DNA of 64,000 nucleotides, from NCBI RefSeq assembly GCF_025725665.1, contig NZ_CP107009.1, positions 992,001 to 1,056,000 of the forward strand, in the 5' to 3' direction. The position numbers and the translations under genes were made by a program. Origin of the DNA: Halomonas sp. LR3S48. GTDB taxonomy: Bacteria > Pseudomonadota > Gammaproteobacteria > Pseudomonadales > Halomonadaceae. Shown one piece after another: positions 1-64,000 of this stretch (its first letter is position 1; each line of letters begins with the position of its first letter). Under the pieces are notes generated by a model. The model ran no database searches, had not been told where the DNA came from, and worked only from the letters and a program-made list of their open reading frames with translations.

Positions 1-2
1 CT

Positions 3-911
3 GAGCTGTCGCTTCCGCCAGCCCTGCAGAGTGCCCAGCGAGGGGTGGGCATGCTCCAGGGGCGTGTGCGGGCAAGCGTGCCCGTAGTAAGGGAAGCACT
101 GAGGCGTCGGCTTGTCCCTTTGCGGGCTGCCCTGCAGCGCTTCGCCTTGCCAATGGTCCTTATCCTTCAAGGCAGGCTGGTGCGGTTGTGGTCCCGCATC
201 GAGCGTACCACCGCTCCCGTGAGCCAGCGCCTCGGTACCCGGCTCGCGCCGTTGGGAAGCTTCGTTTCCCGTCAATGGCGTCGGGTGCCGATCCCGGCGC
301 GCTGGCGCCACCGACTGGCCCAGGTGCGCCAGTCGCCGACGCGTGTCCTGGCCAGTCGCAGCACCGCGGTGACGGCGCTCTGCACGACCCTGGCGATCAT
401 TGGCATTTACCAGCTCGTTGGCGTCGGCACGGCAGGGGCCAGCATCTCAGCCAGTGCGCTCCACTCCACGGGCATGCTGCATCCACAGGCTGCCGAGGCG
501 GCCCGCTCGCTGATGGTCGTCGATACGCCACCCGGCGAGGCGCTGGCCCAGCGGCTCGCCGAGGTCGGTCTGGAGGGGCTGCAGGTCCGGGATGCCGGCA
601 ATCATCTGGTCGTGGACGGTGAGTTCCCTCCCGAACGCTATGACGAGTGGCGCGATGTGCAGCTCTGGTTCGACCAGCATTATGGCGGTAGCCAACTGCT
701 GATCAGCGAAGCCCGTCCGCAGCTGTCGACCGATTCGCCGGCCCTGCAGTTCCAGGCGGTGTGGTTCGGTGAGAATCCCTATGTCGTTGGCCCTCGGGGT
801 GAACGCCTCTATCCCGGTGCCGCCCTGCAGGAGGGTTGGGTGCTGGCAGAGATCGCCGACAACCGCGTCACGGTACGCCGTGGCAATGACGAATTCTCCC
901 TGACGCTGTAG
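3..911 (+). CDS. sctD: T3SS inner-membrane ring protein SctD, C-terminal part (start outside window)
   Basis: The frame is open to the left edge, so the N-terminus (normally a cytoplasmic FHA domain) is missing; a GTG at 45 is only an internal candidate. About 115 visible residues are Arg-rich and cytoplasmic, then comes one hydrophobic segment (around ALCTTLAIIGIYQLV) and about 170 periplasmic residues ending in a small beta-rich module (ERLYPGAALQEGW...NRVTV). This single-span, periplasmic ring-building layout with a C-terminal module of this type is that of the SctD/YscD/HrpQ family, which forms the outer ring of the inner-membrane basal body and contacts the secretin. Position 5' of sctX/Y/V supports the call; overall similarity is weak, as usual for SctD. 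Confidence 0.72.
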   Translation, partial: ELSLPPALQSAQRGVGMLQGRVRASVPVVREALRRRLVPLRAALQRFALPMVLILQGRLVRLWSRIERTTAPVSQRLGTRLAPLGSFVSRQWRRVPIPARWRHRLAQVRQSPTRVLASRSTAVTALCTTLAIIGIYQLVGVGTAGASISASALHSTGMLHPQAAEAARSLMVVDTPPGEALAQRLAEVGLEGLQVRDAGNHLVVDGEFPPERYDEWRDVQLWFDQHYGGSQLLISEARPQLSTDSPALQFQAVWFGENPYVVGPRGERLYPGAALQEGWVLAEIADNRVTVRRGNDEFSLTL

Positions 912-948
912 CGGAACGCTGCCGGCCCCTTGCCATGGAGGCGACGCC

Positions 949-1347
949 ATGAGAGTCACCGCCGATCGTATTCATGACGATTCTCGTCTTCGCTCCAGCG
1001 CCGGGACGGTGCCCCATGTCGGCGAGGCCGGTGGCAGCAAGCCCGTCGATCCGGAGCGACAAGCCGATTTCGCCAAGGCGGTGGAGGGCAGCCAGGCGCG
1101 TCGCCAGCAAGGCGGCACACTGCGTGAGCAGATCGAACGCTTGGCGCTGCCCGTTGCCGGCGATCCTTCGCTTTATGCCGATGAGCGCAGCATCGGGCTG
1201 CTGCAGCACGTTGTCGATGCGGTGTTGCCCGAGATGGACACGCAGGCCGAGGTCGTCGAGATGGCGGCGCAGCTGATCAATGAGGAAATCGCGCAGCGCC
1301 TAGAGTGGGCGGAACGACGCGCCGAGGCCAAGGAGTTCGAGCCATGA
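949..1347 (+). CDS. SctX-like T3SS export protein (YscX-type), by position and fold
   Basis: A 132-residue protein with a GGAGG ribosome site 5 bases before ATG 949. The N-terminal half is polar and probably disordered; the C-terminal half is helical (about residues 75-125, rich in Leu/Glu/Ala). In the Ysc family, yscX and yscY sit directly before yscV, and YscX is an early substrate that binds YscY and the export gate. Here the same size order (132, 110, SctV) is kept and each gene overlaps the next. No sequence motif proves the family, so this is a positional call; an uncharacterised T3SS accessory protein is the alternative. Confidence 0.5.
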   Translation: MRVTADRIHDDSRLRSSAGTVPHVGEAGGSKPVDPERQADFAKAVEGSQARRQQGGTLREQIERLALPVAGDPSLYADERSIGLLQHVVDAVLPEMDTQAEVVEMAAQLINEEIAQRLEWAERRAEAKEFEP

Positions 1348-1676
1348 GGGATGGCGACCAAGGAGCGGCGGAGCTGTTGCACATGATGGGGCATCTTTAC
1401 CTCAAGAGCGGCGAAACGAAGCGTGGTCTGGTGCTGCTGCTGATCGCGGTGCATCTCGCCCCCGAACATGCCGGCATCCTGCACACGCTGGCCCGGGCCT
1501 TCATCGCGGCGGGCGACACGTCGAGGGCGCTCGATGCGATCGAACACCTCGAACGGCTACAGGGAGCCTCGTCCGGGCTGGTGCTGCTGCAGAGCCGGGC
1601 GCTGTGGGCGGCTGGGCAGAAGGACGAAGCCCGACGTCGTTTCCGCGATTATTTGCAGCAGCGGGGGAATGCATGA
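1344..1676 (+). CDS. SctY-like TPR chaperone (YscY-type)
   Basis: ATG 1344 overlaps the stop of the SctX-like gene (ATGA), giving 110 residues, close to the 114 of YscY. The protein is made almost entirely of TPR-like helical pairs: LYLKSGETKRGLVLL, then ...PEHAGILHTLARAFIAAGD, then ALWAAGQKDEARRRFRDYL. YscY is a TPR chaperone that binds YscX and, with it, SctV. The gene lies immediately upstream of and overlaps sctV, as in Ysc systems. A longer upstream start (1305) is possible but would overlap the previous gene by 43 bases and lacks a ribosome site. Confidence 0.65.
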   Translation: MRDGDQGAAELLHMMGHLYLKSGETKRGLVLLLIAVHLAPEHAGILHTLARAFIAAGDTSRALDAIEHLERLQGASSGLVLLQSRALWAAGQKDEARRRFRDYLQQRGNA

Positions 1677-3874
1677 GCGTGGCCCTGGCGAAGCTCAATC
1701 TCCTCGCCCAGCGGGCTGCCCAGCGTAGCGACGTGGTCATTGCGCTGTTCATCGTGCTGGCGGTGGTTATGATGATCATCCCCTTGCCGACGACGTTGGT
1801 AGATGCGCTGATCGGCATCAACATCGGCTTCAGCCTGCTGATCCTCGTCGTGGCGTTCTACATCTCGCACCCGGTCGAGTACTCCTCGCTGCCGCCGATC
1901 ATCCTGCTGGCCACGCTGTTCCGACTGGCGCTTTCCATCACCACCACGCGGCTGATCCTGCTCGATGGCGATGCCGGGAAGATGGTGTCGGCGTTCGGCA
2001 ATTTCGTCATCGCCGGTGAGGTAATGATCGGCCTGGTGGTGTTCCTGATCATTACCGTGGCCCAGTTCCTGGTGATCACCAAGGGCGCCGAGCGGGTCGC
2101 CGAAGTGGCCGCCCGCTTCATTCTCGATGCCATGCCGGGCAAGCAGATGAGTATCGACAACGACCTGCGCAACGGCGATATCGAGCAGGCAGAGGCGCGC
2201 AACCGGCGTCAGCGCCTGGAGCAGGAGAGTCAGCTCTACGGAGCGATGGACGGTGCGATGAAGTTCGTCAAGGGCGATGCCATCGCCGGGCTGGTGATCC
2301 TGTGCGTCAACCTGATCGGTGGCCTGTCGATCGGCATGGTCAAGCGCGGCATGTCGTTCGGCGAGGCGGTGAATACCTATTCGCTGCTGACGGTCGGCGA
2401 CGGGCTCGTGGCTCAGATCCCGGCGCTACTGATCGCCGTTGGTGCCGGTACCGTCGTGACGCGGGTCAGCTCCAGTTCCGGCCATAGCGGTGACCTGGGC
2501 AGCGAGATCGTCGGCCAGCTCGGCAGGAGTGCCCGGGCGTTGGGATTGACCGCCATCATCCTGTTCTTCGCTGCCTTCATCCCGGGATTCGCTTCCGGGG
2601 TATTCCTCACCCTGGCGGCTGGGTTGGGTTTTGCAGCCTTCGTCATGCGTCGCCGGGAGCTCAGGCTGGTGGCGCAGGTTGATGCCGGCGGGGAGCTGTC
2701 CTCCCCGGCTCCCATGCCGGCAGGCACCGCCCCCGCCAGGCAACCGGCTACACCAGCTGACGAGGAACTGGCGCCGCACGCCGACACCGCACCGGAGGCG
2801 GGTGAATCACATCGTGTGGTGCTGCGTCTTGCGACTTCGCTGGCCGAAGCGCTATCTCTCGATGCCCTGCGCTGGGAGCTCGACGATGCGCGCCGCCGTG
2901 CCGGGGCGAACCTGGGAATCGAGATGCCGGGCGTCGGACTGCGCGTCGATGTAGCGCTGGAAGCCGACCATTTCGCCATCGAGCTCGATGAAGTCCCGAT
3001 CATGCAGGGGGAGCTTCCCGCCGAGCGGGTGCTGCTCGACGACGACCCCGTGCACCTGGAGCTGCTGGAGGTCGACGCCATCGAGCATCCGTCGCCGTTG
3101 GGTCGGCAATCGGGGCTCTGGGTGTCCGCGCAGGAGGTCGAGCGCCTGGATGAGGCCGGGATCGGCTACCGCCGAGCCGATCAGGTGCTGTGCCTGTGCC
3201 TGGAACGCACCTTGACCCGCTATGCCGGGGAGTTCGTCGGCATCCAGGAGACCCGCACGCTGCTGTCGCGCATGGAGCAGGACTATGCGGAGCTGGTGGG
3301 CGAGGCGGTGCGCGTGGTCTCGCTACAGAAGATATCGGACATCCTGCGCCGCCTGGTGGACGAGGGCATTCCGCTGCGCGCACTGCGCACCATCCTCGAG
3401 GCGGTGGTGACCTGGGGCCCCCAGGAAGCGAACGTGCCGCGGTTGACCGAGCGGATTCGGGCCGCCCTGTCGCGCCAGATCTGTCATCGCTTTGCCCGGG
3501 CCGATCGGGTGCTGCCGGCCTGGGTGGTGACCCGCCAGCTCGAGGAGGCCATTCGAGCGACGCAGCGCAGTGCCGATGGCGCTGCCAGGAGCGGCAGCGT
3601 ACCGGCATCGCTGTCACGCGCCTTGAACCGCTGGTTCCAGCAGCGTCTGGAGGCGCTGGACAGTGACGTGTCGCCGGTGGTGGTGGTGTCCGCCGACGTG
3701 CGTCCGGTGCTGCAGCAGTGGGCGAAGCGACACGAGCTGGATCTGCCGGTAATTGCCTGGTCCGAGGTGGCACCGGAGTTCAGCCTCCAGTCGCTGGCCC
3801 AGGTCAGGTTGCCGCAAGCTAACTCGCGGGGCGATGGCGAGGCTGCCAGCGCGCCCAAGGGCGAAGCGGAATGA
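1673..3874 (+). CDS. sctV: T3SS export gate protein SctV
   Basis: A 733-residue member of the FlhA/YscV/HrcV (FHIPEP) family. Residues about 18-340 hold the multi-pass membrane domain with conserved stretches such as PLPTTLVDALIGINIGFSLL and SSLPPIILLATLFRLALS, followed by the charged FHIPEP loop (FILDAMPGKQMSIDNDLRNG). A Pro/Ala-rich linker (about 340-380) is followed by the cytoplasmic domain that forms the nonameric ring receiving substrate-chaperone complexes (ending around 720). It powers and gates export together with SctR/S/T/U. Start ATG 1673 overlaps the sctY stop. The linker is somewhat longer than usual; otherwise length and motifs are standard. Confidence 0.97.
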   Translation: MSVALAKLNLLAQRAAQRSDVVIALFIVLAVVMMIIPLPTTLVDALIGINIGFSLLILVVAFYISHPVEYSSLPPIILLATLFRLALSITTTRLILLDGDAGKMVSAFGNFVIAGEVMIGLVVFLIITVAQFLVITKGAERVAEVAARFILDAMPGKQMSIDNDLRNGDIEQAEARNRRQRLEQESQLYGAMDGAMKFVKGDAIAGLVILCVNLIGGLSIGMVKRGMSFGEAVNTYSLLTVGDGLVAQIPALLIAVGAGTVVTRVSSSSGHSGDLGSEIVGQLGRSARALGLTAIILFFAAFIPGFASGVFLTLAAGLGFAAFVMRRRELRLVAQVDAGGELSSPAPMPAGTAPARQPATPADEELAPHADTAPEAGESHRVVLRLATSLAEALSLDALRWELDDARRRAGANLGIEMPGVGLRVDVALEADHFAIELDEVPIMQGELPAERVLLDDDPVHLELLEVDAIEHPSPLGRQSGLWVSAQEVERLDEAGIGYRRADQVLCLCLERTLTRYAGEFVGIQETRTLLSRMEQDYAELVGEAVRVVSLQKISDILRRLVDEGIPLRALRTILEAVVTWGPQEANVPRLTERIRAALSRQICHRFARADRVLPAWVVTRQLEEAIRATQRSADGAARSGSVPASLSRALNRWFQQRLEALDSDVSPVVVVSADVRPVLQQWAKRHELDLPVIAWSEVAPEFSLQSLAQVRLPQANSRGDGEAASAPKGEAE

Positions 3875-5280
3875 ACGACTCGAACGACAACCCTCCCCAT
3901 CAAGGAGCAGCGACTGCGATGGCAGCCAGACCCTCGATTCTCCCTCCCTCCCTCGGCCCGGTACATTTCCGCTACCTGGCCCGCTGCCTGACAGCAATCC
4001 TCACAACACTGCTGTCATGGCTCGTGCTGGCGGCTCCCGCGTATGCCCAGAACGTCGATGCCGGCGGGGAACAGGGACTTACGCTGGAGACCGGACAGGG
4101 GCGTATTCTGCGCTTCGGCGAACCGGCCGAGTCGGTGTTCGTGGCCGACCCCGAGATTGCCGACGTACAGATTGTCTCCCCTGGAGTGATCTATCTCTTC
4201 GGCAAGGCCCAGGGCGATACCAACCTGATCGTACTGGGCGCGGACGAGCGTACCCAGGCATCGATGCGCCTGCAGGTGCGTAATGGCTCCCGGGCGGCCA
4301 ACCAGGCCCTGCAGGGGGCCGGGGGTGGGGCGCCGATCGTGCTGCGCATGGCCGGCAACCAGCTGGTGGCGGAGGGGGAAAGCGCGGACGTCGACAGCGC
4401 CATCGCCATCCAGTCGACGCTCGAGAGTCACACGCCGGAAGAGGGGCGAGCGCTGGATGCCACCACTTACCAAGGCAGCACTCAGATCAACCTGCGCGTG
4501 CGCTTTGCCGAAGTCTCGCGTGAGGAGTTGCTGCAGTACGGCGTCAGCTGGAGCGCACTGATCAATAACGGCTCCCTGTCACTTGGCGTACTGCCCGGCT
4601 CCCAGGCAGGCATGACCTTCGGCACCCTGGGGGCCGGCAGCGACAGCATCGATGGGTTGCTCCAAGCGTTGCAGGAGAACGGCCTGCTGCAGATCCTGGC
4701 CGAGCCCAACATCACCACGGTCACCGGGGAAACCGCCAGCTTCCTGGCCGGCGGCGAGATCCCGATTCCGGTACCGGTCAATCGCGACCTGGTTGGCATC
4801 GAGTACAAGCAGTTCGGCGTCTCGCTGCTGTTCACGCCGGTGCTACTGCCCAACGATCGCATCTCGCTGCAGGTGCGCCCCGAGGTGAGCAGCCTGACCG
4901 GCAGCAGCGTGCAGGTCGGGGGCATCAGCGTGCCGGGGCTGCAGGTCCGGCGTGCCGATACCCTGGTAGAGGTGGGCAGCGGCCAGACCTTCGCCATTGC
5001 CGGCCTGTTCCAGCGCGACACCTTCAACAACATCGAGCGTGTCCCGGTGCTGGGCGATGTCCCGGTCCTCGGCAACCTGTTCCGCTCGCGGCGCTTCCAG
5101 CGCAACGAGACCGAGCTGGTGATCCTGATCACGCCCTATATCGTCGAACCTGTCTCGGCGCCATCGTCGGTTCGGCTGCCGATGGATCATGCACGGGTCG
5201 CCGGTGACGAAGGAAGGCTCGATACGAGCAGTGCCTACCGGGTCGCGAGTGACGACCCCTTCGGCTTCCACCTGCAATGA
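3871..5280 (+). CDS. Secretin of the Tad/Cpa (CpaC/RcpA) type serving the T3SS
   Basis: A 469-residue outer-membrane secretin. A signal peptide ends near AAPAYAQ (about residue 60). Next comes the pilus-assembly N-domain seen in CpaC/RcpA proteins (GQGRILRFGEPAESVFVADP, then VIYLFGKAQGDTNLIVLG), a BON-like segment, and the C-terminal secretin domain with RVPVLGDVPVLGNLFRS and TELVILITPYIVEPV. It lacks the N0 and N1 domains typical of YscC/InvG secretins. The gene overlaps sctV by four bases and is followed by a CpaD-like lipoprotein, so it is the outer ring of this T3SS rather than of a pilus. From memory, rhizobial RhcC2 has a similar role and origin. Function is inferred from context; family assignment is firm. 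Confidence 0.9.
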   Translation: MNDSNDNPPHQGAATAMAARPSILPPSLGPVHFRYLARCLTAILTTLLSWLVLAAPAYAQNVDAGGEQGLTLETGQGRILRFGEPAESVFVADPEIADVQIVSPGVIYLFGKAQGDTNLIVLGADERTQASMRLQVRNGSRAANQALQGAGGGAPIVLRMAGNQLVAEGESADVDSAIAIQSTLESHTPEEGRALDATTYQGSTQINLRVRFAEVSREELLQYGVSWSALINNGSLSLGVLPGSQAGMTFGTLGAGSDSIDGLLQALQENGLLQILAEPNITTVTGETASFLAGGEIPIPVPVNRDLVGIEYKQFGVSLLFTPVLLPNDRISLQVRPEVSSLTGSSVQVGGISVPGLQVRRADTLVEVGSGQTFAIAGLFQRDTFNNIERVPVLGDVPVLGNLFRSRRFQRNETELVILITPYIVEPVSAPSSVRLPMDHARVAGDEGRLDTSSAYRVASDDPFGFHLQ

Positions 5281-5297
5281 ACAAGGAGAACGAGGGC

Positions 5298-5726
5298 ATG
5301 CGCTATCACACAGGCTGGCGAACCTGGCGACTTCTCCCTCTGGCGCTGCTGCTGAGCGGCTGCGTCTCGTCGATGGGACCGATCTCTTGGGAGACCGGCT
5401 ATCGGCAGGTGAGCGAACCCGCGGGGAGTGATACCGAGGCGCTGCGCCGTAGCATCGCGCCCAATACCTGCCGGGTGTCACCCGGTCAGGCCGGCATCGT
5501 ACCCCTGCCGCCCGGTTGCGCCAACGACCTCAACCTCCAGGCCATGGTCGAGCGCCCTGGGGATCTGCTCCACGGACGTGAGATGGGGCCTGCAAGAGGT
5601 GCTCCGGTAGCGGCGGCGGCTCGCGAACGCCTGGAGGACCGGGAGCGTGCCAACAGCCGCCGTGTTGTGCTCGAGTCGGAAGCGCGTGGCTCCGCCAGTC
5701 GCAGCGCCACCACGGGGGATCTGTGA
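5298..5726 (+). CDS. CpaD-like lipoprotein, secretin accessory
   Basis: A 142-residue lipoprotein with a signal sequence and lipobox LLSG-C (Cys22). The start at 5298 is preferred because AAGGAG lies 9 bases upstream; an ATG at 5277 overlapping the secretin stop would add 7 residues. The central stretch GCANDLNLQAMVERPGDLLHGR resembles the conserved core of CpaD (pilus biogenesis lipoprotein partnering the CpaC secretin), while the rest is low in conservation. It follows the Cpa-type secretin directly. It probably helps outer-membrane insertion or stability of that secretin. The family call rests on one short motif plus context. Confidence 0.6.
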   Translation: MRYHTGWRTWRLLPLALLLSGCVSSMGPISWETGYRQVSEPAGSDTEALRRSIAPNTCRVSPGQAGIVPLPPGCANDLNLQAMVERPGDLLHGREMGPARGAPVAAAARERLEDRERANSRRVVLESEARGSASRSATTGDL

Positions 5727-5748
5727 GCATTGGCCTGCAGCCGCTGCT

Positions 5749-5773
5749 CCCCTGGGGCGCTTGGCCCCAGGGG
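5749..5773. terminator. Hairpin between convergent genes (bidirectional terminator)
   Basis: Perfect 10-bp stem CCCCTGGGGC / GCCCCAGGGG with a 5-base loop, lying between the stops of the CpaD-like gene and the convergent TadD-like gene. There is no U-tract on either side, so termination strength is uncertain. Confidence 0.55.
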
Positions 5774-5778
5774 GGGCG

Positions 5779-6567
5779 TCATTGCGCCATGGCCAGGCCC
5801 ATGGCGCGGGCTCGGTCGGCGGGGTCGGTGATCTCGCCGATGCGCGCAGCCTGCTCGATCAGCGATTGGCGCTGGCTGGGGGACATCTCCGGCAGTGCGA
5901 TGCTGTGGGCCTGTTCCAGCTCCTGGGCTAGCACCAGCACCAACACCATGTTGCGGAAATGGCGCTCCTCTGCCAGCGGTGAGTCGTTGACACGACGCAT
6001 CAGCTCGATGGCCTCGTCGTCCTCTCCGGCCAACGAATGCGCCAGCGCCAGGTTGGTAAGGGCATCGGGGCTATGCGGCGAGAGTGCTGCCGCCTGGGAG
6101 AAGGCGTGCTGCGCCGACTCACCCTGGCCCAGCAGGGCGTGGGCAGCGCCCAAGCGGCTCCAGGCCGACAGAGTATTCACTTCCGGGGCCGCCTTGTGCA
6201 GGTTGCGTACCGCACTTTCGACCTCGCCAAGGCGCAACTGGGCCGTGCCCAGTCCCAGCAGGGCATCAGTGTTCTCGATATCGAGACTCAGGGCGGTACG
6301 AAAGGAGGTCTTGGCGGCTTCCGCGTTACCGGCATCGAGCCGGGCATTGCCGAGCCGCACATGGATCTGGGGATCGTCGGCAGACAGCTCCGCCGCTCGC
6401 TCGTACATGGCGGCGGCCGTGGCGTGGTCGCCGCGCCGGCCGATGTCGTCCGCCAGGCTGAGCAGTCGGGCTTCCTCTCCGCCCAGGCCGCTGCCGGTAG
6501 TCGAGCAGGCGCCGAGCGTCAGACAGGAAAGCAGGAGAGCGGGCATTCGTATGTCGTTGCGTATCAC
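5779..6567 (-). CDS. TadD-like TPR lipoprotein
   Basis: A 262-residue lipoprotein (lipobox LTLGA-C, Cys21) with about five tandem TPR units (for example GDHATAAAMYERAAELSADD, NARLDAGNAEAAKTSF, GTAQLRLGEVESAVRNL). TadD/Flp-pilus TPR lipoproteins have this layout and assist their secretin. Its start is a GTG at 6567 preceded by AGGAGG at 8 bases. It is transcribed convergently to the Cpa-type secretin and CpaD-like genes and divergently from the SctC N-terminal gene, so it sits inside the T3SS cluster. It is probably the pilotin for the Tad-type secretin; rhizobial y4yS is, from memory, a comparable TPR protein. Other TPR functions cannot be excluded. Confidence 0.72.
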   Translation of the reverse strand: MIRNDIRMPALLLSCLTLGACSTTGSGLGGEEARLLSLADDIGRRGDHATAAAMYERAAELSADDPQIHVRLGNARLDAGNAEAAKTSFRTALSLDIENTDALLGLGTAQLRLGEVESAVRNLHKAAPEVNTLSAWSRLGAAHALLGQGESAQHAFSQAAALSPHSPDALTNLALAHSLAGEDDEAIELMRRVNDSPLAEERHFRNMVLVLVLAQELEQAHSIALPEMSPSQRQSLIEQAARIGEITDPADRARAMGLAMAQ

Positions 6568-6745
6568 CGATGAGACCTCCTCGTATATGGAAGCACGCCC
6601 CGAGTTTGCTTGCCGTGCAATACACCTTTCAAGGAGCTTTCCGTTGCGGGTATTCCAGGGAAGCCTGCTACCTCGTCAGGCAAAGACGTTTCGATACTAC
6701 TGCACCTTTATCCTCCTTGGTATAGGAAAAATCATTTCGGTATCG
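6568..6745. promoter_or_regulatory. Divergent control region of the second T3SS block
   Basis: A 178-base region between the TadD-like gene and the SctC N-terminal gene, clearly richer in A and T than the flanking genes, particularly at 6690-6745. It must hold the promoter for the long co-directional T3SS operon (6746-15879) and one for the TadD-like gene. No confident sigma-70, HrpL-type or TtsI-type motif could be assigned by eye. Confidence 0.5.
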
Positions 6746-7339
6746 ATGCGAAAGTGTCATGCGATATTCACTCTTTTTGTCTTGGGATTGGCCACTATTT
6801 CAGGACATTGCATTGCCGAAGAACAGGTAAGTGGATGGCCGATGGAGGAGTGGAAGGAGCGCGAGTATCGCTACGTGATCATCGATCAGGACGTACGCGA
6901 CGTGCTTCGGGAAATGGGGCACAACCTGTCGCTTCCGGTGGAGATTTCACGTGAAGTCAAGGGGCGGGTGAGGGGCGACATACGCGCCGGTACCGCCGAG
7001 GAGTTCCTCGAGCGGATCAGCGCGGCCAACGGCCTGGCCTGGTTTTTCGATGGCGGTGTGCTGCATGTCGCCACGCGGGGAGAGATGACGCAGCGCCGCT
7101 TCGAACTCAATGGAATCGACTCGCAGCGGTTGATGGAAAACATAGAGGAATCCCGCATTGGCGCCCCCCTGCGGGTGCGTCTGGTGGATGGCGGCTCGAC
7201 GCTCCAGGCCTGGGGACCGCCGGCATGGATAGACAACGTGGCCAGGCACGTCGAGCGCCTGCGTCAACCGACCCCGCGCGGTCCATCCGGTGTACGGGTG
7301 TTCCGTGGCGGAACGACCGAGACCGCCGTCAGCGAATGA
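6746..7339 (+). CDS. sctC: SctC N-terminal protein (N0/N1 domains only, RhcC1-like)
   Basis: A 197-residue exported protein starting at ATG 6746 with signal peptide MRKCHAIFTLFVLG...CIAEE. Residues about 30-95 match the N0 domain of T3SS secretins (YVIIDQDVRDVLREMG, then GTAEEFLERISAANGLAWFF, DGGVLHVA), and residues about 105-175 match N1 (LRVRLVDGGSTLQAWGPPAW). The protein stops there: no secretin beta-barrel domain follows. N0/N1 normally dock the secretin to the SctD ring, so this protein probably supplies that ring for the separate Cpa-type secretin at 3871. Rhizobial RhcC1 is a known stand-alone counterpart. The reading frame runs on upstream but that part is antisense to the TadD-like gene and is not coding. 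Confidence 0.85.
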   Translation: MRKCHAIFTLFVLGLATISGHCIAEEQVSGWPMEEWKEREYRYVIIDQDVRDVLREMGHNLSLPVEISREVKGRVRGDIRAGTAEEFLERISAANGLAWFFDGGVLHVATRGEMTQRRFELNGIDSQRLMENIEESRIGAPLRVRLVDGGSTLQAWGPPAWIDNVARHVERLRQPTPRGPSGVRVFRGGTTETAVSE

Positions 7340-7392
7340 CGGTGAAACGAAGAAAGCAGGCGAAACGAAGAGAAGAAAAGGAGGAAGCGATC

Positions 7393-7572
7393 ATGGCGAC
7401 TGAAGCCGTAGGTGCACCCGGTGGCAACGACCTTTCCAGCACGGATCAGCAGGCTTTCGATGCCGCCGTCGAGAATGCCCAGGCCCAGGCCATTGTCGGC
7501 CAGGCAGTGGGATCACTAGCGATGATGCACCTGATGGATTATGCCGGTGACATGCTCAAGGACGAAGGCTGA
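7393..7572 (+). CDS. 59-residue small T3SS protein, candidate needle/pilus subunit
   Basis: ATG 7393 follows a strong AAGGAGG site 7 bases away and gives a 59-residue, acidic, mostly helical protein without signal peptide or Trp (core DQQAFDAAVENAQAQAIVGQ). It lies just before sctI-sctJ, the place occupied by the needle or pilin gene (yscF, hrpA) in many systems, and has the small helical character of needle subunits. It is shorter than YscF (about 85) and near HrpA of Erwinia (about 65). The assignment rests on position and size only; a second inner-rod-like protein or chaperone is possible. Confidence 0.5.
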   Translation: MATEAVGAPGGNDLSSTDQQAFDAAVENAQAQAIVGQAVGSLAMMHLMDYAGDMLKDEG

Positions 7573-7634
7573 CGTCGGTACGAATGCGGCAGGAATTGCC
7601 TGCCGTTCAGGCACACGTTATGAGGTGATTCGTG

Positions 7635-8060
7635 ATGATGTCCGCGATGACGACAGGCGCGACGCCCGCCCCGATGGCGGAGGGCATGGCGAGTTCCGCA
7701 ACGCCTGCCGAGCAGAATCTGTTCGAGCACATGGCACGCGTTTCCGGCTCGACCCTGCAGGCCGTGACACCGGCCGAGCTGGGCGAGAACATCCTCAATG
7801 GGCTGGAGGGCACCCTCGAGCGGATGCAGGCCTTCTCCTCCGCCCAGGGTGGCGAGGGGAGTGGCGCCTCCCGGGCCGTGTCGGGCACCGAGAACGGCGG
7901 CAGCGCTGACGATCCCGGCGCTGAGGCACTTGGTGGCGACCAGTTCCAGCGCATGATCGACGCATTTGGCTCGATGTTCGACCATGCGGTCGAGTCGCGG
8001 CTGATGGCGTCTTGCGCTGCCCAGACGTCGGGCGCCACCTCGACGCTGCTACGGGGATGA
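7635..8060 (+). CDS. sctI: T3SS inner rod protein SctI (NolB/HrpB-like)
   Basis: A 141-residue protein; ATG 7635 is preferred with AGGTGA 6 bases upstream (a GTG at 7632 and ATG at 7638 are alternatives). The pattern EQNLFEHM...TPAELGENILNGLEG in the middle and a C-terminal amphipathic helix (FQRMIDAFGSMFDHAVESRL) ending in TSTLLRG is that of SctI/YscI inner-rod proteins, where the C-terminal helix lines the rod. It overlaps sctJ (ATGA) and precedes it as nolB precedes rhcJ in rhizobia. Sequence similarity is low across this family, so context carries much of the weight. Confidence 0.75.
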   Translation: MMSAMTTGATPAPMAEGMASSATPAEQNLFEHMARVSGSTLQAVTPAELGENILNGLEGTLERMQAFSSAQGGEGSGASRAVSGTENGGSADDPGAEALGGDQFQRMIDAFGSMFDHAVESRLMASCAAQTSGATSTLLRG

Positions 8061-8857
8061 CCGGCTTGCCACTTATCCCACGACGCAGGGGCTTGCTCCG
8101 AGCGCTGTCGATTCTCGCCATGGCGCTGCTGCTGCAGGCGTGTGACACCGAGTTGTATACCGACCTCAGCGAGCGCGAGGCCAACGTCATGGTGGCGGCG
8201 CTGGCCAGGCACGGTATTCCTGCCAAGCGGGTCGCCGCCGATGGCGGTCGCATGACCGTTACCGTCGACGAGGATCGCTTTGCCGAGGCGGTGGAGATAC
8301 TGGATCGCCTGGGGCTGCCCCAGGAGCGCTTTTCCAATCTTGGCGAGATCTTCCAGGGCAACAGCCTGGTGTCGTCGCCGGTACAGGAGCGCGCTCAGAT
8401 GCTTTATGCGCTCAGCGAAGAACTGTCGCATACGGTGTCGCAGATCGATGGCGTTCTCACGGCCCGGGTGCACGTCGTCCTTCCCGAGAACGACCTGGTG
8501 CGGCAGGACAGCACGCCCTCGTCGGCCTCGGTGTTCATTCGCCACGCGCCAGAACTCGAGGTGGGGCCGCTGATCCCACGGATAAAGACCTTGGTGGCCA
8601 ACGGCATTGCCGGGCTCTCCTACGACAACGTCTCGGTGGTGCCGGTGGCGGCGATGAGGCTGGAGCCCAGGGTGGAAATAGTGCCACCGCAGACGAGCGC
8701 TTTTCTCGGTATCGCCATGCCGGCGAGCAGCGTCGGGCGGGTCAGTTGGCTGTTCGGTATCTTCGCCGCCGTGCTGCTGGGCCTGGCCGGGGCGGTGGGG
8801 TGGATGACCTGGCAGCGCCGTCGGCGCGTGCCCTACGACCTGGAGCCACCCACATGA
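8057..8857 (+). CDS. sctJ: T3SS inner-membrane ring lipoprotein SctJ
   Basis: A 266-residue YscJ/HrcJ/FliF-family protein. Signal peptide with lipobox LLQA-C (Cys29) followed by the family hallmark DTELYTDLSEREANVM, the first ring-building domain, a linker and a second ring domain containing QIDGVLTARVHVVLPENDL. A C-terminal transmembrane helix (about 225-245) is followed by a basic tail. SctJ forms the inner 24-mer ring of the basal body and is encircled by SctD. Start ATG 8057 overlaps the sctI stop; a start further upstream would lose the lipobox placement. Confidence 0.95.
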   Translation: MTGLPLIPRRRGLLRALSILAMALLLQACDTELYTDLSEREANVMVAALARHGIPAKRVAADGGRMTVTVDEDRFAEAVEILDRLGLPQERFSNLGEIFQGNSLVSSPVQERAQMLYALSEELSHTVSQIDGVLTARVHVVLPENDLVRQDSTPSSASVFIRHAPELEVGPLIPRIKTLVANGIAGLSYDNVSVVPVAAMRLEPRVEIVPPQTSAFLGIAMPASSVGRVSWLFGIFAAVLLGLAGAVGWMTWQRRRRVPYDLEPPT

Positions 8858-9546
8858 GCGGAGCAAATACCGCCGCCGAACGAGAATCGTCGGCCTCGGC
8901 ATGGCGATCCTTCGTCGAGGCGCCGGCGCGCTGCGTTGCGCGCCCTTGGTTGCAGGATTGCCTGGGTGGGATCGCCGGTGACGCCCTCCTGGAGTCGCTG
9001 ATGCTGCACCCTCGCTTCCAGCGCCGTCTGGCGCAGCGGCTGATTGACCGGCATGGATTGATGCCGCCCGAGTCGCTGCCCGCGCCCACCGAAGAGGACG
9101 CCCGGCTGCTGGCGCTGCCGGCGCGGGCCGGCGCCAGCTTGGTCCATTATTGCGGCGTGATCTGCCATGCCGCCGCTTTCGTGCGCGAGATCCGCGCGCC
9201 TCGCGTGGTGGCACTGAAGCAACGTTTCGGCGACGCCGCCTTCGCCGCCGCGCTGGCCAACCGCGAGCTGGCAGTGGCGGCAGCGAGCGACGACATCGAG
9301 ATACTGGCGCGGGAGGTCAAGCGCGATGGGCAGGCCTGCGTCTCGGCCTGGCTGTCGCTGCAGCCGCCCGAACTCGCCGCCTGGCTGAGGCTGGGGTTGG
9401 CCAGCGGCTTGCCGGAGGAGGTGCTGGAAGGAGCCTCCCCCGAGGTTTGCCGGCAAGGGCCTGGCATCGTGCGCTGCGCCGCCGCCATCGTCGATGCCGA
9501 GATCAGGGAGTCAGAGCATGCACGAACTGCCGACACGTCCGGGTAA
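8854..9546 (+). CDS. sctK: T3SS sorting-platform protein SctK (NolU/HrpD-like)
   Basis: A 230-residue soluble protein, Ala/Leu/Arg-rich, with ATG 8854 overlapping the sctJ stop. Position between sctJ and sctL, length near 210-230 and the helical composition fit the SctK family (YscK, HrpD, NolU), the adaptor connecting the SctQ pods of the cytosolic sorting platform to the SctD ring. Family members share little sequence, and no catalytic motif is expected. It overlaps sctL by 29 bases in another frame. Confidence 0.75.
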   Translation: MSGANTAAERESSASAWRSFVEAPARCVARPWLQDCLGGIAGDALLESLMLHPRFQRRLAQRLIDRHGLMPPESLPAPTEEDARLLALPARAGASLVHYCGVICHAAAFVREIRAPRVVALKQRFGDAAFAAALANRELAVAAASDDIEILAREVKRDGQACVSAWLSLQPPELAAWLRLGLASGLPEEVLEGASPEVCRQGPGIVRCAAAIVDAEIRESEHARTADTSG

Positions 9547-10114
9547 GGTCATCCTGCGCGGCGACGAGGCCCAGGCCTGGATCGATGGCTACGCCTTTCT
9601 CGAGCGCGCCCGGGCACAAGCCAGGGAGGTGGAGGCGAGGACCCGACATACCGCCGCCAGCGCCTATGCCGACGGCTTTGAGGAGGGGCGCCGGGAAGGC
9701 GAGGCTCGGGCAGCCGAATTGCTGACACAGGCCACCCAGCGGGTGGAGAGCTACTTGGCGGGGCTCGACCAGGCACTGGCCGAGCTCTCCCTGGGCATGG
9801 TGCGCCGCATCCTGGGCGAATTCGACGACGCCGAGCTGGTGAGCCGCTGTGCGCGCCAGGCCCTGCGCGAATTGCGCCACGACATGCGGGTCAGCGTGCG
9901 CGTCGCGCCGGAGCGGGTAGCAGCCGTCGAAGCGCTGCTGGCCCAGGGGCCGTCGATAGCCGAAGGCCCCGCCTATCGCGTCGAAGGCGACGCGCAGCTG
10001 GGGCCGGGCCAATGCCTGTTGGTCAGCCCGGTGGCGATCGTCGATGTCGGGCTTGATGCCCAACTGACTGCCCTGCGTCGCGCGCTGACGAGTGGCCAGG
10101 AGCTGCGCCGATGA
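9518..10114 (+). CDS. sctL: T3SS ATPase stator SctL
   Basis: A 198-residue protein beginning at ATG 9518 (GGGAG 7 bases upstream, inside the end of sctK). An N-terminal helical segment rich in Ala, Glu and Arg (FLERARAQAREVEART, GFEEGRREGEARAAELL) leads to a FliH/HrpE-like C-terminal domain with VRVAPERVAAVEALL and GDAQLGPGQCLLVSP. SctL dimers form the spokes that link the SctN hexamer to SctQ and regulate ATPase activity. It lies directly before and overlaps sctN, the constant order of this family. Confidence 0.9.
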   Translation: MHELPTRPGKVILRGDEAQAWIDGYAFLERARAQAREVEARTRHTAASAYADGFEEGRREGEARAAELLTQATQRVESYLAGLDQALAELSLGMVRRILGEFDDAELVSRCARQALRELRHDMRVSVRVAPERVAAVEALLAQGPSIAEGPAYRVEGDAQLGPGQCLLVSPVAIVDVGLDAQLTALRRALTSGQELRR

Positions 10115-11448
10115 CGTCTCCCGAGATCGACCTCGAGGCGCTGCTGCCGCGACTGGGCGCGCGGCTGGAAGAGGCCGAACTGCGTCCGGTACACGGCCGG
10201 GTACGCCGAATTCGCGGCCTGCTGGTGCACGCCAGCGTCGACGGCACCGGCATCGGTGAGCTGTGCTACCTGCGCGACCCCGTGAGCGGACGCCATGTCG
10301 CCGCCGAAGTGATCGGCTTCGAGGAGGAGCACGCCATCCTCTCTCCGATCGGCGACCTGCAGGGCATGTCCACCCGGGCCGAGGTCATCGCCACCGGCGG
10401 ACCGCAGGGGGTGCCGGTGGGTGAGGCGCTGCTGGGGCGGGTAATCAGCCCACTGGGCACCTTCATCGATGCCGCACCGGATCGTGACATTGATGCCCTG
10501 CGCATCTGCCCCGTGCATGCCGAACCGCCCAGTCCCCTGGCGCGACAGTTGATCCAGCATCCGCTGGCGCTGGGCATTCGCGCCATTGACGGCCTGCTGA
10601 CCGTGGCGCGTGGCCAGCGCGTCGGCATCTTCGGCGAGCCCGGGGTGGGCAAGTCGTCGCTGCTCTCCGCCATCGTACGCGGCAGCGAGGCGGAGGTCAT
10701 CGTGCTGGGATTGGTCGGCGAACGCGGTCGCGAAGTACGCGAACTGCTGGATGTGCAGCTCGATGCCAAGGCCCGGCAGCGCACTGTCTGCGTAGTGGCC
10801 ACTTCCGATCGCCCGGCCATCGAGCGGGCACGGGCCGCCATGGTGGCCACCACCGTGGCGGAGCACTTCCGCGACCAGGGGCGCGACGTCCTGCTGCTGG
10901 TCGACAGCATTACCCGTTTTGCCCGAGCCCAGCGCGAGATCGGCCTGGCCGCCGGCGAGCCACCGACCCGACGCGGCTATCCGCCTTCGCTCTTCGCCGC
11001 CTTGCCGCGTTTGCTGGAGCGGGCGGGGCCGGGGGCCAGCGGGAGCATCACCGCGCTCTATACCGTGCTCACTGAGGGCGACGGCAGCCTCGATCCAGTC
11101 GCCGAAGAGACGCGGGCCATTCTCGACGGCCACATCGTACTCAGCGCCGACCTGGCCAAGCGTGACCACTTTCCGGCCATCGACGTCCTTGCCAGCCGCA
11201 GCCGCCTGATGGATGCCGTCATCTCGAACGAGCAGCGCCGCAACGCCGGCCGAATTCGCGACCTGCTGGCGCGCCATCGCGACGTCGAGCTGCTGCTTCA
11301 GGTCGGTGAGTACCGCGAGGGCAACGACCCCCTTACCGACGAGGCGGTTGCCAGGCATGCCGCCATCGAAGCCTTCCTGCGCCAGAGCGAGAGGGAACAC
11401 AGCGACTTCGAGGAAACCTTGAAACGCATGGATGAACTGCTGTCATGA
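10111..11448 (+). CDS. sctN: T3SS ATPase SctN
   Basis: A 445-residue FliI/YscN-type ATPase. Walker A GEPGVGKS lies at residues 175-182, Walker B LLLVDS near 262-267, followed by the T3SS ATPase signature ITRFARAQREIGLAAGEPP. The N-terminal beta-barrel domain carries the LGRVISPLG-type loop and the C-terminal helical domain ends with ADLAKRDHFPAIDVLAS...RHRDVELLLQVGEYREG. It unfolds substrates and strips chaperones at the cytosolic base of the apparatus. ATG 10111 overlaps sctL, and the stop overlaps sctO. Confidence 0.97.
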   Translation: MTSPEIDLEALLPRLGARLEEAELRPVHGRVRRIRGLLVHASVDGTGIGELCYLRDPVSGRHVAAEVIGFEEEHAILSPIGDLQGMSTRAEVIATGGPQGVPVGEALLGRVISPLGTFIDAAPDRDIDALRICPVHAEPPSPLARQLIQHPLALGIRAIDGLLTVARGQRVGIFGEPGVGKSSLLSAIVRGSEAEVIVLGLVGERGREVRELLDVQLDAKARQRTVCVVATSDRPAIERARAAMVATTVAEHFRDQGRDVLLLVDSITRFARAQREIGLAAGEPPTRRGYPPSLFAALPRLLERAGPGASGSITALYTVLTEGDGSLDPVAEETRAILDGHIVLSADLAKRDHFPAIDVLASRSRLMDAVISNEQRRNAGRIRDLLARHRDVELLLQVGEYREGNDPLTDEAVARHAAIEAFLRQSEREHSDFEETLKRMDELLS

Positions 11449-11933
11449 CCGAACGCTTCCGACTCGAGCAACTCATGGCGCTGCGTGAGCGGCGCGAACG
11501 CCTGGCCGAGGCCGCCCTGGCGGCGCAGCAACGGCGCTGTCGGGACGAGGCGCACCGCATCGATGAGCTCGACCTCACCCTGGCGCGCGAGCAGAGCGAC
11601 TTCGACCGGCTAGAGCAGGCGTGGTTCGAGGCGGCGGAGGGGGCGACGCTGTCGCCCGCGGAGCTGGAGCAGGCGCGCCAGGCCATCGACGATCATGAGC
11701 GGCGCCAGACCGAGTTGGCCGATGCGCGCTCGGCGGCCGAACGGGAGCAATGCCGGCTGCTCGAGGAGTGTGCCCGGCAGGCCGAGGTCTGGAAGCAGCG
11801 CTCCCATGCCCGGGAGGCGCTGGGGAAGCTGGTCGAGCGTCGCCGCAGCGCTGATCGCATCGTGCAGGAGGGGCGCCTCGAGGCGGACCTCGAGGACACC
11901 CTGCCGCGTGGGGGGCCGGAATGGCGAAGCTAG
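11445..11933 (+). CDS. sctO: T3SS central stalk SctO
   Basis: A 162-residue protein that is almost wholly charged helical heptads (RLEQLMALRERRERLAEAAL, then RRCRDEAHRIDELDLTLARE), predicted to form the two-helix coiled coil of the FliJ/YscO/RhcZ family. This stalk sits in the centre of the SctN hexamer and contacts SctV. Position between sctN and sctQ is invariant in T3SS operons and supports the call. ATG 11445 overlaps the sctN stop. A separate SctP ruler gene, often found after sctO, is absent here. Confidence 0.85.
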   Translation: MTERFRLEQLMALRERRERLAEAALAAQQRRCRDEAHRIDELDLTLAREQSDFDRLEQAWFEAAEGATLSPAELEQARQAIDDHERRQTELADARSAAEREQCRLLEECARQAEVWKQRSHAREALGKLVERRRSADRIVQEGRLEADLEDTLPRGGPEWRS

Positions 11934-13057
11934 ATCTGGTGCCGGCGGCGGGGCGGCAGGGCTCGACGACGAGAGACACGGTCGTGGCGGCGCGTCTGCC
12001 CCGGCTCTCGCTGGAGCAGGTGACCATCCTCAACGCGCTGCATCGCCCGCGCCTGGCACTCGCACTCTCCCTGGGCGAGCGGGCGCTGCGGTTGCGCATC
12101 GTCGCGGAAGCCGGGCCACCTTCCTTGCCCGTGGCACTGGGGCTATCGATAGGCGGCGCCCCGGCGCTGCTGGAGCTCTGCCATGACAGCCTGGCGCTCT
12201 TGACGGATCGCCTGGCGTTGCGTACCGGGCTGGAGGCGTGCGAACCCGGCCTCGCGGCGCTGTGGCTGGAGTACGCCTTGCTGGAGTGGATCGAGCCCTT
12301 GGAAGCGCGCCTGGGCGTCGCCCTGCAGCTGGACGAGGCGCCTCCTTCGGCCGAGGAAGCCGTGGCCATACGCATTTCGCTGCACCTGGAGGCCGATGGG
12401 CACGCCAGCCATCTGCGCTTGTCGCTGGGCGCCGCCGCCATGCGGGCCGTCGCGCCGTTGCTGGGGGCTCTGCCTGCCGTCGAACCCAGGCCGTGCTCGG
12501 CGCTGCCCATCTCCGTGCAGTGGCTCGCCGGGCACCAACGGCTGCGACTGGACGAGCTGCGCGGCCTGATGCCGGGCGACGTGGTGCTGCTCGAACGACC
12601 GGCCGAGGCGCTGGCGATCGCCGGACGCTCCATGGCCAAGGTGGTGGAACAGGACGATGGCCTGAAACTGCTCACGCCACCCACTGCCGGGCATGGCGAC
12701 GACCTCGATGTGCCCCGGAACGATCTCCCCAGCAACGATTCCCTCAAGAACCATCCCCGCAGTAACGACAGGAGCCGTGACGCCATGGCAGAAGACTCTC
12801 GTAGCCCGAAACCGCCGCCCACGGATGCGGCGGCCCTGGATGGCTTGCCGATGCGCCTGGTGTGCGAGCTCGGCCGCCTGGAGCTCTCGCTCGGCGAGCT
12901 TCGCGAACTGGGGCCGGGCAGCGTGCTGCCGCTGTCCCGGCCGACGGAGAACGCCGTGGACCTGGTCGTCAATGGTCGGCCCATGGGCCGAGGGCGGCTG
13001 GTGGAGATCGGCGACAGCCTGGGCGTGCAGATCGTAAGGCTCACGGGCGATGAGTGA
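11921..13057 (+). CDS. sctQ: T3SS cytosolic ring/pod protein SctQ
   Basis: A 378-residue protein of the YscQ/HrcQ/FliM-FliN family. The N-terminal part (about 1-195) is poorly conserved. It is followed by a first SPOA domain (about 200-260, RLRLDELRGLMPGDVVLLE) and, after a charged linker, a second SPOA domain (about 308-375, LPMRLVCELGRLELSLGELR...NAVDLVVNGRPMGRGRLVEI). It forms the pods of the sorting platform that recruit substrate-chaperone complexes. ATG 11921 overlaps the end of sctO. An in-frame internal start at Met289 probably yields a short C-terminal form, listed separately. Confidence 0.92.
   Translation: MAKLDLVPAAGRQGSTTRDTVVAARLPRLSLEQVTILNALHRPRLALALSLGERALRLRIVAEAGPPSLPVALGLSIGGAPALLELCHDSLALLTDRLALRTGLEACEPGLAALWLEYALLEWIEPLEARLGVALQLDEAPPSAEEAVAIRISLHLEADGHASHLRLSLGAAAMRAVAPLLGALPAVEPRPCSALPISVQWLAGHQRLRLDELRGLMPGDVVLLERPAEALAIAGRSMAKVVEQDDGLKLLTPPTAGHGDDLDVPRNDLPSNDSLKNHPRSNDRSRDAMAEDSRSPKPPPTDAAALDGLPMRLVCELGRLELSLGELRELGPGSVLPLSRPTENAVDLVVNGRPMGRGRLVEIGDSLGVQIVRLTGDE
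12785..13057 (+). CDS. Probable SctQ-C short form from internal translation start
   Basis: Inside sctQ, ATG 12785 is in frame and preceded by AGGAG (12770-12774), a 10-base spacing. It would give 90 residues containing only the second SPOA domain. Yersinia YscQ-C and Salmonella SpaO-S are made exactly this way, are of the same length (about 88-100 residues), and bind the full-length protein. The site falls in the charged linker between the two SPOA domains, where other systems place it. This is inferred from sequence alone. Confidence 0.5.
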   Translation: MAEDSRSPKPPPTDAAALDGLPMRLVCELGRLELSLGELRELGPGSVLPLSRPTENAVDLVVNGRPMGRGRLVEIGDSLGVQIVRLTGDE

Positions 13058-13706
13058 GTTCGAGCCCAACCTGGTCGGCATGATCATCGTCATGGCCGGC
13101 CTGGGGCTGCTGCCCCTGGCGGTGGTGACCATGACCTCGTTTCTCAAGATCGCCGTGGTGCTGTTCCTGATTCGCAACGCCCTGGGCATCCAGCAGACGC
13201 CGCCCAACCTGGTGCTCTACGGCATCGCCCTGGTGCTGACCGTCTATATCACCACGCCGCTGGTCGGCGAGATCGCCTACCGGCTCGAGAACCACGGCGG
13301 TTCGCTGGAGAGCGTCGAGGACATCCGCGAGACCGGTAGGCTGCTGCGCGGGCCGCTACAGGAGTACCTGTCGCTCTACGCCAACGAGCGTGAGCGCGCC
13401 TTCTTCATCGATGCCACGCAGAACATCTGGTCGGAGCAGGCGCGCGAGAATCTGCAGGATGACGACCTGGTGGTGCTGATTCCGGCCTTCGTCACCTCCG
13501 AACTCGTGCGTGCCTTCGAGATCGGCTTTCTGATCTACATCCCGTTCCTGGTCATCGACCTGGTGGTGGCCAACGTACTGATGGCGATGGGCATGGTGAT
13601 GGTCGCGCCGCCGCTGATCTCGGTGCCGCTGAAGATCTTCCTGTTCGTTGCCGTGGACGGCTGGTCGCGCCTGATGCACGGCCTGATCCTCAGCTACGGA
13701 GGTTAG
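13050..13706 (+). CDS. sctR: T3SS export apparatus protein SctR
   Basis: A 218-residue FliP/YscR-family membrane protein with four hydrophobic segments. Conserved stretches are MTSFLKIAVVLFLIRNALG, a central polar loop with SLYANERERAFF, and the C-terminal block FVTSELVRAFEIGFLIYIPF followed by DLVVANVLMAMGMVMVAP. Five SctR subunits with SctS and SctT form the export pore at the centre of the basal body. ATG 13050 overlaps the end of sctQ. Length matches the family. Confidence 0.97.
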   Translation: MSEFEPNLVGMIIVMAGLGLLPLAVVTMTSFLKIAVVLFLIRNALGIQQTPPNLVLYGIALVLTVYITTPLVGEIAYRLENHGGSLESVEDIRETGRLLRGPLQEYLSLYANERERAFFIDATQNIWSEQARENLQDDDLVVLIPAFVTSELVRAFEIGFLIYIPFLVIDLVVANVLMAMGMVMVAPPLISVPLKIFLFVAVDGWSRLMHGLILSYGG

Positions 13707-13711
13707 CCACC

Positions 13712-13981
13712 GTGTCCGGCGAGATCTTCCTCACGCTGATGAACAATGCCCTGTGGACCGTACTGCTGCTATCCGCACCCGCGCTGCTGGCGGCGATCGT
13801 GATCGGCTTCGGCATCGGCCTGCTGCAGGCGCTGACGCAGATTCAGGACCAATCGCTGCCCCAGGCGGTCAAGGTCATTGTGATCATGCTGGTGCTGATC
13901 GTGGGAGGGCCGCTGCTGGTAGGGCAGCTCGTCAACCTGACCGACCAGGTGCTGGACAACTTTGCCGCCTGGTCGCGCTGA
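13712..13981 (+). CDS. sctS: T3SS export apparatus protein SctS
   Basis: An 89-residue FliQ/YscS-family protein with two hydrophobic hairpin helices (LLLSAPALLAAIVIGFGIG and VKVIVIMLVLIVGGPLLVG) around the conserved QALTQIQDQSLPQ loop. The start is a GTG at 13712, 5 bases after the sctR stop, with a GGAGG at 13698-13702 inside the end of sctR. It completes the SctR5-S4-T1 pore. Small size and motif make the call firm. Confidence 0.96.
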   Translation: MSGEIFLTLMNNALWTVLLLSAPALLAAIVIGFGIGLLQALTQIQDQSLPQAVKVIVIMLVLIVGGPLLVGQLVNLTDQVLDNFAAWSR

Positions 13982-13987
13982 GGTCCC

Positions 13988-14833
13988 ATGGCATTCGAGG
14001 AATTCTTTCCCTTCCTTACCGAGTTGGTCTATCCCATGCTCGTGGCCGCTTCCATCGGCATGACTCGGGCGCTGGGGGTGATCCTCATCACGCCGGCCTT
14101 CAATCGGCTCGGCCTGACCGGGATGATCCGCTCCGCCGTCGCCGTGACCATCGCCTTGCCGGCGATACCGTTCATCTTCTCCGCGTTACCGTCGCTGGGC
14201 CCGCTGTCGGCCTTCGGTCTTGCCGCCCTGCTGATCAAGGAGCTGATGATCGGCGCCGTCATCGGCGTGGTGTTCGGCATACCGTTCTGGGCGGCGGAGG
14301 TGGCGGGGGAAGTGGTCGACCTGCAGCGTGCCTCGACCATGGGGCAACTGCTCGATCCGATGGGCAGCACCGAGTCGGGCGTCACCAGCACGCTGCTGGT
14401 AGTGACCCTGGTAGCGCTGTTCTTCGTCTCGGGTGGCTTCATGATCATGCTCGAGGGGTTCTACGCGAGCTATGCGCTGTGGCCGGTGGAGCGCTTCGTG
14501 CCGGTGCTTGAGTCCCGCACCGCCCTGACGATGCTGGATATGCTGGACCAGGTGATGCGGGTGGGGGTGATGATGGTCGCGCCGCTGGTGATCGCCCTGC
14601 TGGTCGCCGACCTGATGCTTGCCTATCTGGCACGCATGGCGCCCAGCCTGAACGTGTTCTCGCTGTCGCTGGCGATCAAGAACCTGCTCTTCACCTTCCT
14701 GATGCTGCTCTACATCGTCTTCCTGATACCGCTGCTGGTGGAGGAGCTCGGCACGCTGGGTGACGGCTATCGGCGCCTCGAGACGCTGCTGGGCAGTGTC
14801 GCCTGGCTGCCCGGAGAGCAGGGGCGCGCATGA
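13988..14833 (+). CDS. sctT: T3SS export apparatus protein SctT
   Basis: A 281-residue FliR/YscT-family protein with about six hydrophobic segments. Family-typical stretches include GMTRALGVILITPAFNRLGL near the N-terminus and a central GVVFGIPFWAAEVAGEVVDL followed by MGQLLDPMGSTESG. A single SctT closes the SctR/S helical pore. It starts 6 bases after sctS and overlaps sctU by four bases. Confidence 0.96.
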   Translation: MAFEEFFPFLTELVYPMLVAASIGMTRALGVILITPAFNRLGLTGMIRSAVAVTIALPAIPFIFSALPSLGPLSAFGLAALLIKELMIGAVIGVVFGIPFWAAEVAGEVVDLQRASTMGQLLDPMGSTESGVTSTLLVVTLVALFFVSGGFMIMLEGFYASYALWPVERFVPVLESRTALTMLDMLDQVMRVGVMMVAPLVIALLVADLMLAYLARMAPSLNVFSLSLAIKNLLFTFLMLLYIVFLIPLLVEELGTLGDGYRRLETLLGSVAWLPGEQGRA

Positions 14834-15879
14834 GCGAGAAACCCAGCGAAGAGAGATCGCTGCCGCCCTCCGAAAAGAAGCTGCGCGACGCGCGCAAGAA
14901 GGGGCAGGTCAGCAAGAGCTCGGACATGGTCACCGCCATGGTGATGCTGGGCTGTACGCTCTATCTCGTCATGGCTGTCGGCGGCATCGAACGGCGTGTG
15001 CGCCACCTCATCAGCACCACCACACGTCTCTATCACGAGCCGTTCGACACCCTGTGGCCACGCCTGCTGGCGCTGGGGGCGGAAATCGTGGTGCGCTCGG
15101 TACTGCCGATCATCGTCATCTCCGTCGTGGCCGCCGTACTGACCAACATCCTGATCATGCGCGGCCCGGTATTCTCGGTGGACCCGATCAAGCCGAGATT
15201 CGAGCGCATCAATCCCGCCGAGGGCTTCAAGCGAATCTTCTCGGCCCGCGGCGTGATCGAATTCGTCAAGTCGCTGATCAAGATGGTCGCGCTGGGCACG
15301 GCGTTCGTGATCGTCTTCCGGCTGGGGCTGCAAACCCTGATGGACTCACCACGCTGTGGTTTCGACTGCCTGGATGGCATCTTCATGGCGTTGCTCAAGC
15401 CGCTGATCATTACCGCCCTGATCGCCTTCCTGGTGGTTGGATCGATCGACGTGCTGATGCAGCACTGGCTGTTCCGGCGCGATCAGCGCATGACCCGGAC
15501 CGAGCACAAGCGCGAGCGCAAGGATCTGGAGGGCGACCCCGAGATCCGCCGTGCCCGCCAACGCGAACGGCGCGACATGTACGCCCACACCGCGCGAACC
15601 GGCGTGGAGCACGCTTCGCTCATGCTGGGCGCCGCCGGCGACTGGCTGGTAGGGCTGCGCTACGTCAAGGGCGAGACGCCCGTGCCGGTGGTGGTGTGCA
15701 AGGCCTCTCCCGATCAGTCCGCCGCGCTGCTCGAAGCGGCCGCCACCCAGGGAGTTGCCGTAGCCATCCGGCCGGGGCTGGCGGCTCGAATCGCCAAGCG
15801 GGCCGGTAACGGCGGGCCGATTCCCCAGGATACGTTCCAGGCAGTCGCCGACGAGTTGGTGGTGGCCGGGTTGATCTAA
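14830..15879 (+). CDS. sctU: T3SS switch protein SctU, lacking the NPTH autocleavage motif
   Basis: A 349-residue FlhB/YscU-family protein. The N-terminal motif SEKKLRDARKKGQVSKSSD, four membrane helices (to about residue 210) and the linker RMTRTEHKRERKDLEGDPEI are all standard. In the cytoplasmic domain the autocleavage tetrapeptide NPTH, normally just before a conserved ALRY, is replaced by Ala268-Ala-Gly-Asp271 (15631-15642); the following LRYVKGETPVPVVV is intact. Autoproteolysis between Asn and Pro normally allows the switch from early to late substrates, so this protein should not self-cleave. It is the last gene of the T3SS operon. Confidence 0.95.
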   Translation: MSEKPSEERSLPPSEKKLRDARKKGQVSKSSDMVTAMVMLGCTLYLVMAVGGIERRVRHLISTTTRLYHEPFDTLWPRLLALGAEIVVRSVLPIIVISVVAAVLTNILIMRGPVFSVDPIKPRFERINPAEGFKRIFSARGVIEFVKSLIKMVALGTAFVIVFRLGLQTLMDSPRCGFDCLDGIFMALLKPLIITALIAFLVVGSIDVLMQHWLFRRDQRMTRTEHKRERKDLEGDPEIRRARQRERRDMYAHTARTGVEHASLMLGAAGDWLVGLRYVKGETPVPVVVCKASPDQSAALLEAAATQGVAVAIRPGLAARIAKRAGNGGPIPQDTFQAVADELVVAGLI

Positions 15880-15886
15880 AAGGAAA

Positions 15887-15913
15887 TGTCGATCCAGAGG
15901 GAGGTCGTACGAC
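15887..15913 (+). promoter_or_regulatory. Candidate ECF42 sigma-factor promoter
   Basis: TGTCGA (15887-15892) is followed after 17 bases by CGAC (15910-15913), 53 bases before the DGPF gene. From memory, ECF42 sigma factors recognise TGTCGA at -35 and CGA/TC at -10 and drive their own DGPF-sigma operon. The motif, spacing and position all fit an autoregulated promoter. Confidence 0.55.
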
Positions 15914-15965
15914 TCATGAATGACGGCCAATGAGCTAGTCTTGTGAACGACCAGGAGAAACTGCC

Positions 15966-16325
15966 ATGCAATACATGTTGATGTGCTGTATCGACGAGGC
16001 GCTGTGGAACGGCCTGCCGGATGCCGAGCGCGACTCGGTCATGAACGACTACAACGCTCTGATCCAGGAGATGGTCACCAGTGGGCACTACCGCGGCGGT
16101 GCCCGGCTGCAGTCGGTGGATTCGGCCACCACCCTGCGCGAGCAGAACGGCAAGGTGGTGACGCTGGACGGCCCCTTCGCCGAGAGCCGCGAGCAGTTGG
16201 GTGGCTTTCACGTAGTGGAGTGCCGCGACCTGGACGAGGCCTTGGGGCTGGCCCGGCGCATCCCGCCGCTACGGGTCGGCGGCTCGGTCGAGGTACGGCC
16301 GGTGGACCCCGCCTATCGACTATGA
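15966..16325 (+). CDS. DGPF (YCII-related) domain protein
   Basis: A 119-residue protein of the YCII-related/DGPF family, recognisable by MQYMLMCC at the start and the family-naming motif DGPFAES near residue 60, with GGFHVVECRDLDEAL after it. Such proteins have a ferredoxin-like fold; their reaction is unknown. It is encoded 9 bases before an ECF42-type sigma factor, the usual pairing, and is a presumed target or signal partner of that sigma factor. Ribosome site AGGAG lies 8 bases before ATG 15966. Confidence 0.85.
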   Translation: MQYMLMCCIDEALWNGLPDAERDSVMNDYNALIQEMVTSGHYRGGARLQSVDSATTLREQNGKVVTLDGPFAESREQLGGFHVVECRDLDEALGLARRIPPLRVGGSVEVRPVDPAYRL

Positions 16326-16334
16326 GGGACTTGA

Positions 16335-17582
16335 GTGACCCTGGACGATCTCTATCGCCGTGAGTATGGCCGCGTGCTGGCCAGCCTGATTCGCCGGTTC
16401 GGCCATTTCGAACTGGCCGAGGACGCCGTGCAGGCGGCCTTCGAGGCGGCGATGGTGCAGTGGCCGGTCCAGGGCTGGCCACCGAACCCGACCTCGTGGT
16501 TGATTGCCACCGCCCGCCACAAGGTGGTCGACCAGTTGCGTCACCAGCAGATGCGCGAGCGCAAGGGCAACGAGCTGCGCCAACACCTGGAACTGCTGCT
16601 CGATCAGGACCTCGAGGCCGAGCCGCTCGACAGCCTGCGCCTGGTCTTCGCCTGCTGCCACCCGGCCCTGGCGCGATCCGCCCAGGTGGCACTGACGCTG
16701 CATACCCTGGGCGGGCTACGTACCGAGGAGATCGCTCGCGCCTTCATGGTACCGGTGCCGACCCTGGCCCAGCGGCTGGTGCGAGCCAAGGCCAAGATCC
16801 GCGATGCCGGCATTCCCTTCGAGGTTCCCGACGACACGGCGCTGGGCGAGCGCCTGGAGTCGGTGCTGGCGGTGATCTATCTGATCTTCAATGAAGGCTA
16901 TGCGGCCAGCTTCGGCGACGACTGGGTGCGCAGCGATCTCTGTGCCGAGGCGATTCGCCTGGGGCGGATGCTGGTGCGGCTGCTGCCGGCCGAGCGCGAG
17001 GCGCGCGGTTTGCTGGCGCTGATGCTGCTGCACCATTCCCGGCGTGACACGCGCACCGATGAGGCCGGCGATATCGTGCTGCTGGAGGATCAGGACCGTA
17101 AGCGCTGGAATGTCGACGAGATCGAGGAGGGCATCGCCCATATCGAGGTGGCGCTACGCGGCAACCCGCTGGGCGCCTATGCGGTGCAGGCCGGCATCGC
17201 GGCCCTGCACGCCCGGGCGGCAACATCGGCAGAGACCGACTGGCGGCGTATCGCCGCGCTCTACAGCCTGCTCTACGTCCTTCAGCCCACCCCCGTGGTG
17301 GCGCTCAACCGGGCCGTGGCGATCGCCATGGCCGATGGGCTGGAAGCGGGCCTCGAGCTGCTCGAGAAGATCCATCTGCCCCATTATCACCTGCTGCCGG
17401 CGACGCAGGCCGACCTGCTGCGCCGGCTGGGTCGCCATGACGAGGCGGCGATGCATTACCGCGAGGCGCTGAAACTGGTCACGCACGACGCCGAGCGACG
17501 TTTCCTCGAACGCCGCTTGCGCGAGGTAATGGCAACCGCCGCCGATGTCGATTTGCCGTTGGCTGGCTCGAAAGAGGGATGA
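16335..17582 (+). CDS. ECF42-type RNA polymerase sigma factor with C-terminal TPR-like extension
   Basis: A 415-residue protein. Residues about 1-165 carry sigma region 2 ([29 protein letters not shown]) and region 4 ([31 protein letters not shown]). The remaining 250 residues form the DUF6596/TPR-like extension typical of the ECF42 group ([14 protein letters not shown], then [20 protein letters not shown]). The extension controls sigma activity in studied members, and no anti-sigma gene is expected. The start is a GTG at 16335; no ATG exists in frame nearby. Context with DGPF and DUF1428 proteins is the standard operon. Confidence 0.92.
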
Positions 17583-17626
17583 GGCCTCTTGGCTATCACC
17601 AAGTTCATTATTCAGGAGACATTCCC

Positions 17627-17989
17627 ATGAGCTACGTCGATGGATTCGTAGTGCCGGTTCCCGAAGGGAATCTCGACGCCTACCTGGACATGGCCCGGCG
17701 GGCCGGAGAAATCTGGCGCGAACACGGCGCCCTGGAGTACGTGGAGTGCGTGGCCGATGACGTCCCGCCGGGAGAGCACACCTCCTTTCCCCTGAGCGTC
17801 AAGCTTGAACCGGGAGAGACGGTGATCTTCTCCTGGATCCTCTACGCCTCGCGTGAGGAGCGCGATCGCATCAATGCCAAGGTGATGGAGGACCCGCGCA
17901 TGGCCGATATGATGGATCCGTCGAACCATCCGTTCGATGGCAAGCGCATGATCTGGGGCGGGTTCCGTGAGGCGCTGAGGATGCCTTAG
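17627..17989 (+). CDS. DUF1428 family protein
   Basis: A 120-residue protein starting MSYVDGFVVPVP and containing VKLEPGETVIFSWI, PRMADMMD and FDGKRMIWGGF, all typical of the DUF1428 family (dimeric alpha-beta barrel fold). The biochemical function is unknown. AGGAG lies 8 bases upstream of ATG 17627, and the gene follows the ECF42 sigma factor by 44 bases, so it is likely part of its regulon. Confidence 0.85.
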   Translation: MSYVDGFVVPVPEGNLDAYLDMARRAGEIWREHGALEYVECVADDVPPGEHTSFPLSVKLEPGETVIFSWILYASREERDRINAKVMEDPRMADMMDPSNHPFDGKRMIWGGFREALRMP

Positions 17990-17993
17990 GAGC

Positions 17994-19271
17994 CTAGAGC
18001 AACCAGGCGACAGCCAGCCCCACTACCGCGGAAGCCAATGTCGGGCCGGCAATGCAGCGGGCCAGGTGAGCATTGCCGGCGCTGACGGACAGCACCACCT
18101 TGAACAGGTTGTTGACCGAGGCCGCCAACACGATGCCCTTCACGGCGGTGGAGAGTTCGATGGTGCTCGCGGCCATGCGGCTCAGCGACAGGGCAACGGC
18201 ATGCACGTCCGCCATGCCGGAAACGGCGGCCAACAGGTAAACCCCGGCATCGCCGAGCCAGGCGCGCAGCCACTCACCCAGCACCATGACCGCCGTCAAC
18301 AGGGCGCCGAGCAGCAGCGCGGCACGCAGCTCCAGCGGGTTCTGGGTCATCGGCCGGTCGGCCTTGAGGTTGCGGCGATGGCGGCGCCATAGCCACAGCG
18401 CCGGCAGGAAGAGGGTCACGCCCATGGCCGCGACCGGCGCCAACAGGCGCGGCAGCAGCGCGGGGCCGAGCAGGGCAGCATAGAGCAAGAGACGCGGCAG
18501 CATGGTGCCGCAAGCCAGCAGGATGCCCGCAGCGAGCATCGGGGCGAGCTGCGGCTCGCGGCGTGCCTGGCGGGCGTACTGCAGGGTCAGGGCGGTGGAG
18601 GAGGTGAGCCCCGCGAACAGCCCGGTGAACAGGATACCCTTCTCGGTGCCGCCGAGGCGCACGGCGAAGTAGCCGACGAACGAGATCGAGGCAATCAGCA
18701 CCACCAGCCACCAGATCTCGTAGGGGTTGAGCACGCCGCCGGGGCCCATGTCTTCGTTGGGCAGCAGCGGCAGCATCACCACGCTGATCAACAGCAGCTT
18801 GAGGCCGGCATCGAGTTCGTTGGCCTGCAGCTTGTTGAGCAGGCCGTGGATTTCGCGCTTGTTGTCGAGGATCAGCGCCGTGACCACCGCGCAGGCCGTG
18901 GCCAGCCCAATGTCCACCGCTACCGCCAAGGCGCCGAAGCAGAAGGTCAGCAGCAGCCCGACCAGTCCGGTGATGCTGTAGTCGCGGCTTTGATCCATGC
19001 GCGCCCGGTAGCCGACCAGGGCGATCATCGCCACGGCCAGGAAGATCAGCGGAAAGGCCCAGCGCGTCAGCACTTCCGAGAGCAGGGCCGCCACGCCCCC
19101 GAACAGTCCCACCAGGGCGTGGGTGCGCACCCCGGCCACCCGCTCGCCCCACTCCCGCTCGCGAGCGACCCAGCCGCGCTCGATGCCGATCAGCGCGCCC
19201 AGCAGCAGCGCCACGGCAAGTTCTATGAGCACGGTATTGTCGGCCAGAAAGTCGCTGGCAAGGTCGTCCAT
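17994..19271 (-). CDS. MgtC/SapB and DUF4010 family membrane protein
   Basis: A 425-residue membrane protein with about twelve hydrophobic segments. The N-terminal MgtC-like domain has the hallmark ALLLGALIGIERGW...GVRTHALVGLFG; the C-terminal half corresponds to DUF4010 (YARQARREPQLAPMLAAGIL, then LLAAVSGMADVHAVALSLSR). The function is unknown; MgtC domains are linked to Mg limitation and membrane ATPase control, but that cannot be assumed here. It is convergent with the DUF1428 gene (4 bases apart) and divergent from umuD. Confidence 0.85.
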   Translation of the reverse strand: MDDLASDFLADNTVLIELAVALLLGALIGIERGWVAREREWGERVAGVRTHALVGLFGGVAALLSEVLTRWAFPLIFLAVAMIALVGYRARMDQSRDYSITGLVGLLLTFCFGALAVAVDIGLATACAVVTALILDNKREIHGLLNKLQANELDAGLKLLLISVVMLPLLPNEDMGPGGVLNPYEIWWLVVLIASISFVGYFAVRLGGTEKGILFTGLFAGLTSSTALTLQYARQARREPQLAPMLAAGILLACGTMLPRLLLYAALLGPALLPRLLAPVAAMGVTLFLPALWLWRRHRRNLKADRPMTQNPLELRAALLLGALLTAVMVLGEWLRAWLGDAGVYLLAAVSGMADVHAVALSLSRMAASTIELSTAVKGIVLAASVNNLFKVVLSVSAGNAHLARCIAGPTLASAVVGLAVAWLL

Positions 19272-19399
19272 TGCCTTCCTTCCTTGGATAATCTCTCTCC
19301 AGCGTGGAACGTCGCGCTGCCGCCTTCAACCACCAAGATGGGCGGGCCAGCCCTTCACCTCAGCGAGGCGCTTGCCAGCGGGCAGATTCTTGCCGGATA

Positions 19400-19415
19400 C
19401 TGTATTTATTTACAG
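19400..19415 (+). promoter_or_regulatory. LexA (SOS) box upstream of umuDC
   Basis: CTGT-ATTTATTT-ACAG, a perfect match to the gammaproteobacterial LexA consensus CTGT-N8-ACAG with an AT-only centre, ending 16 bases before ATG 19432 of umuD. It predicts strong SOS repression of the umuDC operon. Confidence 0.9.
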
Positions 19416-19431
19416 GTTTGTTGGAGGCCCC

Positions 19432-19890
19432 ATGTCGCTTGTCCCCCTCTTCGCGCTGCGCATCGTCGGTAGAGCCGCGACATCGCCCATGCCGCAGTAT
19501 CTACCCTTGTTGGGCTGCCGGGTACGCGCCGGTTTCCCCAGCCCCGCCGACGATCACCTGGATGGCGATCTCAATCTGCATGAGTATGTCGTGCGACGTC
19601 CGGCATCCACCTATTTCGTGCGTGCCGAGGGAGACTCGATGCAGGGCGATGGCATCCACGACCGCGATCTGCTGGTGGTGGACCGCAGCCTGGAGCCGTT
19701 GCCGGGACGGGTAATCGTGATCGCGGTGGATGGTGAACTCACCGTCAAGCGGCTGGCGCACCAGCGTGGGAGAACCATGCTGCTGGCCAGCAATCCGCGT
19801 TTTGCGCCGATTCCGTTGGAAGGGCGCGAATGTCATGTCTGGGGCGTGGTGACCCATGTGATCCATGCGCTTCCGGGAGCGCCGGCATGA
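19432..19890 (+). CDS. umuD: DNA polymerase V subunit UmuD
   Basis: A 152-residue S24-family protein. The self-cleavage site is Ala33-Gly34 ([13 protein letters not shown]), and the catalytic dyad is Ser69 (RAEGDSM) and Lys106 (GELTVKRL). RecA-stimulated cleavage gives the active form that joins UmuC in error-prone polymerase V. ATG 19432 follows TTGGAGG by 6 bases and lies just after a LexA box. An extended frame upstream is antisense to the MgtC-like gene and is not used. The stop overlaps umuC. Confidence 0.95.
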
Positions 19891-21164
19891 TCGCCCTGGT
19901 CGACGGCGACAGCTTCTACGTCAGCTGCGAGCGAGCCTTCGACCCGCATCTGGAAGGGCTGCCGGTCGGCGTGCTCTCCAACAACGACGGCTGCGTGGTG
20001 GCACGCTCACGGGAACTCAAGGCGTTGGGTGTGGCCATGGGGGCGCCACTGCACCAGCTACCCCCGGCCATTCGCCGCCAGGCCGTGCTGCTTTCCAGCA
20101 ACTACGCCCTCTACGGCGATGTCTCGCGCCGGGTGAACCAGGTGCTTGCCGAGTTCTCCCCGGCGGTGGAGCTTTACTCCATCGACGAGAGTTTCGTGCA
20201 CTTTTCCGGCTTCGAGCCCGGGGCGCTGGAAGCCCATTGCCGACGACTGCGCGAGACGGTGCGGCGCTGGACCGGTATTCCGGCCGGCGTGGGTCTGGCC
20301 CCTACCCGGGTACTGGCCAAGCTGGCCAACCGCTTGACCAAGCGCGAACCGGCCTACGAGGGGGTCTGCCTGCTCGAGGCCGACAGCGACATGACCCGCC
20401 AGGTACTGGAGCAACTACCGGTCGTTGGCCTGTGGGGCGTGGCCCGACGTACGGCCGAGCGACTGGAGCTGATGGGCATCGAGACGGCCTGGCAATTGCG
20501 GCAGGCCGATCCCAAGTGGATTCGCGATGCGTTCTCGGTCGTGCTCGAGCGCATCGTCTGGGAGCTGCGCGGCCGTCCAGCCATCGAACTCGAGGATCTG
20601 TCCGTACCGCGCCAGCGCATTCTCGTGTCGCGCTCCTTCGGCAAGCTGAGCAGCAAGCTTGCCGACCTGCAGGCCGCCACGCGGCAGCATGCCACCCGGG
20701 CGGCTGAAAAGCTGCGCCGACAGGGCGGCATGGCCCGTGCGGTACTCGTCTTCGTGCGCACCAACCCTCACCGCCCGGGGGATGCCCAGTACGCCAACAG
20801 CCATGTCGTGGCGTTGCCGGAGCCCTGCAGCGACACGCCGAGCATCCTCGCCGCTACGCGCCAGGCGCTGGCGGCGATCTTCCTCGAAGGGCATCGCTAC
20901 CAGAAATGCGGCGTAATGCTGCTGGACCTGGTGGATGCCGGGCGCTGCCAGCTGTCGCTGCTGGATGAGCCCGCCGACGAGCGGCGGCGCGATCGCAGCC
21001 ACCGGCTGATGGCGACCCTCGATCACCTCAACCGGGAGATGGGGCGCGACACCGTGCGCTTCGGCCTGCCGCACAAGGACAACGCCTGGGCACTGCGTTG
21101 CCAGCATCGTACCCAGCGCTACACCACCTGCTGGAAGGAGCTGGTGAAGGTCAAGACGGAATGA
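19887..21164 (+). CDS. umuC: DNA polymerase V catalytic subunit UmuC
   Basis: A 425-residue Y-family polymerase. The N-terminal active-site block [18 protein letters not shown] and the second acidic motif [10 protein letters not shown] carry the metal-binding acidic residues; helix-hairpin-helix [18 protein letters not shown] follows, then the little-finger domain and a C-terminal UmuC-specific region ([20 protein letters not shown]). It performs SOS translesion synthesis with UmuD'. ATG 19887 overlaps the umuD stop, so the two are translationally coupled. Confidence 0.97.
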
Positions 21165-21257
21165 TGGCAGGCCGCAGAACGATTGTCGGTAATGACGTGG
21201 CAGTGAGGCACCCCGGGTGCCATGCTGATATTGACTGCCTGCATGCAGGAGATGCTC

Positions 21258-22130
21258 ATGCCACTGCCCATATGCTGGCGCTATCTGCTGTCGCTGCTGT
21301 GCGGTGCCGTGCTGTTGGCGGAGCCGTTGGCTGCGGGCGCGCGTGAACTCGCCGCCGAAGTCGACGAGATGGTCGAGGTGGAAGTCGCCACGGTGGGGCT
21401 GGCCGGCTTCGGTGGTCCGCCGGTGGTGCTATTGCGCGAGCCGGGTGCGCGCGAGGTGATCCCGATCTTCATCGGCGTCAGCGAGGCGGGGGCCATCCTG
21501 CGTGGGCTGGTCGGTGAGCGTTCTCCCCGTCCCATGACTCACGACCTGCTGGGCGATGTGCTCGGCGGCATCGACGCCACTCTGGAGCGGGTCTACGTCG
21601 ATGCGATCGTCGATCACACCTTTCTCGGCATGCTGGAACTGCGCCTGCCGGGGCGTGACGAGACGCTGCTCATCGACAGCCGACCCAGCGATGCCATCGC
21701 CTTGGCCCTCTTTGCCGGGGCAAGCATTCACGTGGCCCCCAAGGTGCTCGAGGCGGCTCGGAACATCGAGTACGAAGGATTGGATGAACAGGTGGTCGTG
21801 GCGCTGGGCATAAGCGTCACGCCAGTCACCGACGATTTGCGCGAGGCGCTGGGCCTGCCCGACCGCCCCGGGGTGCTGGTCAGCGACGTGCGCGGTCCGG
21901 CGGCAGAGACCGGACTACGCCCCGGCGCCTTGCTGCTCGAGGTCAACGGCGAAGTACCCCACACACCGCTGCGCTACCTCGAGCTGGTACGCGACACCGC
22001 CGTGGACGAAGACGCCCGGCTGCGTTATTGGCAGGAAGGCGAGGAGAACGAACTGGAAGTCACCACCGATGTTCCCCCGCCGCAGCCCGTGCCGCGGCTG
22101 CGGCATGACGTGCCGGGCGTTCGTACCTGA
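21258..22130 (+). CDS. Exported bifunctional-nuclease (BFN) domain protein with PDZ domain
   Basis: A 290-residue protein. A cleavable signal peptide (about residues 1-30, LSLLCGAVLLAEPLAAGA) precedes a DUF151/BFN domain (about 40-165: PIFIGVSEAGAILRGL, RVYVDAIVDHTFLGMLEL, IDSRPSDAIALAL) and a C-terminal PDZ domain (about 200-275: GVLVSDVRGPAAETGLRPGA, VNGEVPHTPLRYLELVRD). DUF151 proteins are usually cytoplasmic with reported DNase/RNase activity; an exported version with a PDZ module points to a periplasmic role. The start at 21258 has AGGAG 6 bases upstream; starts at 21222, 21243 and 21252 are possible. Confidence 0.82.
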   Translation: MPLPICWRYLLSLLCGAVLLAEPLAAGARELAAEVDEMVEVEVATVGLAGFGGPPVVLLREPGAREVIPIFIGVSEAGAILRGLVGERSPRPMTHDLLGDVLGGIDATLERVYVDAIVDHTFLGMLELRLPGRDETLLIDSRPSDAIALALFAGASIHVAPKVLEAARNIEYEGLDEQVVVALGISVTPVTDDLREALGLPDRPGVLVSDVRGPAAETGLRPGALLLEVNGEVPHTPLRYLELVRDTAVDEDARLRYWQEGEENELEVTTDVPPPQPVPRLRHDVPGVRT

Positions 22131-22160
22131 GATGCTGGACCAGTCAAAGCCGTGATAGCT

Positions 22161-22184
22161 GCGGCCGGCTCCATGGCCGGCCGC
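22161..22184. terminator. Hairpin between convergent genes
   Basis: Perfect 9-bp GC-only stem GCGGCCGGC / GCCGGCCGC with a 6-base loop, located between the BFN-PDZ stop (22130) and the chemoreceptor stop (22191). There is no U-tract; it probably acts in both directions. Confidence 0.6.
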
Positions 22185-22190
22185 CGATCC

Positions 22191-23942
22191 TCAGAAGGTT
22201 TCCCATTCCTCCTCGCTAACGTGCGCCTTGCGCGGCTTGGGGTCCGTGGCGGGGCGGGGAAGCGCCCGCTGGGGAGCTGCGGTATGCCGCGGCATTGCCG
22301 CCTGAGCTGGAGTTTCCTCACCGAGAATGAAGGTGTTGACCAGGTCGCTGAGATGCTGCGAATGATGGCGCATTTCACCGGCCACGGTGGAAGATTGCTG
22401 CACCATGGCGGCGTTCTGCTGGGTCATGGTGTCCATCTCGGCCACGGCGGTATTGACCTGGCCAATGCCTGCATTCTGTTCCCGCGCCCCGGCGCTGATC
22501 TCGGCGATCACGTCGCTGACCCGAGCCACGCTGGCGACGAGTTCTCGCATGGTCTCTCCGGCCTGTTTGACGATGCTGCTGCCCTCTCGGGTATGGGCCG
22601 CGGAGGCGTCGATCAGTTGGCGGATCTCGCGGGCGGCATCGCTGCTGCGGCTGGCCAGGGTACGAACTTCCTGAGCCACGACCGAGAAGCCGCGACCGTG
22701 TTCACCGGCACGAGCCGCCTCCACCGAGGCGTTGAGCGCCAGGATATTGGTCTGGAACGCGATGCTGTCGATCAGCTTGATGATTTCCGCGATGCGACCC
22801 GACGAGGTATCGATATCGGCCATGGTGCGCTCGACGCGCTGCATGGCGGTTTCACCCTCGCGCGCCACCTGGGTCGTGGCCACCACCAACTGGTTGGCCT
22901 GCTCGGCGGACTCGGCGCTATGGTTCACCGTGGCAGTGATCTCCTCCATCGATGCGGAGGTCTCCTGCAGGTTGGCGGCCGCCTGTTCGGTGCGGGTGGC
23001 CAGCTCGTCGCTGCTCTGGGCAATCTCTTCGGCGGCCTGGTTCACACTCGCGGTGCTGCGCCGCACGTCACGCAGGGTGTCCTGCATACGCGAGACGAAG
23101 GCGTTGAACTGGTTCGCCAGCTCGCCGATCTCGTCGCGGCTCTCCACCTTCAGCCGACGGGTCAGGTCGCCTTCGCCCTTGGCGATGTCGCGCATGGCCG
23201 CGGCGGTGCGGCGGATCGGTGCCACGGTACGGCGCACCAGCCAGGTCGACATGAAGGCGACAACGACGAACAGTCCCAGCCCAAGCAATGCGGAGGTCAG
23301 GATGGACTGGCGCAGTTCGGCAGTCGCCTGAGCCTTGGCGTTGGCCATGGCGGCATCGATGTCGGTGGTGTAGACCCCGGCCCCGAGCATCCAGTCGAAC
23401 TCGGGCACGTTGACGGCATAGGAGTACTTGGTTTCGATGCTGCGGGTGCCGGGATACTCCCACGGATAGGAGTAGTAGCCGCCGCCTTGGCGGGCCACGT
23501 CGATCAGGTCGCGGATGATGTAGGCGCCATCGGGCGCCTGCACGCCGATCATGTTGGTGCCTTCGCGCTCGGGCATCGGCGCGGTGACCACGTTGAGCCC
23601 GTCGTGTTGATAGGCGAAGACGTAGTTGCCGCCCTCGAATCGGATGGCACGCAGGATCTCGGCGGCACGCTCGCGCTTCTCGGCGTCGCTGAGGTCGGAG
23701 GCTTCCAGGATGGGCTGGATGGCTGAGTGAGCGCTCTCGACCACGTCGCGAACCCCGGTCCTGCGCGTGTCGATGAGTAGTTCCCGCTGATGCTCCAAAT
23801 TGACTCGGCTGTCCTGGGCGCGGGTATAGCCATCGATGACCACCAGGCTGAGTGTGGTCAGCAGCAGGGGCAACAGGACCAGGAGCAGGAGGCGAACCTG
23901 AAGGCTCAGTGCGAATGGGGTCTTGGGAGCCGATGCTTGCAT
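22191..23942 (-). CDS. Methyl-accepting chemotaxis protein with periplasmic sCache_2 sensor
   Basis: A 583-residue transducer: first membrane span at about 15-37, periplasmic single-Cache domain (about 40-195; [46 protein letters not shown]), second span (about 205-228), HAMP ([20 protein letters not shown]), and a cytoplasmic signalling hairpin with [20 protein letters not shown]. It ends in EEWETF, a CheR/CheB-tethering pentapeptide of the xWxxF type, so it should act as a high-abundance receptor. sCache_2 domains bind small carboxylates in known cases; the ligand here is unknown. Confidence 0.95.
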
Positions 23943-24060
23943 TGCGAAACCTCGAAGCTAGTAATGTACTGATACGATCGTAAGTACTTACTAACTTCGG
24001 CCGGTCTCAACAATTCTTTAGGTCTTCCTGACTCCCCGTGCCTACGACATTAGTCAGTGA

Positions 24061-27402
<3,342 letters not shown>

Positions 27403-27408
27403 GCTCTT

Positions 27409-28875
27409 CTAGAGAAGGGGAGAGATGATGTCGAACAGCGGAGCGCCATCATCCTCGCCGTTCGGCAGATCGTTTAATTGCAGGTACTGCTGCTGGCTGC
27501 GGTCGACGTAGGTCAGGATCTCATGGTAGCGCCTGATGTTGCGTACATAGATGACCGGCTCTCCGCCACGGGCGTAGCCATGGCGAGTCTTGCTGTGCCA
27601 TTCATGTTGCTGCAGCAGCGGCAGCGCCTCGCGTACGTCCCGCCAGTTGTCGGGATTGCCGCCAAGTTCTTCGGCTATCGTGCGCGCATCATACAGATGG
27701 CCGAGCCCCACGTTATAGGCGGCCATGGCCATGTAGAGACGGTCGTCGCCCTGGATCGACTCGGGCAGGCGGTCCATGATCTGGCGCAGGTAGCGCGCGC
27801 CGCCGTCCACGCTCTGGGCCGGGTCGAGACGGTCGTTCACGCCCATTTCGCTGGCGGTGGGCTGGGTCAGCATCATCAATCCGCGCACGCCGGTGGGCGA
27901 GGTGGCCTCGGGGTCCCAGTGCGACTCCTGATAGCCCAGCGCCGCCAGCAACTTCCAGTCGAAGCCGGTGTTGCGCGCCGCTTCGCGAAACAGTTCGGCA
28001 TAGGTGTCCAGCCGCTCGTTGAGGTGGCCGATGAAGACCCGGGCGCCGACGTACTCCAGGTAGTCGTCATGACCGAAGTGGCGGGCGACGAGTTCGTCGA
28101 GCTGCCCTTCCCGCTGCAGGCCGCTGAGGAAACGGTTGGCCTCCTGCTGAAGCCCCAAACCACCCTTGGCCGGAAAGGCCCAGGCCATAGAGAGTGGCTT
28201 GCCCAGCGAAAAGCCGCGCTCGACGCCGGGAAAGAACAGTCGATTGATGCGGAACTGATGCTCGAACACCACGGCAGCATCCAGGCTGCCGTTCTCTACC
28301 CGATTGAGCAGCTCGGCGACCTCCAGGTCCGATGACTCACGCCAGCCCAACTGCGGATGTTCGGCCTGCAGTTCGCGCAGTACGCGGTCGGTGCCCGAAC
28401 CTCGTATGGTGCCGATGGTGAGGCCGCCGAGGTCTTCGGTTGTCCTGACCGGTGGCAGGCCGCGGCGATAGACCAGCAGCGGTTGCAGTTCGAGGATCGG
28501 GCGGCTATAGATGAGGTCTGGCTGGGTCAGGTCCAGCGGCAGGGTGGCAGCGGCCAGGTCGCCTTCCTGGCGCACGGCGTCCAACGCGCTCTGGATGTGA
28601 TGCCGGGCATCCAGGGTCAGGCTGACGCCGAGGAACTCGGCGAAGTGGCGCATCAGCTCGTACTCGAACCCTGTCGGACCGTGGCGTCCCTCGTAGTAGG
28701 TGGTCGGTGTGTTGCGTGTATGGATGCTGATGAAATCGCGCTCTTGAACCGCCTCAAGCAGGCCGCTTGGGGGCTTGAAATGGCGGTAGGGCGCCAGGCA
28801 CAACGCGACACCCAGCAGCAACAGGGCGGCCAGGCGCAGGCGGCTCAGCAGGACACGACTATCAAGTTCGGGCAT
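27409..28875 (-). CDS. mltF: Membrane-bound lytic murein transglycosylase F (MltF)
   Basis: A 488-residue protein from the start at 28875; starts at 28923 or 28941 would add 16-22 residues and no ribosome site decides. A membrane anchor ([18 protein letters not shown]) is followed by a periplasmic SBP_bac_3-like domain (about 35-265) and an SLT domain (about 290-430) with catalytic Glu in [19 protein letters not shown] and [16 protein letters not shown]. It cleaves glycan strands with formation of anhydro-muropeptides. It is divergent from purL, as is common in gammaproteobacteria. Confidence 0.93.
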
Positions 28876-29030
28876 TCCGGCGACGATCGGCGAAGAGAGC
28901 TTCACGATAACGGCACGCGGCATGGCTGTCATCTGCTGCATTTCGTCTGCCCGTCGCTTTCCAGTATCATGTCGCCTTTCTGCGCCGCCGTGCGGCCCTC
29001 TTCCTCCGCTTGCTTCAGAGGCTTCAATAC

Positions 29031-32000
29031 ATGCTCGAACTTCGAGGCGCGCCTGCCCTTTCCGCTTTCCGTCACGACAAGCTGCTGGCTGCCCTGCGCG
29101 CACGGGTTCCCGAGGTCGAGTCCCTGCACGCCGCCTACGTGCATTTCGTGGATCACGACGGTGAATTCTCCGATGAGGAGCACCATCTCCTCGGCCAACT
29201 GCTCGATTACGGCATCAGGAGCGGGAGCGACGACTCCCGAGGCGCGTCGGATAGCGAAGGTCAGCTGTTTCTGGTTGTGCCACGCATCGGCACCCAGTCG
29301 CCGTGGTCGTCCAAGGCCACCGACATCGCCCGCAACTGCGGCCTGGGCAAGGTGCGCCGGATCGAGCGCGGGATCGCCTACCGAGTGGCGCTCAAGGCGC
29401 CGATGTCCGAAGCGGCCTTCACGGCGATTCGCGAGACCCTGCATGATCGCATGACGGAGAATGTGCTGACCGATGCCTCCGATGCCGCCCGGCTGTTCGC
29501 CCATCATGAACCGGCACCGCTGGGGCAGGTGGATATTCTCGAAGGCGGTCGGGCGGCACTGGAGGAGGCCAATCTTGCCCTGGGGCTGGCGCTGGCCGAT
29601 GATGAGATCGACTACCTGGCCGCTGCCTTCCGCGATCTGGAGCGCAATCCCACCGACGTCGAGTTGATGATGTTCGCCCAGGCCAACTCCGAGCACTGCC
29701 GGCATAAGATCTTCAACGCCGACTGGGTGATCGACGGCGAAGCGCAGACCCATTCGCTGTTCAAGATGATCAAGAACACCTACCAGGCCTCGCCCGACGA
29801 TATTCTTTCCGCCTACAGCGACAACGCCGCGGTGATCAAGGGGGCCACGGCGCCGCGCTTCTTCGCCGCGCCGCTGACCGGCAAGGCCGCCGAGCGCGCC
29901 GTGTACGGTTCACGGCGCGAGCCGATCCACATCCTGATGAAGGTGGAGACCCACAACCATCCCACGGCGATCGCCCCCTATCCGGGGGCGGCCACCGGCG
30001 CGGGTGGCGAGATTCGCGACGAAGGGGCCACCGGCATCGGCGGCAAACCCAAGGCCGGCCTCACCGGCTTTACCGTTTCCAACCTGCGTATTCCGGAGTT
30101 CGTACAGCCTTGGGAGGCGTTCGACTACGGCAAGCCCGAGCGCATGCAGTCGGCGCTTGCGATCATGCTCGAGGGTCCCATCGGTGGTGCGTCGTTCAAC
30201 AACGAGTTCGGTCGTCCCAATCTCGCCGGCTACTTCCGCACCTACGAGCAGGACATTCTGGGGGCCGGCGGCATCGAGCGGCGTGGCTACCACAAGCCGA
30301 TCATGATCGCTGGCGGCTACGGCAACATTCGTGAAGGCCACGTGCAGAAAGGTGAGATTCCCGTCGGCGGCAAGCTGATCGTGATGGGCGGGCCGGCCAT
30401 GCTGATCGGCCTGGGTGGCGGGGCGGCCTCGTCGATGGCCTCCGGCACATCCAGTGCCGACCTCGACTTCGCCTCGGTGCAGCGCGAGAACCCCGAGATG
30501 GAACGACGTGCCCAGGAGGTGATCGACCGTTGCTGGGCACTGGGCGAGGCCAACCCCATCCGCTTCTTCCATGATGTGGGCGCCGGTGGGCTGTCCAATG
30601 CCTTGCCGGAGCTGGTCAAGGACGGCGAACGCGGCGGTCGCTTCGAGCTGCGTGCGGTGCCCAACGCCGAGCCGGGCATGAGCCCGCTGGAAATCTGGTG
30701 CAACGAGGCCCAGGAGCGCTACGTGTTGGCGGTTGCTCCAGAGGATCTCGACACCTTCGATGCGCTGTGTGCCCGCGAGCGCTGCCCCTACGCGGTGGTC
30801 GGCGAGGCCACCGAGGCGCATCACCTGGAAGTGCATGACGGCCACTTCAACACCAGGCCCGTCGATCTGCCGATGAGCGTACTGTTCGGCAAGCCGCCGA
30901 AGATGCAGCGTGAATTCCAGCGCCAGAGCCTGGAATTGCCCGGCGTGATGCTCGACAACCTCGACCTGCGTGAGGCGATGGAGCGCGTGCTGCGCCTGCC
31001 CACGGTGGCCTCGAAGAGCTTCCTGATCACCATCGGCGATCGCTCGATTACCGGCATGGTGGCTCGCGACCAGATGGTCGGCCCCTGGCAGGTGCCGGTG
31101 GCCGACGTCGCCGTGACCACCGCGAGCTTCGATACCCATGCCGGCGAGGCCATGGCCATGGGCGAACGTCCGCCGGTGGCGTTGATCGACCCGGCCGCCA
31201 GCGCCCGCCTGGCGGTGGCCGAGACTATCACCAACCTGGCTGCCGCGCCCATCGAGAAGCTTGGCGACATCAAGCTCTCCGCCAACTGGATGAGCGCCGC
31301 CGATCACGTCGGCGAGAACCAGGCGCTGTTCGATGCCGTCCACGCGGTAGGCATGGAACTCTGCCCGGCGCTGGGCATTGCGATTCCGGTAGGCAAGGAC
31401 TCCATGTCCATGCGCACCGCCTGGCAGGCGGACGACGGCGACGAAGCCGGGGAGAAGAGCATTACCGCGCCGCTCACGCTAGTGGTCACCGGCTTCGCCC
31501 CGGTCACCGATGCGCTGAAGACCCTGACGCCGCAGATCAACCTCGACCAGGACGAGAGCGACCTGATCCTGATCGACCTGGGTGGCGGCAGGAACCGCCT
31601 GGGCGGCTCGGCCTTGGCGCAGGTCTACGGCCAGCTCGGCAACGAGTGCCCCGATCTCGACGATCCGGAGGATCTCAAGGCGTTCTTCGCCGTGATCCAG
31701 GGGCTCAACCGTGACGGCAAGCTGCTGGCCTACCACGACCGCAGCGACGGCGGCCTTCTGGTGACCCTGCTGGAGATGGCCTTCGCCGCCCGTGCCGGCC
31801 TCGAGATCAAGCTCGACTGGCTGATCGACGAACCCACCCAGGCGGTAGATGCGCTGTTTGCCGAGGAGCTCGGCGCGGTGATCCAGATCAACCGGAAGCA
31901 TACCGAAGAGGTGCTGGCCCAGTTCGCCGCGGCGGGCATCGAGACATGCGGCGTCATCGCTCGGCCGCGCTACGACGATCAGGTGCGTGTGACTCTGTTC

Positions 32001-32978
32001 GAGGAGCCACTGCTGGAGACCACCCGGCTGCTGACCCAGCGCACCTGGGCCGAGGCCAGCTATCGCATGCAGGCGCTGCGCGACAATCCGGAGTGCGCCA
32101 AGAGCGAGTTCGATGGCCTGCTCGATGGCCGCGACCCGGGCCTCTCGGCCAGCCCTACCTTCGACGTCGACGAGGACGTTGCCGCTCCGTTCGTCAACAC
32201 GGCGCGCCCGGCGGTGGCGATCCTGCGCGAGCAGGGCGTCAACGGTCATGTGGAAATGGCCTGGGCCTTCGATCACGCCGGCTTCGAATCGGTGGACGTG
32301 CACATGAGCGACATCCTCGAGGGGCGTGTCGTACTCGATGAATTCAAGGGGCTGGTGGCCTGCGGCGGCTTCTCCTACGGCGACGTGCTCGGCGCTGGCG
32401 GCGGCTGGGCCAAGTCGGTCCTGTTCAACCCGCGTGCACGGGAGCAGTTCGCTACCTTTTTCGAGCGCGACGACAGCTTCGGTCTCGGCGTGTGCAATGG
32501 CTGCCAGATGTTCGCCCAGCTCAAGGAGCTGATCCCAGGTGCCGAGAACTGGCCGCGCTTCGTGCGCAACGAATCCGAACAGTTCGAGGCGCGGGTGGCC
32601 ATGGTCCAGGTGGAGCAAAGCCCCTCGATCCTGCTTTCCGGCATGGAAGGCTCGCGGTTGCCGATCGCCGTGGCTCATGGAGAGGGCCGCGCCGAGTTTC
32701 GCGACAGCGCCCACCTGCGCAGCATGCAGGGAAGCGCCCAGATTGCCTTGCGCTACGTCGACAACTACGGCCAGGTAACGACCCACTACCCGGCCAACCC
32801 CAACGGCTCGCCTTCCGGCATCACTGGCCTGACTACGCCGGATGGGCGTGTCACCATCATGATGCCTCACCCGGAGCGGGTGGTGCGTGCAGTGAGCAAC
32901 TCCTGGCGTCCTGCGGAATGGACCCAGGACGGCGCCTGGATGCGGCTGTTCCGCAACGCCCGCGTGTGGCTTGGCTGA
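29031..32978 (+). CDS. purL: Phosphoribosylformylglycinamidine synthase PurL (single-chain)
   Basis: A 1315-residue proteobacterial-type FGAM synthetase for step four of purine synthesis. The N-terminal domain begins [11 protein letters not shown]; the synthetase halves show [36 protein letters not shown] and [12 protein letters not shown]; the C-terminal glutaminase domain carries the nucleophile Cys in GVCNGCQMF and the catalytic His-Glu near MPHPERV. The length is about 20 residues above E. coli. ATG 29031 gives the family N-terminus; an ATG at 29010 is unlikely. Confidence 0.97.
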
Positions 32979-32999
32979 TTCCCGGTCGGCATGAAATGA

Positions 33000-33025
33000 A
33001 AGAGGCGGCCTGCGGGCCGCCTCTT
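33000..33025 (+). terminator. Terminator hairpin after purL
   Basis: 11-bp perfect stem AAGAGGCGGCC / GGCCGCCTCTT with a 4-base TGCG loop, 21 bases after the purL stop. The downstream T run is short (CTTCGTT), so it is a moderate intrinsic terminator. Confidence 0.7.
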
Positions 33026-33089
33026 CGTTGCTGCTGTATGGGCTCATCCCTGCCATTTCATGGCGGGTTGCGCTGCCTGGGGGCATCGT

Positions 33090-33608
33090 TCAGGCGCGCT
33101 GCTCCATTTGCGTCTGTTCATTGCGAGAGGAGAGAAAGTCACTGCGAGAGGAGAGAAAGCCTTCCAGCACGATATGCTCCGCCCGCTTCTGCTTGATCAC
33201 TGCCGTCAAAGCGGGATAGAGCGCCGGGACGGTGCTGGCTTCGCGCAGGTGCTCGTGGAAGTGCAGCGAGTACCCGGCGTCGGCCACTGCCTGGGTCAGG
33301 ACCTCATAGGCCACTGCCTGGGTGCTGACGAAGAAAGGAGGCGTTGAGGCAGCGTTTGGTTGTGCCTGGGTGGTGGAGACTTCCGGAAGCCCTAACTGGC
33401 GTGAGAGGCGGCGCAGCTCCTCGACGCGCATTTCGCATTGTATTCCGAGTGACGCCATCAGGCGGCTCACGGCGGTATCGAAAGGCAGGAAACTGAAGGC
33501 AAGTCGTCGGTAGCGTGTCACCTCGGCGCGTTCGTGCGCCTCGGCGAGTGTCAACAGCTCATCCAGCACCAGGGCCAGCCTGGTTATCCTTGTTGCTTTT
33601 TCTGGCAT
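33090..33608 (-). CDS. Hypothetical helical protein
   Basis: A 172-residue protein not recognised by family. ATG 33608 has a GAGGA site 7 bases upstream. The first 90 residues look helical and charged (LALVLDELLTLAEAHERAEV, then MRVEELRRLSRQLGLPE), followed by a short Thr/Pro/Ala linker and a second helical part. The C-terminus contains FLSSRSDFLSSRNEQ, encoded by a 21-base tandem duplication. The spacing of acidic residues recalls four-helix ferritin-like proteins, but no clear metal motif is seen. The frame is open back to 33773 (GTG), but that segment looks non-coding. Confidence 0.55.
   Translation of the reverse strand: MPEKATRITRLALVLDELLTLAEAHERAEVTRYRRLAFSFLPFDTAVSRLMASLGIQCEMRVEELRRLSRQLGLPEVSTTQAQPNAASTPPFFVSTQAVAYEVLTQAVADAGYSLHFHEHLREASTVPALYPALTAVIKQKRAEHIVLEGFLSSRSDFLSSRNEQTQMEQRA
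33122..33159. repeat. Tandem duplication, 17-base identical units at 21-base period
   Basis: TGCGAGAGGAGAGAAAG occurs at 33122-33138 and again at 33143-33159. The 21-base period keeps the reading frame of the antisense gene and duplicates seven residues (FLSSRSD/FLSSRNE) at its C-terminal end. Confidence 0.8.
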
Positions 33609-33909
33609 GGCGGTGTCCTCATGTCGAAGGCCGAGCATCAATCGCTCCCCCGCATCGTATGCGGCTTCGATGATGTTCAGAGAATGCCCTCGGTTTGCAT
33701 GACCTTCATCAAGTTTCGCGACGTTTAGGTCCGAACAACCAGTGATTCCATCCACGGGTATGACGAAAGCCACGCTACTACCCCATCGCCCTTGTTGGCT
33801 TCGTCAGACACAGCGCTGAATCTTCACTATAGACGAACTACGGAAAAATCCATCGAAGCAAAATGAAACGAAGGTTTGACAACTGTCGTCGCCGCGCCAG
33901 ACTGCCTTG
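33609..33909. other. Intergenic region, divergent promoters
   Basis: About 300 bases between the divergent hypothetical gene and the enoyl-CoA hydratase gene. The part at 33820-33880 is noticeably A/T-richer and probably contains promoters. No gene, repeat or convincing operator was found. Confidence 0.4.
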
Positions 33910-34737
33910 ATGAATGACATGAGGCAGCCAGGCATGACACAGCAAGTTTTTCATGAGCGGGTGACACTTACGTTTCAAAACCATGTGGCCGAGGTCTCCC
34001 TGGCGAGGCCTCGCGAGCACAACGGCCTCGACTGGGCGATGATGGATGCCCTGCTGGCATCGCAGCAGAGCCTGTGCGAACTCGACGGTTTACGCGCCGT
34101 GGTACTCAAGGGGGAGGGGGAGAGCTTCTGCGCTGGCCTCGACATGACTGCGATCATGTCCTGCCCCGAGCGTTTGCCCTCGTTGCTGGCTGCCGACGGG
34201 CAGGGTCTCAATCCGGTACAGCGTCTGGCGCTGGGCTGGCGCGAGGCAGGCGTGCCGGTAATTGCCGCCCTGCATGGGCATGTCTATGGCGGCGGGCTGC
34301 AGGTCGCCCTGGGCGCCGACATTCGCGTGGTGCATCCCGAGGCTAGGCTGGCGCTGCTGGAGATCGTCTGGGGCATCATCCCTGACATGGGCATCAGTGT
34401 GACCGGTGCGGGCATTCGCAGCGACGTGCTGCGCGAACTGGCCTGGACGGGGCGCAAGGTGAACGGCAGCGAAGCGGTCATGCTGGGCCTGGCCACACGC
34501 CTGGCCGACGACCCGCAGAGCACCGCTCGCGACATCGCCACGGCGGTTGCGGCCCGTTCGCCCAAGGCCGTGGCCGCAGCCCGTGAACTTTTCTCCCGGG
34601 CCCCCGGCATGTCCGAGCGCGAGAGCCTGGCGCTGGAAGCGAGCCTGCAGCGGGGCCTGCTAGGCGGCGAGGAGCAACTGGAGGCCGTGGCGGCCCGGAT
34701 GGCCGGGCGCGAGCCGCGTTACACCGGCTCACGTTGA
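33910..34737 (+). CDS. Enoyl-CoA hydratase/isomerase (crotonase) family protein
   Basis: A 275-residue crotonase-fold protein. Oxyanion-hole motifs appear as [12 protein letters not shown] and [19 protein letters not shown], followed by [13 protein letters not shown]. The Asp of the GIIPDMG region lies where many members carry an acidic catalytic residue; the position used by true hydratases (Glu in the AxxG loop) is not obviously filled, so the reaction cannot be fixed. AGGC before ATG 33934 makes a start 8 residues later possible. It is followed by radD 16 bases downstream, possibly co-transcribed. Confidence 0.88.
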
Positions 34738-34753
34738 CCTGACGGAGAGCCCG

Positions 34754-36655
34754 ATGGCGGTTAATATGGCGGGCCTCGACCGTCAGTCTGACTCGCCAAT
34801 GCGTTCTGTCTCCGTAGCTGCCATGTCTCCTGTTCGTTACCCTACGCTGCGCCCCTATCAGCAGGAGGCGGTGCGCCGCGTGGTGACGCACTTTCGTGGC
34901 AGCGACGAGCCGGCGGTGGTGGTGCTGCCCACCGGTAGCGGCAAGTCGCTGGTGATCGCGGAGTTGGCACGACTCGCCCGTGGGCGAGTGCTGGTGCTCG
35001 CCCACGTACGCGAACTGGTGGAACAGAACCATGCCAAGTACCTAGCCTACGGCCTCGAGGCGGATATCTTCAGTGCCGGGCTGGGGCGCAAGGAGAGCGT
35101 GCGGCAGGTGGTGTTCGGCTCGGTGCAGTCGGTGGTACGCAACCTGGAGCGCTTCGACCCCGCATCTCAGGGGCAGGCCAATTTCACTCTGCTGGTGATC
35201 GACGAATGCCATCGGGTCTCGTCGGACAAGGATGCCAGCTACCGTCGCGTGATCGAGCGCCTGCGCCACGCCAATCCGCGGCTCAAGGTGCTGGGACTGA
35301 CCGCCACGCCCTACCGCCTGGGGCAGGGCTTCATCTATCACCGTCACCATCATGGCATGGTGCGCGGCGACGACGACTGCTTCTTTCGCGACTGCGTGTT
35401 CGAGCAGCCGCTGCGGCTGATGGTCAGGCAGGGCTACCTGGCCGAGCCACGGCGCGTGGATGCTGCCGTGGAGCGCTACGACTTCGCCTCGCTTCGTCCG
35501 GCTGCCAGCGGACTGTTTCGCGAGGAGGAGCTCAACCGGGTAGTGGCGGGCAGCCGCGCCACGCCGGGCATCGTCGCCGAGATCGTCGAACGCGCCGCCG
35601 AGCGCCGGGGCGTGATGCTGTTCGCCGCTACCGTGGCCCACGCCGAGGAGATCCTCGGCTACTTGTCGCCTGAAGAGTCGGCACTGATCACCGGCGAGAC
35701 GCCATCACGCGAGCGCGAGCGGATCATCGCGGCCTTCAAGGCACAAGAACTCAAGTACCTGGTCAACGTGGCGGTGCTGACCACCGGCTTCGACGCGCCC
35801 CACGTCGACCTGATTGCGATCCTGCGGCCCACCGAGTCGGTGAGCCTCTATCAGCAGATCGTCGGCCGCGGCCTGCGCCTTGCGCCGGGCAAGGCCGACT
35901 GCCTGATCCTGGATTACGCCGGCAACCCCTGGGACCTCTACGCGCCGGAAGTGGGCAGCCCGCGGCCGGCCTCGGGCACCGAGCCGGTGCAGGTCGAATG
36001 CCCCGCCTGCGGCCATGCCAACCTGTTCTGGGGCCGGCGCGACGGCGAACTGGTCATCGAACACTTCGGCAGGCGCTGCCAAGGTCTCATCACCGATCCT
36101 GGCCCTTCCAGCGGAGAGGGGAATGGCCAGCGCGGCGCGGCGGTGGGCGCCTGTAAACAGTATCAGTGTGAATTTCGCTTTCGCTTCAAGACCTGCGGTG
36201 AGTGCGGCGCCGAGAATGATATCGCCGCGCGGCGTTGCCACGGCTGCGAGATCCTGCTGGTCGACGCCGACGACAAGCTCAAGGAGGCGCTGCGCCTCAA
36301 GGACGCTCGAGTGCTCCGCGTGGCCGGCATGCAGCTCGAAGCTACCGTCAATGGCCGCGGGCTGCCGCGGCTCAAGGTCACCTACCATGACGAGGATGGG
36401 GCCAGCCTGAGCGAGTGGTTCGCGCTGGAGACGCCGGCTCAGCGTGCCGCCTTCGGTGCCGTATTCCTGCGCGACCACCTGCGTGCCCCGGGCGTGAGAT
36501 GGCAGCCGATGACGCCAGAGGAGGTGATCGCCGAGCGACGACGCCTTCGCCATCCGGACTTCGTGGTGGGGCGCCGGGTAGGCCGCCACTGGCAGGTGCG
36601 CGAGAAACTGTTCGACTACACCGGGCGCTATCGCAAGGCGGAGACGGCGGAGTAG
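34754..36655 (+). CDS. radD: Superfamily 2 helicase/ATPase RadD (YejH)
   Basis: A 633-residue protein very close to E. coli RadD throughout. Walker A PTGSGKS, DECH box VIDECHR, motif [13 protein letters not shown], motif [33 protein letters not shown] and QIVGRGLRL. Two Cys clusters ([12 protein letters not shown] and CGECGAEND...CHGCE) probably bind zinc. RadD acts in recombinational repair and binds SSB. Start 34754 has GGAGAG 5 bases upstream but adds 23 residues before the usual N-terminus; ATG 34823 would match E. coli better but has no ribosome site. Confidence 0.95.
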
Positions 36656-36659
36656 GGGG

Positions 36660-37244
36660 TCAGGTCGAGCTGTCGACCTGCTTGGCATCGCCTTCCTGCG
36701 TGGCTGTGGTTTGGGGCTCATCGGAACCAGCCATCCCGGTATCGCTGCCGTCGGATGAGGAAGAGCGCGTCTGTCTATTGTCGGCAAGCTCGCTGAAAGC
36801 ACCCTGGAGGAGTTCGTTCTCGGGATCCATGTCGATATTGCCGTGGAAAGTGCTGCCGTCCTCGAGCATCAGGCATGGCGTCACGATCGTTCCCCTGACG
36901 GTGGCGCCCTTGTGGATCGTGGCGCGATGCGATGCCACGAGATTGCCCTCGACCTCTCCCGAGACATGCAAGGTGTGCGCGTAGACGTCACCGACGATGC
37001 GACCGCTGCTCCCCAGGGTGACGGTATTCTGCTTGCAGGTGATCGTTCCCTCGACGTGCCCTTCCACGGTCAGGTCCTCGCCGGCATCGATGTCCCCCTG
37101 TACGCGAGTGTGGCCGCCGATCACCGAAACGCTGGATCGCGTCGAGGGCGTTTCCTGCCGAAGCGGGGAAGTCCGGCTGCTATCGGCCGCGACGACGCTG
37201 GCCGCCATTGCTTCCGGTTGACGGTGCTTTGCCTTGTGGAACAT
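36660..37244 (-). CDS. Bactofilin (polymer-forming cytoskeletal protein)
   Basis: A 194-residue protein with a central beta-helical bactofilin domain (about 40-140; SVIGGHTRVQGDIDAGEDLT, VEGHVEGTI, GRIVGDVYAHTLHVSGEVEG, GATVRGTI) and polar tails on both sides. ATG 37244 has GGAGG 6 bases upstream. Bactofilins polymerise without nucleotide and act in cell shape, stalk or chromosome organisation. No membrane segment is present. It is divergent from a second bactofilin-like gene and convergent with radD. Confidence 0.92.
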   Translation of the reverse strand: MFHKAKHRQPEAMAASVVAADSSRTSPLRQETPSTRSSVSVIGGHTRVQGDIDAGEDLTVEGHVEGTITCKQNTVTLGSSGRIVGDVYAHTLHVSGEVEGNLVASHRATIHKGATVRGTIVTPCLMLEDGSTFHGNIDMDPENELLQGAFSELADNRQTRSSSSDGSDTGMAGSDEPQTTATQEGDAKQVDSST

Positions 37245-37396
37245 GCAAGCCTCCAAGATCGACGTTAGCCAAGCAGCCTAGCTCGCTTACGCCGATCTCA
37301 AAGCGCAGAGCTATGCGGGATCAAGTGGCCTTTTCTCGACACCGCGGGTGACGCGGGGCGCCTATAAGAGGGGATACGAGAGCATGGAGCGGGAAT

Positions 37397-37939
37397 GTGG
37401 GGATTCAAACATGGCTTATCTTGCTCGGCGTGGCTGCCATGACGCTTATCGTCTGGGACGGAGGGCGACGCAAGAGAAGGCGCCTCGCCGTGGGCGTGGT
37501 GCAGAATGCGGCGCCGATGGTGCGTGCTGATCAGGTGCGCCCACTTCCGACCGCATCGACGGGGGAGCCGGTGGCCAGTGCCGAGGGACGGCCCATCGTT
37601 CATGTGCCGCATGACACCGAAGGGAGTCGTATCGGTATGGCGACGCGAGTGTCGGGCAGGCTCACCGCCAACGAGCCGGTCACGGTCAAGGGCTGCATCG
37701 AGGGGGCCGTCATCGCCCGGGACCATCACGTCATGGTGACGATGAGCGGGAGAGTGTCGTCGTATCTGGAAGGACGCGAGGTCAGCGTCGATGGGGAGGT
37801 GGCGGGAAGGTTGAAGGCAGGGGACAAGATTACGCTACGATCGCGGGCTCGTGTGTGGGGTATCATGGAGGCCGAGCGGCTGGAGTGCCATGCCGGCGCG
37901 CATATTCAGGGGGAGGTCGCCCCGATGAAGGCTGGTTGA
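37397..37939 (+). CDS. Membrane-anchored bactofilin-like protein with ZipA-like N-terminus
   Basis: A 180-residue protein starting at GTG 37397 (GGAG 7 bases upstream; the ATG at 37395 is out of frame). Residues 3-30 (IQTWLILLGVAAMTLIVWDG then RRKRRR) resemble the single-span N-terminal anchor of ZipA, which starts with a similar W-L-I pattern and ends DG-RR. The C-terminal part (about 80-175) is a short bactofilin domain (TRVSGRLTANEPVTVKGCIE, GRVSSYLEGREVSVDGEVAG). It probably anchors a bactofilin polymer to the inner membrane. It precedes scpA by 82 bases on the same strand. Confidence 0.75.
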   Translation: MGIQTWLILLGVAAMTLIVWDGGRRKRRRLAVGVVQNAAPMVRADQVRPLPTASTGEPVASAEGRPIVHVPHDTEGSRIGMATRVSGRLTANEPVTVKGCIEGAVIARDHHVMVTMSGRVSSYLEGREVSVDGEVAGRLKAGDKITLRSRARVWGIMEAERLECHAGAHIQGEVAPMKAG

Positions 37940-38021
37940 GCCGGACTTACCCTGACCCCCGCGCTCTTGGTAGACTGCGTGATCGATCTTCAGACGAGCC
38001 CAGCCGGGAGGCCAGCCCCGC

Positions 38022-38963
38022 GTGAGCGAGACGCCCGATACGGCTGTTCCCGATCAGCCGGCCACCAGCGACACCGAGACCCAATCGGCGGTGCTGGCGC
38101 GGCTGTTCGACGAGCCGATCACCCAGTTGCCCGAGGATCTCTACATCCCGCCGGAGGCACTGCGGATCTTTCTCGAGGCGTTCGAGGGGCCGCTCGATCT
38201 GCTGCTCTACCTGATCCGCCGTCAGAACCTCGATATCCTGGCCATCGACGTCGCTGCCATCACTCGTCAGTACATCGAGTACGTCGAGCTGATGAAGGCG
38301 ATGGAGATCGAGCTGGCCGGCGAGTACCTGCTGATGGCGGCGATGCTGGCCGAGATCAAGTCGCGGACCCTGTTGCCACGCCCGCCCAAGGAAGGGGGCG
38401 ACGACGAGGAGGAGGATCCGCGGGCCGAACTGATCCGCCGCCTGCAGGAGTACGAGCAGCTCAAAAGCGCGGCCGAGGCCTTGGCCGAGCTGCCGCGGGT
38501 GGGGCGCGACTGGTTCCCGGCACGGGCGGCGTTACCGCCGTTGCAGGCGCGGGTGATCCATCCCGACGTGGAACTCGACGAGCTGCTCGGCGCGTTGGCC
38601 GGCATCCTGCGCCGGGCCGAACTCAACCAGGCCCATCAGGTAGGGCGCGAGGTGCTTTCGACCCGCGAGCGTATGCTGGCGATCATGGAGCGCCTCATCC
38701 ATGAGCACTACACGCCTTTCGAGGCGCTGTTCACCCTGGAAGAGGGGCGCGCCGGTGTCATCGTCACTTTCATGGCCATCCTTGAACTTGCCAAGGAGGC
38801 GATGATCGAGATCGTGCAGAACGCGCCGCTGTCGCCGATCCACGTGCGCGCCCGTGCACCGCGAGAGGAGTCGGGAGAGGAAGCCTTCGAAGACGAGGGC
38901 GCCGACGGCGAGAGTCCCTTTGCCGAGGAGGGGAGCATGTCCGGGAAGGGTGATACTGCATGA
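38022..38963 (+). CDS. scpA: Segregation and condensation protein ScpA
   Basis: A 313-residue kleisin of the SMC-ScpAB complex. The N-terminal SMC-neck-binding domain shows FEGPLDLLLYLIRRQNLDIL and EYLLMAAMLAEIKSRTLLP; the C-terminal winged-helix domain shows FEALFTLEEGRAGVIVTFMA, ILELAKEAMI. An extra acidic tail of about 35 residues follows. The start is a GTG at 38022 with GGGAGG about 10 bases upstream. The stop overlaps scpB. No smc gene is in the window. Confidence 0.95.
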   Translation: MSETPDTAVPDQPATSDTETQSAVLARLFDEPITQLPEDLYIPPEALRIFLEAFEGPLDLLLYLIRRQNLDILAIDVAAITRQYIEYVELMKAMEIELAGEYLLMAAMLAEIKSRTLLPRPPKEGGDDEEEDPRAELIRRLQEYEQLKSAAEALAELPRVGRDWFPARAALPPLQARVIHPDVELDELLGALAGILRRAELNQAHQVGREVLSTRERMLAIMERLIHEHYTPFEALFTLEEGRAGVIVTFMAILELAKEAMIEIVQNAPLSPIHVRARAPREESGEEAFEDEGADGESPFAEEGSMSGKGDTA

Positions 38964-39838
38964 CCGCCATGGAGCTGCCCGACAGCCTCGATGATATCCT
39001 CGAGGCGGCGCTGCTGGCGGCGGCCGAGCCGCTGTCGCTGGAGCGCCTCGAAGGGCTGTTCGACGACCACGAGCGGCCGCAGCGGCGCAGTCTGCGCGAG
39101 GCACTGGAACGAGTGGCGGGGCGCCACGAGCGCGGCGCCATGGAGCTGATCGAGACCGCCTCGGGTTATCAGCTGCGTATTCGTCCGCGCCTTTCACCCT
39201 GGGTCTCGCGACTGTGGGACGAACGCCCACAGCGCTACTCACGGGCACTGCTGGAGACCCTGGCGCTTATCGCCTATCGCCAGCCGGTGACCCGCGGTGA
39301 CATCGAAGAGGTGCGCGGTGTGGCGGTAAGCAGCTCGATCATGCGCACCCTGGCCGAACGTGGCTGGATTCGCGTGGTCGGGCACCGTGACGTGCCGGGC
39401 CGCCCGGCAGTCTATGCAACTACCCGCCAGTTCCTCGACGACTTCGGGCTCAAGACCCTGGACGAGCTGCCGCCCATGCACGAGCTCAAGGGCATGGCGG
39501 AGCCGGTATTCGAGGACGAGGCTCCGCCACCGCCCAGTGCGGTGCTGGCGCAGGCCGACGAGGATGCGCCGGGGGAAGAGGATGAGGTCGGGTACGAGGA
39601 CGATGAGGGTGAGTTCGAAGCGGAGCTCGAAGTAGAGCAGGAACATGGGCATGCTGGACATGCCGAAGCGACGGCCGGGACGGCCGACGTACCACACGCC
39701 GGGAAGGCGTCCGACAGGCCAGGACTGAGTTTCGCCGATCTCGAAGCTCGCCTGGCCGAACGTGCCCGCACCAGCGTCGATGATGACGGCGGAGCGGGGG
39801 CGGAATCCACCGTAGACGAGAAGTCAGACGACACATGA
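38960..39838 (+). CDS. scpB: Segregation and condensation protein ScpB
   Basis: A 292-residue ScpB with tandem winged-helix domains (about 10-185): [44 protein letters not shown]-like [15 protein letters not shown]. Beyond residue 190 lies an acidic, low-complexity extension of about 100 residues, longer than usual. ScpB dimers bind the middle of ScpA. ATG 38960 overlaps scpA, and the stop overlaps rluB, so the three are translationally coupled. Confidence 0.95.
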
Positions 39839-40692
39839 CGAGTAACACGGAAAAACTGCAGAAGGTACTGGCCCGCGCCGGGCTGGGCTCACGCCGCGAG
39901 ATGGAAGCGGCCATCGAGGCCGGCCGCGTCAAGGTCAACGGCAAGGTCGCCACGCTTGGCGACCGCATCGAGATGCGCGACCGGGTCGCCTTCGACGACC
40001 GCCCCGTGACCCTGCGTGGCGCCGAGGAGACGCCGCGCCGAGTGATCATGTACAACAAGCCGGAGGGCGAGCTGTGCACGCGCAAGGACCCGGAGGGGCG
40101 GCGTACCGTGTTCGAGCGCCTGCCGCGCCTCAAGGGTGAACGCTGGATCGCCATCGGCCGCCTCGACATCAACACCAGCGGCCTGCTGCTCTTCACCACC
40201 GACGGCGAGCTGGCCAACCGCTTGATGCATCCCTCCACCCAGATCGAGCGCGAGTACGCCGTGCGGGTGATGGGCGAGGTGCGCAAGGAGCACATCGTGG
40301 CCATGGTCGAAGGCGTGATGCTCGAGGACGGCCCGGCGCGCTTCACTGACGTGCAGGAGTTCGGCGGCGAGGGCATCAACACCTGGTTCCACGTGGTGAT
40401 CATGGAGGGCCGCAATCGCGAGGTGCGACGCCTGTGGGAGTCCCAGGGGCTCACGGTCAGTCGGCTCAAGCGGGTGCGCTACGGCAACATCTTCCTCGAC
40501 AAGCGGGCCAAGGCGGGAGAGTGGGTGGAGCTTTCCCAGGACGAGATCGACGATCTGGCCCAGTCGGCCGACCTGGCGCCACGCAAGGTGCCCGAACTGA
40601 CGCCGGACGAGAAGAACCGCTGGAGCCGTGACAAGAACAAGCGGCGCCCGGTGCAGGCGATGCGGAAGCCCAAGAGCCCGCGCAGTCGCTGA
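39835..40692 (+). CDS. rluB: 23S rRNA pseudouridine synthase RluB
   Basis: A 285-residue RsuA-family synthase. An S4 domain ([20 protein letters not shown]) is followed by the catalytic domain with the nucleophilic Asp in [20 protein letters not shown] and with [21 protein letters not shown] basic C-terminal tail (about 245-285) is typical of RluB, which makes pseudouridine 2605 of 23S rRNA. The scpA-scpB-rluB order is common in gammaproteobacteria, supporting RluB over RluE/F. Confidence 0.92.
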
Positions 40693-40730
40693 ACCGATGG
40701 TGGCAGTTGGCGAAAATGCGCCAAAACCCC

Positions 40731-40759
40731 TTGCTTTCAGGGGGCTGGATGGGTAATAT
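40731..40759 (+). promoter_or_regulatory. Sigma-70 promoter of the tRNA-Lys genes
   Basis: TTGCTT (40731-40736), 17-base spacer, TAATAT (40754-40759), followed by a GC-rich discriminator CTGCCCCC as expected for a stringently controlled stable-RNA promoter. The first tRNA starts 17 bases after the -10. Confidence 0.75.
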
Positions 40760-40775
40760 CTGCCCCCGTTCGGAA

Positions 40776-40851
40776 GGGTCGTTAGCTCAGTTGGTAGAGC
40801 AGTTGGCTTTTAACCAATTGGTCGTAGGTTCGAATCCTACACGACCCACCA
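40776..40851 (+). tRNA. tRNA-Lys (anticodon TTT)
   Basis: A 76-base tRNA with encoded CCA. Acceptor GGGTCGT pairs with ACGACCC; the D-arm is GCTC..GAGC; the anticodon loop is CTTTTAA with anticodon TTT; the T-arm is GTAGG TTCGAAT CCTAC. It reads AAA and AAG codons. Confidence 0.98.
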
Positions 40852-40882
40852 TTCCGAGCCTGGATGCTTGTTTGTAAGTGCC

Positions 40883-40958
40883 GGGTCGTTAGCTCAGTTG
40901 GTAGAGCAGTTGGCTTTTAACCAATTGGTCGTAGGTTCGAATCCTACACGACCCACCA
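40883..40958 (+). tRNA. tRNA-Lys (anticodon TTT), second identical copy
   Basis: Base-for-base identical to the copy at 40776-40851, 31 bases downstream and in the same transcript. It ends in an encoded CCA. A terminator follows 10 bases later. Confidence 0.98.
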
Positions 40959-40968
40959 GATTGACAAC

Positions 40969-41003
40969 AAAGCGCCCTCGCTTCCAGAAAGCGAGGGCGC
41001 TTT
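40969..41003. terminator. Strong intrinsic terminator after tRNA-Lys pair
   Basis: 15-bp perfect stem AAAGCGCCCTCGCTT / AAGCGAGGGCGCTTT with a 5-base loop. A and T tracts on the two arms allow termination in both directions, also serving the convergent gene ending at 41028. Confidence 0.9.
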
Positions 41004-41027
41004 GTCTATAGGGGGCATTTGAATTCC

Positions 41028-42344
41028 CTAATGCTCCAGCCGTACCCGGCGGAGGTTGTAATCGCCCCCATGGTTCACCAGCACGAAGCCCTGGAAACCT
41101 TGGCGCAGCCCCCGGTCGTGCGCCTGCAACACGCGCTGGTCATCCACCGAGACTTGCATGTTGCCGCTCTCGTCTCGGGTCCAACTCAGCATGTGAAAGC
41201 GGCCATCCTCAAGGTCGAGTGTGCCTTCGCTGCTGGCGATCACTTCTCCTCCATTGCCAGTCATCCGTACCAGGCTAAGCCCGGGTCGTGAGCCGGGGTT
41301 GTAGATCAGGCGGTAGCCTCCGTCGGGCTGGTTGCCCTGAAACAGCCCCAGTTCCAGGCTGCCTGGCCGCTGGTAGGAGGCCAGTTCCAGTTCCAGTCTG
41401 AAGGTGTTGTCGACCGGGGCATGGACGAAAATCCGTGCCGCGTCTCCGAACTCGACCTCCGCCGCCTCCGGTGGTGGCGCGTCCCGCTTCAGCCCACCCG
41501 TCTGCTCGAGGATCAACTGGAGCATCGCCAGGCCGATCTCTTCCGGTCGCTCCGGGCGGAGCGTCGGTGAGGCGGGAGTGGCCATCTGTGGTTTCTCCAC
41601 GACGCTGCGCAATCCGCCATCATCGATGTCGAAGCGTCCACTGATTACGGTCCAGGGTGGGTTGTGCCGGAAATCTCCGTCACCGAAGGTGTCATCCAGT
41701 GCGACCCGTCTAGCCGGAGTCGGTTCCGGTTCGGTGGTTGCCGGCTCCCGACCCGCCTGCCGTAATCTGGCCAGCAGTGCCGTCGTCGGCTGACCATCCT
41801 GGGCCAGGCCTACCGTGCCCTGGAAATCGCGAATCGCATTACGGCTGCGAGTCCCCATCAGGCCATCCACCGGGCCGGCCGCATAACCGAGCCGGTTGAG
41901 TTCACGCTGGACTTCGGCCACTAGCTGTTGGCCAGACAGGCTCTCGACGGGAGGCGATGGTTCGGGGGCGATCGCTGACGCCCCCGGCTGCCAGGCGCGG
42001 GCTGCCTGTTGGGCCTCGCTGATCTGTTGCGCAGTCATCCGCGCCGCCACTGCATCGCGTGCCGCGGCGGCATGGCGGTGGCCGCGGGCCGCGGCGAGGT
42101 TGTACCACTTGTGCGCCTCCACGAAGTCCTGGAGCGTCCCTTGGCCGGCCTCGTGCATTTGCCCCAGCATGTACTGGGCGTCGGCATTGCCGGTGGTGGC
42201 AAGCTGGTCGAACATCTGCAAGGCTTGGCGGTACTCCTGCCGCTCGTAGCTCTGTAGGGCGTCAGTGTAGCGGTAATCGGCACTGGCCAGCGTGATGTGA
42301 CCGAGCAGAAAGAGCAGGAACACGAATCCCTTGGTGATGGTCAC
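41028..42344 (-). CDS. Secreted Sel1-repeat / peptidoglycan-binding protein
   Basis: A 438-residue exported protein. A signal peptide ends at TLASA (about residue 22); two Sel1/TPR-like repeats follow (EYRQALQMFDQLATTGNADA, QYMLGQMHEAGQG, EAHKWYNLAAARGH), then a Pro-rich linker, a PG_binding_1 domain (LVAEVQRELNRLGYAAGPVD, RSRNAIRDFQ) and a C-terminal beta-sandwich-like part (about 215-438, LSWTRDESGNMQVSVDDQRV) resembling LamG/concanavalin folds. It probably sits in the periplasm bound to cell wall. The function is not known. Confidence 0.75.
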   Translation of the reverse strand: MTITKGFVFLLFLLGHITLASADYRYTDALQSYERQEYRQALQMFDQLATTGNADAQYMLGQMHEAGQGTLQDFVEAHKWYNLAAARGHRHAAAARDAVAARMTAQQISEAQQAARAWQPGASAIAPEPSPPVESLSGQQLVAEVQRELNRLGYAAGPVDGLMGTRSRNAIRDFQGTVGLAQDGQPTTALLARLRQAGREPATTEPEPTPARRVALDDTFGDGDFRHNPPWTVISGRFDIDDGGLRSVVEKPQMATPASPTLRPERPEEIGLAMLQLILEQTGGLKRDAPPPEAAEVEFGDAARIFVHAPVDNTFRLELELASYQRPGSLELGLFQGNQPDGGYRLIYNPGSRPGLSLVRMTGNGGEVIASSEGTLDLEDGRFHMLSWTRDESGNMQVSVDDQRVLQAHDRGLRQGFQGFVLVNHGGDYNLRRVRLEH

Positions 42345-42433
42345 GGGGCGTCTCCAGCGAGAAGGGGACTTCGGCCTGTATTCTCCCTGCTTCTCCGTGC
42401 TGTCTTTACGATCACCTTATCTCGTCGCTTGTC

Positions 42434-42508
42434 TCAACGCAGGCCGAGAACGGAAAGAACCACCAGCACGATGACGACGGCGCCGACGATATAGACGATG
42501 CTATTCAT
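42434..42508 (-). CDS. 24-residue hydrophobic membrane peptide
   Basis: ATG at 42508 (reverse) is preceded by GAGGAAAATTTC, a good ribosome site, and encodes 24 residues starting MNSIVYIVGAVVIVLVV and ending LSVLGLR, a single membrane helix with a basic C-terminal residue. Peptides of this form, starting MNSI-YIVG and ending FGLR/LGLR, are, from memory, common in Pseudomonas and Halomonas relatives and have no assigned role. It lies downstream of the PAS-GGDEF gene and upstream of the Sel1 protein gene, all on the minus strand. Confidence 0.7.
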   Translation of the reverse strand: MNSIVYIVGAVVIVLVVLSVLGLR

Positions 42509-42732
42509 GAAATTTTCCTCTGCGGCACATTATCCTGTTTCAGGATGCGGAAGGTGGTTCGTATCGAGATGGCGTCGCGGTCCTTGCGACGCTGAGCGTA
42601 ACTCCCTGTATCGGCTTCTCCTTGCCTCGCTCAACCTCAGGGTATGTCTTTGATGGCTCTCAGTCTGTGCGCTGTCGTACACAGCGGCTCATTTGTTTAT
42701 GCCTTGGTCAACCGGCCATTGAACCTTGCGGA

Positions 42733-43773
42733 CTAAAAGTCGAAGGATAATTGCGAAGCCATGATTGACCGATGCACGCCCGGTTCGATCCGCCTCCGTT
42801 GGAGGGGCCGGGTATTCATCTCAGCTGTGAAGCACTGGTGCCCATTTCGGCCATTACGCTTGGTGTGGTACATGGCCATGTCGGCGTTGTGCATCAGAGT
42901 GTCGGCATCGTCTGCATCCTCCGGGTAGAGGCTGATGCCTATGCTTAGCGTGATGAGGAGTTCATGACCCTGGATACGATATGGCTTGCCCAGAAGGTCG
43001 AGCAGTTTTTCCGCGACCTTGGTGGCATCTTCTGGTTTCCTGATCTCGGCAAGCAGGATCACGAATTCGTCGCCACCCTGACGGCAGACGGTGTCGATGT
43101 CGCGCATGCAGTCCTGCAGACGGCCCGCAACCGCTTGGAGCAGGCTGTCACCCAAGGCATGGCCGAGCGAGTCATTGATGGGCTTGAAGGCATCAAGGTC
43201 AAGATAGAGTAGGGCAACCATATTTTGGTGTCGTCGGGCAAGACCAATGGCTCTGGAGAGCCGTTCCATCAGCAGGGCACGATTGGGCAGGCCGGTGAGC
43301 GCATCATGCTGTGCCAGGTACGCCATCCTATCCAACATGACCTGTGATCGAGAGGCATCGTGGAACACGATCACTGCTCCGGTGACGCGACCTTCACGGT
43401 CATGAATGGGTGTTGCCGAATCCTCGATCTCGAGCTTGCTGCCATCCTGACGAACTAGAGCGCAATCCAGGGCGAGGCCAATCTTTTTGTTCTCCTCCAT
43501 GGCCCGCTGCCCAGGCGTGATCGTTGCTTGATGTGTCTTGCCATCGACACGAGGAAAGACTCGGGATAGCGGTTTGCCGATCGCCTCCGTTTCCGACCAG
43601 CCTGTCAGGCTCTCAGCCACACGGTTCATGTAGGTGACCGTGCCGTGAAGGTCGATGGTCAGGATGGCATCGCCAATGGCGTTGAGGGCCACTCGTGCCC
43701 ATGCACCCTCGGCATCCAGGGCAGCTGCCACTTCCCGTCTCGAGGCGTGGACCTGGGTGTATCCTTGCCGCAT
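42733..43773 (-). CDS. PAS-GGDEF diguanylate cyclase
   Basis: A 346-residue cytoplasmic protein. The start at 43773 has AGAGGA 5 bases upstream; a start at 43848 is possible. A PAS domain (about 25-140; ALNAIGDAILTIDLHGTVTY, SLTGWSETEAIGKPLSRVF) is followed by a GGDEF domain (about 165-325) with signature CRQGGDEF and an RxxD inhibitory site (RDID) five residues before it. It should make c-di-GMP with product feedback. No EAL domain or membrane segment is present. Confidence 0.9.
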   Translation of the reverse strand: MRQGYTQVHASRREVAAALDAEGAWARVALNAIGDAILTIDLHGTVTYMNRVAESLTGWSETEAIGKPLSRVFPRVDGKTHQATITPGQRAMEENKKIGLALDCALVRQDGSKLEIEDSATPIHDREGRVTGAVIVFHDASRSQVMLDRMAYLAQHDALTGLPNRALLMERLSRAIGLARRHQNMVALLYLDLDAFKPINDSLGHALGDSLLQAVAGRLQDCMRDIDTVCRQGGDEFVILLAEIRKPEDATKVAEKLLDLLGKPYRIQGHELLITLSIGISLYPEDADDADTLMHNADMAMYHTKRNGRNGHQCFTAEMNTRPLQRRRIEPGVHRSIMASQLSFDF

Positions 43774-44372
43774 CGGTTCCTCTGCGCGCAAGGAGTCACA
43801 AGGGGACTGCGTCCAGGCGGTGCCTGGAAGAATCGGATCGTTCCTCATGCACTCGGCCCCAAAACGTGAATTACCCATGGGCCGCGCGCCCAAGGGTGGA
43901 GTAAGAGCGGTGTGGACTGGTGCGGTGCTAGAGCCAGTGAGACAAGAGACGCGTTCATCAGAAACGTTGGCACTACCATGAGTCGGTTTCCTGTTCCGCC
44001 TGCGTGTGACCCCCGGTGGGGCGGCACTGCCTGACCTGAGAGACCTGGGGCTTGGTCGGTCGTCCAGCGAGCGTAGTGTTGCGACGGAGTTGCTTCTGTA
44101 CGCTAGCGCACACAATATGTACTTCGGTTCCTGCGCTTGTGCTGGGGCTGAGTAGTGCGACGAAGCTCGCATGAGTCGATGTTTTTCATTGAAATTTAAA
44201 GGGTTGTTTGCTATCTGACGCTACGGGCAGTTTGTTGCATGTCTTGACGAGATCAGGGGAAGTCCAGCAAGGATGTCCAACGGCTGCCTCGTGTCGTCAA
44301 CCACCATCGGACAAGTCCACTCTTCATACTCTAGTAGCCGGGGGTGGCTTGCCAGATACGGGAGTGTCAATC
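43774..44372. other. 600-base intergenic region between divergent genes
   Basis: It separates the PAS-GGDEF gene from the Crp-like gene. The composition is mixed, with an A/T-rich core at about 44180-44215 (TTTTTCATTGAAATTTAAAG) suitable for promoters. Several short frames exist, none with a ribosome site and a recognisable product. No tRNA, repeat or obvious small RNA was seen. Confidence 0.4.
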
Positions 44373-45092
44373 ATGCCCTTGCAACATGATCCTCGTCAGA
44401 ATCACTTGCTGGCGGCCCTGACAAGGGATGAATATCAGCGTTTGGTGCCTTACCTGGAACGGGTCGAGCTGACGCTGGGAGATTCGCTGGCCGAGTCGGG
44501 AAAGGTGATGAATCATGTCTATTTCCCGATAGATTCCATCGTATCGCTACTGTGCGTCATGGAGGATGGCGACTCGACGGAAATTGCCGTCGTCGGTGCC
44601 GAAGGTATCGTCGGCATCTCGTTGTTCATGGGAGGTGAGTCCACACCGAGCCGTGCCATCGTGCAGAGTGCCGGCAGTGCCTACCGTCTCAAGGGGCAGT
44701 TGCTGAAGGACGAATTCGAACGCGCAGGAACGTTTCAGCATCTGCTGTTGCGTTATACCCAGGCGCTGATCACCCAGATGGCTCAGACGGCGGTATGCAA
44801 CAGACATCACAGCCTGGATCAGCAACTGTGTCGTTGGCTGTTACTGAGTCTCGACCGCCTGCCGACGAATGAGCTGGTCATGACCCAGGAACTGATCGCC
44901 AATATGCTCGGCGTACGCCGCGAGGGTGTCACCGAGTCGGCGGGCAGACTACAGAGGGCCGGCCTGATTTCCTACCATCGCGGGCATATCAGCATCCTGG
45001 ACAGGCCTGGCCTGGAAGCGCGGGTCTGTGAATGCTATGCGGTTGTCAAGAAGGAGTATGAGCGGTTGCTGAGCTATCCTCGCTCGGGGTGA
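44373..45092 (+). CDS. Crp/Fnr-family transcription regulator
   Basis: A 239-residue protein: cyclic-nucleotide-binding fold (about 25-140; YFPIDSIVSLLCVMEDGDST, VVGAEGIVGISLFMGG) followed by a winged-helix domain of the Crp type (about 160-230; TQELIANMLGVRREGVTESA). No Cys cluster for an Fe-S centre is present, so it is not an Fnr. The cAMP-contacting residues of true Crp are not conserved, so the ligand is unknown. ATG 44373 has GGGAG 8 bases upstream. Confidence 0.9.
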   Translation: MPLQHDPRQNHLLAALTRDEYQRLVPYLERVELTLGDSLAESGKVMNHVYFPIDSIVSLLCVMEDGDSTEIAVVGAEGIVGISLFMGGESTPSRAIVQSAGSAYRLKGQLLKDEFERAGTFQHLLLRYTQALITQMAQTAVCNRHHSLDQQLCRWLLLSLDRLPTNELVMTQELIANMLGVRREGVTESAGRLQRAGLISYHRGHISILDRPGLEARVCECYAVVKKEYERLLSYPRSG

Positions 45093-45270
45093 AGGGGCCT
45101 TCTCCTCCTTTGGGCCGAGAGTTCAGGTTCTTGATTGCGGAATGAAGCGAATGACTCGTCGGAGCGGTATCTCGCTGTCTTATCCAAAAACTCTCGCATA
45201 TGTTAGACACCGCACAGATCATACCTCGAGTTTCCACTATAGATAGGCCACCCATCTTCAGGAGATTGAG

Positions 45271-45486
45271 ATGACGAATAATAGAATTCTGGCAATCGTG
45301 TTGCTTGTTGTGGGTATGATCCTGCTTTTCTTTGCATATCAGTCATCCCAAAGCCTAGGCGACCAAGTGACGGAGGCCATAACCGGCCGCTTCACTGACT
45401 CCACTCTCTGGTTTCTTGTTCTTGGAGCGGCATCTGCGGCGGCAGGTGTTGGTTTGCTGCTGTTCGGTAAATCCACAAGCAACTAG
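45271..45486 (+). CDS. DUF3185 family small membrane protein
   Basis: A 71-residue protein with two membrane helices (ILAIVLLVVGMILLFFAYQ and LWFLVLGAASAAAGVGLLLF) around the loop SQSLGDQVTEAITGRFTD, which is diagnostic for DUF3185. AGGAGA lies upstream of ATG 45271. The function is unknown; such proteins are often stress-associated. Confidence 0.85.
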   Translation: MTNNRILAIVLLVVGMILLFFAYQSSQSLGDQVTEAITGRFTDSTLWFLVLGAASAAAGVGLLLFGKSTSN

Positions 45487-45549
45487 CATAGTAATTTGAA
45501 TGCGGTACCGGGCCGGCCGCTTTTTGTGCATAGGAACATGGGCGTTTCG

Positions 45550-48123
45550 TCAGGGTTGTAAATCCTTGCGTAGGGCCTGTTCCAGCTCCTTGGTCGCGGT
45601 GATGTCGATAAGAGTGATGACCACTCCGTCAATGACATTGTCCAGTCGGCGATAGGGCATGATACGTACGGTGAACCAGCGGTCATCGGTGGTGGTTATC
45701 TGTTTCTCGGAAAATGCCAGGGTGCTCAGGGTGTTAAGGGCATCGTCATTGAGTTCCGGGTACAGCAGGCTGGTAGTGAGGTCACTAAGTGGTCGGCCGA
45801 TATCGCCTTCTCGGATGCTGATGATCTTTGATGCTCGGTCGGTGAAACGGCGGAGATTCAGGTTCTGGTCGAGAAACAGGATGGCTATCTCGATGCTGTT
45901 GAGCAGGTTGTTCATATCGCTCTGAGCGAGGGCGAGGTCATCGAGCTTGGTTTGCATTTCCGCATTGATGGTTTGCAGCTCCTCGTTCATGGACTGCATC
46001 TCCTCCTTCGACGTGGTCAGCTCTTCGTTGGTTGATTGCAATTCCTCATTGGTCGACTGCAATTCTTCGTTGGCTGACTGCAACTCCTCCTGGGACGTGC
46101 GGTTTTCTTCGCGGAGCGTCTGGATTTCATCCTGGTACTGCTGCAGCTCCGCGGCATAGGCCTGTTGCGCGGCTGTTGTTGACGTGTTCTTGTCGGCCGG
46201 GCTGGCATGGGGCTTGGCGATATCGCGGAACACGATCATCTTCATCCCGCGCAGGGTGGTAGGCTCTCGCAATGCTTGTACGGTGACATCGACGCTCTGC
46301 ATGCCTCCACCGGCCAGCTGCACCTGCAGGCCTGGCAAGTGCAATGGCTCGCTTTGATTTTCGGCTTGGCGCAGGGCGCTTGTAATGGGGATTCGCAGGC
46401 CTTCGCGCACCATGGCGTGAAAGTTCCAGTTGGCCTTGCCGGCGGCAGGTTCCAAGTACTTTCCTGTGCGACCGCTGATATAGACGACATCACCCTCATC
46501 GTTGACCACCACCGCTGCGGGAGCGTAGACCTGCAGTAATACCTGGTCGGCCGCCGCTTGCAGGTTATCCGTTGTCTGGGACGATGAGTCGTTGGCGGGC
46601 ACGGGAAGCTCCTTGGCTATCCAGGACAGAGGCGGAAACGACTTCACCGGCAACCGGGTGTCGCTGCTCTGGGCATAATCCTGGCGCAAATAGAGTCGTA
46701 ATTTGGATTGAATGGGGGCAAAGAGCTGAGTGTAGCGGCCTACCGTCTCAGAGCTTCCCAGCAGCAGTACTCCCCCGGCGCGCAGGCTGTAGTGAAATAA
46801 GGGAATGAGTTTGTGCTGCAGGCTCTGGTCGAAGTAGATCAGCAGGTTGCGGCAAGAAATCAGGTCGAGGCGGGTAAAGGGCGGATCAAGCACCACATCC
46901 TGCTGGGCGAACAGAACCAGGTCGCGGACGTCGCTATTGATCTGGTAGCCGTCGGCATGGGCACTGAAAAAACGTGCCAGACGCTCCGCCGAGACACTGC
47001 TGCTGATATCCGCAGGATAGTGGCCACGGCGTGCGGTGGCAATGGCGTCCGGGCTCAGATCGGAGGCGAAGATCTGCAGGCTGCAGTTATGGGGTCGTGG
47101 CAGCTTGTCCAGTGCCTCGATGAAGATCATGGCCAGGGAGTAGGCCTCTTCGCCGGTTGAGCAGCCGACCACCCAGGCGCGCAGGTGGGGCTCTCTGGGC
47201 TGTCGGGCCAGCAATTCTGGCAGGGTGGTATCTGCCAGAGTCTGCCAGACCGGAGCATCGCGGAAAAACCTGGTCACCCCGATGAGCACCTCCTTGAACA
47301 GCAGGTCGATCTCCTGGGGGTTACGCTGGAGAAAATCGGCGTAAAGCGCCAAGGTGGCGATGTCGTGGATCGCCATGCGCCGCTCGATGCGACGGTGCAG
47401 TGTGCTGGGTTTGTAGAGGGAGAAGTCGTGCCGGGTTCGCTGTTGAAGCAGACGGAGAATGCGCTGTAAGGGCGTTGACTCGAGCTCAGGTTCTGTCGCC
47501 TCCCTGTCGGAGGCGCCTGGGTTGGGCGCCTGGGCGAGCCAGGCCTGGATGCGGGTGGGCAAGTCACCAGGCGGGGCAATGATATCGGCACAGTTTGCGG
47601 CGATAGCGCTTTTGGGCATGGCATCGAACTGAGCCGTGTCGGGTTGCTGCACCGCCGTAATGCCGCCCATGGCCTTGATCGCCTGTAAGCCCAGGGTGCC
47701 GTCGGAGCCCATGCCGGACAGAATTACCCCAATGGCTTGCTCTCCCAGGGTGCTTGCCAGGGAAGAAAACAGCACGTTGATGGGCAGACGCATACCCCTG
47801 GGTTCCATAGGCTTTGCAAGTTTCAACAAACCGTCGACAACGCTGAGTTCGGTATTCGGCGGAATCACGTACACACAGTCAGGCTCGATGAGCATGCCTT
47901 GAGTGGCTTCCCTTACGGGCATCGGTGTAACGCGTTGGAGTAATTCGGGGAGCAAAGCCTTATGGGTGGGATCGAGATGCTGCACCACAACGTAGGCCAT
48001 ATGGCAGTGCGGCGGGATCCGAGCAAGAAACTGTTCCAGCGGCGCCAAGCCACCGGCGGAGGCGCCAATGCCCACGATTCGCGTGGTCACCGGAGTGTTG
48101 CCGGCGGCTTGGCAGGTGTCCAA
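45550..48123 (-). CDS. CheB-CheR-PAS fusion protein
   Basis: An 857-residue hybrid. The CheB methylesterase domain (about 15-195) has the catalytic Ser (GIGASAGG), His (QHLDPTHKA) and Asp (GMGSDGTLG). The CheR methyltransferase domain (about 215-485) has VGCSTGEEAYSLAM and VLDPPFTRLDLISCRNLLIY. A PAS-like region comes next, then a long coiled coil with repeated QSTNEELQ-type heptads (about 640-730) and a C-terminal PAS domain. It lacks the receiver domain of ordinary CheB. Such fusions often act in non-canonical chemosensory or two-component signalling. It lies next to a PAS-only gene. Confidence 0.93.
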   Translation of the reverse strand: MDTCQAAGNTPVTTRIVGIGASAGGLAPLEQFLARIPPHCHMAYVVVQHLDPTHKALLPELLQRVTPMPVREATQGMLIEPDCVYVIPPNTELSVVDGLLKLAKPMEPRGMRLPINVLFSSLASTLGEQAIGVILSGMGSDGTLGLQAIKAMGGITAVQQPDTAQFDAMPKSAIAANCADIIAPPGDLPTRIQAWLAQAPNPGASDREATEPELESTPLQRILRLLQQRTRHDFSLYKPSTLHRRIERRMAIHDIATLALYADFLQRNPQEIDLLFKEVLIGVTRFFRDAPVWQTLADTTLPELLARQPREPHLRAWVVGCSTGEEAYSLAMIFIEALDKLPRPHNCSLQIFASDLSPDAIATARRGHYPADISSSVSAERLARFFSAHADGYQINSDVRDLVLFAQQDVVLDPPFTRLDLISCRNLLIYFDQSLQHKLIPLFHYSLRAGGVLLLGSSETVGRYTQLFAPIQSKLRLYLRQDYAQSSDTRLPVKSFPPLSWIAKELPVPANDSSSQTTDNLQAAADQVLLQVYAPAAVVVNDEGDVVYISGRTGKYLEPAAGKANWNFHAMVREGLRIPITSALRQAENQSEPLHLPGLQVQLAGGGMQSVDVTVQALREPTTLRGMKMIVFRDIAKPHASPADKNTSTTAAQQAYAAELQQYQDEIQTLREENRTSQEELQSANEELQSTNEELQSTNEELTTSKEEMQSMNEELQTINAEMQTKLDDLALAQSDMNNLLNSIEIAILFLDQNLNLRRFTDRASKIISIREGDIGRPLSDLTTSLLYPELNDDALNTLSTLAFSEKQITTTDDRWFTVRIMPYRRLDNVIDGVVITLIDITATKELEQALRKDLQP

Positions 48124-48153
48124 GCGTCCATGGAGCAGAGCGGTGGAGCGGGG

Positions 48154-48759
48154 TTACTCAGCATTTCCGCACTCGCGGCAGATCAACAGGATATGCTTGC
48201 GCTCTGGTGAGAGGGATGCCAGGAACTGCATGTGTCGAGAGCCCTGTGTGTGTGCCCCCGTCTTGGCTAGGCAGGAATCCATGGCGCCACTCTGGGCGAC
48301 ATGTCGTAGCAGGTCAAGCAGTTGCGGCCGGCTCTCAGCGAGTAGGAACGTGCCAATGGGGTGTCCCTCCAGATCTTCACGTCCAACACCAAAAAGCGCT
48401 GCAGCGGCAATGTTACCCTGAATAATATTGCCCTCGAGGTCGACGAGAAAGTAGCCAAGGGGGGCGGAGTCGTAAAGTGTCCGGTAAAGGCTCAAATCCT
48501 CGACAAGTGCCCGTTCAGTGGCGGCAATCTCTTCATTCTGCAAGTCAAGCTCCACTTGATGAACCTGCAATTCATGGAGCAGCTTGAGAGCGTCTTCCGC
48601 GTTGTCGGGATTACTGGACAGCTGGTGGAGCAGACGCAGAGCGTCAACGCCAACCGACCAGTGACTCGCTACCGGCGTCGTGCCCGCCTGCAACTGCGCT
48701 TCAGCCTTGTCTCGCAGCTGTATGGAGACATTAGGTGCATTAGTGATTGCTGTGGGCAT
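48154..48759 (-). CDS. PAS domain protein, partner of the CheB-CheR fusion
   Basis: A 201-residue cytoplasmic protein. An N-terminal helical segment (ALKLLHELQVHQVELDLQNE) is followed by a PAS domain (about 90-190; YDSAPLGYFLVDLEGNIIQG, AAALFGVGREDLEGHPIGTF). The first helix-HELQVHQVELEMQNEEL type motif is usual upstream of PAS domains paired with CheB-CheR hybrids. GGAG lies 7 bases before ATG 48759. It is probably co-transcribed with the downstream fusion gene (30 bases apart) as its signal input. Confidence 0.85.
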   Translation of the reverse strand: MPTAITNAPNVSIQLRDKAEAQLQAGTTPVASHWSVGVDALRLLHQLSSNPDNAEDALKLLHELQVHQVELDLQNEEIAATERALVEDLSLYRTLYDSAPLGYFLVDLEGNIIQGNIAAAALFGVGREDLEGHPIGTFLLAESRPQLLDLLRHVAQSGAMDSCLAKTGAHTQGSRHMQFLASLSPERKHILLICRECGNAE

Positions 48760-49142
48760 GTCGCGCTCCAAGCTATGTTCTCGAATATAGCTCTCATAAT
48801 AGCTTATCGTGGCAGGGATTAGTATGGAGCTTTTAGCTATTTTCGGGGTGCGCGCTGCTTTGATTAAAGGGGTTGAGGAGTTTGGGATTTAGCGTTTTGT
48901 CGTGTCGACTTTATTTGGCTTAATGCAGGCTTGCCGTTGTTAAGTTTTAGAGTCTGTTCTTAGTGCTTGGCCTGTTAAAAGTACCACCACAAATACAGGC
49001 TATTACCAAGACCATGATTCATCAATATCACTGGCCAATGCTCTTGTTCGTACCTGTAGCACCAAGCGACCTCACAGCCAAGGGCAATCCAGTTTGAGTG
49101 GTGGGCCAGCTGCCCGACGACGTGTATGGTGGAGGCTGAATC
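48760..49142. other. Low-GC intergenic region
   Basis: About 380 bases between the PAS gene and the DUF4112 gene, visibly richer in A/T than surrounding DNA (for example 48780-48990). It holds the promoter of the PAS/CheB-CheR pair. No gene, hairpin terminator or known RNA could be supported. Confidence 0.4.
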
Positions 49143-49508
49143 TCAGCGCGGCTCGCTTCGATCCAGATACGCATCCATCAGCCTGGCGTTGCGCAAATTG
49201 GCCTTGAATGCGAAATCGAACACGTCCCCTACCAGCGGGACCGTGCCGATCACGGCATCCAGCCCGACGTTCAGCGCCATTCGCGTGAGCACCCGGGTGG
49301 GCACACCTGCACGGGCCGCCTGCACGATGATGTAGAACGCCACCCCAGCCGTCGCGAGATCTCCGACCCCTGGCACTAGCCCGACGAGCCCGTCGACACC
49401 GATGCGAAAACCGCCTGGCAGACGGATCGAACTGTCCATCAGTCGCGCAAGCCGCTGCACGCGTTTGCGCGCCTCGTCGGGCCGGCGCTTCAGCGCGTCA
49501 GGCGGCAT
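49143..49508 (-). CDS. DUF4112 family protein
   Basis: A 121-residue protein with the DUF4112 core: RLARLMDSSIRLPGGFRIGV, then GLVGLVPGVGDLATAG and GTVPLVGDVFDFAFKAN, and a C-terminal NARLMDAYL. Two hydrophobic stretches suggest a membrane protein. The function is unknown. Confidence 0.9.
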   Translation of the reverse strand: MPPDALKRRPDEARKRVQRLARLMDSSIRLPGGFRIGVDGLVGLVPGVGDLATAGVAFYIIVQAARAGVPTRVLTRMALNVGLDAVIGTVPLVGDVFDFAFKANLRNARLMDAYLDRSEPR

Positions 49509-49644
49509 CGCGGTGTTCCTCGCTTGCCGGCGGCTTTATGCAGAAAGCCCCCGAGTGGTGGCAGGCAGAGCGCAAAAAATGATGCATAACAGGTCCACTG
49601 GGTGTGCTCCTGGCTGCAGTTTAGACGCCACAGCACGACTTTCA

Positions 49645-50265
49645 TCAGTGCTTTGACTTCAGCATCTCGTCGCGTTGGTTCTCCGCCCGCGCGGCTCCAA
49701 TCGCGGTTTCAACTTTTTTTACTTCCTCGGGCGGTGGCAGGACCGCCGGTAATCCGAGCGAATCGATCCACAATTCGCGGAGAAATCCCTTCGTGTGGTG
49801 GAGGTGATGTTCCTCTTCCTGCCCCACCGCTTCGAACGCGCTCCTGAGTGGGCCGGTTTCCTCCCCCTCGCCGTGTTCTGCCAGATGACCGATCAGTTGC
49901 CAGTTCTGAAGATCCTTGGTTTCTGCCAGAACCACGCAGTCACCGGCCACGAGTTGAGCGGCCGCAGCACTGGCATTCGCCTTTGCCATTTCCATAGCGG
50001 TGACCAGCGACTCCCCAAGGTGTGCTACCACTTCGCGGCCGGGCGTTACGGTGTCTGGATTCAGACCCAGTTGCTCGAACACCCTCAGTAGTAGTTGCTC
50101 GTGGGTGCGGGTCTGCTCCAGGTACTCCTCCCATTCATCTTTCAGGTCTTCGTTCTGTACGCATGACAGCGCGGCTTCGTAGATCTTTATTCCACCGCGC
50201 TCCGTCTCGAGGGATTGATATAACAATTCGTGCAACTGCTTCTTGATATACGGTCTCTTTTTCAC
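49645..50265 (-). CDS. Ferritin-like domain protein
   Basis: A 206-residue helical protein. The start is a GTG at 50265 with GAGGAG 7 bases upstream. Helix one contains an ETERGG motif and helix two EQTRTHEQLL, then further helices with AETKDLQNWQLIGHLAEHGE and VGQEEEHHLHH, giving an E...ExxH pattern of a di-iron or stress ferritin-like bundle (YciE/DUF892-like). The role is probably oxidative-stress protection, which is not proven. It lies among stress-type genes. Confidence 0.75.
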   Translation of the reverse strand: MKKRPYIKKQLHELLYQSLETERGGIKIYEAALSCVQNEDLKDEWEEYLEQTRTHEQLLLRVFEQLGLNPDTVTPGREVVAHLGESLVTAMEMAKANASAAAAQLVAGDCVVLAETKDLQNWQLIGHLAEHGEGEETGPLRSAFEAVGQEEEHHLHHTKGFLRELWIDSLGLPAVLPPPEEVKKVETAIGAARAENQRDEMLKSKH

Positions 50266-50486
50266 AGTATTCTCCTCGCGCGGGTAGACGGCACGCCGAT
50301 GGGCGGGCTGCGTCATCGTGTTGGGATCAACAAATGCAGCAGATGTCGCTCAGCTGAATGTTCAATGATAGGTAAGAGATGCTGTCGCGTCGGTGCAGTG
50401 GCGCACATAATCGTTCGATGGGAATGAATTGGCTTGGCCGCTATTTCCTCGGCGCTGGCTGACACTGCCTGATCTACACTCCAGAA

Positions 50487-50620
50487 ATGATATGCCAGGG
50501 GCCGCTCGAGGGCTTGAAAAGCGGTTATCCGTTCTGGGCGGTCAAGAATGGCCTGATGCATGCCTTCCCTCAGCTTGATGCCGAGCTGAGCCGCGACGTC
50601 GCGGTGGCGGGCGCTGGGAC
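50487..50620 (+). pseudogene. Fragment of an FAD-dependent (DAO-type) oxidoreductase
   Basis: From ATG 50487 about 45 residues (SGYPFWAVKNGLMHAFPQLD, then ELSRDVAVAGAGT) match the typical N-terminus of DAO-family oxidoreductases, which reads 'PFW.-KNGL...P.L..D..CDVAVVGAGITG'. The Rossmann glycine motif is damaged and the similarity ends at once; the frame then runs without family resemblance into the cardiolipin synthase gene. This looks like the 5' stub of a deleted gene. Confidence 0.45.
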
Positions 50621-50717
50621 CGAATTGCTGTGCGCGCTTCGAACGCCGCCAGCATCCATTGGCGGCGCTGTTCTCCTTTGCACGGATGGAACGTCATTGA
50701 CCTGGGACCGAAAATCT

Positions 50718-51983
50718 ATGCTCTGGGTTATCGGAGCCACCGTGCTGGCCACCGGCCTGGCACTCTTGTTGTTGCAGAACTTCAAGACACCAGAGAAGTC
50801 TCTCGAGCGCAAGGTCGAGCATCGCTACGCGGTTTCCGAGCCACAGTTTCGGCGCGAGATGTCCGTTCTACTGGGCCCGGCGATAATGAGCGGCAACCAA
50901 GTGACTGCGCTGCAAAACGGCGACGAGATTTTTCCAGCGATGCTGCAGGCCATTCGCTCGGCTCAGACCTCGATCACGTTCGAGACCTTCATTTACTGGT
51001 CAGGTGACATTGGTGAAGCGTTCTCGCAAGCGCTTGCTGAACGGGCCCGTGCGGGCGTGCAGGTCAGCGTCATTATCGACTGGGTCGGCAGCAGCAAGAT
51101 GGATCAGTCACTGCTGGATTCCATGCAGGCTGCTGGTGTGCAGCTGCACCGATATCGACCGCTGCACTGGTACAACGTTGGTCGAATGAACAACCGCACC
51201 CATCGCAAGTTGCTGGTGGTCGATGGCCGTATCGGGTTCACCGGGGGAGTAGGCATTGCCGACCAGTGGACTGGCGATGCAGGCGATCCCGATCACTGGC
51301 GAGACACTCACTTCCGAATCGAAGGGCCCGTGGTAGCGCAATTGCAAGCGGCTTTCAACGACAACTGGATCAAGACCACTGGCCAGGTGCTGAACGGCTC
51401 GGCCTATTTCCCGGCTCTTCAGGAACAGGGAGAGACGGATGCACACATGTTTGTTGCCTCGCCATCCGGCGGGGGCGAGAGCATGCACCTCATGTACCTG
51501 CTTGCCATCGCGGCAGCCGAGTCGACGATCGACCTGGCAGCCTCTTACTTTGTTCCCGACAGCATGTTGGTCGAAGCTCTAATCGCTGCCTGCCGACGTG
51601 ACGTTCGCGTTCGAATTCTGTTGCCTGGGCCACACATTGATGCGTATACGGTCAAGGTGGCTTCCAAGTCGGACTGGGGGGAACTGCTGGGCGCAGGTGC
51701 CGAGATCCACCTCTATCAGCCGACCATGCTGCATACCAAGTTGCTGGTCATCGATGCCGAGTTTGTTTCGGTGGGTTCTACCAATTTTGACATGCGTTCG
51801 CTTCGGCTCAATGACGAGGCGAGCCTGAATGTCTACAGCAGCGACTTCGCTACTCAGATGACCGCGGTGTTTGAGGGCGATCTGCTGTCGGCTGAGTCGT
51901 ATTCTCTTGCCGACTGGAAGAGCCGTTCATGGCGCGAAAGACTTTCCGAAAAGGTCCTGCTACCCATCAGATCGCAGCTTTGA
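50718..51983 (+). CDS. Cardiolipin synthase-like phospholipase D protein
   Basis: A 421-residue protein with an N-terminal membrane helix (LWVIGATVLATGLALLLLQ) and two HKD phosphotransfer motifs, THRKLLVVDGRIGFTGG (about 165-180) and LHTKLLVIDAEFVSVGSTNF (about 350-370). The HxK-x4-D and GG/GSxN elements are complete. It is shorter than ClsA and closest in form to ClsB/ClsC-type enzymes, which make cardiolipin from phosphatidyl donors; other PLD activity is possible. Start ATG 50718 lacks a strong ribosome site, and earlier in-frame ATGs belong to a decayed fragment. Confidence 0.88.
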   Translation: MLWVIGATVLATGLALLLLQNFKTPEKSLERKVEHRYAVSEPQFRREMSVLLGPAIMSGNQVTALQNGDEIFPAMLQAIRSAQTSITFETFIYWSGDIGEAFSQALAERARAGVQVSVIIDWVGSSKMDQSLLDSMQAAGVQLHRYRPLHWYNVGRMNNRTHRKLLVVDGRIGFTGGVGIADQWTGDAGDPDHWRDTHFRIEGPVVAQLQAAFNDNWIKTTGQVLNGSAYFPALQEQGETDAHMFVASPSGGGESMHLMYLLAIAAAESTIDLAASYFVPDSMLVEALIAACRRDVRVRILLPGPHIDAYTVKVASKSDWGELLGAGAEIHLYQPTMLHTKLLVIDAEFVSVGSTNFDMRSLRLNDEASLNVYSSDFATQMTAVFEGDLLSAESYSLADWKSRSWRERLSEKVLLPIRSQL

Positions 51984-52327
51984 CCAAAGGAACGCTGGCG
52001 TGAAGCATCGGCAGCAGGATGCTGGCAGGGCGGCAGGGCGGCAGGGCGGCAGGCGGTTCGGTGCGCAGACACTCCGTCGTCACCGACCTTGTTGCCAGCA
52101 TCTCGAGTGTTCTTGATTCTGCCGGGCGAAGCCCACATTCCACTACCAGGACACATTATCTTGCGGGGGCTGGTCAATGCCCCACCATTCTGGTCTAGAA
52201 TAAGTGAACGGGTCGAGGTAGCGAAAGACGCAACCTGGCCCAAGGCGCATCGCCCGTACGGAGCGTACGGTAGCGGTGCACCCGGTACATGCAGGGGGAG
52301 CCCCTGCCAGTCACAGTGGTAGACACG
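51984..52327. other. Intergenic region upstream of nadA
   Basis: About 340 bases between cls and nadA. At 52024-52053 there is a tandem repeat of GGCAGGGC (nearly four units). The 3' half should hold the nadA promoter and leader. No binding site of the usual NAD regulators could be recognised by eye. Confidence 0.45.
52024..52053. repeat. 8-base tandem repeat (GGCAGGGC)n
   Basis: Three exact copies of GGCAGGGC plus a fourth partial one. The pure octamer repeat is prone to slippage. It is not in a coding region. Confidence 0.9.
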
Positions 52328-53356
52328 ATGACGATCATGACTTCCCGAATCGAGGTGCGTGAGCACCTTGCCCGCGCCTACTGCCCGACCCGCATCCCGG
52401 CCGAGGACGAGGCTCGCATTGACGAGATCAAGCGCCTGCTGGAGCTGCACAACGCGGTGCTCGTGGCCCACTACTACACCGACGATGCCATCCAACAGCT
52501 GGCCGAGGAGACCGGCGGCTGCGTTGCCGATTCGTTGGAAATGGCCCGCTTCGGCGCACGTCACGAGGCTGAAACCCTGGTGGTCGCCGGGGTGCGCTTC
52601 ATGGGCGAGACGGCCAAGATCCTGTCGCCTGAGAAACGCGTGCTGATGCCGACGCTGGAAGCCACCTGCTCGCTCGACATCGGTTGCCCGGCGGACGAAT
52701 TCAGCGCCTTCTGCGCCCAGCATCCCGATCGTACCGTGGTGGTCTACGCCAACACCTCGGCGGCGGTGAAGGCGCGCGCCGACTGGGTGGTGACCTCCTC
52801 TATCGCGGTGGATGTCATCGAGCACCTGCAGGCGCGCGGCGAGAAGATCCTGTGGGCCCCGGACAAGCACCTGGGGGGCTATATCCAGCAGAAGACCGGC
52901 GCCGACATGCTGTTGTGGGACGGTGCCTGCATCGTGCACGAGGAGTTCAAGGCCAAGGGCATCGAGGACCTGAAAGGGCTCTACCCCGACGCCGCCGTGC
53001 TGGTGCACCCTGAGTCGCCCGCTTCGGTGGTGGCATTGGCCGACGTGGCCGGCTCGACCTCGCAACTGATCAAGGCGGCCAAGGAGCTGCCGAACGACAA
53101 GCTGATCGTCGCCACCGACCGCGGCATCTTCTTCAAGATGCAGCAGATGGTGCCCGAGAAGACCCTGTTCGAGGCACCCACCGCCGGCAACGGCGCCACC
53201 TGTCGCAGCTGCGCCCACTGCCCGTGGATGGCGATGAATGCGCTGGACAACCTGGCTGGTGCCCTGCGCGAAGGCAGCGGCGAGATCTTCGTCGACGCCG
53301 AGCTGCGCCTGAAGGCACTCAAGCCGCTGGAGCGCATGCTCAACTTCCAGAAGTAG
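52328..53356 (+). CDS. nadA: Quinolinate synthase NadA
   Basis: A 342-residue Fe-S enzyme that condenses iminoaspartate with dihydroxyacetone phosphate to quinolinate in NAD synthesis. Conserved stretches are [52 protein letters not shown] and [18 protein letters not shown] with the C-terminal cluster Cys residues. Start ATG 52328; ATG 52337 is also possible, and 52289 would give a non-conserved extension. NadB is not in the window. Confidence 0.96.
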
Positions 53357-53398
53357 TTGTTGTTCTTCGTAACGAGATGAACTCGCTACTGTTCTCTA

Positions 53399-53509
53399 GC
53401 GGCGCCGGGGACAGGTCGTAGCGGAGGTCATTTGCCAGGGATGGCAAATGTAGCGCCCAGGGATGGGTTCACAGCGCCTCCGCGAAGGGCCTGTCGCCGG
53501 AGAAGCCGC
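53399..53509. repeat. Palindromic intergenic element with two GGGA-loop hairpins
   Basis: Nested complementary arms run inward: GCGGC (53399) with GCCGC (53505), CCGG with CCGG, GACAGG (53410) with CCTGTC (53490), GCGGAGG (53421) with CCTCCGC (53477). The centre has two small hairpins with identical cores CCAGGGATGG: ATTTGCCA-GGGA-TGGCAAAT (53430-53449) and CCCA-GGGA-TGGG (about 53456-53467). The form is that of a dispersed intergenic palindromic repeat; copies elsewhere cannot be checked here. Confidence 0.65.
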
Positions 53510-53553
53510 GGTCTTCCTTGAGCTATCCGTCAGCTTCTTTCTCCTTTTTGCTG

Positions 53554-55008
53554 CTAGAACTTCTCCATCGTCTCGCGATAACCGACGAAGTCCTCGCGGC
53601 GCTGCTCGATGCGTGCCAGGGCGTTGGTCTCGCCGCTCTGCTCCGCTACTCGGCGGGCCACGTCGAGCTGACGGATGGCGCGATCGATCTCGCCGGTGAG
53701 CTGCATCTGCTCGGCTCGGGCCAAGTGGCCCCAAGCCTCGCGGCCGCTGCGGCCGGCGGCTTCGGCGAGCAGCGTGAAGACCTGCGGGTCCTCGGGGCGT
53801 CGGTTGGCCAATTCATTCAGGACTCGATAGGCCTCGTTGGGGTCTCGCTGCAGCAGCGCTTCGCCCAGGATGCGCGTGGCCGGCATGTGGCCCGGCATCA
53901 GGCGCAGCACACGCCGGCTGCGCTCGATGGCATCGTCGTAGCGGCCGGCATCGAAGGCGACCTCGGCGGCGCTGACCGGCAGCAGGGCCAGGTCGGGTAG
54001 TTCCCGGGCCAAGGCGTCGAGCTGGCTGAGGGCGCTGTCGGTCTGGCCGTGGTGGGCGGCAATCAGGGCGTCGAGATAGCGCCTGGCCGATGGCGGCGCG
54101 TCATCCTGGGCCAGGCGTGTCGCCGCCTGCTGCGGGTCGCGCTGATTCACCGCCAGCAGTGCCCGGGCGCGCACCAGGTGGTAGATTGGGTCGCCCTCGC
54201 GAGGACGCATGGGTTCGAGCTGGGAGGCGCGGGACTCGGCATCGCTGATGCGCGACTCGGTCAGCGGGTGAGTGAGCAGGAACTCAGGGGGATTGCCGCC
54301 CTGCAGGCTCACCTGACGCTGCATGGCGCGGAACATCCTGACCATGGCGTCGGGGTCGAAGCCGGCCTGGGCCATGGTCTGCAGGCCGAGGCGGTCGGCT
54401 TCCTGCTCGAAGCGCCGTGAATAGGCCAGTTGATCCTGGATGAAGGCGGCCTGGGAGCCCATGGCGGCGGCAATGCCGGCGTCGCCGCCGCCGCTGGCGG
54501 CGATCAGCATGCCGGCCAGCATCGCCGCCATGGCCGGCAACTGGGTCTGCTCGGCACGTGCCTGGCCGCGTGAATAGTGGCGCTGGGAGAGGTGACCCAG
54601 TTCGTGGGCCAGCACCGAGGCGACGGCATCCTCTTCATTGGCGAAGGCGAACAGGCCGGCATTTACGCCGATGACGCCGCCCGGCACGGCGAAGGCGTTG
54701 AGGGCACGGTTATTCACCAGTGTGACGACGGTGCTGGAGTTGCCAAGCCCGCTGTGTGGCAGCAGGCGCGACACCAGCGACTCCACGTAGTCCTGCGCGA
54801 TGGGGTCCTGCCAACTGGGGGCGCGGGCACGAAACTGGCGCAGCCAGGCGCGACCCAGGCGAAATTCCTCGCCGGTCATGGCCTGGCTGCTGCCGGTCAG
54901 GCTGGGCAGTCCATAGTCCTCAGTAGCGCTGGTCGGTGCCGGGGCAGACAGGCCCAAGGTCAGCGCGACGGCACCGGTGGTCAGGCAGGTTAGGGTCTTG
55001 CGCAGCAT
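53554..55008 (-). CDS. bepA: Periplasmic M48 protease/chaperone BepA
   Basis: A 484-residue exported protein (E. coli BepA is 487). A signal peptide (LTTGAVALTLGLSAPAPTSA) is followed by an M48 metalloprotease domain with VLAHELGHLSQRH and the downstream EQEADRLGLQTM, a flap rich in QDQLAYSRRFE, and C-terminal TPR repeats (about 290-480). It helps LptD and BAM assembly and degrades misfolded forms. Motifs are complete. Confidence 0.95.
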   Translation of the reverse strand: MLRKTLTCLTTGAVALTLGLSAPAPTSATEDYGLPSLTGSSQAMTGEEFRLGRAWLRQFRARAPSWQDPIAQDYVESLVSRLLPHSGLGNSSTVVTLVNNRALNAFAVPGGVIGVNAGLFAFANEEDAVASVLAHELGHLSQRHYSRGQARAEQTQLPAMAAMLAGMLIAASGGGDAGIAAAMGSQAAFIQDQLAYSRRFEQEADRLGLQTMAQAGFDPDAMVRMFRAMQRQVSLQGGNPPEFLLTHPLTESRISDAESRASQLEPMRPREGDPIYHLVRARALLAVNQRDPQQAATRLAQDDAPPSARRYLDALIAAHHGQTDSALSQLDALARELPDLALLPVSAAEVAFDAGRYDDAIERSRRVLRLMPGHMPATRILGEALLQRDPNEAYRVLNELANRRPEDPQVFTLLAEAAGRSGREAWGHLARAEQMQLTGEIDRAIRQLDVARRVAEQSGETNALARIEQRREDFVGYRETMEKF

Positions 55009-55156
55009 GTGCCAGTCTCGTTCGAAGCGGCGGTCGGTTCTCTCTCCGACATTGATTCGGCCTGCAAAGTGCCTTTAAATCTCAAGGGTTTTGCGCTTTG
55101 TTGCAAGGGCATGCGGCCTGATGTGCATGAGCGTACGTTATTTTTCGGGAGACGAC

Positions 55157-55405
55157 ATGGCTGTGCAACCAGATGATGTACTCGATGCCTGCGGCCTGCC
55201 CTGCCCGCTGCCGTTGCTCAAGGCGAAGCAGGCACTGGCTCGGTTGCAGCCCGGTCAAGTGCTCGAGATCCTGGCGACCGATGCCGGCTCCTGGCGCGAC
55301 TTCGAAACCTTCGCCGACAACAGCATCCACGAGTTGATCGCCCGGGAGGAGCGCGGCGAGGTCTACCATTACTGGCTGCGCAAGGGCGAGGAGCCAACCT
55401 CATGA
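55157..55405 (+). CDS. TusA-family sulfur carrier protein
   Basis: An 82-residue protein with the TusA hallmark DACGLPCPLPLLKAKQALAR; the Cys of CPxP carries the persulfide. GGGAGA lies 6 bases before ATG 55157. The C-terminal half (DAGSWRDFETFADNSIHELI) fits the family. It may act in tRNA thiolation or other sulfur relay. It overlaps the downstream permease gene by four bases, a common pairing with a PerM-type protein next to bepA. Confidence 0.9.
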   Translation: MAVQPDDVLDACGLPCPLPLLKAKQALARLQPGQVLEILATDAGSWRDFETFADNSIHELIAREERGEVYHYWLRKGEEPTS

Positions 55406-56511
55406 TTTTGCGTGAGGTCTTCAAGGGCTGGATCGAGCACTACTTCTCCGACGAGGAGGCGGTGATCCTGCTGGTGCTGCTGATACTGGGCTTCGCTGCG
55501 GTGATCCTGTTCGGTCGAATGCTGGCACCGTTCCTCACTGCCCTGGTCATCGCCTTCCTGCTGCAGGGGGGCGTCAATGCCCTGACACGGCGCGGCGTGC
55601 CGCATCTGCTGGCCGTGATGCTTATCTTCCTCGCTTTCATCGGCGTGCTGCTGGCTCTGGCCTTCATTCTGATGCCGTTGATATGGAATCAGCTCGTCAG
55701 CCTGGTTCAGGAGACGCCCCGTATCGTCGCCAGCGGCCAGCGCTGGCTGGATGAACTCCAGGAGCGCTATCCCAACCTGGTCACGCCGGATCAGGTGCAG
55801 GAGTGGATCGCCGTCGCCGGTCGCGAGCTGACCCAGCTCGGCCAGCGCGCACTGACCCTCTCGCTGGCCTCGCTGGGCAACTTGCTGGCCTTGATCATCT
55901 ATCTGGTGCTGGTGCCGATCCTGGTGTTCTTCCTGCTCAAGGATCGCGAGCAGTTGGTGGGCTTTACGCTCTCGCTGCTACCTCAACAGCGCGCGCTGAT
56001 GACGCGCATCTGGCAGGAGATGGATGCTCAGATCGCCAACTACGTGCGCGGCAAGTTCATCGAGATCATCATCGTCGGCACCGTGTCGTTCTTCACCTTC
56101 GCCTTCTTCGGCCTGCCCTATTCGGCGCTGCTGGCGGTACTGGTGGGCTGTTCGGTACTGGTGCCCTACATCGGCGCCGCCGTGGCGACCCTGCCGGTGG
56201 CCGCCGTGGCGGGCTTTCATTTCGGCATGAGCGACCAGTTTCTCTACGTGCTGGTCGCCTATGGCGTGATCCAGGCGCTGGATGGCAACGTGCTGGTACC
56301 GATTCTATTCTCCGAGGCGGTCAACCTGCATCCGGTATCGATCATCGTGGCGGTGCTGTTCTTCGGCGGAGTCTGGGGCTTCTGGGGCATTTTCTTCGCC
56401 ATTCCCCTGGCGACGCTGCTCAAGGCCTTGGTCTATGCCTGGCCAAGAGGAATCAGGCAGTACCATGACTCGCTCCAGCCCGTCGAGCTGGAGCAACAGG
56501 TCGAGGAGTAA
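55402..56511 (+). CDS. AI-2E/PerM family permease
   Basis: A 369-residue membrane protein with about seven to eight hydrophobic helices. Family signatures are ALVIAFLLQGGVNALTRRGV, VLVPILVFFLLKDREQLVGF, VPYIGAAVATLPVAAVAGFH and GGVWGFWGIFFAIPLATLLK. The amphipathic segment between helices three and four is typical. The substrate is unknown; members transport AI-2 or sodium/protons. ATG 55402 overlaps the TusA-like gene. Confidence 0.92.
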   Translation: MILREVFKGWIEHYFSDEEAVILLVLLILGFAAVILFGRMLAPFLTALVIAFLLQGGVNALTRRGVPHLLAVMLIFLAFIGVLLALAFILMPLIWNQLVSLVQETPRIVASGQRWLDELQERYPNLVTPDQVQEWIAVAGRELTQLGQRALTLSLASLGNLLALIIYLVLVPILVFFLLKDREQLVGFTLSLLPQQRALMTRIWQEMDAQIANYVRGKFIEIIIVGTVSFFTFAFFGLPYSALLAVLVGCSVLVPYIGAAVATLPVAAVAGFHFGMSDQFLYVLVAYGVIQALDGNVLVPILFSEAVNLHPVSIIVAVLFFGGVWGFWGIFFAIPLATLLKALVYAWPRGIRQYHDSLQPVELEQQVEE

Positions 56512-56518
56512 GGGGAGC

Positions 56519-56539
56519 CCGCCCGCGGGTTCCGGGCGG
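56519..56539. terminator. Possible terminator between convergent genes
   Basis: 7-bp stem CCGCCCG / CGGGCGG with a 7-base loop, between the PerM stop (56511) and the bcp stop (56554). There is no U-tract. Confidence 0.4.
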
Positions 56540-56553
56540 AGCGCCTGCCTGGC

Positions 56554-57030
56554 TTAATTGCCGGCGTGAAGTGCCTGGGCCGCTTCAAGGACTTCCTGGG
56601 CGTGCCCCTTGACCTTGACGCCGCGCCACTCGCGGGCAAGCTTGCCATCGGCGTCGATCAGGAAAGTGCTGCGTTCGATGCCGAGATGCTCCTTGCCATA
56701 CAACTTCTTCAGCTTGATGACGTCGAACAGCTGGCAGATTTCCTCGTCCTTGTCGGAAATCAACTCGAAGTTGAAGGCCTGCTTGGCCTTGAAGTTCTCC
56801 TGGGCGCGGATGCCGTCGCGCGAAACGCCGAGGATGACCGTATTGGCTGCGTCGAAGTCTGCCTTGCGGTCGCGGAAGTCGCCGCCTTCAGTGGTGCAGC
56901 CGGGGGTGCTGGCCTTGGGATAGAAATAGATCACCACCTGGCGACCCTTGAGTGAGGAGAGGGTGACGGTGGTATCGCCGGTGCCCTTGGCGCTGAAGTC
57001 GGGTACCGGTTGGCCGATGGCTGGCGTCAT
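56554..57030 (-). CDS. bcp: Thiol peroxidase Bcp, one-Cys type
   Basis: A 158-residue AhpC/TSA-family peroxiredoxin. The peroxidatic Cys45 lies in FYPKASTPGCTTEGGDFRD. In E. coli Bcp a resolving Cys follows five residues later; here that position is Gly50, so no local disulfide is possible. One further Cys (EEICQLFDV, near 97) might serve instead. It reduces hydroperoxides with thioredoxin-type donors. It is divergent from dapA, a common arrangement. Confidence 0.93.
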   Translation of the reverse strand: MTPAIGQPVPDFSAKGTGDTTVTLSSLKGRQVVIYFYPKASTPGCTTEGGDFRDRKADFDAANTVILGVSRDGIRAQENFKAKQAFNFELISDKDEEICQLFDVIKLKKLYGKEHLGIERSTFLIDADGKLAREWRGVKVKGHAQEVLEAAQALHAGN

Positions 57031-57211
57031 GAGAGGCTCCTTGATGAGGTGGAAGGCGTTTCATTACACGCAGGCCGGGGTGTGCTGTCAAAGAGCGCGT
57101 CGGCCGTGCTGTACAGGCCTGTGCCGCCTGAGTACCATTTACCCTTTGCTCGTGGTCCTGTCGATGCGACACCCGAGTGCGGCATGAGCGGCTATTGCAG
57201 AGGAAGAGAGG

Positions 57212-58096
57212 ATGATCACTGGCAGTATCGTCGCCCTGGCGACGCCGATGAAGGCCAATGGTGATATCGACTGGGAGGCGTTGCGCCGCTTGGTGAACTT
57301 CCACCTGGAGAACGGCACCGACGGCATCGTCGCCGCCGGTACCACCGGTGAACCCACCACCATGTCCTTCGCCGAGCATTTCGACGTGATTCGCGCCGTG
57401 GTGGAAGAGGTCGATGGCCGCATTCCGGTCATTGCCGGCACCGGGGCCAATGCCACTTCCGAAGCCGTGGAGCTGGCGCGCTATGCCAGCGAAGTGGGCG
57501 CCGACTACTGCCTGTCGGTGTGCCCCTACTACAACAAGCCCACTCAGGAAGGGCTCTATCGCCACTTCAAGGCGGTGGCCGAGGGCAGCCGCCTGCCGGT
57601 GATCCTCTACAACGTGCCCGGCCGCACCTGCTCCGATCTCTACAACGAAACCGTGTTGCGCCTGGCCGAGGTCGGCAACATCGTCGGGCTCAAGGATGCC
57701 ACCGGCAACCTCGAGCGGGCCGAGGACCTCATCGCGCGGCTCCAGGGCAGCGGTTTCATGCTCTACTCCGGTGACGATGGTACCGCCTGCGAGTTCATGC
57801 TGATGGGCGGCAACGGTGACATTTCGGTTACCGCCAACGTGGCGCCCAAGGCCATGCACGAGCTGTGCGTCGCCGCGGTCGCCGGTGACGCCGATCGCGC
57901 TCACCAGATCAACACCCGGTTGATGCCGCTGCATACCAACCTGGGCATCGAGTCCAACCCGATTCCGGTCAAGTGGGCGCTTCACCGCATGGGAATGATC
58001 GAGCAGGGTATTCGTCTTCCGCTTACCTGGCTGTCCGGCAAGTACCATGCGACGGTGGACGAGGCCCTGCAACTGGCTGGCGTAATCGACGATTGA
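57212..58096 (+). CDS. dapA: 4-Hydroxy-tetrahydrodipicolinate synthase DapA
   Basis: A 294-residue TIM-barrel aldolase that condenses pyruvate with aspartate semialdehyde in lysine and peptidoglycan synthesis. The Schiff-base Lys161 is in [23 protein letters not shown], the Tyr motif [16 protein letters not shown] and GDDGT are intact. ATG 57212 follows AGAGGA. It heads the conserved dapA-bamC-MBL-purC string. Confidence 0.97.
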
Positions 58097-58148
58097 GGCG
58101 GCCTGGAAAGCTCCCGCCGCCCCGATAATCTGACTGCAAGGTGAATGC

Positions 58149-59117
58149 ATGAATTCTGCGCTGAAATGGATGCCGCTGGTGGCTCTCGCTGCCCTGGCCA
58201 CTGCTGGCTGTGCCCGCGAAGGCTTCTATGACGACCGCAACATCGATTATGTGAAGGCCCAGCGCAGTGCGCCTCTGGTTCTGCCGCAAGGGCGCAACGA
58301 ACAGCGCTATCGCGATGCCATGCCGATACCCGAGGCCCAGGGCAGCCTGCGTTCCGACGGCGAGCGTTTCAGCGCTCCGAGTCCGGAACGCCTGGCGTCA
58401 GGCGGCACAGTGGAGCGGGACTTCGTCGAGCGGCGCGAGATCGGCAGCGATCGCTGGCTGGTGGTGGGCTCCGACCCGGGCATGGTCTGGCCGCAGCTTC
58501 AGGATTTCGCCCGTGCTCGCGGCCTGCAGATACAAGCCAGCGATGATCGCGGCGTACTGGAAACGGCTCAGGGCCGGCTGAGCGTGCGCCAGGGGCTGCG
58601 CGCCGGTGACAGCGAGGTTCGTTGCGACCAGAACGGACGCCCGGTAGCGGCCTGTCTCGATGCGCTGGAGCAGCACTTCAGCGCGCGCAGCGCTACCGCC
58701 AGTGCCGCTTCGTTGGCAGGTCAGCAGATATCCCGCGAGGATCGCCTGCGATTCGAACAGCTCGCCAGCGGTGAATGGGTCGTGCGCATTCCGCTCGACA
58801 TCGACCGCGTCTGGGCCGAGTTGAATCATCAACTGGAAGCCGATTTCAGCGTGGAGAACCGGCGCGAGCTGCTCGAACAGAACCCCCAGCAGCACGACTT
58901 CCTGGTCAGCTACATGACCGCTTCCGAGCGTGACCGTGGCATGCTTCAGATCATCCTGAGCCCCGACGTGCGCCAGATGCCGCAGGAGATTCGTCTGGTA
59001 CTCGAGTCCGATGGCCCCGAGCGCACCACGCTGCGGGCCGTCAACGAGAGCGAGCGGCGCTTCACCGAAAGGGACGCCCGCGAGCTGCTCGAGCGGGTGT
59101 CGGGCCTGCTGCGCTGA
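58149..59117 (+). CDS. bamC: Outer-membrane assembly lipoprotein BamC
   Basis: A 322-residue lipoprotein with lipobox ATAG-C (Cys20 region), the unstructured N-terminal stretch that binds BamD (including YVKAQRSAPLVLPQG), and two helix-grip domains (about 80-200 and 215-320: ERREIGSDRWLVVGSDPGMV, GEWVVRIPLDIDRVWAELNH). It is part of the BAM complex for beta-barrel insertion. Position between dapA and purC supports it. Confidence 0.92.
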   Translation: MNSALKWMPLVALAALATAGCAREGFYDDRNIDYVKAQRSAPLVLPQGRNEQRYRDAMPIPEAQGSLRSDGERFSAPSPERLASGGTVERDFVERREIGSDRWLVVGSDPGMVWPQLQDFARARGLQIQASDDRGVLETAQGRLSVRQGLRAGDSEVRCDQNGRPVAACLDALEQHFSARSATASAASLAGQQISREDRLRFEQLASGEWVVRIPLDIDRVWAELNHQLEADFSVENRRELLEQNPQQHDFLVSYMTASERDRGMLQIILSPDVRQMPQEIRLVLESDGPERTTLRAVNESERRFTERDARELLERVSGLLR

Positions 59118-59923
59118 TGCAGCAGGGGCAGGCCAACGAGCCGTTGCCAGCCTCGGGCAAGCTTCGCTTCGCCTCGCTCGGCAGCGGCAGCAAGGGCAAT
59201 GGCACCCTGGTCAGCGACGACGAGACCCTGGTGCTGGTCGACTGCGGCTTCGGCCTGCGCGAGACCGAGCGACGGCTGGCGCGTCTCGGCGTCCATCCAC
59301 GCCAGCTCGATGCCGTGCTGGTGACCCACGAACACGGCGATCATCTGCGCGGCGTGGGTCCCTTGGCACGACGCCATGCGGTGCCGATCTACATCACGCC
59401 AGGCACCTGGCTCTCGGGGCGTCTCGGCGAAGTACCGCAGCGCCATTGGATCACGCCCCAGTTGCGTTTCTCGGTGAAGAGCCTCGTGATCGACCCGTTC
59501 ACGGTACCCCATGATGCCCGCGAGCCGGTCCAGTTCCGCTTCGAATCGCGCGGTTGCCACTTAGGCGTGCTGACGGACCTGGGACATCCCACCGACCACG
59601 TCATCGAGGCATTCCGCGGCTGCGATGCGTTGATTCTCGAGTGCAACCACGACCGCCACATGCTCGAGATCGGCCCCTACCCGCCGCGTCTCAAGCGACG
59701 CGTCGGCGGCAACTGGGGGCATCTGGCCAACGTTCAGGCGGCAGCGCTGCTGCAGCGCCTCGGCCTGGATCGTTTGCAACACATCGTCTGCTCGCACCTA
59801 TCCGAACACAACAACCGCCCCGAACTGGCCCTCGAGACCCTGGCGCCACTGCTCGACGGCGATGCCTCACGCCTGACGATTGCGGCCCAGGATGGCGGGC
59901 TGCATTGGCAGGCGATCAACTGA
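59117..59923 (+). CDS. MBL-fold metallohydrolase (YycJ-like)
   Basis: A 268-residue metallo-beta-lactamase-fold protein with metal motif [12 protein letters not shown], further ligands in VLTDLGH (Asp/His) and [10 protein letters not shown], and [14 protein letters not shown] near the end. Close relatives of YycJ are exonucleases or phosphodiesterases, but the substrate here is unknown. The start overlaps the bamC stop by one base. The dapA-bamC-MBL-purC order is conserved in Pseudomonas and Halomonas relatives. Confidence 0.92.
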
Positions 59924-59967
59924 ATTGCCATCCTCAGGTCATGCCTTCACCCTTTCTGGAGACCCCC

Positions 59968-60681
59968 ATGGAAAAGCGCCAAGAACTCTACGCCGGCAAG
60001 GCCAAATCGGTGTTTGCCACCGACGATCCCGACCTGCTCGTTCTCCATTTTCGTGATGACACCAGTGCCTTCGACGGCGAGCGCATGGAGTCGCTGGCGC
60101 GCAAGGGCATGGTCAACAACCGCTTCAACGCTTTCATCATGGAGAAGCTGGCCGCGGCGGGTATTCCCACACACTTCGAGAAGCGCCTCTCCGATACCGA
60201 GAGCCTGGTCAAGAAGCTCGAGATGATCCCGGTGGAGTGCGTGGTGAGAAACATCGCCGCCGGTGGCCTGGTCAAGCGCCTGGGGGTGGAGGAGGGCAGT
60301 GAACTCACGCCGCCCACCTTCGAACTGTTCCTCAAGAACGACGCCCTGCACGACCCGATGATCAACGAGTCGCTGGCCGAGACCTTCGGCTGGGCCACGC
60401 CCGAGCAGCTGGCCGAGATGAAGGCGCTGACCTTCAGGGTCAACGAGGTGCTCAAGGCGCTGTTCACCGACGGTGGCCTGCTGCTGGTGGACTACAAGCT
60501 GGAGTTCGGCCTGTTCAAGGGGCGGATCGTGCTTGGCGACGAGTTCTCGCCCGACGGTTGCCGCCTGTGGGATGCCGAGACGCGCAACAAGATGGACAAG
60601 GACCGCTTCCGCCAGGGGCTGGGTGGCGTGATCGAGGCCTACGAGGAGGTCGGGCGCCGCATCGGTGTCGACTTCGACTGA
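59968..60681 (+). CDS. purC: SAICAR synthetase PurC
   Basis: A 237-residue enzyme, equal in length to E. coli PurC. N-terminal [60 protein letters not shown] and [17 protein letters not shown] are characteristic. It joins CAIR and aspartate in purine synthesis. ATG 59968 has CTGGAG 6 bases upstream; the frame upstream of it is antisense-like and not used. Confidence 0.97.
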
Positions 60682-60725
60682 GACTGAGTCAGCCAACTGC
60701 TGACGAGCTACTCCAGCGTCATGAC

Positions 60726-60753
60726 AGGAAGGCGGCCCTTGGGCCGCCTTCCT
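60726..60753 (+). terminator. Terminator hairpin after purC
   Basis: 13-bp stem AGGAAGGCGGCCC / GGGCCGCCTTCCT with a two-base loop, 45 bases after the purC stop. T residues are few after it. Confidence 0.7.
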
Positions 60754-60941
60754 GCGTTCTAAAGTCGTGAGTCTGCTCTGGCGACAGCTCCCTATCCTTT
60801 GGTAGCAATTCAGACTCTCGGGTAAATCAGCCGATGCCAGGGCCAAACTCCATCCCGCCGGGCAAGGCCGAGCGATGCATCGCTCCATAGACTCCTCTCC
60901 AGATGGCAACCGATTCCGACACGGCCATCGCGGAGGAGTGA

Positions 60942-63932
60942 ATGAACGCTTTCGAGCCAGCCATGCGTGAGGGACAGTCGGGCCAGATCGGCCGACGGCA
61001 GCCGCGCGTCGAGGACGATGCTCTGCTGCGGGGGCGTGGTCGCTATGCCGACGACCTGGCGGTGGCGCCGGGCACTCTGCATGCCGCCGTGCTGCGTTCA
61101 CCCCATGCCCATGCCCGACTGATCGGCCTGGACATTTCACCGGCGCTGGCTATGCCTGGCGTGCACGCCGTACTCACCGGCGAGGATATCAAGCGCTGGG
61201 CGCGGCCCTTTCCGGTCGGCGTGTGTCAGCCCATGGAGCACTGGTGCCTGGCCGTCGACAAGGTGCGCTATGTCGGCGAGCCGGTCGCCGTGGTGATGGC
61301 CGAGAGCCGCTACCTCGCCGAGGATGCCCTCGACGCCATCCGCGTCGACTATGAGACGCTGCCCGTCGCGGTGGATACCGAGGCGGCCATCGCAGCAGGC
61401 GCCCCGTTGCTCCATGAGGGAGTCGGCAGCAACGTGGTCAGCGAACGCCACTTCCGCTATGGCGACCCCGAGCAGGCCTTCGCCGAGGCCGAGCGTCGTG
61501 TCTCGCTCAAGGTGCGCGTGCCGCGCAGCTCCTGTACGCCGATGGAGTGCTATGTGGTGCTCGCCGAGTATGACCCGGCGAGTGCCAGCTACGACGTGCT
61601 GGCCAACTTCCAGGGCCCCTATGCGCTGCATACGGTGATGGCTCGTGCCCTCAAGGTCCCCGGCAACCGCCTGCGCCTGCGTACCCCGCCGGATTCCGGT
61701 GGCAGCTTCGGCATCAAGCAGGGGGTCTTTCCCTATGTGGTGATGATGGGGTTGGCTGCCCGCAAAGCCGGTGCCCCGGTCAAGTGGGTGGAGGATCGCC
61801 TCGAGCACCTGCAAGGCGCCTCTTCGGCCACCAATCGGATGACTGAGATCGAGGCTGCGGTGACCCACGACGGGCGTGTCACCGCCCTGCGCTGGGATCA
61901 GGTCGACGACTGTGGCGCTTACCTTCGTGCCCCCGAACCGGCCACCTTCTACCGCATGCACGGCAACCTGACCGGTGCCTATGCGATCCGGCACCTTGTT
62001 GTGCGCAACCGAGTCGCGCTGACCAACAAGACGCCCACTGGGCTCAACCGTGGCTTCGGCGGGCCCCAGGTCTATTTCGCCCTCGAGCGGTTGATGCAGC
62101 GCATCGCCGTGGAACTCGACCTCGATCCTCTCGAGGTGATCCGTCGCAACCTGGTGCCGTCCGGGAGTTTCCCCTACCGCGCCGCGGCCGGGGCGCTGCT
62201 CGACTCAGGCGACTATCCCGCCTCGGTAGAGCAGGGCATTCGTGAAGGCGGGCTGGACGAGTTGCTGGCACGCCGCGTGGCGGCACGCCGCGAGGGGCGG
62301 CTCTATGGCATCGGCTACACCGTGGCGGTGGAGCCGTCGATCTCCAACATGGGCTATATCACCACCGCCATGACGCCCGAGGAGCGGCGCAAGGCCGGTC
62401 CCAAGAACGGGGCGGTGAGCACCGCCACGATCAGCGTCGGTCCGCTAGGCGACGTCAGCGCCCATGTCTCGTCGACGCCGCAAGGGCAGGGGCATCGCAC
62501 GGTGGTCGCCCAGGTGATTGCCGAAGTGCTCGGGGTGCCGCTGGAGTCGATTAGCGTCAATGTCGAGCTCGATACCGGCAAGGACGCCTGGTCGATCGCC
62601 TCGGGCAACTACTCCAGCCGCTTCTCCGGCGCCGTGGCCGGGGCGGTCTACCAGGCGGCGGTGAAGGTGCGCGATCGCCTGGCCGGCATCGCTGCCGCCC
62701 AGTGGCAGGTGGAGGCCGCACGCATCCGCTTCGCCGAGGGGCAGGTGAGGGTGGTCGATAGCGAGTTGACGATGCCCTTTGGCCGCCTGGCGGGCGCTAC
62801 GCACTGGGCGCCGGGCACGCTGCCCGAGGGCGAGCCGGGCGGACTACGTGAGACGGCCTTCTGGTCGCCGCCCCAGCTCGAGGCGCCGGACGATGACGAT
62901 CGTATCAACAGCTCGCTCTGCTATGGCTTCATCTTCGATTACTGCGGGGTGGAGGTCGACCGCATCACCGGCCAGGTGAGACTCGACCGCTATGTCACCC
63001 TGCATGACGCCGGCCGCCTGCTCAATCCGGATCTGGTCGATGGCCAGGTGCGCGGGGCCTTCGCTCAGGGGCTGGGTGCCGCCTTGATGGAAGAGTTTGC
63101 CTACGGCGACGATGGCAGCTTCCAGTCCGGCACCTTCGCTGACTACCTGGTACCGACCAGCGTCGAGGTGCCTGAACCACTGATCCTGCACAGGGAGACG
63201 CCGTCGCCGTTCACCCCACTGGGTGCCAAGGGGGTCGGCGAGGGCAACAACATGAGCACCCCGGTGTGCATCGCCAATGCCGTGGCCGATGCGCTGGGCA
63301 TCGCGGACATCGAGTTGCCGCTGACACCGTCCAAGGTGCGCACTCTGATCGGCATCGAGGAGCCTCCGCGCCCCCAGGGAGTGGGCGAGGATCAGACGGC
63401 TCCCGCAGCTGGTGGCGGCTCGCGGCTCACCGCCAGCGACTCGGTGACGTTGCCGGGCAGCCCTCAGGCGGTCTTCGACACCCTGCTCGATCCCGAGACC
63501 CTGCAGGCGATCATCCCTGGCTGCCATGCCCTTGAACTTACCGGCGAGAACGCCTACCGCGCCGATGTCACCGTCGGCGTGGGGATGATCCGAGCGCGCT
63601 TCGATGCCCGGGTGGCACTCTCCGACCTCGACCCGCCGCACGGTCTTCGGCTCTCCGGGGCCGGCACCAGCGCCATGGGCTCGGCGGAGGGCAGTGCGCA
63701 AATTCGGCTGACCGAGATCGAGGGCGGCCAGACACGACTCGACTACGACTACGCCGCCGCCGTGGGCGGCAAGGTCGCCTCGGTGGGCGGGCGTATGTTG
63801 CAAAGCGCTTCGCGGATGATCATCGGCCAGATTTTTGTGCGCCTGGCCCAGCGTATGGACGGCGCCGCACCACGGCTGTCGCTTTGGCAGCGCCTCAAGG
63901 TCCTGTTCGCCGGCCGGGGAGGTCGTTCATGA
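60942..63932 (+). CDS. Molybdenum hydroxylase large subunit fused to CoxG (SRPBCC) domain
   Basis: A 996-residue protein. Residues about 15-815 are a xanthine dehydrogenase/CO dehydrogenase large-subunit (molybdopterin-binding): GRRQPRVEDDALLRGRGRYA, PHAHARLIGLDISPAL, PPDSGGSFGIKQGVFPY, TPTGLNRGFGGPQVYFALER. The active-site loop lacks the AYRCSFR of true CO dehydrogenases. From about 829 to 985 a CoxG-type SRPBCC domain is fused (VTLPGSPQAVFDTLLDPETL, LQAIIPGCHALELTG, GSAEGSAQIRLTEIEGGQT). CoxG is normally a separate membrane-associated maturation protein. It is followed at once by the FAD subunit gene. The substrate is unknown. Confidence 0.9.
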   Translation: MNAFEPAMREGQSGQIGRRQPRVEDDALLRGRGRYADDLAVAPGTLHAAVLRSPHAHARLIGLDISPALAMPGVHAVLTGEDIKRWARPFPVGVCQPMEHWCLAVDKVRYVGEPVAVVMAESRYLAEDALDAIRVDYETLPVAVDTEAAIAAGAPLLHEGVGSNVVSERHFRYGDPEQAFAEAERRVSLKVRVPRSSCTPMECYVVLAEYDPASASYDVLANFQGPYALHTVMARALKVPGNRLRLRTPPDSGGSFGIKQGVFPYVVMMGLAARKAGAPVKWVEDRLEHLQGASSATNRMTEIEAAVTHDGRVTALRWDQVDDCGAYLRAPEPATFYRMHGNLTGAYAIRHLVVRNRVALTNKTPTGLNRGFGGPQVYFALERLMQRIAVELDLDPLEVIRRNLVPSGSFPYRAAAGALLDSGDYPASVEQGIREGGLDELLARRVAARREGRLYGIGYTVAVEPSISNMGYITTAMTPEERRKAGPKNGAVSTATISVGPLGDVSAHVSSTPQGQGHRTVVAQVIAEVLGVPLESISVNVELDTGKDAWSIASGNYSSRFSGAVAGAVYQAAVKVRDRLAGIAAAQWQVEAARIRFAEGQVRVVDSELTMPFGRLAGATHWAPGTLPEGEPGGLRETAFWSPPQLEAPDDDDRINSSLCYGFIFDYCGVEVDRITGQVRLDRYVTLHDAGRLLNPDLVDGQVRGAFAQGLGAALMEEFAYGDDGSFQSGTFADYLVPTSVEVPEPLILHRETPSPFTPLGAKGVGEGNNMSTPVCIANAVADALGIADIELPLTPSKVRTLIGIEEPPRPQGVGEDQTAPAAGGGSRLTASDSVTLPGSPQAVFDTLLDPETLQAIIPGCHALELTGENAYRADVTVGVGMIRARFDARVALSDLDPPHGLRLSGAGTSAMGSAEGSAQIRLTEIEGGQTRLDYDYAAAVGGKVASVGGRMLQSASRMIIGQIFVRLAQRMDGAAPRLSLWQRLKVLFAGRGGRS

Positions 63933-64000
63933 AACCTGCTGCTTTCGATTATCTGCGCCCGTCGAGTCGTCGCGAGGCCTGCGAACTGCTGCATGAGGCT
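63929..64000 (+). CDS. Molybdenum hydroxylase FAD-binding (medium) subunit, 5' part only
   Basis: ATG 63929 overlaps the stop of the large-subunit gene (ATGA) with a GGGGAGG site 9 bases upstream. The 24 visible residues begin MKPAAFDYLRPSSRREACEL, the standard N-terminus of CoxM/XDH FAD-binding subunits. It continues past the right edge. Confidence 0.85.
   Translation, partial: MKPAAFDYLRPSSRREACELLHEA

Follow-up and report, generated by a model that had tools for sequence, protein, structure and literature searches.

Does a type III secretion system (T3SS) that combines an Rhc-like gene order with outer-membrane proteins of Tad-pilus type, on the chromosome of a Halomonas-like host, represent a mosaic machine, and at what would it be aimed? 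The question was raised by an initial annotation of positions 1-15879 of the window, that is, the whole stretch of 64,000 nucleotides analysed here (Halomonas sp. LR3S48, contig NZ_CP107009.1, positions 992,001 to 1,056,000). The machine itself proves to be ordinary, a member of the Rhc kind, for which pilus-like outer-membrane parts are known. The less ordinary and more curious part of the locus is the giant gene beside it.

Gene content and integrity

Positions 1-15879 hold a complete Rhc-type T3SS, with all named genes intact and in the order initially given. The first gene of the locus, a 2526-aa ORF (genome positions 983469-991049), starts about 8.5 kb before the window and is followed by a 65-aa ORF that occupies the nopA position. 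Next comes the inner-membrane ring gene SctD (1-911, plus strand, as are all genes below unless stated), which is cut by the window start; it begins 336 bp earlier as a full ORF, and has Y4YQ_C and YscD-type Pfam domains, the SctD NCBIfam score being below cut-off. Between SctD and SctV lie a small conserved ORF, orf132 (949-1347; no Pfam family over cut-off, present in 75 of 80 relatives), and an SctY-type TPR chaperone (1344-1676; NCBIfam T3SS_chap_SctY, 72.6 bits for a cut-off of 70). The export gate SctV (1673-3874; FHIPEP, 1e-200) precedes the outer-membrane genes: RhcC2, a Tad-type secretin (3871-5280; Secretin and T2SS-T3SS_pil_N domains), a CpaD-like lipoprotein (5277-5726), a TadD/pilotin-like TPR lipoprotein (5779-6567, minus strand; lipobox and TPRs in the translation) and RhcC1 (6746-7339), a T3SS secretin reduced to its N-terminal (N0) part, which aligns with residues 2-138 of the SctC model (463 residues). 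A single 538-aa gene at 5723-7339 had been a candidate and was rejected: translation of the RhcC1-type protein (197 aa) begins at about 6746, and the earlier part of that frame is occupied by the TPR lipoprotein gene on the minus strand.

Downstream, a 59-aa ORF (7393-7572) is a needle candidate by position, conserved in two congeners and found in 24 of the 80 relatives at E<=0.01. It is followed by an SctI-type protein (7638-8060; assigned by position, no family match) and SctJ (8057-8857; YscJ_FliF), then by SctK (8854-9546; by position, no Pfam family), the SctI-type and SctK genes both being present in 80/80 relatives. The run continues with the stator SctL (9518-10114; T3SS_SCTL), the ATPase SctN (10111-11448; ATP-synt_ab and T3SS_ATPase_C), the stalk SctO (11445-11933; coiled-coil only, placed by its position between SctN and SctQ), SctQ (11921-13057; FliMN_C), SctR (13050-13706; FliP), SctS (13712-13981; Bac_export_3), SctT (13988-14833; Bac_export_1) and SctU (14830-15879; Bac_export_2).

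With the starts chosen in this analysis, overlaps of 1-29 bp join 12 of the 20 neighbouring gene pairs. Two congeners keep the whole series of 21 genes, from the 65-aa ORF to SctU, in the same order and with 52-99% identity, and dN/dS ranges from 0.03 to 0.45 (12 of the locus genes, two comparisons). Taken together, these observations indicate that the gene set is more than a chance assembly. Ahead of SctD, 2 promoter-like and 2 terminator-like sites were seen, shuffled sequences giving 1.0 and 0.6; this was not used as evidence. Family, gene order, intact frames and purifying selection are read directly from the sequence. A decaying island without function could be suspected from the patchy distribution, a close SctJ being present in 33 of the 275 genomes of the host's family; however, the intact frames, the low dN/dS and the order kept in congeners make this very unlikely.

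Placement within the Rhc family and the outer-membrane parts

From 280 candidate loci in a genome scan, 80 were kept as relatives (37 in Pseudomonadaceae, 22 in Halomonadaceae, 20 in Hyphomicrobiales and 1 unranked) and 14 were put in trees of SctV, SctN, SctJ and the secretin, all of which gave warnings of long branches meeting. In the SctV tree, our locus is one of 9 rows forming a Halomonadaceae clade (100/100). This clade is part of a larger one of 22 rows (96/81), which also holds Pseudomonas and rhizobial subgroup-II rows as well as one subgroup-III row, and which joins five Rhc-I rows (99/98). In the SctN tree, 21 subgroup-II rows stand on one side of a branch (100/100). Both trees therefore uphold the initial assignment to Rhc, from which a distant placement would have detracted. 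In the SctJ tree, which counts against the assignment, subgroup II is not recovered, the tree being disturbed by a Klebsiella row and long branches, though our row still falls in the Halomonadaceae clade. The Halomonas-type host was also correctly recognised, the closest named loci being those of Billgrantia and Halomonas. It is no odd carrier of such a system, as had been implied, given the 33 family genomes with a close SctJ.

The secretin was rightly described as Tad-like. RhcC2 and Tad secretins form a group of 24 rows (100/100), apart from five SctC rows (100/100), so that a position of 3871-5280 inside YscC/HrcC is not seen; within this group the subgroup-II RhcC2 proteins make a clade of 16 rows (97/97), in which our RhcC2 is nested among Halomonadaceae. 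A full-length SctC secretin of the YscC family was not found at the locus, where the SctC model scores 78.8 bits for a cut-off of 238 and RhcC2 lies outside the SctC clade. The secretin is split, into the N-terminal remnant RhcC1 and the Tad-type RhcC2. Our CpaD-like protein scores 28.5 bits against Pilus_CpaD, under the family cut-off of 31.1, and among its relatives (25 members; 22 loci selected out of the 77 that carry the gene) 25/25 of those aligned match this family at E<=0.01. We relied on this Pfam scan, as our own CpaD profile, built from stop-to-stop frames, was noisy: with it the CpaD of S. alkalisoli reached no better than E 0.0024, and that of Bradyrhizobium was not listed. A profile of the TPR relatives finds TPR genes at 3/4 Tad loci, the host's own included (not at that of genome G024), with the caveat that TPRs attract one another. 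A search for viral relatives of the TPR gene found none. Tad-like secretin matches in genomes G022, G024 and G007 were considered as further T3SSs and rejected, the remainder of the T3SS query set having no match in the surrounding 20 kb; the neighbours of the G024 match are Tad genes.

What did not stand is the contrast drawn between an Rhc order and a Tad outer membrane. A Tad-type secretin is a published trait of Rhc systems (PMC3459982, PMC4500985), and in Mesorhizobium loti the TPR protein Y4yS is TadD-related and affects RhcC2 levels, loss of RhcC2 being reported for the y4yS mutant; a CpaD homologue is noted in the same work (PMC4311626). Since secretin, TPR protein and CpaD-like lipoprotein are all published Rhc parts, the 'mosaic' is no surprise. 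One may still imagine a new mosaic, an Rhc base onto which this lineage grafted outer-membrane parts of its own Tad pilus or of some other recent Tad source. A Tad locus is indeed present in the genome, RcpC/CpaB, secretin, TadA-type and TadB/C-type genes lying around 1.67 Mb. However, the host's Tad secretin lies outside the 16-row RhcC2 clade that contains ours, and RhcC2, CpaD-like, TPR and RhcC1 genes are all present in 77/80 relatives, the remaining 3 being cut by contig ends. We regard such grafting as extremely unlikely. In the 77 relatives RhcC2 and the CpaD-like gene always adjoin on one strand (77/77), and the TPR gene is opposite to RhcC2 in 68, the 9 same-strand cases all being Hyphomicrobiales. 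In all likelihood, judging from these sequences, the locus is a subgroup-II Rhc-type T3SS with its own outer-membrane kit, both passed down within Halomonadaceae.

By analogy with studied relatives, SctD and SctJ would form the inner rings, and export would be driven by SctR-S-T-U-V with SctN, K, L, O and Q. RhcC1 would bridge SctD to the RhcC2 channel, which the TPR and CpaD-like lipoproteins may help to place and stabilise in the outer membrane. Many Halomonadaceae and Pseudomonadaceae have subgroup-II machines (together 59 of the 80 loci retained), so that harmless halophiles could serve for testing how a Tad-type channel docks on a T3SS base via RhcC1.

The upstream giant and its possible target

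The 2526-aa gene stands just outside the window, directly before the 65-aa ORF and SctD. Its C-terminal region is variable. Identity between the giants of two congeners is 39%, versus 82-99% for 12 core genes. The giant of one congener carries a Scabin-like ADP-ribosyltransferase domain; ours ends in a weak LysM-type match. There are signs that the giant has been partly swapped between species. DNA tandem repeats were looked for in it and none were found. A database-wide search with a module common to the giants and to 523-525-aa methyltransferase proteins gave one match only, a Halomonas methyltransferase. Our giant also has a DUF4781 match below cut-off, and its hydrophobic stretch 1732-1760 falls at the same DUF4781 profile position as that of a Bosea protein encoded next to an Rhc-I T3SS.

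Searches of our own genome for three translocator families (HrpK1, SseC and NolX) and for one of gatekeepers gave no match. HrpK-type proteins gave 0 matches there, in genomes G012 and G016 and in the H. ventosae genome, the control records being detected 3/3. A diverged translocator may escape such detection.

Two roles may be envisaged for the giant. It could be a structural or pore-forming part analogous to HrpK: it immediately precedes the 65-aa ORF and SctD, no HrpK-type gene was found there, and its hydrophobic stretch recurs in the Bosea protein. Yet the strong divergence between congeners and the ADP-ribosyltransferase domain of one version fit a substrate meeting its target better than a fixed part, and the structural role seems to us unlikely. 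We give an even chance, on sequence grounds, to the giant being a secreted modular substrate, a main one of the machine, and an effector with an exchangeable C-terminal region; congeners would then provide a natural set of exchanged versions carried by almost identical machines. As for the target, a functional T3SS directed at bacteria, or releasing its substrates into the medium, could account for the missing translocator families and for the LysM-type ending. The former argument is weakened if a diverged translocator was missed, the ADP-ribosyltransferase domain fits targets inside cells, and the studied T3SSs of the Rhc family act on eukaryotes; we therefore consider this alternative unlikely. 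Eukaryotic cells of saline habitats are the rather more probable candidate target, on which the giant may be used as a main substrate. A bolder and quite improbable proposal is that the Halomonadaceae branch dispensed with a separate translocon: the giant would translocate itself, its DUF4781-type stretch 1732-1760 inserting in the target membrane and the exchangeable C-terminal region being carried across, while species swap large parts of giants between otherwise vertically inherited machines.

Comparison with known systems

The Tad (Flp) pilus, with CpaC, CpaD and TadD, shares the secretin architecture and the CpaD-type and TPR lipoproteins, but genes for the Tad ATPase, TadB/C platform and pilin are absent from the annotated genes of 1-15879 and are found at the 1.67 Mb locus. 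In B. cenocepacia, T3SS clusters are likewise accompanied by a giant protein matching DUF4781 (PMC12580581); by comparison, the match of our giant is below cut-off and no HopBF1 domain was found in it.

Subgroup I (Bradyrhizobium, M. loti, NGR234a) has in common with our locus a Tad-type RhcC2 followed by a CpaD-family lipoprotein, and the RhcC1 remnant. It differs in that its genes lie in separate segments, in a nodulation context, with a NolX translocator in Bradyrhizobium 62B, and it forms a separate clade from our row in the SctV and SctN trees.

The nearest match is subgroup II, that is, P. syringae T3SS-2 and NGR234 pNGR234b, whose described gene order agrees with ours (PMC3574062). Core genes, split secretin and the presence of sctO are shared (PMC3574062), as are the TPR gene that faces the other way between the two secretin genes (described for some strains) and a pair of small ORFs separating SctD from SctV, of which one codes for a TPR protein. 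No HrpP/YscP-type gene lies between SctO and SctQ, which in our locus overlap by 13 bp. An HrpK-type translocator is optional, present in the P. syringae clusters and lacking in NGR234 T3SS-2, and our locus, without an HrpK1-family match, resembles the latter. Where it departs from subgroup II is in being a single uninterrupted gene run, and in the 2526-aa gene upstream.

Position of the locus among type III secretion systems

The host genome measures 4.69 Mb, and within the window (bases 992001-1056000) ORF listing and family scans revealed a complete core T3SS gene set, running from the window start to position 15879. All of its reading frames are intact, and 12 of the 20 neighbouring gene pairs overlap. 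SctD is truncated by the window start; the whole gene lies upstream, preceded by a 65-aa ORF and then by a 2526-aa ORF, hereafter the giant. SctU is followed by genes that, from their translations, we take to be of the YCII, ECF-sigma, MgtC and UmuD/UmuC types. Further on, window 42000-52000, after a tRNA-Lys gene pair (40776-40958), is of lower GC content (0.55-0.60) and carries diguanylate cyclase, Crp-type regulator, CheB-CheR-PAS, DUF892 and phospholipase-D-type genes.

The SctV tree comprised 35 sequences: the host's, that of a congener (G016), 19 plasmid references (two being FlhA) and 14 from the 80 loci described below. For NGR234b, P. syringae, Bradyrhizobium and M. loti, subgroup labels are those of PMC3574062; all others are assigned here. 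The host sequence falls within a nine-member Halomonadaceae clade (100/100), nested in a 22-member clade (96/81) with Pseudomonas, Klebsiella and rhizobial subgroup-II sequences and one of subgroup III; this adjoins Rhc-I, the 27 sequences together being supported at 99/98. The SctN tree (30 sequences, omitting those scoring 60 bits or less or with no sctN in the fetched stretch) is consistent with it, and the Rhc kinship proposed in the initial annotation is thus borne out. In the SctJ tree (28 sequences), which long branches disturb, subgroup II is not recovered and the Halomonadaceae clade holds (100/99). The family identity and channel build of this T3SS are well supported; its needle identity, substrate and target we infer.

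Two plasmids deserve mention. The conjugative Klebsiella pneumoniae plasmid pAP855 (L021, 11759-49618) encodes an Rhc T3SS resembling subgroup II, which includes a Tad-type secretin and an HrpK-type protein; two further Klebsiella records were among the matches listed, with similar hits. The T3SS of Paracoccus kondratievae pKON1 (L022) also includes a Tad-type secretin, and its flanks carry a transglycosylase gene and a 1324-aa gene; the SctV of this system branches outside Rhc I and II.

The outer-membrane set and its distribution

RhcC2 (3871-5280) contains Secretin and pilus N-terminal domains, as in Tad-type secretins. In the secretin tree (32 sequences), RhcC2 and Tad secretins form a single clade (100/100), separate (100/100) from five SctC of Ysc, Hrp1, Hrp2, SPI-1 and Desulfovibrio types, as the initial annotation had anticipated. 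The host RhcC2 lies inside a 16-member subgroup-II RhcC2 clade (97/97), outside of which falls the host's own Tad secretin; the grouping of all RhcC2 is weak (70/83), and the tool flags long branches meeting.

In the adjacent CpaD-like lipoprotein (5277-5726), the Pilus_CpaD match spans 33 residues and is under cut-off. An alignment of 25 CpaD-like proteins (the host's, 22 from the 80 loci and two annotated CpaD beside Rhc-I clusters) shows an invariant lipobox cysteine, and each of the 25 is assigned to Pilus_CpaD at E<=0.01. A TPR lipoprotein follows on the minus strand (5779-6567). A profile built from its T3SS relatives retrieved TPR genes at the host's own Tad locus (E 1.3e-22) and at two further Tad-like loci, but missed the one in G024. 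By position and make-up, this TPR lipoprotein is an analogue, and not an established orthologue, of Y4yS, because y4yS homologues are confined to a subset of Rhc systems and subgroup II has none, according to the commentary PMC4500985. Of a T3SS secretin, the RhcC1-type protein (6746-7339) comprises the N-terminal portion alone.

Scanning genome contigs with an SctJ alignment gave 280 confirmed relatives, and the best 80 of the 280 were analysed: 37 Pseudomonadaceae, 22 Halomonadaceae, 20 Hyphomicrobiales and one unranked gammaproteobacterium. RhcC2, CpaD-like, TPR and RhcC1 genes were all found in 77 of these 80 (phmmer, E<=0.01); the three loci with an incomplete set (L056, L060, L094) are all at contig ends. 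Within the host's own family, SctJ was matched at E<=1e-10 in 41 of 275 genomes: 33 at E<=1e-100 (seven genus codes), one distant (39%), and seven of about 30%, located in 589-649 aa frames, which we take for flagellar FliF. The locus does recur in other Halomonadaceae.

Translocator searches covered the families HrpK1, SseC and NolX, and the gatekeeper search covered HrpJ. In the host and congeners G012 and G016, there was no match to HrpK1 (one search recovered no control, another three of three control records), SseC (one of two reference records recovered), NolX (one of one) or HrpJ (two of two controls). A diverged translocator may be present.

The giant gene upstream

The giant (genome 983469-991049, or 11469-19049 of the fetched stretch L003), a modular ORF, has a GC content of 59%, vs 67% for the T3SS core. 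Three N-terminal stretches give a DUF433-type match above its cut-off, and DUF4781 and LysM matches are weak. Its residues 1732-1760 form a hydrophobic stretch, and a protein next to an Rhc-I T3SS of Bosea has such a stretch at the same DUF4781 profile position.

In SctV, the host and B. saliphila form one pair (93%), G016 and H. heilongjiangensis the other (94%). The giants show the opposite pairing across residues 300-1960: host with H. heilongjiangensis (91-94%) and B. saliphila with G016 (68-80%), remaining pairings among the four being at 41-63%. The H. heilongjiangensis giant does lie on the flank of that same locus (100% over 165 residues). Judging from these identities, large portions of the gene appear to have been swapped between species. 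The exchange would concern large parts rather than the whole gene, because residues 1-300 pair differently: G016 goes with H. heilongjiangensis (84%) and the host (73%), vs 41% with B. saliphila.

Residues 1961-2450 are the most divergent between the two types, and the C-terminal region is variable: the G016 giant has a Scabin-like/Enterotoxin_a-type ADP-ribosyltransferase match above cut-off, that of B. saliphila ALTTAQ repeats, and a family scan of the host giant gave no ADP-ribosyltransferase or Methyltransf_28 match. A Methyltransf_28 protein of 523-525 aa adjoins the giant in the B. saliphila and G016 genomes; genes for such proteins beside giants lie at L010:401-1972 (minus strand) in G012 and L012:16783-18360 (plus strand) in G016. 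The C-terminal part of this protein is similar to a stretch within giants, and a database search with that part returned one Halomonas protein. The giant is replaced in H. ventosae, a Salinicola and Halomonas PA16-9 by a protein of some 1200 aa, located downstream of SctT; these proteins do not match the giants, the upstream flanks of the three genomes being covered in part.

Comparison with known Rhc systems

Our search, largely beyond which lie subscription journals, found no literature on Halomonas that coupled type III secretion with rhc or with sctV, and, judged by title, no paper on Salinicola and type III secretion that concerned this topic. The Rhc architecture itself is well described. 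Abby and Rocha (2012, PMC3459982) place RhcC2 on a common branch with Tad secretins and describe RhcC1 as what is left of an older secretin, which may have been retained as a linker to SctD. In subgroup II as characterised by Gazi et al. (2012, PMC3574062), the two secretin halves are separated by a TPR ORF of opposite orientation, and two ORFs lie between SctD and SctV; an HrpP/YscP-type gene is absent in every subgroup. Mercante et al. (2015, PMC4311626) link Y4yS to RhcC2 levels and mention a CpaD homologue. By analogy with rhizobia, helper and linker roles may carry over to the outer-membrane parts of the Halomonas locus. The initial annotation had seen in this locus a mosaic machine: its Tad-type outer-membrane parts are indeed present, as domains and secretin tree indicate, but the combination is not novel, since these three papers report its components, making the mosaic a published hallmark of Rhc systems.
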